A stretch of 37,107 nt of DNA. It comes from an uncultured Bacteroidales bacterium. GTDB taxonomy: Bacteria > Bacteroidota > Bacteroidia > Bacteroidales > Muribaculaceae. Positions 1 to 37,107 of this stretch are shown piece after piece (position 1 is the first letter of the stretch; each line of letters opens with the position of its first letter). A program made the translations under genes and the position numbers. The notes under the pieces were generated by a model. That model was not told where the DNA came from, searched no databases, and worked only from the letters and a program-made list of their open reading frames with translations. The DNA is taken from contig CADAFP010000018.1 of NCBI GenBank assembly GCA_902787185.1, positions 1-37,107 of the forward strand. The letters are read 5' to 3'.

Positions 1-634
1 GAACACCCGCGTGAGCTACCCCATCTACCACATCAAGAACATCGTGCGCCCCATCAGCCACGCTCCCGCTGCCAAGCAGGTGATCTTCTTGAGTGCTGAC
101 GCCTTTGGCGTGCTGCCTCCCGTCTCGATTCTCGACTCGGAGCAGACCAAGTACTACTTCCTGAGCGGCTTCACCGCCAAGCTCGCCGGTACCGAGCGCG
201 GCATCACCGAGCCCACCCCCACCTTCAGCGCTTGCTTCGGCCAGGCATTCCTGGAGCTGCATCCCACGAAGTATGCCGAGGAGCTCGTGAAGCGCATGGA
301 GATGAGCGGTGCCAAGGCTTACTTGGTGAACACCGGTTGGAACGGCACTGGCAAGCGCATCTCGATCCGCGACACCCGCGGCATCATCGACGCTATCCTG
401 AACCACAGCATCGACAATGCTCCCACCAAGGTGATTCCCTACTTCAACTTCACCGTTCCCACCCAGCTCGAGGGCGTTGACACCGGCATCCTTGACCCGC
501 GTGACACCTACGCCGACCCCGCACAGTGGGAAGAGAAGGCTAAGGATCTGGCCAGCCGCTTCATCAAGAACTTCGTCAAGTACGAGGACAACGAGGCAGG
601 CAAGGCTCTGGTAGCCGCCGGTCCCCAGCTCTAA
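1..634 (+). CDS. pckA: Phosphoenolpyruvate carboxykinase (ATP), C-terminal part
   Basis: Partial gene; the 5' end lies outside the window and the reading frame is open from base 2. It catalyses oxaloacetate + ATP to PEP + ADP + CO2 in the cytoplasm; in gut Bacteroidales the enzyme often runs in the carboxylating direction towards succinate. The visible 210 residues match the C-terminal 40% of ATP-type PEPCK: the NTRVSYP segment at the window edge (its Arg corresponds to E. coli Arg333), then [37 protein letters not shown] and the terminal ALVAAGPQL, all nearly identical to E. coli PckA. Codon use is strongly biased (GCC, AAG, ATC), as expected of a highly expressed gene and unlike the ATPase gene that follows. 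A good intrinsic terminator lies 46 nt downstream, so the gene ends its transcript here. Confidence 0.97.
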
Positions 635-679
635 ACCGCAAGGGAAATAATAAAACAAACTTCTATACTTCTGAATTAA

Positions 680-715
680 GGGTGCTCTCGCTTGAAAGCA
701 CCCTCATTTTTTTTT
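680..715 (+). terminator. Intrinsic terminator of pckA
   Basis: GGGTGCT (680-686) pairs with AGCACCC (697-703) around a 10-nt loop and is followed by TCA and nine T residues (707-715). It sits 46 nt after the pckA stop codon. Confidence 0.9.
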
Positions 716-820
716 GCAACGGCCCAGTATTGTTTTCAACGCGAATCCCGCGAATCAAACTAATTTCTCGAATTCGGCGAATAAAAACATAGCGGGAATT
801 GGCATAATTCGCATTTTCTG

Positions 821-862
821 AAAAAAAGTTACATCAATGTAACTTACATCAATGTAACTTTT
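821..862. repeat. 42-bp direct repeat, left copy, with two palindromic 15-mers
   Basis: Seven A residues lead into two perfect tandem copies of TTACATCAATGTAAC (829-843 and 844-858). Each 15-mer is itself an inverted repeat (TTACAT-CA-ATGTAA). The whole segment recurs at 2045-2086 with one mismatch (A836 against T2060), exactly 1224 bp away, so the two copies bracket the ATPase gene. The second 15-mer ends 6 nt before the -7 box at 865-872, a position that suggests operator function. Confidence 0.85.
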
Positions 863-864
863 AT

Positions 865-872
865 TATCTTTG
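865..872 (+). promoter_or_regulatory. -7 promoter box of the ATPase gene
   Basis: TATCTTTG fits the Bacteroidetes -7 consensus TAnnTTTG. The usual -33 position is occupied by the palindromic 15-mers rather than a TTTG, suggesting a promoter controlled by a protein bound there (inference). Confidence 0.6.
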
Positions 873-900
873 CAGCCAAGAACCAATCACAATTCACCAA

Positions 901-2031
901 ATGAAGTCACCATTTCAATTCGGATCTCTGGCCGAAAAAGAGAATTTTATCGACCGCGTTGAGGACAGGGCACTGCTCAAACAGTTGCTCATGTCGGGCA
1001 TCCACGCGATGCTCATTTCACCACGCCGCTGGGGCAAGTCATCGCTTGTCAAGGCTGTGGGAGAGGAACTGATGGCAGAGAACGACAATGTGCGGGTGTG
1101 CTACATCGACGCCTTCAGCATCAGTACCGAGACGGAATTCTATCGCGTGTTTGCCAGCCGCGTCATGTCGTGTGCTGCCTCCCGATTTGAAAAGGGGATT
1201 GAAGAAATGAAGAAATTCATCACGGGAGCGGTGCCTCAACTCGTTATCCGTGACAAGGTGACCGAATTCGTCACTTTTGACCTGCGGTTCCAACCTCAAG
1301 AGAAAGACAAATTTGAAATCCTGGAACTGCCCGAGAAGATTGCCGCCGCCAAGGGGTTGAGAATCATCGTGTGTATTGATGAGTTCCAGCAGTTGGCCAA
1401 CATTCCGCAATATCCTGACATGGAGGGCAAGATGCGCTCGGTGTGGCAACAGCAACACAATGTGTCCTATTGCCTGTATGGCAGCAAACGCCACATGATG
1501 ACAGAAATCTTCAATGACTCTTCCAAACCATTCTACCGCTTCGGTCAAGTCATCTGGCTCAAGAAAATCGAAGAACAGTATTGGGTGGAGTTTATCGTCA
1601 ACGCTTTTGAATGCACGGGGAAAAGCATCTCCGCCGAGCAGGCCAAACGCATTTGTGAAATCACCAAGTGCCACTCATGGTATGTGCAACAACTCAGTTT
1701 CTTCATCTGGAATTCTACCGACGACGTGGTGACCGACGAAATCTTCAGTCATGCGTTGCGACGCCTGATTGACACCAATGCACCGATGTTCCAAAACGAT
1801 GTCGAACAATTAACAGCCAGCCAAAAAGCCATGCTGCAAGCCGTGAGCCATGGTAATTACCAGTTCGCAGCCGAAGCCACCAAGCGGATGTATGCTATGG
1901 GCAATGCCAACACCATTGCACGCAACAAACGCATCCTTCAAGACAAAGACTATATTGAGCAACAGGGGCATGAATTCTCATTTGTTGACCCCATTTTCCA
2001 ACTGTGGTTCAATCAAGAGTATAATAACTAA
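901..2031 (+). CDS. Orphan AAA+ ATPase of the archaeal ATPase_2 type
   Basis: 376 residues. The N-terminal half is a P-loop ATPase domain: Walker A SPRRWGKSSLV at about residues 40-50 and Walker B IIVCIDEFQQL at about 155-165. This arrangement (PRRxGKSSL, then hhhhIDEFQ) is that of the ATPase_2 family (PF01637), abundant in archaea and in Bacteroidetes as multi-copy orphan genes. The C-terminal part, from about 280, looks like a helical or winged-helix segment (SQKAMLQAV, TIARNKRILQDKDYIEQ) that could bind DNA. No signal peptide or membrane segment is seen. The cellular role of these orphan ATPases is not established. The gene is monocistronic, bracketed by 42-bp direct repeats, and its codon use is less biased than that of pckA, which fits a gene that arrived as a unit. 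The family call is firm; a mobile character is inference. Confidence 0.85.
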   Translation: MKSPFQFGSLAEKENFIDRVEDRALLKQLLMSGIHAMLISPRRWGKSSLVKAVGEELMAENDNVRVCYIDAFSISTETEFYRVFASRVMSCAASRFEKGIEEMKKFITGAVPQLVIRDKVTEFVTFDLRFQPQEKDKFEILELPEKIAAAKGLRIIVCIDEFQQLANIPQYPDMEGKMRSVWQQQHNVSYCLYGSKRHMMTEIFNDSSKPFYRFGQVIWLKKIEEQYWVEFIVNAFECTGKSISAEQAKRICEITKCHSWYVQQLSFFIWNSTDDVVTDEIFSHALRRLIDTNAPMFQNDVEQLTASQKAMLQAVSHGNYQFAAEATKRMYAMGNANTIARNKRILQDKDYIEQQGHEFSFVDPIFQLWFNQEYNN

Positions 2032-2044
2032 AAAACCTGTTTTT

Positions 2045-2086
2045 AAAAAAAGTTACATCTATGTAACTTACATCAATGTAACTTTT
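2045..2086. repeat. 42-bp direct repeat, right copy
   Basis: Matches 821-862 at 41 of 42 positions. It holds TTACATCTATGTAAC (2053-2067) and TTACATCAATGTAAC (2068-2082). As in the left copy, the second unit ends exactly 6 nt before a TAnnTTTG box (2089-2096). It lies immediately upstream of the glycosyltransferase gene. Confidence 0.85.
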
Positions 2087-2088
2087 TG

Positions 2089-2096
2089 TATTTTTG
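2089..2096 (+). promoter_or_regulatory. -7 promoter box ahead of the glycosyltransferase
   Basis: TATTTTTG fits TAnnTTTG. With transcription starting about 7 nt downstream, the leader before the ATG at 2107 would be only a few nucleotides, so the message would be almost leaderless. No TTTG is present at -33; the repeat occupies it. Confidence 0.5.
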
Positions 2097-2106
2097 TAAT
2101 CGAGAT

Positions 2107-3363
2107 ATGCGGGTATTAATCGTAAATACTGCCGAGAGGACGGGAGGAGCGGCGATTGCCGCCAACCGCCTGCTGCATGCCTTGAACCACAATGGTGTGG
2201 CGGCGAGGATGCTTGTGCGCGACCGCAAGACCGACGCCAGCGAGGTGGTGAACATTCCCCCGTCGTGGCGCCTGAAGGCCAAGTTCCTGTGGGAGCGCGG
2301 CATCATCTGGCTCGCCAACGGACTGAGCAAAAAGGGCATTTTCCAGGTGGATATTGCCAATACCGGCACCGATATCACCAGGATGCCCGAGTTCCAGCAG
2401 GCCGACGTCATCCACCTGCACTGGGTCAACCAGGGATTCCTGTCGCTGGGCAACCTGGAGCGCATCCTGGCCAGTGGCAAGCCCGTGGTGGTGACGCTGC
2501 ACGACCAGTGGTATTTCACAGGCATCTGCCACTACTCGAGCGACTGCGAGAAATATCGCACCCAGTGCGAACACTGCCCAATGCTCAAGGGCCATGTCAT
2601 GGACCTGGCACAACGCGTGTTTGACCGCAAACAGGCGATGTATGAGGGACGCAACCTGACCTTTGTGGGCTGCAGCCGCTGGATGGCCGACATGGCACGC
2701 CAGAGCCGCCTGACGCAAGGCCATACCGTCACCAATATCCCCAATGCCATCGACGCCGACGTCTTCAAGCCTATCGATAAGGTCGCGGCACGCCAACGCC
2801 ACCATCTGCCGGCCGATAAAAAGCTGATTCTGTTCGGTGCCCAACGCATCACCGACGAGCGAAAGGGCTTCCGCTTCCTTACCGAGGCGTGCGAGCACAT
2901 CGCCATGCACCACCCCACCCTGCCCAAGCAACTGGGGGTCGTCGTGCTGGGTGGTGACGCCCAAAGCGTCAAGGAGGCGTTGCCGTTACCCGTCTATACG
3001 GTCAACTATTTGAGCAACGAGAAAGAGATTGCCGAACTCTATAATGCCGCCGACCTGTTCGTCACCCCCTCACTGCAGGACAACCTGCCCAACACCATCG
3101 TCGAGGCCATGGCGTGCGGCACGCCCTGTGTGGGCTTTAACGTGGGCGGCATTCCCGAGATGATTCATCACCAGCAGGACGGTTATGTGGCCGATTATTG
3201 CGACAGCCTGGACTTTGCACAGGGCATCGCCTGGTGCCTCAACGAGCAACGCCAAGCCGCCTTGGGTGCAGCAGCCCGAGCCACCGCCCTCGCCACCTAC
3301 GGCGAGACAGCCGTGGCCCAACGCTACCAAGCCATCTACCAGCAAGCCCTCACTAATCTCTAA
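2107..3363 (+). CDS. GT-B fold glycosyltransferase (GT4-like)
   Basis: 418 residues from the ATG at 2107. A TTG start at 2086 is in frame but overlaps the repeat and promoter, and MRVLIVNT is the natural first beta strand of a GT-B fold. The N-terminal acceptor domain carries TGGAAIAANRLLHAL and HLHWVNQGF. The C-terminal donor domain carries ITDERKGFRFL and the nucleotide-sugar signature PSLQDNLPNTIVEAMACG followed by PCVGFNVGGIPEMI, with the conserved Glu of the EX7E type (GT4 family). It probably transfers a sugar from a nucleotide donor to a cell-surface glycan on the cytoplasmic side; acceptor and sugar cannot be read from sequence. No other polysaccharide genes adjoin. The last residues (TNL) and the TAA stop are encoded by a heptamer array starting at 3353. 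Confidence 0.9.
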   Translation: MRVLIVNTAERTGGAAIAANRLLHALNHNGVAARMLVRDRKTDASEVVNIPPSWRLKAKFLWERGIIWLANGLSKKGIFQVDIANTGTDITRMPEFQQADVIHLHWVNQGFLSLGNLERILASGKPVVVTLHDQWYFTGICHYSSDCEKYRTQCEHCPMLKGHVMDLAQRVFDRKQAMYEGRNLTFVGCSRWMADMARQSRLTQGHTVTNIPNAIDADVFKPIDKVAARQRHHLPADKKLILFGAQRITDERKGFRFLTEACEHIAMHHPTLPKQLGVVVLGGDAQSVKEALPLPVYTVNYLSNEKEIAELYNAADLFVTPSLQDNLPNTIVEAMACGTPCVGFNVGGIPEMIHHQQDGYVADYCDSLDFAQGIAWCLNEQRQAALGAAARATALATYGETAVAQRYQAIYQQALTNL

Positions 3364-3380
3364 TCACTAATCACTAATCA
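3353..3380. repeat. Heptamer array R1 (CTAATCA)
   Basis: Four consecutive 7-mers: CTAATCT once, then CTAATCA three times. The array begins inside the glycosyltransferase reading frame and supplies its TAA stop (3361-3363). Confidence 0.85.
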
Positions 3381-3413
3381 AAAAAAGATGCCGCAATCGC
3401 GGCACCTTTTTTT
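3381..3413. terminator. Bidirectional intrinsic terminator
   Basis: TGCCGC (3389-3394) pairs with GCGGCA (3399-3404) around AATC. A run of A precedes the stem and a run of T (3407-3413) follows it, so it can stop both the plus-strand glycosyltransferase transcript and the minus-strand phosphatase operon. Confidence 0.9.
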
Positions 3414-3414
3414 C

Positions 3415-4734
3415 TCACACCTTCCAGTCGATGACGGTCTGGAGTTTTTTGTCGTAGTAGCGTCGCAGGTCACTCCAGCGGTAATAGGGGCCGTTGACGG
3501 GCTTGACGGGCAACAATGCTTCATGCTCGTTGAGCAGGACCTTGACCAGGATGTCGTCGGGGGAATTACCCACCGAGCCCACGGGGCGGTAGAATACCAT
3601 CTGGATGTTGCAGGCCTTGGGGATGGTGTTGTAGTCCTGCCAATGCTCGTGAAGTTCGTCAAGGTTCTCACAGCTGTAGTTGACGCTGTCCAGTTCCATG
3701 AGGCAGGCCAGCGGCAGCACACAGGTCTCGTGACCAAAGCGCAGCGACGCGCCATGTTCACCTGTTGCTATGGCCGCGTCGGCCTTCTCGATCATGTCAC
3801 GCAGCAACGCCCGCTCGATAAAGGGCATACGGTTGCCGTTCTGCGGTGCATTGGCCCAATGGATGTACCAATAGATGTTCTTGAGTCGCCACAGTTCAAA
3901 AATCTCGCTGTTACTGAAGTAGTGGTACAGGTTGATTTCATCAAAGAAGTTGTGGCCCTGCAACGATCCTGCCACATCAAACACGTCACGCATCAACTGG
4001 CGACCATTCAGGTTGGCGGCAGCCCATGCGGTGTCGTTGACCAGCTGAGCGATGAAGCGTTTGGGGTCCAAATGCTTGTCATACATCTCGTTGGAGATGT
4101 GGTCCACACTCTTGCGCAGGTCGTTGGCCAAGGTGTCCTCGCCGTAGCCCCATCCCATGTAGTACATGTCGTGGTAGCTGGCATCGGTGGTGATGCGCAA
4201 GTCGGGGTTGAGTGAGCGCAGGCGCATCGTCTCGTTCTGCATCGACAGGATGCAGCGGATGATGACCGTCGAGCGGGCATCGACGCGGGCATTGCCGGCA
4301 AACACCTCGGGGAAGTTGTCGAACATGCGCTGCGCGATTTCCTGATGCTGCACGGCACCCTCGTCGCTAAGGTCGCCAGCACGATTCTTGGACGTCTCAT
4401 ACACCATGGTCAATTGTCGGCGCAACAGTTCGCCTTGCAGGTTGAGCATTCCCGCCTCTTTGGCCTTGGCGAGTTCCTTGCAGGGGCGCTCGTAGTATCT
4501 GGCATTGGTCAGCCAGCGGCTGCCATGTCGGCCATAGTGGTCGATATAGAACGGCTCATAGCCCTCGGGGGCAGCAGTCAATACCGGCACTTTCACATCG
4601 GTGCCATAGGGGTAGGCATAGTGGTTGCTTGCCGAGCGGTCAAAGTTACTGATGACCTGCTTGCGCGGACTCTGGGCGCTCATGGTCATGCCGACAAGCG
4701 CTACCATAATCAAATATAAAGTGATACGTTTCAT
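3415..4734 (-). CDS. Secreted histidine acid phosphatase, phytase/MINPP-like (copy 2)
   Basis: 439 residues with an N-terminal signal peptide (LYLIMVALVGMTMSAQS). Histidine phosphatase superfamily, branch 2: the phosphate-accepting motif RHGSRW is at residues 69-74, a further conserved Arg region ARSTVIIRCILSM at 154-166, and the proton-donor segment FGHET at 334-338. A His-Glu-Thr donor resembles the HAE(T) of MINPP-type enzymes rather than the HD of classical acid phosphatases. Family members remove phosphate from inositol phosphates or other phosphomonoesters in the periplasm or on the surface; the substrate here is inferred. It lies 93 nt downstream of a clear paralog (4828-6120) in the same direction, probably as the second gene of an operon, with heptamer array R2 in the gap, and ends at a bidirectional terminator. 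Confidence 0.88.
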   Translation of the reverse strand: MKRITLYLIMVALVGMTMSAQSPRKQVISNFDRSASNHYAYPYGTDVKVPVLTAAPEGYEPFYIDHYGRHGSRWLTNARYYERPCKELAKAKEAGMLNLQGELLRRQLTMVYETSKNRAGDLSDEGAVQHQEIAQRMFDNFPEVFAGNARVDARSTVIIRCILSMQNETMRLRSLNPDLRITTDASYHDMYYMGWGYGEDTLANDLRKSVDHISNEMYDKHLDPKRFIAQLVNDTAWAAANLNGRQLMRDVFDVAGSLQGHNFFDEINLYHYFSNSEIFELWRLKNIYWYIHWANAPQNGNRMPFIERALLRDMIEKADAAIATGEHGASLRFGHETCVLPLACLMELDSVNYSCENLDELHEHWQDYNTIPKACNIQMVFYRPVGSVGNSPDDILVKVLLNEHEALLPVKPVNGPYYRWSDLRRYYDKKLQTVIDWKV

Positions 4735-4742
4735 TTTATTTC

Positions 4743-4823
4743 AGTTTCTAGTCCTTAGTCCCTAGTTTCTAGTTGGAATCCGCCAACTATTCACTATTCA
4801 CTGTTAACTGTTAACTTCTAACT
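4743..4823. repeat. Heptamer array R2 with central hairpin
   Basis: Left array: TTCTAGT (4746-4752), CCTTAGT, CCCTAGT and TTCTAGT (ends 4773). Centre: AGTTGG (4771-4776) pairing with CCAACT (4783-4788). Right array: ATTCACT twice, GTTAACT twice and TCTAACT (4789-4823), in opposite sense to the left array. Bases 4743-4788, read on the minus strand, match 23483-23528 at 45 of 46 positions. The array fills the gap between the two phosphatase genes. Confidence 0.88.
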
Positions 4824-4827
4824 CCTT

Positions 4828-6120
4828 CTAATTGATAACGATTGGTTGACGGGAAAGTTTATCGATGAAGTAGTCGCGCACGTCGGTCCAGTGGTAGAAG
4901 GGAGCGACATCGGTCTGGACGGGCAATGTTGCCACGTTCTCGTTGAGCAACGGCAACATCAGCACGTCGTCACTGCCCGCCTTGCGGAAGTAGATGAACT
5001 GGATGTTGGCGGCCATCGGGAAGATTTTGTAGGTCTGCCAGTGCTGGTCCAGCGTCTCGACGTCGGTGGTGCGGTAATCAGCGCCATTCAGGCCCATCAG
5101 GCAGCACAGGGGCAGCACCACGCTCTCGTGACCGAAGCGCAGCGATGCGCCAGGCGTGCTGCTGTCGGTGGTAGTGGCGCGGTCGGCATCCTCGATGAAG
5201 TTGCGCAGCAGGTTGGCCTCCATATAGTCCACGCGGTTCTGCGTCAGCGGCGTCTCGCCCGACGCTGTGTACCAGTACAGGTTGTTGTAGCGCCACACGC
5301 TGTAGATGTCATCGGCACTGAACAGGTCATACAAATCGACGTTCTCAAACTGGTGATGGCTCTGCATGTTGCCTGTCACCTCCATCAGGTAGAGCATCAT
5401 CTTGCGGGCGTCTGTCACGCTGTCGCGGGCAAACTTCTGGTCCTTGAACAGCTTTTTGAGCATGTGCTTGGGGTTGAGCCACTTGTTCATGTACTGTTCG
5501 CGCAAGGGGGCCATCTTGGCACGTAATGGCTTGATCACGGTGTCGTTATAGTTCATGTAGTACATCGTCGCCTCGCTGGCGTCGGTGGTGATGTTCAGCC
5601 GCGGATTGAGCGATGCCAGCACGTCCACCTCGTTCTGCATCGACAGGATGCAGCGGATAACGACCGTCGAACGGGCATTCACGGGCGCGCCGTCCTTGAA
5701 CACCTGCGGGAAGTTCTGGAACATGCGCCGCGCGATGCCCTGGTGCTGCTCGTGACCGATGTCGCTGAGTTCGCCCAAGCGGCCTCGGCTGGCCTCATGC
5801 ACCTGGCGCAAGATGTCGAGCACCTGCTGGCCGCGAGGCGTGAGTTGGCCGTTGCGCTCGCCGATTTCCAGCATCTGCAGGGGATAGGTGTATTTCTTCT
5901 CGTTGATGAGCCAGCGGCTGCCGTGGCGGCCATAGTGGTTGATGAAGAACGGCTCATAGCCCGCTGGCGCCGCAGGAATGGCGGGCAACGCCTTGTCAGG
6001 GTAAGCCTGATAGTTGTTGGCGCTCAGCTTGGGGTTGGCCTTGAAATCCTCGCGCACCCCCGCCGTGAGGCTCAGCCACCCCACCAGCGCCACAGTGATC
6101 ATAAAGGTAATTCGTTTCAT
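4828..6120 (-). CDS. Secreted histidine acid phosphatase, phytase/MINPP-like (copy 1)
   Basis: 430 residues; signal peptide FMITVALVGWLSLTAG. Branch-2 histidine phosphatase with RHGSRW at residues 65-70, the conserved block ARSTVVIRCILSMQNE, and the donor segment LRFGHESVVLPL near residue 330. It is colinear with the neighbouring 439-residue enzyme (same EPF-x-I-x-HYGRHGSRW start, same ITTDAS and LRFGHE blocks), yet many positions between motifs differ, so the duplication is old and the two enzymes may differ in substrate. Probably the first gene of a two-gene operon, with a -7 box at 6255-6263 and a leader of about 125 nt holding heptamer array R3 and a GC-rich palindrome. Exported phosphatase activity is the family expectation; the precise substrate is unknown. 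Confidence 0.88.
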   Translation of the reverse strand: MKRITFMITVALVGWLSLTAGVREDFKANPKLSANNYQAYPDKALPAIPAAPAGYEPFFINHYGRHGSRWLINEKKYTYPLQMLEIGERNGQLTPRGQQVLDILRQVHEASRGRLGELSDIGHEQHQGIARRMFQNFPQVFKDGAPVNARSTVVIRCILSMQNEVDVLASLNPRLNITTDASEATMYYMNYNDTVIKPLRAKMAPLREQYMNKWLNPKHMLKKLFKDQKFARDSVTDARKMMLYLMEVTGNMQSHHQFENVDLYDLFSADDIYSVWRYNNLYWYTASGETPLTQNRVDYMEANLLRNFIEDADRATTTDSSTPGASLRFGHESVVLPLCCLMGLNGADYRTTDVETLDQHWQTYKIFPMAANIQFIYFRKAGSDDVLMLPLLNENVATLPVQTDVAPFYHWTDVRDYFIDKLSRQPIVIN

Positions 6121-6144
6121 ATTATTTAGTTTCGTGTTATTTAG

Positions 6145-6193
6145 TTTCTAGTCCTTAGTTTCTAGTCCTTAGTTTCTAGTACCTAGTTTGTAG
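6145..6193. repeat. Heptamer array R3
   Basis: Seven exact 7-mers in phase: TTTCTAG, TCCTTAG, TTTCTAG, TCCTTAG, TTTCTAG, TACCTAG, TTTGTAG. On the minus strand these are the AGAAACT and AAGGACT units of arrays R2 and R5. The array runs directly into the 35-bp GC-rich repeat at 6185-6219 and lies in the 5' leader of the phosphatase operon. Confidence 0.88.
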
Positions 6194-6219
6194 GGCCTCG
6201 CCTTGGCGTGGCCGGTCGG
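6185..6219. repeat. GC-rich 35-bp palindromic repeat, copy 1
   Basis: The core GCCTCGCCTTGGCGTGGC is an imperfect palindrome centred on CGCC-TT-GGCG. The segment recurs at 9347-9381 with two mismatches. A further small stem, CGCGG (6222-6226) with CCGCG (6231-6235), follows in this copy only. Confidence 0.8.
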
Positions 6220-6254
6220 AACGCGGAAACCCGCGCCCCAAGTGTTACCATGCG

Positions 6255-6263
6255 GCAAAGATA
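6255..6263 (-). promoter_or_regulatory. -7 box for the phosphatase operon
   Basis: On the minus strand this reads TATCTTTGC, matching TAnnTTTG. No convincing -33 element is seen at the expected distance, where the terminator stem of the upstream LRR gene lies. The matching position near 9433-9441 reads TATCTTTCC and is probably inactive. Confidence 0.45.
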
Positions 6264-6311
6264 CTAAAAATTCAAGTTTCCAGGGTGAAAACTCCTCTGG
6301 AAACTTGAATT
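6264..6311 (-). terminator. Terminator of the first BspA-like gene
   Basis: A perfect 15-bp stem: AATTCAAGTTTCCAG (6269-6283) pairs with CTGGAAACTTGAATT (6297-6311), loop of 13 nt, followed on the minus strand by a short T run. An identical stem ends the second BspA-like gene at 9442-9489. Confidence 0.85.
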
Positions 6312-6354
6312 GTATAAAGGGATGGGAGTCCCTCACCGACAGATCATCTATGGG

Positions 6355-9249
6355 TTAGTTGCCCAAAATGATGTCGATGATGGCGGTCACATCACCGATG
6401 CCGATGACGCCGTCACCGTCAACGTCGGCGACGGGATAAGCACTAGCGGAGGCGTTACCCGACAGAATCAAGTCGATGAGTGCAGTCACATCGCCAATGG
6501 CCACGAGACCGTCGCCATCCAGGTCACCGAGAATCAACAGGCCCGTGAAGGCGACATTATCCACAGCGAAGTAGTCGCCCTCGGGGTTAACGCTGTAGTC
6601 CTTACTGTAACGCCACTCCAGCAAGTGAGTGCCTGCGCTCAGCTGGGCGGTATAGGTCTCCCAATCATTCTGGCGTTGGCCGTAGCTGAACTTCTGCACC
6701 CCGTCAATCGAGAAGATGCAACGGTCATAAGATGACCCCTCGCCCCAAGCCTTGAACTCAAACGAAACGCTGCCGCCGCTGCCCACCGTGACTGTGGCAG
6801 TCAACGTCGAATTGCTTGAGGTAATGCCCTTGTTTCCAGAGATGGCGTACACGCGATTGTCATCTACAATATTGGTCCACGGATAATTATCCGTGGATCT
6901 GAACTTGACAGTGCCACTACCCGCGTTGAGCGCATAGTCCAATGAGGGATTTATCGTGGTGAAGAGGCCCCAATTCTCATCACCTCGATAGGACTGGATT
7001 GAGGCTTCGGGCACAAAGAGGGTGAATTCCGAGTAAGTGCCGCTGCCGCCAAAGGCCTCTTCCTCCAGTGTGGGCGGGACGGGCGCCAGGCAGGTCAGGC
7101 TCTTGAGGTTGGGGTTTGACATCACTGCCCAAGAGCGAATATAAGCCGTCGTCTCAGGAAGCGTCAGACTGGTTAAGGATGGGCATGACACGAAGGCAAG
7201 GAATCCGATATGTGTCACCCGATATGTTTGACCGTCGTATTGCACTGTGCTGGGAATCACCACGTCTCCACTATAGAACTCCTGGTGGTCACCATTATAG
7301 CTAAAGTCCCTAATCGTGACAGTAACCGTGTGATTGCCTCCTATCCTATAGGCGATGCCATTATACAGGAAGTCATAATCACGAATATACATTTGTGCGA
7401 AGTCTTTCCATCCATCTGTCTGAGCGTAAAGGTCAGACCCTTGTATCGGCACATAGAGAATGGCGTTGCTGTAGGTTGATGCACTAAATGATTCAGTCGA
7501 ATATAATGTGGGAGGCGTGGTCGCCCTGCAGTTGACGCTTGTCAGGGCAGTGCAGCCGCGAAACGCCCAAGAGCCTATTGTCGTCACATTGCTGGGGATA
7601 ATCACACTCGTCAGATTGACGGAATTTAAGAAAGCTGCAGCACCGATGGATGTAACCGTATAAGTCTTGCCACCATAGGTCACACGGTCAGGAATCACCA
7701 CGTTGCCACTGTAACTGTTGTAGTTTTCGTCCTTGTAGGTCACCTCCACGGCTCTTGTACTCTTGATCTTGTAATAAATGCCATCGACTTCAAAGTCATA
7801 GATTCCCGTGACATGGGTGAACCGCTTCCACCCGAAAGCAGCCTGATAAGCACTCTTGCTGGCATTGGGGACGTAGAGGTAGGCATTACTGTAAACCTCA
7901 TCATCAAACATTTCATTAGCTAATGAGGGCGGTGTGGTTGCCAAGCAGGTCACAGTTCTCAAAGCAGGACATTCCAGGAATGCATTCTGCCAGATTTCAG
8001 TCACTCCGCTGCCGATGGTTAAATCAGTCAAGTCTGTGCATCCCCTGAATGCTAAAGAGCCTATGCTGGTCACCGAGTTGGGAATCATCACACTTGTCAG
8101 GCCAGAATTCATAAATGCTGAATTTCCTATGGTGGCCACGGTCCCGGGAATCGTCAAATTCGTCAAGCTATAGCAAGAAGCGAATAAATGGTCACCAATA
8201 GCAGTTAACGAATTGGGAAGTGTCACACTCGTCAAATCATAGCAGTGATCAAACGCATAACCACCTATAGAGGTCACCGAATTGGGGATGGTCACACTCG
8301 TCAGACCATAACAGCGCGAGAACGCTTCGTCACCTATGGCTGTAACCTGATAGGTCTTTCCACCAAATGGGACACTACTTGGAATGGACAAACTGCCGCT
8401 GAATCCATCAACGACACCATACACTTCGACGGTATTGCTGCCCGTGATGACAGTATTGTTGCCGTTGATTCTGTAATAAAGGTCGTTATACTTGAATGAG
8501 TAAGGCAACTCCTGAATGTTGGTAAAATTTCCCCACCAGTCGGCAGACCGATAGTCTCCCGAACAGCCTCTGGGCACATAGAGCGTAGCACGGTTATACG
8601 TATCTTCGCTAAACGGATAAATGCTGTTTTCATAGGAAGGCAGGAATACGGGAGGGGTTTTAGCAAGACAGGTCAAACTCGTCAAGGCGGGGCATTCAAC
8701 GAACGCATAGTCACCTATACTCGTTACCGAGCTACCGATAGTCAAACTCTCTAGATTCACACAACCATGAAATGCATACATACCAATGGTTTTCACCGAG
8801 TCGGGGATTATTAGGCTGGTGAATGAAACATACTGAAATGCACCTTCGCCAATAGAAGTTACCGAATTCGGGATGGTAATAGATGTCATGCGATTACAAT
8901 CATGGAACGAGGCGTCACCAATAGTGGTCACAGTTGATGGTATCGTCACACTCTTTATAAAGCTGGAATGGAACGCACAGTCACCAATAGCAGTCACTTG
9001 ATAACTGGTGCCGTTATATGGCACGCTGCTGGGGATTATCACATCTTCAATGCCACTATAACTACCTTGGTTGTAAACACCTGACGAAGGATTATACATT
9101 CCATAGGTCACCTCAACGGTCTTGTTCGTTGAACTGGTGATATTGTAATAGAGGACGCCTGATTTAAAATCGTAGGCTTTGGCCCCGAGGGCACACGACA
9201 GGGCCGCCACAAGGGCGAATAGCCTAAAAAGTAGAAATTTCCTTTTCAT
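6355..9249 (-). CDS. BspA-like leucine-rich-repeat surface protein with C-terminal dockerin-like module
   Basis: 964 residues. Signal peptide LLFRLFALVAALSCALGAKA. The body (about 30-780) consists of treponemal/BspA-type LRRs (LRR_5, PF13306) with the repeating pattern IPNSVTSIGEGAF, arranged in blocks that each close with a conserved TCLAxTPP...LYVP...Y segment and restart with a FxxNGIxYxI...V strand. From about 790 to 900 there is a different, beta-rich segment (SGGSVSFEFKAWGEGSSYD) resembling a jelly-roll. The last 60 residues hold two Asp-rich loops (LDGDGL and VDGDGV), each followed by IGDVTALID or IGDVTAIID, a dockerin type I-like pair. BspA proteins are surface adhesins binding host matrix or bacteria. 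The gene has its own promoter and terminator and is a tandem copy of the next gene. Confidence 0.9.
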   Translation of the reverse strand: MKRKFLLFRLFALVAALSCALGAKAYDFKSGVLYYNITSSTNKTVEVTYGMYNPSSGVYNQGSYSGIEDVIIPSSVPYNGTSYQVTAIGDCAFHSSFIKSVTIPSTVTTIGDASFHDCNRMTSITIPNSVTSIGEGAFQYVSFTSLIIPDSVKTIGMYAFHGCVNLESLTIGSSVTSIGDYAFVECPALTSLTCLAKTPPVFLPSYENSIYPFSEDTYNRATLYVPRGCSGDYRSADWWGNFTNIQELPYSFKYNDLYYRINGNNTVITGSNTVEVYGVVDGFSGSLSIPSSVPFGGKTYQVTAIGDEAFSRCYGLTSVTIPNSVTSIGGYAFDHCYDLTSVTLPNSLTAIGDHLFASCYSLTNLTIPGTVATIGNSAFMNSGLTSVMIPNSVTSIGSLAFRGCTDLTDLTIGSGVTEIWQNAFLECPALRTVTCLATTPPSLANEMFDDEVYSNAYLYVPNASKSAYQAAFGWKRFTHVTGIYDFEVDGIYYKIKSTRAVEVTYKDENYNSYSGNVVIPDRVTYGGKTYTVTSIGAAAFLNSVNLTSVIIPSNVTTIGSWAFRGCTALTSVNCRATTPPTLYSTESFSASTYSNAILYVPIQGSDLYAQTDGWKDFAQMYIRDYDFLYNGIAYRIGGNHTVTVTIRDFSYNGDHQEFYSGDVVIPSTVQYDGQTYRVTHIGFLAFVSCPSLTSLTLPETTAYIRSWAVMSNPNLKSLTCLAPVPPTLEEEAFGGSGTYSEFTLFVPEASIQSYRGDENWGLFTTINPSLDYALNAGSGTVKFRSTDNYPWTNIVDDNRVYAISGNKGITSSNSTLTATVTVGSGGSVSFEFKAWGEGSSYDRCIFSIDGVQKFSYGQRQNDWETYTAQLSAGTHLLEWRYSKDYSVNPEGDYFAVDNVAFTGLLILGDLDGDGLVAIGDVTALIDLILSGNASASAYPVADVDGDGVIGIGDVTAIIDIILGN

Positions 9250-9296
9250 AAGCGATAGTTTTTTAGTTTAGATAATTATGATTAACAACGATTGGG

Positions 9297-9329
9297 GCAA
9301 ATATAGGGATTTATTTGCAAAATAACAAA
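9297..9329 (-). promoter_or_regulatory. Promoter of the first BspA-like gene
   Basis: Read on the minus strand, TTTG (9326-9329) is followed after 20 nt by TATATTTGC (9297-9305). The predicted leader is about 40 nt. The sequence is nearly identical to the promoter of the upstream paralog at 14723-14754. Confidence 0.8.
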
Positions 9330-9346
9330 TAATTTGACAGTTTTTC

Positions 9347-9381
9347 AGTTTGCAGAGCCTCGCCTTGGCGTGGCCGGTCGG
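9347..9381. repeat. GC-rich 35-bp palindromic repeat, copy 2
   Basis: Same element as 6185-6219 (33 of 35 positions). It starts exactly where homology between the 5' regions of the two BspA-like genes ends. A short stem, CCGCC with GGCGG, follows near 9419-9434. Confidence 0.8.
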
Positions 9382-9441
9382 GAGGGCTGTGTGTCATAAG
9401 TCAACTATATTAGCATAACCGCCCGTTAGGCGGGAAAGATA

Positions 9442-9489
9442 CTAAAAATTCAAGTTTCCAGGGTGAAAACTCCTCTGGAAACTTGAATT
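9442..9489 (-). terminator. Terminator of the second BspA-like gene
   Basis: A 15-bp perfect stem, 9447-9461 pairing with 9475-9489, with a T run on the minus strand; identical in stem and loop to 6264-6311. Confidence 0.85.
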
Positions 9490-9529
9490 GTATAAAGGGA
9501 TGAGAAACCTTCGCCGACAGATCTATGGG

Positions 9530-12500
9530 TTAGTTGCCCAGAATGCTGTCGATGATAGCGGTCACGTCGGCAATACCCACCACGCCATCGCCGTTGAAGT
9601 CGGCGACAGGATTATAATCACTATTGCCGCTGAGAATGCTGTCAATGATGGTGGTCACGTCGGCAATACCCAGGATACCGTCACCGTTCACGTCACCGGG
9701 AATGGCATTAGCGATAATCCGCGAGAAGTTGCTCCAGACGTAGGCTTCCTGATAATCGCTTACTGACTCGGCAGGAACTTTGAGGATACCGCTAGTATAG
9801 GTGTTTTGTTCAAACGTCTCTTCGCCATAGAGCGTAGGCGGAGTGATGGCTAAGCAAGTCACGTCCCTTAAATTGTAACACTCTATAAATGCATAATCAC
9901 CAATTGAGGTCACACTGCTCGGAATGGTCACACTCGCCAAATATTGACATTCTCCAAATGCATTATTACCGATAGTGGTTACCGTGTTAGGTATCTCCAC
10001 GCTTAACATGCCAACACAACTATAGAATGCATCATCTCCGATGCGGGTTATCTGGTAAGTCGTGCCCATAAACGTCACTTCCTCGGGTATGACCACATCG
10101 CCACTGATTATCCGATAGTCATAAGTAGCAATCTCGACGGCATCATTTTCCAAGAATAGATAGCCAAGGCCTTCCACCTCGAAGTCGAAGGCAAGCTGTT
10201 GGATGCTGCCGAAGTGGCTCCACCTTTCTTCAGCCTGATAGGCGGCTAAGGAGTGGTAGGGCACATAGAGGGTGGCATTTGCTTCATCCCAATCATAAGA
10301 GAAGCCATGCAGTAAAGGAGGAGTGAGGGCTAAGCAGGTTACCATCCTTAAATCATAGTTACGGTCAAAAGCAAACATGCCGATTTCAACCAATCCGCTA
10401 CCGAGGATTATTTCCGTGAATGAGCACCCTCCAAAGGCATTTTCGCCGATGGTGGTCACCGAGTTGGGGACAATCAGAGTTCCCTGGAGATGATAGCTTG
10501 CGAAAGCCTCATCATCGATGGTTATCAACGAGTTGGGGAGGGTCACCGACCTAAACGAGGAATCGCAACGGTAGAAAGCACGGTAGCCGATGCGAGTCAC
10601 TGTTTCAGGCATGCTCACGCTCGAGAGTCCGGTGCTTGCCCTGAAGGCATAGTCGCCGATGGCAGTTACCAGGTAGGTCGCGCCGTCGTTGCTTACCGAG
10701 GCGGGGATGGTGACATCGCCGCTGTAAGTGTTCCCATAGGTGCCATAGGTCACCTCAACAGAGAAGTCGCTTGTGATATTGTAATAGATACCGTCCACGA
10801 CGAAGTCATAGATGGGCATGGCGACCGTCTTGTTAAAGCGGTTCCATCCGCCTGTGGTTTCATAGGCTCTCAACGCATTGGCGGGCACGGTGAGGGTGGC
10901 ATTGGCATAGGTGGTTTGGTCAAACACATTGTAGTTGTAGTTTTCCCAAGCCAAGTTTGGCGGTGTGGTGGCTAGACAGGTCACACTCGTCAAGGCGGAA
11001 CAATAACCAAATGCATAATTACCAATTGTGGTCACACCGCTGCCGATAGTCACGCTCTCCAACTGCCAATTCTCTTCAAAGGCACTAAGACCTATGGATT
11101 CTACCGAATTGGGGATGGTCACGCTCGTCAATGGGGTTAAATAGAATGCATATTTACCAATTGATGTCACCGAATTTCCAATGGTCACACTTGACAAATC
11201 AGATTCACCAAAGGCATTATCACCGATGTAAATCACCGTGTTGGGAATCACCGCGCCTGTCAAGGTCATGTCATAGAACGCAAATTCTCCGATTCCCGTC
11301 ACGCTATAGCTCCCGGCAAAGTCGCCAGCAGAGTCGCCGATATAGTAGTTGTACACTACCTCGGGGATAATGACTTCGCCAGAGAGTTCATGATCACAAT
11401 AACTAACCTCAATGGTATTCATACTTGTAATTTTGTAGCCGAGACCATTGACCATGAAGTCGTAGGTAAGTTGTCGGATGCTGCCGAACCGGGCCCAATC
11501 TTCGTTAGCTTGATAGGCGGCTAAGGAGTGGTAGGGCACATAGAGGGTGACATTTTCTTCAAGCAAATCATAAGAGAAGCCAGGCAGCAAAGGAGGAGTG
11601 AGGGCTAAGCAGGTTACCCTCCTCAAATAACCGTTACGGTCAAAAGCAAACATGCCGATTTCAACCAATCCGCTACCGAGGGTTATTTCCGTGAAAGAGC
11701 ACTCTCCAAAGGCGTTTTCGCCGATGGTGGTCACCGAGTTGGGGACAATCAGAGTGCCCTTGAGCCAAGTGCTTGCAAAAGCCTCATCATCGATGATTAT
11801 CAACGAGTTGGGGAGGGTTACCGACCTAAACGAGGAGTCGCAACGGTAGAAGGCGCGGTAGCCGATGCGGGTCACCGTTTCAGGCATGCTCACGCTCGTG
11901 AGTCCGGTGCTTGACCTGAAGGCATAGTCGCCAATGGCGGTTACCATGTAGGTCGCGCCGCCGTTGCTTACCGAGGCGGGGATGGTGACATCGCCGCTGT
12001 AAGTGTTCCCATAGGTGCCATAGGTCACCTCAACGGTGTTGTTGGACAAAATCCTGTAATAGATGCCGTCCACGACGAAGTCATCATTGGGCAAGGCAGT
12101 CATCTTGTTAAAGCGGTTCCATCCGAGTGAGTTTTCATAGGCACTCAACGCGTTGTCGGGCACGGTGAGGGTGGCATTGGCGTAGGTGGTTTGGTCAAAC
12201 ACATTGATGTTTGCCAACGTTGGTGGCCTTGAAGCCAAACAGGTCACACTCGTCAAGGCTGAGCAACCCCTAAACGCAGCTTCACCAATGGTTTTCACCG
12301 AGTTAGGGATAGTTATACTTGTCAAATTAGAACAGCTATTGAAGGCCCCGCCGCAGATTGTTGTCAACGAATTACCCAAATTCACACTCATCAGGCCCGA
12401 ACATTCGCTGAAAGCATCATACCCTATTTCAGTAACCGAATTGGGAATGGTGACTGATGTCAGTCCAGTACATCTCCTAAATGCATCCAGGCCAATGGTT

Positions 12501-14674
12501 CTTACCGAGTTGCCAAACGACACATTCCATAATAGTGGACAGTCTGCAAAGCAAACCTGTCCTAACACGGTCACAGTGTTGGGGATGGTCACTTTTGTCA
12601 AGTTGGCGCAATTGTTGAACGCATAGTTGCCAATGGCAGTCACCGTATAGGTCTTACCGCCGTTTGGCACTGTGGGAGGGATAGATATGTTGCCGTAGTA
12701 AGTGCCAGCGCTGCCGTTGTAGGTGACCTCGACGGTATTGCTGCCCGTGATGTTATAGAAAATACCATTGTATTGAAAGGAGTAAGGCAACTCTTGAATG
12801 TCGGGGAAATGTTCCCACTCAGGGGCGGACTGATAGACGCTCTTACAGCCTTTGGGCACATAGAGCGTGGCTTCAGTCCAATCATTTTCAAAATCACCTT
12901 GCAGTAGCTGGTCAAACACGCCGCCTCCAGTCGCTGGAGGTGTGGTTGCCAGACAAGTCACAGTCTCCAAGTATTGGTTCCCTGAAAACGCACCATCACC
13001 GATATAGGTCACCGATGCGGGGATGGTCAAAGAAGTCATGTGGAGGCCACCGAATGCATCCTCACCAATGGTTGTCACGGAGTTGCCTATGGTCAGACTT
13101 GTCAAACCACCACAGCTAAAAAACGCAGCATTTCCAATAGTGAGGACTGAATTGGGTATCGTCATGCTGGTCAATCCACTGCAATTAGCAAACGCTGCGT
13201 TACCGATATAGGTCACCGTGTTGGGGATGGAAACACTCTTTAATGCAGCTCCTAATTCATATTCACTAAACCAAAACGCATCCTCTCCGATGCCAGTCAC
13301 CGTATAGGTCTTACTGCCGTGGGGCACGGTGGGAGGGATAGATATGATGCCGCTGTAAGTGTTGCAGCCGCCGTTGTTGGTCACCTCGACAGTGTTGCTG
13401 CCCGTGATGGCATAGAAAATTCCGTTATAATTGAAATCGTAAGTCAACTCTTGAATGTCGTCGAAGTCCTCCCACCAATCAGCATTTCGGTAGGCTTGTC
13501 TGCATCCCTTGGGCACATAGAGCGTGGCTTCGCTGTAGGTCTCATCGCTAAACGGCTCTTCTTCCATGCCTGAGTCTGACTCAAAAAGAGGAGGTGTGGC
13601 AGCCAAACAAGTAATGCTCGACAAACTTGTGCAACCCCAGAAGGCATATTCATAGATATATTCTACACCACTGCCAATCGTTAGTGTCGTTAGGTTACTG
13701 CAATGAGCGAATGCACTTCCATAAATGATCTGGACCGAGTTGGGAATCGTCAAGTTCATCAAGCCAGAGCAATTATCGAACGCGTTTTCCCCGATCTGTG
13801 TCACCGTCGAGGAAATTGTCACGCTTGTCAAATCTCGACAGTTATCAAACGCACTATTGCCGATGCGAGTCACCGTATAGGTCTTGCCGTCGTGGGGCAC
13901 GGTGGGAGGGATAGATATGTTGCCGCTGTAAGTGTTGCAGCCGCCGTTGTTGGTCACCTCGACAGTGTTGCTGCCCGTGATGGCATAGAAAATTCCGTTA
14001 TAATTGAAATCGTAAGGCGACTCTTGAATGTTGTCGAAGTCCCCCCACCAATCAGCATTTCGGTAGGCTTGTCTGCATCCCTTGGGCACATAGAGCGTGG
14101 CTTCGCTGTAGGTCTCATCGCTAAACGGGATTTGTATATTGTCTGAGATTGATTCAAAATTAGGTGGGGTGACAGCTAAACAAGTAATGTTAGACAAGCT
14201 TGTGCAACCCCAGAAGACAGCATCATCGATTACTCTCACATTACTGCCAATCGTTAGTGTCGCTAGGTTACTGCAATTAAAGAATGCACAATAATCAATA
14301 TATCCGACCGAGTTGGGAATCGTCAGGCTCGTCAAGCCAGAGCAATTATCGAACGCGTTTTCCCCGATCTGTGTCACCGTCGAGGAAATTGTCACGCTTG
14401 TAAGGTTACGACTCTGATAGAATGCATAGGCACCAATTCGCACAACTTGATATCTAATTCCTCCATAGTCAACTGAATTGGGAATGGTCACACTACCACT
14501 ATATGGGCTGGCTTGGTAGTTATTGGGGTTTGTCACCTCTACGTATTTGTTGGCATCACTCCAGATGTTATAGTAGATGCCATTTTTGTAGAAATCGTAA
14601 GCATTGACCCCGAGGGTGCACGACAGGGCCGCCACGAGGGCGAATAGCCTAAAAAGTAGAAATTTCCTTTTCAT
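9530..14674 (-). CDS. Large BspA-like leucine-rich-repeat surface protein with dockerin-like module
   Basis: 1714 residues. The signal peptide (LLFRLFALVAALSCTLGVNA) is almost identical to that of the adjacent 964-residue paralog. The protein is a long succession of BspA/TpLRR units (VTIPNSVTSIGxxAF...C) grouped in about eight blocks, each closed by TCLAxTPP...LYVPxxxxxxY and reopened by a YDFxxNGIxYxI...VEVT strand. The C-terminal 60 residues are a dockerin-like pair: VNGDGILGIADVTTIID, then FNGDGVVGIADVTAIID. At DNA level it contains two recent internal duplications (offsets 573 and 1275 bp), so its length probably varies between strains. It is likely exported and surface-exposed as an adhesin; the binding partner is unknown. 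It has its own promoter and terminator. Confidence 0.9.
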   Translation of the reverse strand: MKRKFLLFRLFALVAALSCTLGVNAYDFYKNGIYYNIWSDANKYVEVTNPNNYQASPYSGSVTIPNSVDYGGIRYQVVRIGAYAFYQSRNLTSVTISSTVTQIGENAFDNCSGLTSLTIPNSVGYIDYCAFFNCSNLATLTIGSNVRVIDDAVFWGCTSLSNITCLAVTPPNFESISDNIQIPFSDETYSEATLYVPKGCRQAYRNADWWGDFDNIQESPYDFNYNGIFYAITGSNTVEVTNNGGCNTYSGNISIPPTVPHDGKTYTVTRIGNSAFDNCRDLTSVTISSTVTQIGENAFDNCSGLMNLTIPNSVQIIYGSAFAHCSNLTTLTIGSGVEYIYEYAFWGCTSLSSITCLAATPPLFESDSGMEEEPFSDETYSEATLYVPKGCRQAYRNADWWEDFDDIQELTYDFNYNGIFYAITGSNTVEVTNNGGCNTYSGIISIPPTVPHGSKTYTVTGIGEDAFWFSEYELGAALKSVSIPNTVTYIGNAAFANCSGLTSMTIPNSVLTIGNAAFFSCGGLTSLTIGNSVTTIGEDAFGGLHMTSLTIPASVTYIGDGAFSGNQYLETVTCLATTPPATGGGVFDQLLQGDFENDWTEATLYVPKGCKSVYQSAPEWEHFPDIQELPYSFQYNGIFYNITGSNTVEVTYNGSAGTYYGNISIPPTVPNGGKTYTVTAIGNYAFNNCANLTKVTIPNTVTVLGQVCFADCPLLWNVSFGNSVRTIGLDAFRRCTGLTSVTIPNSVTEIGYDAFSECSGLMSVNLGNSLTTICGGAFNSCSNLTSITIPNSVKTIGEAAFRGCSALTSVTCLASRPPTLANINVFDQTTYANATLTVPDNALSAYENSLGWNRFNKMTALPNDDFVVDGIYYRILSNNTVEVTYGTYGNTYSGDVTIPASVSNGGATYMVTAIGDYAFRSSTGLTSVSMPETVTRIGYRAFYRCDSSFRSVTLPNSLIIIDDEAFASTWLKGTLIVPNSVTTIGENAFGECSFTEITLGSGLVEIGMFAFDRNGYLRRVTCLALTPPLLPGFSYDLLEENVTLYVPYHSLAAYQANEDWARFGSIRQLTYDFMVNGLGYKITSMNTIEVSYCDHELSGEVIIPEVVYNYYIGDSAGDFAGSYSVTGIGEFAFYDMTLTGAVIPNTVIYIGDNAFGESDLSSVTIGNSVTSIGKYAFYLTPLTSVTIPNSVESIGLSAFEENWQLESVTIGSGVTTIGNYAFGYCSALTSVTCLATTPPNLAWENYNYNVFDQTTYANATLTVPANALRAYETTGGWNRFNKTVAMPIYDFVVDGIYYNITSDFSVEVTYGTYGNTYSGDVTIPASVSNDGATYLVTAIGDYAFRASTGLSSVSMPETVTRIGYRAFYRCDSSFRSVTLPNSLITIDDEAFASYHLQGTLIVPNSVTTIGENAFGGCSFTEIILGSGLVEIGMFAFDRNYDLRMVTCLALTPPLLHGFSYDWDEANATLYVPYHSLAAYQAEERWSHFGSIQQLAFDFEVEGLGYLFLENDAVEIATYDYRIISGDVVIPEEVTFMGTTYQITRIGDDAFYSCVGMLSVEIPNTVTTIGNNAFGECQYLASVTIPSSVTSIGDYAFIECYNLRDVTCLAITPPTLYGEETFEQNTYTSGILKVPAESVSDYQEAYVWSNFSRIIANAIPGDVNGDGILGIADVTTIIDSILSGNSDYNPVADFNGDGVVGIADVTAIIDSILGN
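10190..12205. repeat. Intragenic 0.74-kb duplication, offset 1275 bp
   Basis: About 10190-10930 and 11465-12205 are near-identical (for example the shared stretch around 10246 and 11521, and the linker coding for TYGNTYSGDVTIPASVSN in both). The offset is 425 codons exactly, so the frame is kept. It encodes repeated LRR blocks. Confidence 0.75.
13293..14129. repeat. Intragenic 0.26-kb duplication, offset 573 bp
   Basis: About 13293-13556 and 13866-14129 are almost identical, 573 bp (191 codons) apart, encoding the block FNYNGIFYAITGSNTVEVT and the following LYVPKGCRQAYRNADWW segment. Confidence 0.8.
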
Positions 14675-14722
14675 AAGCGATAGTTTTTTTAGTTTAGATA
14701 ATTATGATTAACAACGATTGCG

Positions 14723-14754
14723 GCAAATATAGGGATTTTTTACAAAATAACAAA
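14723..14754 (-). promoter_or_regulatory. Promoter of the second BspA-like gene
   Basis: On the minus strand TTTG (14751-14754) precedes TATATTTGC (14723-14731) by 19 nt; the leader is about 40 nt. The leader is the same as that of the 964-residue paralog apart from a longer T run and single changes. Confidence 0.8.
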
Positions 14755-14789
14755 TAAATTGACAGTTTTTCAGCATATAGAGTGAGGAA

Positions 14790-14937
14790 TTAGAAATTAG
14801 GAGTTAGGAGTTAGGAGTTAAAGGCATCCGCACTCCTGTTAAAAAAGGAATGCGGATGCCCACTAATGCCTAATGCCTAAAACCTAAAACCTAATGCCTA
14901 AAACCTAAAGCCTAAAGCAAAGCCTAAAGCCTAATGC
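14790..14937. repeat. Heptamer array R4 with 14-bp central hairpin
   Basis: Left array: TTAGAAA once then TTAGGAG three times (14790-14817). Centre: GGCATCCGCACTCC (14823-14836) pairs with GGAATGCGGATGCC (14847-14860) with one mismatch. Right array (14863-14937): ten CTAATGC, CTAAAAC or CTAAAGC units, with one 5-nt slip at 14919-14923. The final unit supplies the stop codon and last His codon of the 960-residue protein gene. The hairpin may also serve as its transcript end; its T run is short. Confidence 0.9.
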
Positions 14938-17813
14938 TTGAGGACCTTGGTCACCGTGCCGTCGGCTTTCTTGATGATGATGATGCCGCTGGCATTGGAG
15001 ATGTCATTCAAGCGGTGGCCTTGCAGGTCGTAGTACTCGACGGGGCCTTCGGCATTGGCCGTCACTTCATGGACAGAGGAGTTCACGGGTGTGAATTCTA
15101 ACGAGAAGTAGTCCTGAACACTCAGGTAACCGGTCTTGTTGATACCGATGCTTAACGGCATGCTATCGTTACTGAAGGCCTTGGTCTCGGGATCGAAATC
15201 AAAAAGAATCTGGGGCAGGACAGAACCATTGTCCTTGTCAAAGGTGCCGAGGTAGATGGGATAGTTGCCCGAATACTCCTCGTAATACCTTCCCATGTAC
15301 TGTGGCAGGTTCATCTCCAGTTTCCCGTTCCTCAGCTCGCCGCCAACCCAGGCGTCGGGCAGATTTGGCCAGATACCCTGGATGTACACCAGATTGTCCT
15401 TAAAGCCCACCATGACGCTGTGGCTACCCTCGACAGGGGGCAGGCTGGGATGAACCTGGGTGAGATAGGAGAAGGTGTATTCCTCGAGTGTCAAGTCGCC
15501 AGGAGCCTTAAGCAGAGCGTCGGGGCGCTTTGAGAGGGTGAGTCCCTGATAGTAATCAACGAAATACAGGTTGTCCTTGTCAACGGTGATAAAGACATAA
15601 TCAAAGGTCTTATAATCGCCAAACCTGTCCAGCGTCAATACCATATCCTTCTGGGTCGTGTTGCCATTGACGGGATCAACCTCGGCACACTTGAAGTAGA
15701 ACAACACGTCGTTGGTGCCCAACAACTGGGGATTGGCAAAGGTGACGGTGTTTTCAACACACACGCCCTTAATCCAAGCATTGGGCAGGTAGTCTGTAAT
15801 GCCTTGAATCCACATATTGTCGCCCTCAAAGCCCACATTCACTGTAGTGCGATAGGGATCCCATGCGTAGCCGTCGTTGACTGCCGTTGTCAGGTAGTAG
15901 CTCTCGGTCTCCATGCCTTCGGGCGGCATCTCGGGTTCCTCGTCAATGGGCAGGTAAACCGACTCGTAGTCACCTGACTGGAGCCACTCATAATCCAGAT
16001 ACTGGAAGTTTTGGCCAAAGGCACGGTTCATCACGCCCAACACGGTATACTGGTCGGTGCCGTTCAGGCTGATGGTGCCATCGTCGTTGATGGTATAGGT
16101 CAATTCCTTGATCGACTCGTCATAGGCATAAGTGTCCTTTTCCTCATCATAGGTGAACACGGCCACCTGAACCGCCATTTCGAGCGACTTGGTATAGGCG
16201 ACATATTGGCCCATGGGCACCGTGATGGTCTTCCCGTCCTCACTCAGGGTGCCTTCCACCCATCCGTCATAGTAGGTCCAGGAAACGGGACGCTGAATAT
16301 ACACCTTGTTGGAATCGGCAAAGACGAAACTCAGCACACCGTGCTGCTCCTCGTACACGAGCTCGTAGGGCCATTCATCCTCGGCGACATATCCTGACTT
16401 CTCCACCTCCCTGACGAGTTTTCCTGAACGATCGTACATCCGCACCTCGCCCTCGGGCTGCGCCTCGATGACGGGCGGGATATAGATGTCCCTCTCCACG
16501 ACCGTATACAGGAAGTTCATCTCGGGATTGGTTTGCCCGGTGGCCTCAATCGTGATGCAACCAGCAGGAACGTTGAGCAGATAGTCTCCTAACACACTCA
16601 ACGGATTTGTCAAATACACAAGGGCATTGCCCCCGATTTCAATGATATTGCAATCAAAGATATCACCAGAGGCAATATTGGTGACAGTGGGATGCGCCTC
16701 CTCATCAACAATTACCTGTTGCCCATAGGCGATGGTGAAATTCTGCAGGAAATACAGCTCGCCCTCGGGGGGATTGATGGTAAAGTCGGGCATGCCGCTC
16801 TCACTGATGGTGTAGTTGAAGTTGAGTTCATGCACCTCCTCGCCCAACGCCTCGACGATGACCGTACCGACGGGGATGGTCAGGGTGTATTGGCCAGCCT
16901 GGGAAACCTCCTGCTCGAGAGAAACCAGCACTTGATTGTCCAGATACCCCATCGCTGCCGGCCATGTCTCGCCCGTGGTGGTGTTGGTCAACTCGGCCAT
17001 ACAATCGGGGGCAAGGCAGTCCACATTCTGGGGGAAGGTGATGGTGAAGTCTTTCAGACGCTCAACAATGCCCTCGGCGGGGTCGATGGTAATCTGCTCA
17101 TAGAATGTGGGGGCAGAACCCGCTATCGTGTAATTGAAGCTGAGTTCATGCACATCCTCGCCCAGCGTATAGATCACAATCGAGCCTGCGGGAATGTTGA
17201 GGGTGTAATCACCGGCCTCGGTAACCTCATCGGGCAAATACACCAATGCGGTGTAACCCACACCGATCATCTCGGGATAATAGACCTTGTTGGTCGTGGT
17301 GTTGGTCAGCGTCACCATGCTGCCATAAGTAATCTCACCCACATACTCCGGCAATGAGATGGTGAAATACTGCAGGCTCTCCACCTCGCCCTCGGCAGGG
17401 GTGATGGTGATCTGCTCATAGAATGAGTCAATGGTGCCAGTGATGTTGAACCTCAGTGTCAAGGGCAGCAGGCGCTGGCCGTTGACGGTGAGTGAATTCT
17501 CGGGGAGATTCAGGAAATAATGTCCCGAGGTGGTAAAGCATTGGTCAAAATCAATGACCACCGTTGTCCCATCGTCATCGACACGCATGGTGCCCTGATA
17601 GGTCGCTCCGCCACCCTTCTGCAAGGTGGGTATCGCATCGGCGGCCACCTGCACCGGCAAGCCGGCAAAGGTGATGGTGAAGTGCTGCAGGCTCTCCACC
17701 TCGCCCTCGGCAGGGGTGATGACCATCGCTTCATAAGGGTCAACGACGGCTCCTGCCGATGCGGCGTACAGGACAGCCGCCAGCATAATCAATAGTTGTG
17801 ATATCCTCTTCAT
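14931..17813 (-). CDS. Secreted multi-domain beta-sandwich repeat protein with T9SS-like C-terminal tail
   Basis: 960 residues; signal peptide LLIMLAAVLYAASAGA. Residues about 25-440 contain four or five copies of a roughly 100-residue unit starting with ITPAEGEVESLQHFTITF or a variant and containing a YTLNIPAG-type strand, probably Ig-like sandwiches. Residues about 450-900 hold two or three further repeats sharing the phrases MWIQGITDYLPNAWIKG and VYIQGIWPNLPDAWVGG, a beta-rich domain I cannot name. The tail (VEYYDLQGHRL, then GIIIIKKADGTVTKVLKH) resembles the end of type A C-terminal domains used by the type IX secretion system. Its first two units match those of the upstream neighbour almost residue for residue. 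It starts 47 nt after that gene with no promoter seen, so they are probably one operon. Function unknown; exported, likely surface-located. Confidence 0.8.
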   Translation of the reverse strand: MKRISQLLIMLAAVLYAASAGAVVDPYEAMVITPAEGEVESLQHFTITFAGLPVQVAADAIPTLQKGGGATYQGTMRVDDDGTTVVIDFDQCFTTSGHYFLNLPENSLTVNGQRLLPLTLRFNITGTIDSFYEQITITPAEGEVESLQYFTISLPEYVGEITYGSMVTLTNTTTNKVYYPEMIGVGYTALVYLPDEVTEAGDYTLNIPAGSIVIYTLGEDVHELSFNYTIAGSAPTFYEQITIDPAEGIVERLKDFTITFPQNVDCLAPDCMAELTNTTTGETWPAAMGYLDNQVLVSLEQEVSQAGQYTLTIPVGTVIVEALGEEVHELNFNYTISESGMPDFTINPPEGELYFLQNFTIAYGQQVIVDEEAHPTVTNIASGDIFDCNIIEIGGNALVYLTNPLSVLGDYLLNVPAGCITIEATGQTNPEMNFLYTVVERDIYIPPVIEAQPEGEVRMYDRSGKLVREVEKSGYVAEDEWPYELVYEEQHGVLSFVFADSNKVYIQRPVSWTYYDGWVEGTLSEDGKTITVPMGQYVAYTKSLEMAVQVAVFTYDEEKDTYAYDESIKELTYTINDDGTISLNGTDQYTVLGVMNRAFGQNFQYLDYEWLQSGDYESVYLPIDEEPEMPPEGMETESYYLTTAVNDGYAWDPYRTTVNVGFEGDNMWIQGITDYLPNAWIKGVCVENTVTFANPQLLGTNDVLFYFKCAEVDPVNGNTTQKDMVLTLDRFGDYKTFDYVFITVDKDNLYFVDYYQGLTLSKRPDALLKAPGDLTLEEYTFSYLTQVHPSLPPVEGSHSVMVGFKDNLVYIQGIWPNLPDAWVGGELRNGKLEMNLPQYMGRYYEEYSGNYPIYLGTFDKDNGSVLPQILFDFDPETKAFSNDSMPLSIGINKTGYLSVQDYFSLEFTPVNSSVHEVTANAEGPVEYYDLQGHRLNDISNASGIIIIKKADGTVTKVLKH

Positions 17814-17860
17814 TTTTCTGTTGTTTGTTTCTAATTGCCAGTCATGGTATCAGGGCCACA

Positions 17861-18745
17861 TCAATTGCTGCCGCCCAGAATCATATCGATAATACCCGTC
17901 ACGTCGGCAATGCCAAGGATGCCGTCGAGGTCCACATCTCCAGCCTCGGGGCCATCTGAGCCGGTCAGGATGATATCGATGAGGGCGGTCACATCGGCAA
18001 TGCCCACACTACCGCTACCGTCAACATCGCCCAGGATAAATGTGGAACCACCGGGAATGGTGTAATGGAAATTCAGCTCATGAACCTGTGCGCCCAGGGT
18101 GTAGAAAATGACGGCCCCGGCGGGAATCGTCAAGGTATATTCTCCTGGCTCGGTAGCCTCCTCGGGGAAATAAATCAGCACGCTGTAGCGCACGTCATAC
18201 ATGTCGGCGCTCCAGCTCTCGCCCGTGGTGGTGTTGGTGAGCGTAGCCTCCATGCCATACTCAATCTCGCCCACGGTGAGCGGGAAATTGATGATGAAGT
18301 TCTGCAGGCTCTCCACCTGACCCTCGGCCGGGTCGATGGTGATTTGCTCGTAGAACGACTCGGGAGTAACGGGAATGATGAACCTGAGCGTGATGGGCAG
18401 CAGGCGCTGGCCATTGACGGTGAGTGAATTCTCAGGGAGATTCAGGAAATAATTGCCGGGAGCGGTAAAACACTCCTCAAAGTCAATAATCACGGTTTTG
18501 CCGTCGGCATCGGCACGCATGGTACCCTCAACAGTGCCGCCACCGCCTTTCTCCAGCGTGGGGATAGAGTTAGGAGCTACCACCACCGACATGTCCTGGA
18601 AGGTGATGGTGAAGTGTTGCAAACTGGTCACATCGCCCTCGGCAGGAGTGACGGTCAACGCATCATAGGGACTTACAGCGGCCTGGGCCGAAAGACTGCA
18701 AAAGAGAGCCATCAAAATGGCAAAAAGGTGTACTGTTAGTTTCAT
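17861..18745 (-). CDS. Secreted beta-sandwich repeat protein with C-terminal dockerin-like module
   Basis: 294 residues; signal peptide LFAILMALFCSLSAQA. It has two units of the PAEGxVxSLQxFTI repeat (about 30-125 and 130-230), strongly matching the first units of the downstream 960-residue protein, including YFLNLPENSLTVNGQRLLP shared exactly. The last 60 residues are a dockerin-like pair: VDGSGSVGIADVTALIDIIL and VDLDGILGIADVTGIIDMIL. In short, it is the N-terminus of the neighbour joined to a different tail. A good promoter lies at 18808-18839. Function unknown; exported. Confidence 0.82.
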   Translation of the reverse strand: MKLTVHLFAILMALFCSLSAQAAVSPYDALTVTPAEGDVTSLQHFTITFQDMSVVVAPNSIPTLEKGGGGTVEGTMRADADGKTVIIDFEECFTAPGNYFLNLPENSLTVNGQRLLPITLRFIIPVTPESFYEQITIDPAEGQVESLQNFIINFPLTVGEIEYGMEATLTNTTTGESWSADMYDVRYSVLIYFPEEATEPGEYTLTIPAGAVIFYTLGAQVHELNFHYTIPGGSTFILGDVDGSGSVGIADVTALIDIILTGSDGPEAGDVDLDGILGIADVTGIIDMILGGSN

Positions 18746-18807
18746 TTCTTTTGGTTCTATTTTATTAATAATGTAAAGCTAAATGACTTAAAAACGGAAA
18801 ATCCACC

Positions 18808-18839
18808 GCAAAATTATGGAAAATGATTTAAAAACACAA
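18808..18839 (-). promoter_or_regulatory. Promoter of the beta-sandwich protein operon
   Basis: On the minus strand TTG (18837-18839) precedes TAATTTTGC (18808-18816) by 20 nt; leader of about 55 nt to the ATG at 18745. Confidence 0.7.
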
Positions 18840-19009
18840 GAAAATAGTAGGCATTTCCTTACACTATTACCAAAATTGGCATCAACACGCATATTTAAGG
18901 ACGGCACCTCAGACCAAATAAACCGTTTTATTTGCCATGACCGCATACAGTAATGTATCAAGGATTTTCATCATTTAACCGAATAAAAGTGGGCATTAGT
19001 TGAAAATAA

Positions 19010-19041
19010 TTGACCGATACTACAAATTTTGCATAGTTTTG
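19010..19041 (+). promoter_or_regulatory. Promoter of the Cthe_2159-like gene
   Basis: TTG (19010-19012), 21 nt spacer, TAGTTTTG (19034-19041), then a leader of about 35 nt to the ATG at 19084. The 338-bp divergent gap 18746-19083 holds this promoter and the opposing one at 18808-18839, and I see nothing else in it. Confidence 0.7.
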
Positions 19042-19083
19042 TAGCAAATATTCATGTTTTAATCACTCTAAATTTATGCATTT

Positions 19084-21522
19084 ATGAAAAAACGATTCCT
19101 ATTGGCAACATTGATTGCTATGACAGGTGTTCTGGCCTTTGCGCAGCAGACCATGTGGGTACACACAGGTCATGTTCACTGGGCTTATAACACCGAGGCG
19201 GTAGGCTCGATGCCCTATTCATCGGGCAATCTGCTTACCGTGCTTGAGAAGGGTTTCACCCTTGCCGATGTGGACAGTGTGACGGTCGTCAGCGAGACAT
19301 TTGCCGACGACAATGTCCTCGTCAAGTACAATGGTAGTGTGGCCGATGTGTTTGTGGCTGGCAATATCGCTAACCACATCACCGCTCAGGTGACCGGAGC
19401 ACGCGTCGCCGTCATCCAGGATGCCGACGTGGCTACCGAGTACACCTACACCCTGCAGGGCACCAGCACCAGCGGCTGCTTCTACCATGCGGGAGCCTAC
19501 AAGATGACGCTCGCGCTCAACGGCGTTAACCTGACCAACCCCGACAGCGCCGCCATCAATATCCAGAACAGCAAGCGCATTGCCGTGCAACTGGTTGACG
19601 GAACCACCAACACCCTGAAGGACGGCAGCGCCAACACCAAGAAGGCCGCCTTCCTCATCAAGGGCCATGCCGAATTCGCCAAGGGCGGCTCGTTGACCAT
19701 CACGGGCAACAAGAAGCACGCGCTGGCCTGCAACGAGTACATGGAGGTGAAGAAGACCGTGGGCACCATCACCATCACCGGTGCTGTGGCCGACGCCATC
19801 AACGTGAGCCAGTACTTCCAGATGAATGGCGGTACCATCAATATCCAGAGCTGCGGTGACGACGGCCTCCAGGTTGATGCCGAAGACACCGCCGATCCCG
19901 AACTCGACGGTCATGTGCTCATCAAGGGCGGCACGCTCACCATCAACGGCAGCGCGGCAGCCACCAAGTGCATCAAGGCCGAGGGCAACATCGACATCCA
20001 GGGCGGTACGCTCACCTTGAACCACAGCGGTATCCCCACATGGGACAGCACTGAGAGCAAAATCAAGGAAGCCATCGGTATCAGCACCGACCGCAACCTC
20101 ACCATCAACGGAGCCGAGGCCATCGTCAATATCAGGATGACCGGCAACGGCGCACGTGGCATGAAGTGCGACAGCACGCTCACCGCCACCGCCGGCACTA
20201 TCGACATCAACTGCTCGGGACAGCCCTGGGCTTACGGCACGACCGACACGACCAACGTGAAGTGTGCCAAGGCCGACTATGCCTTCATCCTGAACGGTGC
20301 CAACATCACGTGCACCACGACCAAGGACGAGGCCGAGGGCATCCACAGCGAGGGCACCGTCCTCATCAGCGACGGCACGTTGACGCTCAACACCTATGAC
20401 CACGGCATCAAGAGCGATGGCAACATGGACATCACCGGCGGCACCATCAACTTTACCGTCACCGGCGCTGCCAGCAAGGCCATCAAGCCCGAGGGCAACC
20501 TGCATATCACCGGCGGCACCATCACGGGTACCGTGAGTGGCGGCGGCGAGACCTACGCCGACAAAACCGTGAGCGGCGCAGCCTGCATCAAGGGCAAAGC
20601 CAACTGCGTGATTGATGGCGGCACGTTCGACCTCCGCGCCACCGGCCAAGGCGGCAAGGGCATGAACTTCAACGGCAACCTGACCATCAACGACGGTACC
20701 ATCAAGGTGACCACCACGGGCACCAAGTACGGCTCCAGCGGCAGTGGCGGCGGTTGGAATCCGTGGGGCGGCGGTGAGAGCAGTGGTGACACCAGCTCCT
20801 CGCCCAAGGGCATCCGCGCCGAGGGCACCGTCACCATCAACGGCGGCACCATCACCGTGAGCGCTACGGGTGGCGAAGGCTCCGAGGGTATCGAGTCCAA
20901 GTCCATCATGTATGTCAAGGGCGGTTACATCGAGATCACCAGTTATGACGATGCCATCAATGCCTCGTCCCACCTGTACTTCACTGGCGGTTACACCTAT
21001 GCAGTGGCTACCGGCAACGATGCCATCGACTCCAACGGCAACATGTACCTGAGTGGCGGTTATGTCTTCTGCTGCGGCAGTGAGGAAGGCCTCGACGCCA
21101 ACAGCGAGGGCGGCTACAAGGTTTATATCCAGAGCGGTGCCAACCTGATGGCCGTTGGCGGTAACATGGGTGCTATCGAGAGCGGTGCCAGCATCAGCCA
21201 GACCTGCTATCAAGGCACTGCAACGGCCAACACCTGGTATGCCCTCTACAGCGGCAGCAACGTATCCTTCGCAGCCTACACGCCCACCTTCTCCAACCAA
21301 GGTGGAGGCCCCGGTGGCGGGTATCCCGGTGGCGGCAGTTCCTCCAGCAAGACCATTGTCGTTACGGCTCCTTCCACGCCCAAACTCTACAAGGGCGTGA
21401 CAGCCAGCGGCACCACCTTCTGGACCGGCAAGGGCGCTACCAATGCAAGCGGCGGTTCACAAGTCAGCCTCTCGACCTATTCTGGCGGTGGCGGCTGGCC
21501 CTATGGTGCTCCCATTGAGTAG
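19084..21522 (+). CDS. Secreted carbohydrate-binding beta-helix protein, Cthe_2159 family
   Basis: 812 residues; signal peptide FLLATLIAMTGVLAFAQ. From about residue 100 the chain shows the repeated strands of the Cthe_2159-type carbohydrate-binding domain (PF14262): ITGNKKHALACNEYMEV, AINVSQYFQMNGGTINI, GDDGLQVDAED, then many rungs of the form GTxTIxGGTIxVxATGxxxKGI. The Clostridium thermocellum founder forms a calcium-containing right-handed beta-helix that binds acidic pectic sugars; here pectin-like binding is inference. Low-complexity Gly/Ser stretches (GSSGSGGGWNPWGGGESSG near 555 and GGGPGGGYPGGG near 740) act as linkers, followed by a short C-terminal beta domain. A protein with a minimal dockerin-like module follows 39 nt downstream, probably in the same transcript. 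The protein itself has neither the dockerin-like nor the T9SS-like tail. Confidence 0.88.
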   Translation: MKKRFLLATLIAMTGVLAFAQQTMWVHTGHVHWAYNTEAVGSMPYSSGNLLTVLEKGFTLADVDSVTVVSETFADDNVLVKYNGSVADVFVAGNIANHITAQVTGARVAVIQDADVATEYTYTLQGTSTSGCFYHAGAYKMTLALNGVNLTNPDSAAINIQNSKRIAVQLVDGTTNTLKDGSANTKKAAFLIKGHAEFAKGGSLTITGNKKHALACNEYMEVKKTVGTITITGAVADAINVSQYFQMNGGTINIQSCGDDGLQVDAEDTADPELDGHVLIKGGTLTINGSAAATKCIKAEGNIDIQGGTLTLNHSGIPTWDSTESKIKEAIGISTDRNLTINGAEAIVNIRMTGNGARGMKCDSTLTATAGTIDINCSGQPWAYGTTDTTNVKCAKADYAFILNGANITCTTTKDEAEGIHSEGTVLISDGTLTLNTYDHGIKSDGNMDITGGTINFTVTGAASKAIKPEGNLHITGGTITGTVSGGGETYADKTVSGAACIKGKANCVIDGGTFDLRATGQGGKGMNFNGNLTINDGTIKVTTTGTKYGSSGSGGGWNPWGGGESSGDTSSSPKGIRAEGTVTINGGTITVSATGGEGSEGIESKSIMYVKGGYIEITSYDDAINASSHLYFTGGYTYAVATGNDAIDSNGNMYLSGGYVFCCGSEEGLDANSEGGYKVYIQSGANLMAVGGNMGAIESGASISQTCYQGTATANTWYALYSGSNVSFAAYTPTFSNQGGGPGGGYPGGGSSSSKTIVVTAPSTPKLYKGVTASGTTFWTGKGATNASGGSQVSLSTYSGGGGWPYGAPIE

Positions 21523-21561
21523 TTATAAACCATGACATCATTATTTAAAGACTTAGAAATT

Positions 21562-21987
21562 ATGAAAAAGACAATTATAACGATGCTTATCGCCCTGGTG
21601 GCCATGGTTGCCAGCGCCGAGACCTATAACTACCTGAAGTTCACCAAGACCAACGGCTCGACAGTAACCTATTCGGTAGAAGGCCTCAAGCTCACCTACG
21701 ACGCTACCAACGTGACCGTCACCAACGTGGATGGCACCAACACCATCGCTCTTGCCGAGGTACAGGACATGTACTTCAGCAACGAGGCCGAGACCAGCTA
21801 TTTGCGTGGCGATGTGGACTGCAATGGTTTTGTTGATATTGCCGACGTGACGGCACTCATCGACTATATCTTGAGTAAGGATCCCACGGGTATCAGCCTC
21901 GAGGCTGGTGATTGTGACCTGGATGGTGAAATCTCCATCAGCGACGTCACAACACTCACCGACTACATCCTATCAAAAGAATGGTAA
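21562..21987 (+). CDS. Small exported protein consisting mostly of a dockerin-like module
   Basis: 141 residues from ATG 21562; an in-frame ATG at 21532 would put ten extra residues before the natural signal peptide MKKTIITMLIALVAMVASA. Residues about 20-65 form a small beta region (YLKFTKTNGSTVTYSVEG, ending LAEVQDMYFS) found in many Bacteroidales proteins. Residues about 75-141 are the dockerin-like pair: VDCNGFVDIADVTALIDYIL, then CDLDGEISISDVTTLTDYIL. There is little else, so the protein looks like a bare adaptor. Its position 39 nt after the carbohydrate-binding protein suggests the two act together (inference). Confidence 0.82.
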   Translation: MKKTIITMLIALVAMVASAETYNYLKFTKTNGSTVTYSVEGLKLTYDATNVTVTNVDGTNTIALAEVQDMYFSNEAETSYLRGDVDCNGFVDIADVTALIDYILSKDPTGISLEAGDCDLDGEISISDVTTLTDYILSKEW

Positions 21988-22047
21988 TTACAGTGGCAAG
22001 CCAATAACCTGCTCTCTGAACACAGATTAAATACTAATCACTCGCGA

Positions 22048-22083
22048 TTTGCGTCGCTTGGGCTACCCCCCAGGCGGCGCAAA
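22048..22083 (+). ncRNA. Strong RNA-type hairpin in the gap before sbcD
   Basis: Bases 22048-22062 pair with 22069-22083 over 15 bp around the loop CTACCC. The only two non-Watson-Crick pairs are G-U when read as plus-strand RNA (U54-G77 and U58-G73, numbered from 22000); on the minus strand they would be A-C mismatches, so the plus strand is the likely transcript. A second stem, CGAGGC-ACA-GCCTCG, follows at 22093-22107. Neither stem is followed by a T run. It may be a 3' element of the preceding operon or a relic of a repeat; whether it is an independent RNA is unknown. Confidence 0.4.
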
Positions 22084-22172
22084 CTGTTTAACCGAGGCAC
22101 AGCCTCGATCTACTTAACAATGCTGAAAGGAAATAAACTGAGTGCTTTTTAAAGGAGAGAATGGATGAAAGA

Positions 22173-22204
22173 TTTGGAAGATTGGAGAAAAAATTGTATT
22201 TTTG
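22173..22204 (+). promoter_or_regulatory. Promoter of sbcD
   Basis: TTTG (22173-22176), 20 nt spacer, TATTTTTG (22197-22204): a consensus Bacteroidetes promoter. The leader to the ATG at 22239 is about 28 nt. Confidence 0.8.
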
Positions 22205-22238
22205 AGCCTAAAATTTTCTAACTACCCTATCGATAGCC

Positions 22239-23432
22239 ATGTTTAAATTCATCCATACGAGTGACTGGCACTTGGGCCAGAATTTCTACGGATATGACCG
22301 TAGCGAGGAGCAACAGGACTTCCTCAGGCAACTTGCCACAATCGTGAGCGAGCAGCAGCCTGACGCCCTGCTGGTGAGCGGCGATGTTTATCACACGGCG
22401 GCACCGTCGAGCAGCACGGTGAGGCTGTATGTGAGCGGGATGCTCGACATCCATGAGGCTTGCCCCGACATGTCCATCATCGTGATTGCGGGTAACCACG
22501 ACAGCGCGGCGCGCCTCGACAGCGACAGCCTGCTGTGGGAACGTGCGGGAGTGACTGTGCTGGGCGGCATCGCCCGCAATAGCGACGGCACGGCCTGCCT
22601 CGACCACCACTTGATTACGGTCAAGAATCGGGGTATCGTCGCCGCGGTGCCTTTCTGCTATCCCGGTGGCTTCCCCTTGACATCACCCGATGCGGTGGAC
22701 CGGGCACAGCGCCAATCGGCATACTTCCAAGCACTGCTCGACCATGCCAATAGCCAAGACCCCGACGGGCTCCCTGTCGTGCTGATGGCCCACCTGGCCG
22801 TGAGCGGTAGCGACTACACGGGGCACGACAGTTCGGTGGCCATGGAGAGTGTGGGTTTGGACGAATTGGGCTCGGGGTATGACTATGCCGCATTGGGACA
22901 TATCCACCGGCCACAGCAACTGAGCGTGAACGCACGTTACTGCGGCACACCGCTGGCAGTGAGCTTTGATGAGCAATGCGAGCACTCGGTGAGCATTGTC
23001 GAAATTGACGCACATGGCAATGAGCCACGAGTTCACAGCCATATCATCAAGAACATCAAGCCGCTCCACACCATCCCAGCCAAGAAACCCGCCGACTTTG
23101 ACACGGTGATGGAAAAACTCCAAGCCATGAGCGACACCCAACACGCATACATCAGGCTGAATGTCCTGGCCGACGGCCTGTTGCCGCATGATGCCCAGAT
23201 ACGCGCCGCCCAAGTGCTGGAAGAGAAAAATTGCCGCTACTGCTGCATCAAGAAGACATTAGCCACCTCTGCCACAGCCCACAGCACCCGCATGAGCCTT
23301 GAGCAACTGAGTGAAAAAAGTCCCATCGAGGTGGCCGAACAGTTCTTCCTCGACAAGACCGGTAACACGATGACCGACCTGCAACGGGAAATGTTCAACG
23401 AAGCCTATCGGCAGGCAACCGTTAATAGTTAG
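22239..23432 (+). CDS. sbcD: Exonuclease SbcCD, nuclease subunit D
   Basis: 397 residues. Metallophosphoesterase fold of the Mre11/SbcD family with all metal-binding motifs: HTSDWHLG (residues 6-13), VSGDVYHTAAPSS, IVIAGNHDS and ALGHIHRPQ. The C-terminal part (from about 270) is the SbcD capping domain. With SbcC it forms the Mre11-Rad50-type complex that opens and degrades DNA hairpins, palindromes and blocked ends in an ATP-dependent way. A good promoter lies just upstream. sbcD and sbcC usually overlap or nearly touch; here a 141-nt repeat array separates them. The TAG stop (23430-23432) is the first TAG of the TTAGAAG unit, so the array has taken over the end of the gene. Confidence 0.97.
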   Translation: MFKFIHTSDWHLGQNFYGYDRSEEQQDFLRQLATIVSEQQPDALLVSGDVYHTAAPSSSTVRLYVSGMLDIHEACPDMSIIVIAGNHDSAARLDSDSLLWERAGVTVLGGIARNSDGTACLDHHLITVKNRGIVAAVPFCYPGGFPLTSPDAVDRAQRQSAYFQALLDHANSQDPDGLPVVLMAHLAVSGSDYTGHDSSVAMESVGLDELGSGYDYAALGHIHRPQQLSVNARYCGTPLAVSFDEQCEHSVSIVEIDAHGNEPRVHSHIIKNIKPLHTIPAKKPADFDTVMEKLQAMSDTQHAYIRLNVLADGLLPHDAQIRAAQVLEEKNCRYCCIKKTLATSATAHSTRMSLEQLSEKSPIEVAEQFFLDKTGNTMTDLQREMFNEAYRQATVNS

Positions 23433-23573
23433 AAGTTAGGAGTTAGAAATTAGGAGTTAGAAATTAGGAGTTAGGAGTTAGAAGTTGGCGGATGCCAACT
23501 AGAAACTAGGGACTAAGGACTAGAAACTAACTAAGGACTAAGGACTAAAAACTAAAAACTAAAAACTAAGAAC
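23429..23573. repeat. Heptamer array R5 with central hairpin, between sbcD and sbcC
   Basis: Left array: eight units of TTAGAAG, TTAGGAG or TTAGAAA (23429-23484). Centre: AGTTGGC-GGAT-GCCAACT (23483-23500). Right array: AGAAACT, AGGGACT, AAGGACT and AGAAACT (23501-23528), a 4-nt AACT partial unit, then AAGGACT twice, AAAAACT three times and AAGAAC, which touches the sbcC ATG at 23574. The segment 23483-23528 matches the minus strand of 4743-4788 at 45 of 46 positions. Confidence 0.9.
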
Positions 23574-26500
23574 ATGAGACTGAAGAGACTACATATCAGC
23601 AATATCGCTTCGATACAAGAGGCTGAAATCAATTTTGACGCTTCGCCGTTGAGCGATGAGCGTCTGTTCCTCATCACGGGCGACACCGGCACCGGCAAGT
23701 CAACCATCATCGACTGCCTGTGTCTGGCGCTGTATGGCACAACGCCACGCATGAAAGCTGCCCGTCGAGCCGACTATGAGAACAAGCGTCCCGAGGCGAC
23801 CAACCAGGAGAACTTGAACACCAATGACCCGCGCCAACTGCTGCGCCGCGGTAGCGGCAGTGCCGACGTCAGCCTGGCGTTTGACGACAATGAGGGAACC
23901 CCTTATATCGCCACGTGGCACGTACACCGCTCCCACAAGCGCCCAACAGGAGCCCTGCAAGACGTGGAGCGCAACCTGCGCACCGAAGACGGCGTCATGC
24001 CAGCGGTCTTTATGACCAAGAAGACCGAAATTGACGGTTTTATCACCAACCTCATCGGATTGGACGTAAACCAGTTTTTCCGCACCGTGGTTCTCGCCCA
24101 GGGCAAGTTTGCCGAGTTTCTTGAGTCCAATGAGAACGACAAATCGTTGCTCCTCGAGAAAATGATGGGCCTTGACATCTATTCACAGGTGAGCATGAAG
24201 ATCCACGAGATGTGTGGTGAGAAGAAGCGTGACCGTGATGCCCTGCGTGAGGCACTCAACGACATCAGTCTGCTGCTCCCTGAGGAGAAAACGGCCATCG
24301 AGGAGGAAATCGTGCAATATAAGCAGGAACAAACAACCGTGCGCCAGCGGCATGAACAGGCCAAGGCGATGCGCGACTGGCTGGACGAGAAGCAACGCAT
24401 CGAGGAGGATCTGAAAAAGCAAAACGACCTCCTTGAAGGGGTACAACAGCAGATGCGGGAACCCGCCTACGTGGAGCGTGCCCAGCTGGTCAAAGAGTGG
24501 GATGCCACCACCGAGGCCCGCGCCGACTTCAAGCGGCACCAACATGCCCAGGCCCAAATCACGGCCCTGGAAGCACAGCAACCCGCCCTCCAGCGGGAAT
24601 ATGACCGCCTGTGCGCCGCCCTGCAATCCACGATTAAAGCCCTTGACGATAAGCGGACCAGCCTCAAGGATGTCAAAGCCTTAATTGAGCAGGACAGCCA
24701 AAATAGCGCCATCTATGCCGCCATCGGCGAAATCAAGACGCTGATGTCTCATCGGCAGAAGGCATTGGACAACATCAAAACCTATACCGAAGCCCTGACG
24801 CGGGAGCAGAGCAAGTTGCCACAAGCCGAGGAAACCGTACGTCTGACGATAGAAGCCAACAACGCCCAGGAAGGGAAGGTCAGAGAAACACAGCAACGGC
24901 TGGATAGCCTGAACATCGGCACCGTCAACACGCGCAAGGACAACCTGAATGATGCCAAGGCCGCGGTGAGCGCCCTCAAGACGCAACTGGAGGCCATCGC
25001 CAAGCAGAATTCCCGCATCGACGAGATGAGGCAGGAACTCAAACGCCAACAGGATCTGGTGGCAACCGACGCCGCCACCATCGACCTCAAGCGCGAGATG
25101 GCCGAGAAGGCCCGAGAGAATCTCACCCGTCAAAAGGACTGGGATGCCCTGCTCATCCAGGCCCATAACAGCCTGCATGCGGGCGACACCTGTCCCGTGT
25201 GCGGCCATGTCATCGACACGCTACTCTCCCCCAAGTCCAAGAGTGCCCTGGATGAACTGCAGGCACAGTGCCAGCAAGCCGATAAGGCACTGAATGAGAC
25301 CGAAACCCGCATCAGTGCCGGCAAGAAACTCATTTCCCATCAGGAAATTTTGTTGCAAAAGGCCGTTGACGAACTCGATCACATGGTCAACCTCAAGGAC
25401 ACGCAACAGTCGGCCACCCGCCTGCTGCTGGAAAAATGCGGCAAGAGCACCGACGAAATTACCGAGGCACATCAGGCCGAAAGCCTCATCATTGCCATCA
25501 ATGATGAGGTAGAACAGTTGAACGGCATCATCGCCCAATCCCAGGAACTGACAACCGAACTGCAACAGCAACAACGCCAGCTCAAGGCCACCGAGACAGC
25601 GCATAACAAAGCCGTCATTGCCTTGAACAACGTCAAAAACAGCATCGAGAAGCAAAACATGGCCATCGATGCCAGCAAGACTCAACGCGATGCGGTGACG
25701 CGTGACTTGGACAACCTGCTTGCCGAAGACGGCTGGCATGACATGAGCGCCGAGGCATTGACAGCACTCGTCAACGATATCGAACGCCGCGCAAGGCAGT
25801 ACCGACAGCAAACCGAAGCAGCTGGGCAGCTGGAACGCGCCATCGACATGTTGCAGGTTTCCATCCCCACCATGGAGGAAGCGAAGCGCAATCTGCAAGG
25901 TAGCTTGAAAGACAATAGCGGTGACGGCTGCGGTGACATTCCCGAGGGGCTGGAGAGTCTGTGGCACACGTTGGAAAAGAAATACACGCAGTGGCACACC
26001 TCGCTCTCCCGTGAGCGTCAAGACGACAGCGAGGCCCAAGAAAAGGTCAACGCCTATCTGCAGTCACAACAGGCGGTGTCGCTTGACCGCCTGCAAAACT
26101 TGTGTGCCCACGAGCCAGAGGAAATCAGTGCCATCAGGTTGGCACAGCAGCAACTTGTGGAAAAGGCCAACAACCTGCAGGGCGAGACCACCTCGCTCGG
26201 AAAGCGCAAAGCGGCCCATCAAGCCCGGAGGCCGGAATTTGCCGTGGAAGACCGCGAACAATTAGAGGGAATCATCGCCACCGCGGGCAAGCGCGACGAG
26301 GAACTGAACGAGGAAATCTCCAAACGGTCGGCACGCCTCACACTCGATGCCGAGAACCACAAACTCGCCGGCAAGAAAAAGGAAATGCTCGACCAGGCCG
26401 AGCAACTTTATCTCCGCTGGTCACAACTCAACGAGATGCTGGGCAGCCATGACGGCTCGAAATTCAGGAGAATCGCCTTGAGCTACATCCTCGAGGAACT

Positions 26501-26918
26501 GCTCGCCATTGCCAACGGCTACTTGAGCCATTTCAATGACCGCTATGAGTTGGAAGCCCAGCCTGGCACCCTCACCATCCTGGTGCGCGACTTGCTGCAG
26601 GGCGACAGAACGGCGGTAACGACGCTGTCGGGCGGCGAGAGTTTCATGGTGTCGCTGGCTCTTGCACTGGCGTTATCGAGCATGACGGGCAAGGTGTTCA
26701 CCGTGGACACCATATTCATCGACGAAGGATTTGGCACGCTGAGCGCCAACTACTTGGACAAAGTCATGGAAACGCTCAACCACCTGTATGACATGGGCGG
26801 GCGACGTGTGGGTATCATCAGTCACGTCGAGGCGCTGAAGGAGCGCATCACCGCTCAAATCCACGTTCAGCGCGACAAGGGGAACAACACCGTGAGCCAT
26901 GTCGTGGTGAGCGGTTAG
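23574..26918 (+). CDS. sbcC: Exonuclease SbcCD, ATPase subunit C (Rad50-like)
   Basis: 1114 residues. SMC/Rad50-type ATPase: Walker A GDTGTGKST at residues 36-44, two long coiled coils (about 190-530 and 560-900) joined by a zinc hook CPVCGH at 540-545, ABC signature LSGGE at about 1018-1022 and Walker B TIFIDEGFGTLS soon after. It pairs with SbcD to process DNA hairpins and double-strand ends; the hook dimerises two SbcC molecules. The length is usual for the family. There is no Shine-Dalgarno sequence: the bases up to the ATG are AAAAACT heptamers, so translation probably depends on an A-rich leader (inference). The TAG stop (26916-26918) lies in the first unit of array R6. Confidence 0.97.
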   Translation: MRLKRLHISNIASIQEAEINFDASPLSDERLFLITGDTGTGKSTIIDCLCLALYGTTPRMKAARRADYENKRPEATNQENLNTNDPRQLLRRGSGSADVSLAFDDNEGTPYIATWHVHRSHKRPTGALQDVERNLRTEDGVMPAVFMTKKTEIDGFITNLIGLDVNQFFRTVVLAQGKFAEFLESNENDKSLLLEKMMGLDIYSQVSMKIHEMCGEKKRDRDALREALNDISLLLPEEKTAIEEEIVQYKQEQTTVRQRHEQAKAMRDWLDEKQRIEEDLKKQNDLLEGVQQQMREPAYVERAQLVKEWDATTEARADFKRHQHAQAQITALEAQQPALQREYDRLCAALQSTIKALDDKRTSLKDVKALIEQDSQNSAIYAAIGEIKTLMSHRQKALDNIKTYTEALTREQSKLPQAEETVRLTIEANNAQEGKVRETQQRLDSLNIGTVNTRKDNLNDAKAAVSALKTQLEAIAKQNSRIDEMRQELKRQQDLVATDAATIDLKREMAEKARENLTRQKDWDALLIQAHNSLHAGDTCPVCGHVIDTLLSPKSKSALDELQAQCQQADKALNETETRISAGKKLISHQEILLQKAVDELDHMVNLKDTQQSATRLLLEKCGKSTDEITEAHQAESLIIAINDEVEQLNGIIAQSQELTTELQQQQRQLKATETAHNKAVIALNNVKNSIEKQNMAIDASKTQRDAVTRDLDNLLAEDGWHDMSAEALTALVNDIERRARQYRQQTEAAGQLERAIDMLQVSIPTMEEAKRNLQGSLKDNSGDGCGDIPEGLESLWHTLEKKYTQWHTSLSRERQDDSEAQEKVNAYLQSQQAVSLDRLQNLCAHEPEEISAIRLAQQQLVEKANNLQGETTSLGKRKAAHQARRPEFAVEDREQLEGIIATAGKRDEELNEEISKRSARLTLDAENHKLAGKKKEMLDQAEQLYLRWSQLNEMLGSHDGSKFRRIALSYILEELLAIANGYLSHFNDRYELEAQPGTLTILVRDLLQGDRTAVTTLSGGESFMVSLALALALSSMTGKVFTVDTIFIDEGFGTLSANYLDKVMETLNHLYDMGGRRVGIISHVEALKERITAQIHVQRDKGNNTVSHVVVSG

Positions 26919-27005
26919 GAGTTAGGAGTTAGAAGTTAGAAGTTAGAAGTTAGGAGTTAGAAGTTAGGAGTTAGAAGTTAGGAGTTAGAAGTTAGGGGTT
27001 AGGAG
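26915..27005. repeat. Heptamer array R6, thirteen perfect-phase units
   Basis: Thirteen consecutive 7-mers without a slip, of forms TTAGGAG, TTAGAAG and one TTAGGGG. It starts with the sbcC stop codon and ends at base 27005, and the next three bases (27006-27008) are the stop codon of the convergent hydrolase gene. The gap is therefore repeat and nothing else, with no terminator between the convergent genes. Confidence 0.93.
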
Positions 27006-27986
27006 TTATTGGGGTGAAACTGCTGTGATTAGGGCGTGGAAATAGGCGATGGCATCATCGAGAGGCATGAAGCGGGACGCATCGGGCTGTCCCTTCAAGT
27101 GCTTGCGCACGGCCTCCTCGGGATGGAACTGCACACCCAAGGCAAAACGCTTGTCGGTGCGCTCAATCGCCTCAATAATGTTGATGCCGTCGGTCTCGGT
27201 CACGCCCGTCACCCGCAAGGGGGTTCCCGTCACGTCACCCACCACCTGATGGTGCCATGAGGGCACATTGTGGATGGTGTCGGTGCCTACGATGGCATAC
27301 AGCAATGAGTTGTGGTCGGTAACCGTCACGTCGTGGGGCGTGTAATAACGGTTGCCGTCGGCATCACGCTGCATGCGGTGCAGGTAATGATAGGACAGAC
27401 CCAAGCCCTCGTAGTAAGTCGTCAAATCCTGAATGAGCGGGGCACCCGACACGACTCCAAGCATCTGCATGCCACGGCACAGACCCAGCACCGGCACGTC
27501 GTGGTCGAGGCAATAGGCCATCGTCAAGTACTCCGACACGTCGCGGGTGGCATCAGCGCTATTGTCGCCCTCGATGCCATGCCACGTTTGGGGCACAGCA
27601 AACAGTGTGGAACTGATGTCGCCACCACCCAGAAAAACCACGGCCTGGACGTCAGCCATTAACTCGGCGGCATCGGTGCCATGGTAGGTGTCGCGCTTGA
27701 CAATATCGGCATATTGCTGGCGCAACACGCCCACCCCATTGACATATCGGGGGCACAGTGTCAAGCTATCGTACTCAAATCCCGCGGGACGCAACTGCGG
27801 CAAAATCACCGCCTCGCCCCCAGCCGCCTCGATGGAAAGGATAACGCGCTCATAGGCGGCATCGTTGGGTTGCCACGCAAGGCCCACGCGCACCTTCACA
27901 CCATCACCAGCCATTGCCGCGAGCGTAAAGCCCCAGGTCAACAGCACAATCACCCAATATTTCATCACTCTATTCCTCATCATCAT
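27006..27986 (-). CDS. Exported class I amidotransferase-like hydrolase (peptidase C26, PuuD-like)
   Basis: 326 residues from the first of three adjacent ATG codons. The core signal peptide is MKYWVIVLLTWGFTLAAMA, so the protein is periplasmic, unlike cytoplasmic E. coli PuuD. Class I glutamine-amidotransferase fold: GGGDISSTLF near 120 (oxyanion region), nucleophile elbow LGLCRGMQ with Cys170, and GVQFHPEEA with His288 and Glu290 completing the triad. Relatives hydrolyse gamma-glutamyl bonds (gamma-glutamyl-GABA, folate polyglutamates). It follows a P1-family aminopeptidase in the same direction 99 nt downstream, so the pair probably processes unusual peptides in the periplasm (inference). 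Array R7 fills the gap. Confidence 0.88.
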   Translation of the reverse strand: MMMRNRVMKYWVIVLLTWGFTLAAMAGDGVKVRVGLAWQPNDAAYERVILSIEAAGGEAVILPQLRPAGFEYDSLTLCPRYVNGVGVLRQQYADIVKRDTYHGTDAAELMADVQAVVFLGGGDISSTLFAVPQTWHGIEGDNSADATRDVSEYLTMAYCLDHDVPVLGLCRGMQMLGVVSGAPLIQDLTTYYEGLGLSYHYLHRMQRDADGNRYYTPHDVTVTDHNSLLYAIVGTDTIHNVPSWHHQVVGDVTGTPLRVTGVTETDGINIIEAIERTDKRFALGVQFHPEEAVRKHLKGQPDASRFMPLDDAIAYFHALITAVSPQ

Positions 27987-27996
27987 ATAACTAATG

Positions 27997-28092
27997 TTTT
28001 AGGCTTTAGGTTTTAGGCTTTAGGTTTTAGGACGCGGAGCCACCTAATGCCTAACTCCTAACGCCTAATGCCTAATGCCTAACACCTAATGC
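27997..28092. repeat. Heptamer array R7, two inverted arrays
   Basis: Left array: TTTTAGG and CTTTAGG alternating, five units (27997-28031). Spacer: 12 nt, GC-rich (28032-28043). Right array: CTAATGC, CTAACTC, CTAACGC, CTAATGC twice, CTAACAC, CTAATGC (28044-28092). The two halves are inverted relative to each other (TTAGG against CCTAA). The last unit encodes the final His codon and TAG stop of the P1 peptidase gene. Confidence 0.9.
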
Positions 28093-29216
28093 CTCATTCT
28101 TAACATTTCCAGTACCTGATCGACCGGCAGGGCATCAACGTGATAACCGCCTTTGCCCGTCATTGATTCGGCCATGAACAGGGAGTTCCACAAGGCCTCG
28201 GCGGTCGCCTCGATGGTGGCGGCAAAGATGGGCGACATCTCGCTGTTGGCAAGCACAGTCGAGGCGATGGTCTTGGCATCGTCGTCAATCAGGTTGCCAG
28301 GGGCTACCGACAGGGCGATGACATAGTCACCGCTGCCGTTAGAGGCGATGCCTCCGGTCTTGGCCATACCCATCATGGCACGCTTGGCGACGCGTTCCAG
28401 GTTGCGCGAGTCAAGCGGTGCGTCGGTGATAACGACCATCATGCAGGAGCCATCCACGTTCTCGCTCTTGCGCACGTGGTTGATGAAATCGTGCTTGTGC
28501 AACCGTTGCCCCACCTGCACGCCGTCAATCTCGAGGATGCCGCCGTAATTGGTCTGAACGAGCACACCGACGGTGTATCCGCCCAACGACTCGGGCAGCA
28601 CGCGCGACGAGGTGCCGATACCGCCCTTAAAGCCGAAGCAGATGGTGCCTGTCCCGGCGCCCACGTTGCCTTGCTCCACTGAGCCGTCATGCGCCTTACT
28701 GATGGCGTCGATGACCATTTGGGGCGTGACGTGCAAGCCGCAAATGTCGTTCAAACGGCCATCATTGGTCTCACCCACAATTGCATTCACCGAGCGGACA
28801 CCCTCGTTGCCAGGCTGCATGAGCGTGTAACGCACGAGGCCCTCGATGCCTGCAGCCACGCTCAACGTGTTGGTGAGGATGACAGGCGTCTCAATGTTAC
28901 CCAGTTCACTCACCTGCGTCACGCCCGCCAACTTGCCAAACCCATTGCCCACATAGATGGCGGCGGGCACCTTATGGCGGAAGATGTTGCCCTGGTGCGG
29001 CACGATAGCCGTGACACCCGTGCGCACGCTGTCACCCTCGATAAGCGTCACATGGCCTACCGTCACCCCCGGCACATCGGTGATGGCGTTATATTGTCCT
29101 GTTTCAAAAATTCCCGTCGGGAATCCCCATTCGCGCAACGTCTTGTGCTGCTGAGCCACGACTGTCGCCGCCCCCAGCACCATACATATCACAAAAAACA
29201 GATATCTCTTCATCAT
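28086..29216 (-). CDS. Exported P1-family (DmpA/BapA-type) aminopeptidase
   Basis: 376 residues from ATG 29216 (a GTG at 29219 and an ATG at 29213 are alternatives). Signal peptide YLFFVICMVLGAATVVAQ. N-terminal-nucleophile hydrolase of the DmpA/BapA family: conserved NAITDVPGVTVGH at the start, VGETNDGRLND near 150, GNVGAGTGTICFGFKGG near 185-200, and the autocleavage site Gly-Ser in VDGSCMMVVITDAPL near residue 257, where the Ser becomes the N-terminus of the beta subunit. Family members remove N-terminal D-, L- or beta-amino acids from peptides. It is first in a probable operon with the C26 hydrolase. A -7 box TATCTTTGC lies at 29239-29247 on the minus strand, without a clear -33. Confidence 0.9.
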   Translation of the reverse strand: MMKRYLFFVICMVLGAATVVAQQHKTLREWGFPTGIFETGQYNAITDVPGVTVGHVTLIEGDSVRTGVTAIVPHQGNIFRHKVPAAIYVGNGFGKLAGVTQVSELGNIETPVILTNTLSVAAGIEGLVRYTLMQPGNEGVRSVNAIVGETNDGRLNDICGLHVTPQMVIDAISKAHDGSVEQGNVGAGTGTICFGFKGGIGTSSRVLPESLGGYTVGVLVQTNYGGILEIDGVQVGQRLHKHDFINHVRKSENVDGSCMMVVITDAPLDSRNLERVAKRAMMGMAKTGGIASNGSGDYVIALSVAPGNLIDDDAKTIASTVLANSEMSPIFAATIEATAEALWNSLFMAESMTGKGGYHVDALPVDQVLEMLRMRH

Positions 29217-29238
29217 CACTCTGTATAAATTGCCGCAG

Positions 29239-29247
29239 GCAAAGATA
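29239..29247 (-). promoter_or_regulatory. -7 box of the peptidase/hydrolase operon
   Basis: Reads TATCTTTGC on the minus strand, about 25 nt before the start codon. No TTG at 19-21 nt upstream was found, so this is a weaker call. Confidence 0.45.
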
Positions 29248-29437
29248 GTGCAAACCCCACAATTACCACATCAAAATCCCTAAAAATCCGATATCAGTGA
29301 GCGCCAGTATTTCGGCGCAAATACAACTCATCGGCGAATCAGCAAAGAATAAGAGTCGAATTATCACATCAAAAAGACCGTCCCTTTTTCTTTTATTCAA
29401 ATTCTTTCAAATAAAAGGTATTCTAGAAATAATTTAC

Positions 29438-29445
29438 TACCTTTG
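29438..29445 (+). promoter_or_regulatory. -7 box of the third BspA-like gene
   Basis: TACCTTTG matches TAnnTTTG; the leader to the ATG at 29530 would be about 78 nt. No clear -33. The 313-bp divergent gap 29217-29529 holds this box and the one at 29239-29247; the rest shows no gene. Confidence 0.5.
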
Positions 29446-29529
29446 TAGGCATCATCGCTTGGGAACTGCCGATGCTGGCTTTTCCCGCCTTATGAACAAT
29501 CATTAACCAACATTTAACCCTAAAACAAG

Positions 29530-31353
29530 ATGAAAAAAATTACATTCCTACTCTTTCTGTTGCTGGCCCTGCTGCCAGTTGCCGCCCACGCCCACGACTT
29601 TGAAGTTGACGGCATATATTACGACATCAACCGCGACGACACCACAGTCACGGTGACCTACAGAGGTTCGAGTTTTTTCAATTCAAATGATTACACTGGT
29701 GTAGTAACCATCCCCTCATCGGTAACCTACGACGGTAAGAGTTACACTGTCACAAAGATCAGTTACGCTGCATTCGCTTACTGCGACAAAGTGACCAAAG
29801 TAAATCTTCCCAACACGCTCAAAACGATCGATAACCAGGCGTTTCGCGAATGTAGGGGTCTGACTGGCATCACCATCCCCAGATCTGTAACAACCATTGG
29901 CACATGGGTGTTCCTTTATTGCTACTCCCTGAGGAGTTATGTTGTGGAAAGTGGCAACCCGGTCTATGATTCACGTGAGAACTGCAATGCTATCATCAAA
30001 ACGGCAACCAACACGATTATCTATGGTTGCCCGACAACTGTCATCCCCAGTTCTGTCACTGCTATCGGCGACGATGCATTCTATTCCGTTCGCGATATGA
30101 CCTCCTTCACCATCCCCGACCAAATCACGTCTATCGGCAAAAGTGCATTCTGCGCGTGCACCAATCTGACAAGCATCGTCATCCCGAGTTCCGTAACATA
30201 CATCGGCGTGCAGGCATTCTGTCACTGTTCTAAAATGACAAGTATGGTTGTGGAAAGCAGCAACCCTGTCTATGATTCACGTGAAAACTGCAACGGCATT
30301 ATTGAGACGGCCACCAATACCATTATTGCAGGTTGTCTCAGCACCGTCATACCTAACTCTGTCACTAAAATCGGCAATAATGCGTTCCATTTAATCCCAT
30401 TGACCACCATCGACATTCCCGATGGTGTCACATCAATTGGCAGCAATGCCTTCGCTATGACCAATCTCCGGGACGTCGTTATTCCTGACGGTGTCACCGA
30501 AATCGGCAGTCAGGCGTTCTATTATTGCGAAAAGCTGGCCAGCATCAACATCCCCGACGGTGTTACCAATATCGGCTCCTACACGTTCTATTATTGCCCA
30601 CAACTGGCCAATCTTACCCTCAGCAACTCGCTCACTTACATCGGCTATTATGCATTCGCCAGTTGCCCCAAGTTGACCAGTCTCGTGTTGCCCAACACGC
30701 TCACAACCATTGATGGTCATGCGTTTGGCAACGACAGAGGCTTGGAGAGTGTCATCCTCGGTAACTCCCTCACATCCATTGGCGATGAGGCATTCCAGTC
30801 CTGCGTCAAATTGCCCAGCATCGACATCCCCAATTCCGTCAAGACCATTGGCGACCAGGCATTTGAGTACTGCTACGCATTAGAGAACGTCACTATCGGA
30901 GACTCTGTTACCACTATCGGCAGCAATGCGTTCCACGAGTGCACCGCTTTGCAGGATGTCACCCTCGGCAAATCTGTTTCATCCCTTGGCTACAATGCCT
31001 TCAATAACTGCACCAGTCTGAGCAATGTGACCTGTAAAGCAACAACAGTGCCCTCTGCGAACCAAAACACTTTCTATAACAGCTATGAGCAGGCAACACT
31101 CTACGTACCCTACGGGTCGGTTGAAGGTTATCAGGCTCATGAGGAATGGGGCCAGTTCTCGCGAATCATTCCCTTTATCGGTGCCGGTCCTGGAGACATT
31201 GACGGTGACGGGATTCTCGGCATCAATGACGTGACAAGTCTGATTGACCGCATATTGAGTTCAGAGCAGTTGCCCGCCTACGGTGATGTGAATGGTGACG
31301 GCATTGTCGATATCGCTGACGTGACCACACTGATCGATGTGCTGCTGAACTGA
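29530..31353 (+). CDS. BspA-like leucine-rich-repeat surface protein with dockerin-like module
   Basis: 607 residues; signal peptide ITFLLFLLLALLPVAAHA. After the opening strand HDFEVDGIYYDI, shared with the other two BspA-like proteins, come about twenty TpLRR/BspA units (for example VIPDGVTEIGSQAFYYCEKL) from about 60 to 500. Two units are replaced by the inserted phrase SxNPVYDSRENCNxIIxTATNTI (about 140 and 240), known from other BspA proteins. One TPP-like closing segment (TCKATTVPS) and LYVPYGSVEGYQ follow, then the dockerin-like pair IDGDGILGINDVTSLID and VNGDGIVDIADVTTLID ending at the last residue. Probably a surface adhesin. It has a single array of uninterrupted repeats, unlike the multi-block proteins at 6355-14674. 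Confidence 0.9.
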   Translation: MKKITFLLFLLLALLPVAAHAHDFEVDGIYYDINRDDTTVTVTYRGSSFFNSNDYTGVVTIPSSVTYDGKSYTVTKISYAAFAYCDKVTKVNLPNTLKTIDNQAFRECRGLTGITIPRSVTTIGTWVFLYCYSLRSYVVESGNPVYDSRENCNAIIKTATNTIIYGCPTTVIPSSVTAIGDDAFYSVRDMTSFTIPDQITSIGKSAFCACTNLTSIVIPSSVTYIGVQAFCHCSKMTSMVVESSNPVYDSRENCNGIIETATNTIIAGCLSTVIPNSVTKIGNNAFHLIPLTTIDIPDGVTSIGSNAFAMTNLRDVVIPDGVTEIGSQAFYYCEKLASINIPDGVTNIGSYTFYYCPQLANLTLSNSLTYIGYYAFASCPKLTSLVLPNTLTTIDGHAFGNDRGLESVILGNSLTSIGDEAFQSCVKLPSIDIPNSVKTIGDQAFEYCYALENVTIGDSVTTIGSNAFHECTALQDVTLGKSVSSLGYNAFNNCTSLSNVTCKATTVPSANQNTFYNSYEQATLYVPYGSVEGYQAHEEWGQFSRIIPFIGAGPGDIDGDGILGINDVTSLIDRILSSEQLPAYGDVNGDGIVDIADVTTLIDVLLN

Positions 31354-31392
31354 GATTGACCCCGCAGTCAACGCTCAATTATCCAGTTCAAA

Positions 31393-31430
31393 CAAATCCC
31401 TCGCGATCAACAATGACTGCGAGGGATTTG
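31393..31430. terminator. Hairpin between convergent genes
   Basis: CAAATCCCTCGC (31393-31404) pairs perfectly over 12 bp with GCGAGGGATTTG (31419-31430), loop 14 nt. The A/T-rich ends of the stem and the flanking TTTG and CAAA can serve either strand. It sits between the third BspA-like gene and the convergent gene at 31464. Confidence 0.75.
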
Positions 31431-31463
31431 TATCAGATTTTGACTTGTGTCGGCCGATTAGTC

Positions 31464-32351
31464 TTAGTTCAAAATCATGTCGATGATAGCGGTCACATCG
31501 GCAATGCCGATATTACCATCCTGGTTAACGTCGGCATTCACCTCAAAAAAGTTAGTGGAATCACCGTCCAGCACGTAGTCAATCAAAGCGGTGACGTCGG
31601 CGATGTTCACGTCACCGTCACCAGTGACGTCGCCAAGCATCCTGTCATAGGTGTAACCTATCTCGGTAACAGGGAGGTCAACATGGGTGCCGCAGCCCAG
31701 CGTTGCTGTCGCATCGGGGAAGTCGTCGCCCATGGCATAGTCAACAAAGCTGATAAAGTTGTCGGTATAGGTCATCGCCTTGCCACGGATGCCCGAGGTG
31801 TAGAAGGGAGCGTAGTCACTGCCCCACGTGCAGTTATCGTTATCCTCGGCGTCAAAAACGATAGTCACAAGCAGGCTCTTGCCAAGGGTGAGAGTAAACG
31901 GCTCTTGGATTTCCATCGCCAGAACCATGTCCTCGCCATAGCCTTCAAGCAGGTCTATGTCATATCTGCCCTCGGCAACCAACTCGCCAAACTCGAAAAA
32001 CTGCTTGATACCATATTTGTTGATGGCGAACTCGGTTTCGTCAATTTCCTGAAGATAAACCTTAGCATTGCGGACAATCTCCTCGAATGATTCACTCTGG
32101 AACTTGAAATTCAGGTACTTGACCATCACACCTTCCTTGCCATTCATGCTGGTCAGCAGGTCGGGCGTATAAATCATCTGCGACCCGGTATGAGCCAGGT
32201 AGAAGGTAGTGGGTGCTGAGTCAAAGTAAGAGCCGTTGTAAGTCTCGGTGCCGTTGTAATAGTCTCCCACCTCGATCCAACCAAGGAACTGGGCCTGAGC
32301 CGTCATCGTCAGTGCAGCCATGACTGCAAGAATCAAGTAATACTTTTTCAT
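31464..32351 (-). CDS. Exported protein of unknown function with dockerin-like module
   Basis: 295 residues from ATG 32351 (an upstream in-frame ATG at 32363 adds four residues before the signal peptide). Signal peptide MKKYYLILAVMAALTMTAQA. Residues about 25-225 form an unassigned domain, apparently beta-rich, with phrases such as GSQMIYTPDLLTSMNGKEG and VTIVFDAEDNDNCTWGSDY; I do not recognise a family. The position of the Asp/Asn-rich stretch suggests a sugar- or calcium-binding sandwich, but this is a guess. The last 60 residues are the dockerin-like pair VTGDGDVNIADVTALIDYVL and VNQDGNIGIADVTAIIDMIL, followed by a final Asn. The gene stands alone, with candidate -7 boxes upstream. Confidence 0.8.
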   Translation of the reverse strand: MKKYYLILAVMAALTMTAQAQFLGWIEVGDYYNGTETYNGSYFDSAPTTFYLAHTGSQMIYTPDLLTSMNGKEGVMVKYLNFKFQSESFEEIVRNAKVYLQEIDETEFAINKYGIKQFFEFGELVAEGRYDIDLLEGYGEDMVLAMEIQEPFTLTLGKSLLVTIVFDAEDNDNCTWGSDYAPFYTSGIRGKAMTYTDNFISFVDYAMGDDFPDATATLGCGTHVDLPVTEIGYTYDRMLGDVTGDGDVNIADVTALIDYVLDGDSTNFFEVNADVNQDGNIGIADVTAIIDMILN

Positions 32352-32425
32352 CGCTTCAATCAATTTAGGGTTATTGAAATATGACTAATTAAACATAATG
32401 CTCCATATGCATTAACTATACTGGC

Positions 32426-32444
32426 GCAAAAATAATCAAAAATA
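32426..32444 (-). promoter_or_regulatory. Candidate promoter region of the 31464-32351 gene
   Basis: Two overlapping TAnnTTTG boxes on the minus strand: TATTTTTGC at 32426-32434 and TATTTTTG at 32437-32444. The second has a TTG 21 nt upstream (32466-32468) and is the better fit. Confidence 0.5.
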
Positions 32445-32624
32445 TCGCAAGTTGAAAACAAAAAACAATTTGCTTTTGTTAAAACGCAGCTTCATCTAAC
32501 TGCAATATGCCACAGATACAGTAAATTGCAATAAAGAAGCCACCTAACCCGCGGTATAGTGTCAAATTTTTATACGATTTATTGCAAAAAAGTTAATAAT
32601 TCGCATGATTTCATCAGCGATATC

Positions 32625-32655
32625 TTGGTAAGATTGATAGAATATGATATATTTG
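32625..32655 (+). promoter_or_regulatory. Promoter of the macroglobulin-like gene
   Basis: TTG (32625-32627), 20 nt spacer, TATATTTG (32648-32655). The leader to the ATG at 32757 is about 95 nt. Apart from this promoter and 32426-32444, the 405-bp divergent gap 32352-32756 is A/T-rich with no gene seen. Confidence 0.75.
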
Positions 32656-32756
32656 CGCCTCCATAGGGCAACAGGGATTTCAGCGTTGTAGGTGAAGCCT
32701 CCTATAATTCTTCCTTCTTGTCGTAGGATACCGAATTATTAATTAAAATCGATGAA

Positions 32757-35402
32757 ATGATGGAAAAAAGGATTTTGATATTTCTGATTATGGTATTGGC
32801 CATTGCCTCGAGCTTGACGGCTCAGGATGTCCAGGCCATAGCAGAGCGTCTTGACCTTCAACGCTATGTTTATCCCCAAGAGAAGATTCATGTGATGACC
32901 GACCGAGGTGTTTACCTCGCTGGCGACACCCTCTGGTTAAGGGCTTGGGTGGTGGATGCCGCGACCCATCAACCTGTGTTCGCAAGCAAATTTGTGTATG
33001 TTGAGCTGGTGTCGCCGACCGATTCGCTCTGTGCCCACGTGAAAATCCACCTGGATGATGATGGAGTGTTCCAAGGCTATCTGCCGATACCCGATGATTT
33101 GCCCGAGGGGCGTTACCAGTTGACGGCCTACACGCTGTTCATGCAGAATGCAGGCGCCGACTACTTTTGCCGCCTGCCTATCGAGGTAACAGGCCTGATG
33201 TCATTGGAACGACGCATCTCAGCCCGATGCGTGCGGTTTGATGATGAGGTAGAGGTGAGACTTAGTTACACTGATTTGGATGGTACGCCCAGTGAGTTCA
33301 GCAACTGCTGTTATCTTAACCATTACGGAGATATGAGGTCCCAAGGTAGGGGCAACGGTGAAGCGCGCTTTACGCTCAAAGGGAAGGATGCCAGTGAACC
33401 CGTGGTGCTCGTTGAGATTGACGGCTATGCCAAGTACATCCCGTTGCCTGCTAACCGTGAAGTGTTGGTGGATTTCTACCCTGAGGGAGGTTATCTGGTG
33501 CCTAACGTGGAGAATGCTGTCGCTTTCAAGATGCATGACCCCGACAACCTGACGGTCAAGACCTCGGGCGAGCTGGTGGATGAGCAGGGCGTGGTTGTTG
33601 CCCCGCTGCTTGTTGAGCACGATGGTATGGGATTGGCGAGGTTCACTCCGCGTGTCGATGGCCATTACACGGCCCGTTGGCGTGATAACTTTGATGAGTT
33701 GGTGACATTTGACCTGCCCCAAGTGCGACCCGATGCCACTGTGGTACAGGTGCGGCACGATGAGGATGGACAGATTAGATTGCAGGCCGCTGGTGCCCAT
33801 GGTGCAGGTGCGATATTGGTGGTGCAGCAACGGGGCTGCCTGATTGCGGCATCCCGGGATGCCATCGTCCTGAATGAGAACGAGTTCTCTCCTGGTGTGG
33901 TGCAGGCACTGCTGATTGATGAAGGTGGACGTTGCCTGAGCGAGCGATTGTTTTTCGCCGAACGGCCAACGCTGTCTGCGACGTCGGTGGAAACGGAGCG
34001 CCCAGTCTATAACAACCGAGACGCTGTGAAGGTGACAGTGGACATGAACAGCCTGGTGATGGGTGCTGATGGTGGCGACTGTGCCGTGGCGGTGGTTGAC
34101 AATCGTGCCGCCGTGATTGCCGAGGGGGACATCTTTTCCAATTTATTGTTGCAGAGTGACCTGCGCGGAAATGTTCACGACCCGGGGTATTATTTTAGAG
34201 ACGATGATAGCATTGATGGCGCCGAGCGGAGCCGTCATCTCGACTTGCTCATGCTCACCCAAGGATGGCGCCGCTATGACATTCCCCGTGTGCTCAAGGG
34301 GCATGTTGCCGAGCCGCAATTCCCCTGCGAGGTCTCGCAGGTTGTGGCGGGTCGCGTTCTGAGCGAGTTCCGCAACAGACCTCTTGCTAATGCTGAAGTG
34401 GGCCTGATTATCCCTAAAATGGAATATGCCAACGTGGCCACAACCGACTCGTTGGGTCGCTTCTCCATCCCTGTTCCCCTGATTGCTGACGGGGTGGATT
34501 GCGTAGTGATTGCAATGAATGACAAGGGAAAGAAGCAGACCAATCTGGAACTGGCCGAAGAAGAATACCCCAAGAACTATTATCTGATTGATGCCGGCAC
34601 CTCAAACGGGCTGACCGCCAATGTGCAGGAGGAGCAGGCCAAGCGATTGATCAACGAGGATGACTGGCGGCACATCATGCTCGATGAACTGGTGGTGAAA
34701 GCGTCTCGTCATCTGCACAAACCTGCGGTTGAGTCACGCCGGATTTTGACGGCCGATGATATTTCAAAAAAGGGTATCACTTCGGTCGAAGGAGCCCTTG
34801 CCGCTATAGGCGTGACCGATTTTAGCAAGGTCCGTATCTCAATCGACGGTGAATCGCTCAGTGATTTATATTTCACTGACAGCGAAACCATAGCTAAAGC
34901 GATAGCAATGTCTTCGGGCCCAAGGGATAGAAACGACAAGCAAAGTGGTTTCAATTTCGCTGCACTAAACACGGGGACAGATTATGAGTTGAGCCAGGTC
35001 TCGATTGCTGAAGGTTTTGTCAGTATGAAAAATGTAGAATATATCAGTTATTCGGTGGGACGTGGTGGAACCAGGACAATCAACATCACCAGGAAACCGG
35101 GCTCGAGCAAAGAATGGAAGGAACCTAGCCGATATGTCAAAATTGCTCATCCGATGGGCGCGCAACGACCTGTGGAATTTTATACACCACGCTACGATAA
35201 AGACGATTGTGGCATTGAGCCAGGGAACGACCAGCGCCGTGTGCTCTACTGGAATCCTCGGGTGAAGGTGGGCGAGGACGGTATGGCTCGTTTTGACTTC
35301 TATTGCAACGACGCTCAGAACACCACCTATACAATCCTTGTCGAGGGTGTCACCAATAAGGGAGAACTCATGCATGGCACTCAAACTGTCACTAAACGGT
35401 AG
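32757..35402 (+). CDS. Exported macroglobulin (MG2)-like / plug-like envelope protein
   Basis: 881 residues; signal peptide ILIFLIMVLAIASSLTAQ. Residues about 35-145 (PQEKIHVMTDRGVYLAGDTL, then WLRAWVVDA and LPEGRYQLTAYTLFMQN) match the MG2 beta-sandwich of alpha-2-macroglobulin-type proteins. Residues about 540-600 (VVAGRVLSEFRNRPLANAEV, then TTDSLGRFSIP) are a carboxypeptidase-regulatory-like domain. Residues about 650-800 (LDELVVKASR, VEGALAAIG, VEYISYSVGRGGTRTINITR) resemble a TonB-dependent receptor plug, but no beta-barrel follows. The C-terminus (YWNPRVKVGEDGMARFDFYC) is another macroglobulin-like sandwich. There is no thioester motif. Such proteins are common in Bacteroidetes envelopes and poorly characterised. 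The FGE-fold gene follows 81 nt downstream. Confidence 0.75.
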   Translation: MMEKRILIFLIMVLAIASSLTAQDVQAIAERLDLQRYVYPQEKIHVMTDRGVYLAGDTLWLRAWVVDAATHQPVFASKFVYVELVSPTDSLCAHVKIHLDDDGVFQGYLPIPDDLPEGRYQLTAYTLFMQNAGADYFCRLPIEVTGLMSLERRISARCVRFDDEVEVRLSYTDLDGTPSEFSNCCYLNHYGDMRSQGRGNGEARFTLKGKDASEPVVLVEIDGYAKYIPLPANREVLVDFYPEGGYLVPNVENAVAFKMHDPDNLTVKTSGELVDEQGVVVAPLLVEHDGMGLARFTPRVDGHYTARWRDNFDELVTFDLPQVRPDATVVQVRHDEDGQIRLQAAGAHGAGAILVVQQRGCLIAASRDAIVLNENEFSPGVVQALLIDEGGRCLSERLFFAERPTLSATSVETERPVYNNRDAVKVTVDMNSLVMGADGGDCAVAVVDNRAAVIAEGDIFSNLLLQSDLRGNVHDPGYYFRDDDSIDGAERSRHLDLLMLTQGWRRYDIPRVLKGHVAEPQFPCEVSQVVAGRVLSEFRNRPLANAEVGLIIPKMEYANVATTDSLGRFSIPVPLIADGVDCVVIAMNDKGKKQTNLELAEEEYPKNYYLIDAGTSNGLTANVQEEQAKRLINEDDWRHIMLDELVVKASRHLHKPAVESRRILTADDISKKGITSVEGALAAIGVTDFSKVRISIDGESLSDLYFTDSETIAKAIAMSSGPRDRNDKQSGFNFAALNTGTDYELSQVSIAEGFVSMKNVEYISYSVGRGGTRTINITRKPGSSKEWKEPSRYVKIAHPMGAQRPVEFYTPRYDKDDCGIEPGNDQRRVLYWNPRVKVGEDGMARFDFYCNDAQNTTYTILVEGVTNKGELMHGTQTVTKR

Positions 35403-35483
35403 TATGGTGCGATTGCCCTGGTTTTTGTATGGAAATTTGTAAGTGGTATAACCAAGGTTATTACGATTAAAACGTTGATTGCT

Positions 35484-36380
35484 ATGAAGAGAAGAAGGAA
35501 CTCTTTATTATTGCTGTTGGCAGTCTTGATGCTGTCGGGGTCTGCAGGATCCCAGGGCTTTTATGCCTATCACAAAGGAGACACAAAGGTACCCCCTACC
35601 GTTAGCGACAAGTTAGAGGGGGGCACTGCCATGGGGAGCATCAAGACTGAAACGTTCACGGTGAATGGGGTGTCGTTCACAATGGTGACTGTCAAGGGTG
35701 GCAAATTCACCATGGGAGCTACCGATGAGCAAGATGGTGACGTCAACGAAAAAGAGCGCCCTGCTCATCAGGTGACGGTATCGACTTTCAGCATCGGCCA
35801 GACTGAAGTGACACAGGCATTGTGGCTTGCCGTGATGGGCACCAATCCAAGTTACTTCACCAGTGCGCACGGTTACACTGATGACTTGCAGCGCCCCGTG
35901 GAAGGGGTTTCCTGGTATGATTGCAGAATCTTTACCAGCAGGCTTAACCGGATAACGGGCAAACAGTTCCGCCTTCCTACTGAAGCGGAATGGGAATATG
36001 CCGCTCGGGGTGGCAGTCTGAGCCAGGGCTACTCATGTGCCGGCAGCAATGACCCGAATGAGATTGCGTGGTACTGTGATAATATCCCTTCTAATACAAG
36101 CGAAACAGCTGGATATGGTACACAACCAGTCGCCTCCAAGCTCCCTAACGAATTGGGACTGTATGACATGTCGGGCAACGTATGGGAGTGGTGTTTTGAC
36201 AGATTTGGCCCCTACGGCAAGAAATCGCAGAAGAATCCCGTTGGTCCCAAATCGGGTGACAGCCGTGTGAATCGTGGTGGCAGCTGGTTGGAGTCCGCCG
36301 GGAGTTGCCGCGTATCGGGCCGATACGACTGCGTCCCAGCCTACCTGAGCAACGACCTCGGGCTGCGCCTCGCCCTATAG
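35484..36380 (+). CDS. Exported SUMF1/FGE-fold protein, probably not an active sulfatase-maturing enzyme
   Basis: 298 residues from ATG 35484 (a TTG at 35475 is possible but precedes the natural MKRRRNS signal start). Signal peptide LLLLLAVLMLSGSAG. The FGE-sulfatase domain (PF03781) spans about 60-298: VTVKGGKFTMGATDEQ, IGQTEVTQALWLAVMG, PVEGVSWYDC, RLPTEAEWEYAARGG, GLYDMSGNVWEWCFD, RVNRGGSWLESAGSC and LGLRLAL. In aerobic formylglycine-generating enzymes two cysteines, five residues apart after GGS, bind copper; here the first position is Glu and only the second is Cys. It therefore more likely acts as a binding or structural member of the fold than as an oxidase (inference). No sulfatase gene is in the window. 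It may be co-transcribed with the upstream macroglobulin-like gene. Confidence 0.85.
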   Translation: MKRRRNSLLLLLAVLMLSGSAGSQGFYAYHKGDTKVPPTVSDKLEGGTAMGSIKTETFTVNGVSFTMVTVKGGKFTMGATDEQDGDVNEKERPAHQVTVSTFSIGQTEVTQALWLAVMGTNPSYFTSAHGYTDDLQRPVEGVSWYDCRIFTSRLNRITGKQFRLPTEAEWEYAARGGSLSQGYSCAGSNDPNEIAWYCDNIPSNTSETAGYGTQPVASKLPNELGLYDMSGNVWEWCFDRFGPYGKKSQKNPVGPKSGDSRVNRGGSWLESAGSCRVSGRYDCVPAYLSNDLGLRLAL

Positions 36381-36557
36381 CCCAACAATTATTATAACGC
36401 ACGTTTGATAAGATTCAATTAATTGGAAATAAGGAATATAGTGGAATGCACATCAGCCTTATGTACCAAAAAACAACCGCTACGTTCACGCAATCAAATA
36501 CCTAACCATTAAAAACCTCCCGACGCCTGATTGACAGTCCTTTCCAGTAAGCCGATG

Positions 36558-36587
36558 AGGCGTTTAAGGGCGTCTAAAGGCGTTGAA
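36558..36587. repeat. Three degenerate tandem 10-mers
   Basis: AGGCGTTTAA, GGGCGTCTAA and AGGCGTTGAA follow each other in the 255-bp gap 36381-36635. GACGCC at 36522-36527 could pair with GGCGTC inside them. Apart from the terminator at 36594-36618 nothing else is seen in this gap. Confidence 0.5.
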
Positions 36588-36593
36588 CGACAC

Positions 36594-36618
36594 AAAAAGG
36601 GGGAGCGTACGCACCCCC
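36594..36618 (-). terminator. Terminator of the radical SAM-like gene
   Basis: On the minus strand GGGGG-T-GCGTACGC-T-CCCCC forms a compact stem (36599-36618), followed by TTTTT (36594-36598). It lies 17 nt after the stop codon at 36636. Confidence 0.85.
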
Positions 36619-36635
36619 GAATAGAGGTCGAATTA

Positions 36636-37107
36636 TTAACGCTGGCAAGACGTGAAGCTCACTTTCTGTAATGCATCAATCAGACCTTGAAAGTTCAACG
36701 ATTCCAAAGGTTGCTTCCCTCCGGCATAGCTGCACCAGTTCACTTTTTTGTCCCAGGAAATGGATACAAATTGTTTGGGACGTTCACACCTCAACAAACA
36801 CGATGGGCTCTGGAATGGCTCGCCCCCAGTTACAATAGCTAATTGTTGCGGGGTTGGTGTATCGCTAAACCGTTGAGGTATCAATATGATTTGGTCATTT
36901 TCAAGCAGTTTCCGCAATGAGACATATACCGATTTACAGTACTCAACTTTATTTGCGTTGATTAAGAGGTTAACGCCAGGCTTAATCCCCAAATCCTCCA
37001 GCAAAGTGATTTGTCTTAAAACTCTACTCACCTCTGTTTCAATATCGGCATTATGAATGCTGATATGTATCTTGTCTGGCTTGTGGAGTTTTAAGGAGTC
37101 GATTATT
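36636..37107 (-). CDS. Probable radical SAM protein, C-terminal part
   Basis: Partial gene; the reading frame is open to the right edge, so the GTG at 37031 is probably not the real start. About 156 residues are visible. The segment KPDKIHISIHNAD, then VLRQITLLEDLGIKPGVNLL and INANKVEY is the pattern of late beta strands of a radical SAM barrel (hISIHG, L...GI.v.vN.vi...N). Further on, Cys residues in SCLLRCERPKQF and VNWCSYAGGKQPL, plus a terminal SFTSCQR, look like a C-terminal cluster-binding region. The CxxxCxxC motif that would prove the family lies outside the window. No substrate can be proposed. Confidence 0.55.
   Translation of the reverse strand, partial: IIDSLKLHKPDKIHISIHNADIETEVSRVLRQITLLEDLGIKPGVNLLINANKVEYCKSVYVSLRKLLENDQIILIPQRFSDTPTPQQLAIVTGGEPFQSPSCLLRCERPKQFVSISWDKKVNWCSYAGGKQPLESLNFQGLIDALQKVSFTSCQR

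Follow-up and report, generated by a model that had tools for sequence, protein, structure and literature searches.

It is still unsettled why bacteria in several phyla accumulate seven-base repeats, a question raised by a 37,107-nt stretch of a Bacteroidales genome (the window, by which we mean this whole stretch) whose intergenic gaps hold tandem heptamers. Repeats of this kind, known as STRRs, were reportedly described in Calothrix and Nostoc by Mazel in 1990. GGGAATC and GGGGA(C/T)T heptamers have been studied in Xanthomonas and Nostoc (Rehm et al. 2015, PMC4692102) and TAACTGA heptamers in Beggiatoaceae, Cyanobacteria and some Bacteroidetes (MacGregor 2015, PMC4679880); as far as the available parts of the two papers go, both leave the function of bacterial seven-base repeats unsolved.

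Here, we describe the arrangement of the heptamers in the window, in the rest of the sampled source genome and in related genomes. With a probability of roughly 0.45, we read the elements as copies of one dispersed dyad family of the heptameric STRR type that would be copied, resized by slippage and tolerated owing to its stop-bearing units; a dedicated cellular function would not be required.

Heptamer arrays in the window and the source genome

An earlier note, made from the letters of the window, had described a dispersed heptamer family in seven gaps, enriched between genes and tied to no one gene type. Period-7 arrays are present in all seven gaps, at coordinates that were exact or off by a few bases (Table 1). 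The window's 3,182 intergenic bases contain nine period-7 segments versus a mean of 0.025 and a maximum of one in 200 dinucleotide shuffles; chance is excluded as the source of these arrays. The enrichment extends beyond the window: a sample of 837,107 bp, or about 26% of the source genome, has 80 period-7 segments and 0 to 29 segments for each of the other periods from 4 to 13, the 29 being at period 9. In a 437-kb sample with crude gene calls, 46 of 49 arrays were mostly intergenic; gene calls throughout are longest-ORF guesses. The shuffle and genome-sample counts thus bear out the earlier description, and the refutation that the note had named, a lack of enrichment or confinement of the arrays to the window, fails. 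The arrays show the traits of STRRs and long simple sequence repeats, namely tandem 7-bp units above chance, a dispersed and mostly intergenic location and a unit number that varies among relatives, and the likeness to cyanobacterial STRRs drawn in the note is upheld. Period 7 did not lead in the samples of two other genomes, G015 (10 segments versus 12 at period 9) and G197 (4 versus 7 at period 18), and the sample of a third, G012, contained no arrays. As to phase-variation repeats, in which a length switch alters the expression of a surface gene, the genes next to arrays are of housekeeping as well as surface types.

Table 1. Heptamer arrays and dyad parts in the window (positions in nt; array extents as rechecked, given once per gap)
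Feature	Position	Strand	Array extent	Remarks
Single CT-type array (TCACTAA)	3350..3380	.	3350-3380	Convergent gap; overlaps end of + gene 2086-3363
Dyad left arm, CTAGTCC/TTAGTCC units, imperfect	4743..4770	.	~4743-4826 (imperfect)	
Dyad core AGTTGGAATCCGCCAACT	4771..4788	.		Hairpin-like, two inverted heptamers
Dyad right arm, ACTATTC, ACTGTTA, then CTAACTC units	4789..4826	.		
TAG-type array, TTAGTTTCTAGTCC 14-mer	6141..6193	.	6141-6193	No right arm seen; GC-rich inverted repeat 6194-6213 directly after
Dyad left arm, GAGTTAG units	14780..14820	.	14780-14820 with 14863-14937	
Dyad core, inverted repeat GGCATCCGCA ... TGCGGATGCC	14823..14860	.		
Dyad right arm, CCTAAAG/CCTAATG/CCTAAAA units	14863..14937	.		
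Dyad left arm, AGTTAGG/AGTTAGA/AATTAGG	23421..23482	.	23421-23573	Crosses stop of SbcD-like gene (22239-23432)
Dyad core AGTTGGC-GGAT-GCCAACT	23483..23500	.		7-bp stem, 4-nt loop
Dyad right arm, ACTAAGG/ACTAGAA/ACTAAAA	23501..23573	.		Abuts ATG of SbcC-like gene (23574-26918)
Single TAG-type array, GTTAGGA/GTTAGAA, 13.6 units	26906..27008	.	26906-27008	Fills convergent gap; crosses stop of SbcC-like gene (26918), reaches end of Peptidase_C26 gene (27006-27986, minus strand)
Dyad left arm, TTTTAGG/CTTTAGG	27996..28031	.	27996-28031 with 28043-28097	
Dyad spacer ACGCGGAGCCA	28032..28042	.		
Dyad right arm, CCTAATG/CCTAACG/CCTAACT	28043..28097	.		Crosses end of Peptidase_S58 gene (28086-29219, minus strand)

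The YTAR core that the note had proposed is real but not general. Four YTAR words at a spacing of 7 occur 218 times versus none in one shuffle, and at other spacings none (5, 6, 8 and 10) or six (9) were counted; the core is kept in at least 60% of units in only 78 of 113 arrays, and other Bacteroidota use AGT, GTGA or GATG words, so that YTAR is rejected as a defining core of the family. Nor do the TTCACT-type units break the rule alone, as had been thought: the units at 4785-4826 are no lone exception because other arrays use CACTGTT, AACTGTT or ATCTATT words. AGT was likewise rejected as a universal motif; AGTNNNN occurs six times over in 192 of 395 Bacteroidota, but in many of these genomes the reversed control is equally common or commoner.

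Dyad architecture and polarity

Each array had been taken as a separate thing, whereas in these rumen-type Bacteroidales many belong as arms to oriented dyads, in which a first array, reading TTAG inward, is followed by a short spacer and then by an array of the reverse-complement (CTAA) type. The spacer in the source genome is often AGTTGGC-GGAT-GCCAACT, and no other GC-rich intergenic 9-mer outside arrays is as common in that genome's sample as GCGGATGCC, with 18 of its 26 copies at most 40 bp from an array. In the genomes G009 and G035, 12 of 14 copies lie near arrays; the samples of G012, which lacks arrays, and G028, which has other cores, contain no intergenic copy. Within a dyad the two arms frequently carry different motifs, and many arrays stand alone or are joined to another core. 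As to the features of MITEs, no fixed ends were seen, the outer ends being variable arrays, and sites without an element are alignment gaps or are too diverged for a target-site duplication to be read.

The polarity of the dyads is nearly absolute. Of the genus's 61 genomes, the source genome included, 39 contain TTAG-first elements, with 877 placements (103 in the source genome), and CTAA-first elements in five of 61, with 11 placements (none in the source genome); placements overlap and are not independent, and arrays within a genome share motifs. A second motif has the same polarity across Bacteroidota (GTGA-first in 37 of 296 genomes versus TCAC-first in 4 of 296). Among 56 adjacent array pairs, all 19 that are clearly opposite are AG-left/CT-right and two are of the same type, the remaining 35 being uncalled since at least one array was too mixed. 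By G-minus-C content alone, 48 two-armed elements from five samples are G-first and three C-first, one of the latter in G035 and two in G028. Stop codons do not explain the TTAG/CTAA polarity, because either orientation holds one. Composition of gene ends was rejected as its source: where gene ends lack arrays, G is not in surplus downstream of the stop (skew -0.077). That distant families share the polarity with a different motif is unexpected if polarity were merely inherited.

The repeat class is already known, and the strict pointing rule in Bacteroidota matches the convergent arrangement in Xanthomonas, for which the available parts of PMC4692102 give 70 pairs in Xcc and 75 in Xac, with only few in Nostoc. 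A near-absolute polarity, found with two motifs in one phylum and matched in Xanthomonas, strongly constrains explanations and would not be predicted from slippage alone; the rule makes repeat origin, read-through blocking and direction-setting testable. The period and the convergent pairs, both as in Xanthomonas (PMC4692102, in the parts available), could suggest G-quadruplex arrays of the type proposed for GGGNATC repeats. Runs of at least three G per unit are absent, however, and the TTAGNNN, CAGTTAA and ATCTATT motifs are excluded by their sequence; because the units lack regular three-G runs, G-quadruplexes cannot be the basis of the arrangement shared with Xanthomonas, nor can they explain polarity in these Bacteroidota. 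We consider this explanation practically untenable.

A mechanism reminiscent of telomere healing, in which heptamers would be added to 3' ends at intergenic breaks and the ends then joined, would account for the polarity, the differing arm motifs and the replacement of whole gaps up to the gene edge. Eukaryotic telomere fusions give head-to-head arrays of the type (TTAGGG)n(CCCTAA)m; it is purely by analogy with these fusions that the mechanism is suggested, and it appears very improbable.

Arrays at gene borders

Arrays adjoin gene ends and often cross the stop codon. In co-directional gaps, arrays after stops are G-rich on the sense strand in 74 cases versus 12, and arrays before starts are C-rich in 44 versus 10. 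Single arrays show this preference too; in convergent and divergent gaps, no orientation preference of single arrays was seen. All these counts omit arrays that have no clear G/C excess, lie inside called genes or have no gene on one of their sides, and arrays roughly equidistant from both genes were kept apart. The array at 3350-3380 is oriented contrary to the after-stop rule, and a separate terminator-like site lies beside it at 3380-3412.

This placement and orientation in co-directional gaps would be expected of functional hairpins, of RNA or DNA, that block transcription or translation into the next gene in both directions. Elements are also few in the divergent gaps of the source genome, with five in 83 such gaps, 18 in 84 convergent and 57 in 301 co-directional ones (4 of the 84 elements were left out of the assignment); two other genomes nevertheless exceed it in elements per divergent gap (G028, 0.42; G015, 0.21). 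Arrays and terminator-like sites tend toward mutual exclusion in co-directional gaps (0/54 versus 23/254, p = 0.019), but replacement of terminators is not supported in convergent gaps (1/14 versus 10/65). Across array-bearing gaps of 15-600 bp, a terminator-like site was found in one of 72 (none of four divergent gaps), so that the arrays do not themselves qualify as intrinsic terminators with a GC stem and a T-run.

The closure of reading frames by arrays exceeds that in controls, which fits the tolerance of stop-bearing units at gene ends as well as a border function. Of 126 arrays after stops, 106 have a stop codon in each of the three sense frames versus 67.6 for column-permuted units, and none of 300 permutations, which treat arrays as independent, reaches 106; 52 of the 126 overlap the stop codon by at least 3 bp. 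Because called ORFs guided the choice of these arrays, stop-bearing ones are favoured among them; in a test of 376 arrays with no gene filter, stop codons rank first of 45 composition-matched triplet sets, the control of AT-rich windows being mostly coding. By sample group the stop set is first in five of 11 and ranks 2-6 in the remainder; in the source genome {TAG,TAA,AGT} outranks it, and among that genome's after-stop arrays it ranks fourth. Independent motifs are few, however, and the counts overstate the strength of the stop statistics.

Pairing of the arms points both ways. In G376, swapped arms gave poorer folding than own arms in 11 of 13 dyads, yet within the genus own arms are not clearly better paired (11/18, 2/5, 0/6 and 3/6), and selection for well-paired arms there is not supported. 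Against a border function also stand the lack of orientation preference of singles in convergent and divergent gaps and the variable presence of elements between close species, including the array-free G012 sample. We hold such a function to be unlikely.

A broader proposal is that inward-pointing dyads form a distinct, widespread class of gene-border elements whose polarity would come from an active process and not from passive slippage. Ends might be extended in one direction and then joined, or selection might favour stop fences that act both ways and in all frames, with a hairpin in the middle. Period 7 would then be favoured because 7 equals 1 modulo 3 and rotates one stop codon through all frames. 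We judge this quite improbable. The class so conceived spans motif-unrelated versions across Bacteroidota and Xanthomonas.

Turnover and proposed spread of the elements

Orthologous gaps differ by presence or absence of the element, by copy number and by motif replacement, and presence varies between close species. The sbcD-sbcC gap measures 141 bp in the source genome; among the listed matches with the gap flanked, the stretch is 134-139 bp shorter in 15 relatives, the whole element being absent there, and G009 keeps the left motif and has ACTGAAA as right arm. One array is present in a shorter version in L080 and in a longer one in L081, the two nearest relatives; unit number differs also between L072 and L076. 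The tree of the gap, built from 25 sequences after removal of duplicates and of rows without a readable gap, is poorly resolved, with 8 of 22 inner branches firm and the central forks open.

These changes are consistent with a family of dyads, each with a TAG-type-inward array and an opposite-type array on the two sides of a short, hairpin-like and often GC-rich core, that may spread within a genome through copying of existing elements, which would explain the single polarity and the shared core. The arms would lengthen and shorten through replication slippage in steps of 7 nt, and an arm could be replaced by another motif with its orientation unchanged. The persistence of dyads at gene borders may be due to the stop codon found in most units: as 7 equals 1 modulo 3, three units close all three frames, and an array entering a gene end would cost no more than a few C-terminal residues. 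Any effects as hairpins or on termination may be incidental. Dispersal as a unit leaves some arrays uncovered, because many are single or have a different core. For annotation, the C-termini and gap lengths of array-bearing genomes can be repeat-made.

Slippage of heptamers might also act locally, without dispersal, if dyads arose by hairpin-assisted strand switching and took their polarity from a bias of the replication machinery. Seven nucleotides is a favoured slippage length (Mrazek et al. 2007, as reported in the available part of PMC4679880), period 7 is the leading period in several samples whose motifs are unrelated, and in some relatives the array at the S58 gene extends that gene's own AGGAAYAG end. 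Column variation in the source genome matches a neutral mutation-plus-duplication simulation (1.25 versus 1.30 events in the quietest window; 16 of 40 arrays below the simulated mean), and conservation beyond neutral slippage is thus not supported in its single arrays. In the distant genomes G242, G195 and G467, however, the quietest columns are quieter than simulated (1.45 versus 2.17; 8 of 11 arrays below the mean). Local slippage moreover gives no reason for a single polarity, for a core word and motifs common to many loci or for arms of one dyad that differ in motif, and we regard it as rather doubtful.

Mobilisation of REP-like palindromes by a RAYT (Y1) transposase would fit dispersed intergenic palindromes with a common core, and Y1_Tnp matches occur in 55 of 61 genomes of the genus, and the source genome has four such matches. 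Nevertheless, none of 10 Y1 loci (2.2-3.4 kb each, four from the source genome) holds a period-7 array. No enzyme or vehicle of dispersal was found at these loci; the Y1 genes, including those of the source genome, sit amid different GC-rich palindromes, and G012 has a Y1 gene and a sample without arrays. This route is disfavoured and highly unlikely, and was rejected as the transposase genes at these 10 loci are not flanked by repeat copies.

Relationship to known repeats

To our knowledge, REP/BIME elements lack tandem arms. With these elements and their RAYT transposases, as the available part of PMC3733652 presents the GTAG-tagged family, the dyads have in common that they are dispersed intergenic palindromes. 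Calothrix and Nostoc STRRs and heptanucleotide LSSRs (Mrazek 2007 as cited in PMC4679880) are likewise intergenic heptameric tandem repeats, and no dyad or polarity rule is seen in what is cited there.

The note knew of no described Bacteroidales equivalent, a statement that needs care. Paludibacter is a genus of Bacteroidales. TAACTGA arrays are reported in five Bacteroidetes including Paludibacter, and array-bearing gaps of Gramella forsetii and A. sublithincola also hold other heptamer repeats (PMC4679880, in the parts available). A literature search, with subscription papers mostly outside its scope, found no account of oriented heptamer dyads in Bacteroidota. According to the same parts of PMC4679880, TAACTGA repeats, too, are intergenic 7-bp arrays near start codons and in some cases over stop codons, with stop codons in three frames noted and mixed heptamers in Bacteroidetes members. 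They have one strict unit, with 2-6 copies and one inverted set in BOGUAY and up to 43 copies in some other species, whereas the Bacteroidales units are degenerate and the dyads regular and oriented.

The repeats of Xanthomonas and Nostoc, in the available parts of PMC4692102, share 7-bp units with fixed and variable positions, a dispersed and mostly intergenic location, a G-rich strand that is the coding strand downstream of genes and the non-coding one upstream, repeats over stop codons and under-representation in divergent gaps. Unlike them, the Bacteroidales dyads have no G-tracts, several motifs per genome, arms that are frequently unlike in motif and, between the arms, a GC-rich core that recurs.

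Abundance and unit motifs of the heptamer arrays

The heptamer arrays are a real and abundant feature that was first noticed piecewise. All seven intergenic arrays described in the earlier note were recovered by TRF and a period-7 scorer, and the 3,182 intergenic bases of the window hold 9 period-7 segments, where 200 dinucleotide shuffles average 0.025. A sample of 837,107 bp from the host genome yielded 80 segments at period 7; the other periods from 4 to 13 gave 0-29 each, with the maximum at period 9. In a 437 kb sample, 46 of 49 arrays lie mostly outside called genes (longest-ORF guesses made by script), though gene calls cover 90% of the DNA. The host assembly, to which the window belongs, has 3.22 Mb in 102 contigs and is ~81% complete. 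The strict pattern of four CTAA at spacing 7 has 469 matches, versus 32 for the reversed pattern.

The YTAR core proposed for the units is common (78 of 113 arrays) but does not define the family. By our reading of the sequences, the host genome employs a small motif set: CCTAANN, ACTARRR, TTAGRAG, MACTRTT, ATCTNTT and ACTAATC. Other species of the genus have some of these, along with CTAACGT, TAGCNNN and TGCATTA. A contig search gave 66 related loci, mostly from uncultured MAGs labelled Muribaculaceae, Prevotellaceae or Bacteroidales, with ruminant hosts named in many record titles and a few loci from others, such as Robiginitalea. Period 7 does not lead in sample G015 (10 segments vs 12 at period 9), and no period-7 arrays were found in the 144,533 bp of sample G012. 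A Trichormus variabilis plasmid, with eight period-7 segments in 300 kb, adds little. The repeat class is already known; the architecture rule is new for this bacterial group.

Paired arrays nearly always keep one polarity

Arrays often form dyads, in which a left array of TTAG type and a right array of the reverse-complement CTAA type enclose a short spacer or core. Seven samples gave 56 pairs of arrays at most 60 bp apart. In 19 of these pairs the types are clearly opposite, every time with AG-type on the left and CT-type on the right; 2 are same-type, and 35 include at least one array too mixed to call. Scoring of two-armed elements by G minus C in five samples gave 48 G-first and 3 C-first. 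The arrangement TTAGNNNTTAG-(3 to 33 bases)-CTAANNNCTAA is present in 39 of 61 genus genomes (877 overlapping placements, 103 in the host genome), and the opposite order in 5 of 61 (11 placements at five places, none in the host genome). Palindromy alone does not explain this polarity, because an inverted pair is equally palindromic in both orders. Arm-swap folding did not show own arms to pair better than swapped arms in the genus; in G376, a genome of another family, they did in 11 of 13 cases.

Often, the spacer is itself a hairpin whose register matches that of the arms, for example two inverted heptamers around a 4-nt loop. The core 9-mer GCGGATGCC is the top GC-rich intergenic 9-mer outside arrays in the host sample, where 18 of its 26 intergenic copies lie within 40 bp of an array. 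It also occurs without heptamers, between other wordy repeats made of TTGTTTAA or ACGAATTTCACGAATT words.

In G376, the left motif is GTGAGNC/GTGAATA and the right arm is complementary. GTGA-first dyads occur in 37 of 296 Bacteroidota genomes, four of which account for 207 of the 256 placements. The opposite order occurs in 4 of 296, with one placement each; part of the single placements, in either order, may be chance hits. Rehm et al. (PMC4692102) report 70 and 75 cases of convergent GGGAATC pairing in Xanthomonas. There, the G-rich strand reads outward from the neighbouring gene, and divergent gaps are under-represented; in Nostoc, they saw only a few convergent heptamer pairs. Given the GTGA dyads in Bacteroidota and the GGGAATC pairs in Xanthomonas, the inward arrangement extends beyond one phylum or motif.

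Variation between relatives

The gap separating the S58 and C26 peptidase genes is 6 to 257 bp long in the 25 sequences compared, which come from the window and 24 relatives. Some sequences hold GAGTTAG arrays, the window and locus L082 TTTAGGC-type arrays, and two relatives period-10 arrays where other species hold heptamers; many of the gaps are 6-30 bp long and array-free. Array length differs even between close pairs. The sbcD-sbcC gap is 141 bp in the host genome, nearly all dyad. Among the matches listed, those of 15 relatives flank the gap; in these relatives the stretch is 134-139 bp shorter, so that ~2-7 bp would remain there. In sample G009, the dyad in this gap shares the host's left motif and has another one on the right. 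SbcD and SbcC are parts of a nuclease that cuts DNA hairpins.

Position relative to genes and stop codons

Where the flanking genes are co-directional, the sense strand of an array tends to be G-rich after a stop codon (74 vs 12) and C-rich before a start (44 vs 10; p = 1e-16). Single arrays, with no neighbour, keep this orientation (31 vs 8 after stop, 12 vs 3 before start; p = 2.5e-5) and show no preference in convergent and divergent gaps. Gene ends without arrays have no skew matching array polarity, which is therefore a property of the element. The host genome has 57 elements in its 301 co-directional gaps, 18 in its 84 convergent gaps and 5 in its 83 divergent gaps; divergent gaps are not avoided in samples G028 and G015. 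Terminator-like sites are rarer in array-bearing co-directional gaps (0/54 vs 23/254) and not clearly rarer with arrays in convergent gaps. Array and terminator can coexist, as at 3350-3412 of the window.

The 126 after-stop arrays comprise 52 that share at least 3 bp with the stop codon, 34 no more than 10 bp away from it and 40 at a greater distance. TAG stops are commoner at array-bearing genes (25/88 vs 73/486). All three sense frames are closed in 106 of the 126, a count reached in 0 of 300 trials when the seven columns of each array were shuffled (mean 67.6). Closure on antisense and before-start strands likewise exceeds its own controls. In 376 arrays taken without a gene filter, {TAA,TAG,TGA} closes more frames than each of the 44 other triplet sets of the same composition, a statistic built on few independent motifs. 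When the 11 sample groups are taken singly, it has rank 1 in 5 of them and ranks 2-6 elsewhere; {TAG,TAA,AGT} is ahead of it in the host genome. TAACTGA forward repeats close all three frames, according to MacGregor (PMC4679880). We read closure as a filter, through which gene-extending arrays get lost; a function of the arrays is a possible, bolder reading.

Proposed dispersal

We favour a scenario in which existing dyads would be dispersed by copying to new sites, a step inferred because the core is shared and sites without the element exist. The arms would later change by slippage in steps of 7, one arm would occasionally be replaced, and stop-bearing units would ease dyad persistence. Matches to Y1 transposases are found in 55 of 61 genus genomes, and the 10 Y1 loci inspected have no heptamer arrays. 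Loci L243-L252 carry Y1 (RAYT-like) genes flanked by short GC-rich palindromes, such as CGTGGGTGTCAACCCACG, repeated in L243, and look like ordinary REP systems alongside the heptamer family.

Other repeats

Coordinates of repeats and associated features in the window and in related loci
Sequence	Position	Feature	Setting
Window	829-860; 2053-2084	near-identical doubled 15-mers TTACATCAATGTAAC	short way upstream of consecutive genes (901, 2086)
Window	3350-3380	heptamer array	adjoins 3380-3412
Window	3380-3412	intrinsic-terminator-like hairpin (GATGCCGCAATCGCGGCACC and T-run)	adjoins array
Window	6240-6310 with 9425-9500; 9245-9345 with 14670-14770	near-duplicate stretches, one including TTCAAGTTTCC hairpin	ends of BspA-like LRR genes
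Window	6355-9249; 9530-14674	BspA-like LRR genes with dockerin-like ends	
Window	23421-23573	best hairpin-core dyad	between SbcD-like and SbcC-like protein genes
Window	23483-23500	AGTTGGC-GGAT-GCCAACT	dyad spacer
L049	9850; 12821; 13846-13918	GCGGATGCC core without heptamers	between other wordy repeats
L107	1316-1378	GCGGATGCC core without heptamers	between other wordy repeats
L107	9137-9220	period-10 TCTAGA array, 4-base spacers	S58-C26 gap
L085	~9128-9181	period-10 TCTAGA array, 4-base spacers	S58-C26 gap
L217 (G376)	13512-13847	dyad, ~330 bp	

Loci L217-L222 of G376 hold long GTGAG/GTGAATA dyads, with a similar AAACTTAAACCC...TTTTC centre recurring. In the window, the doubled 15-mers probably form an operator-type palindrome pair, and the near-duplicate stretches look like a tandem duplication of a BspA-like LRR gene plus its flanks.
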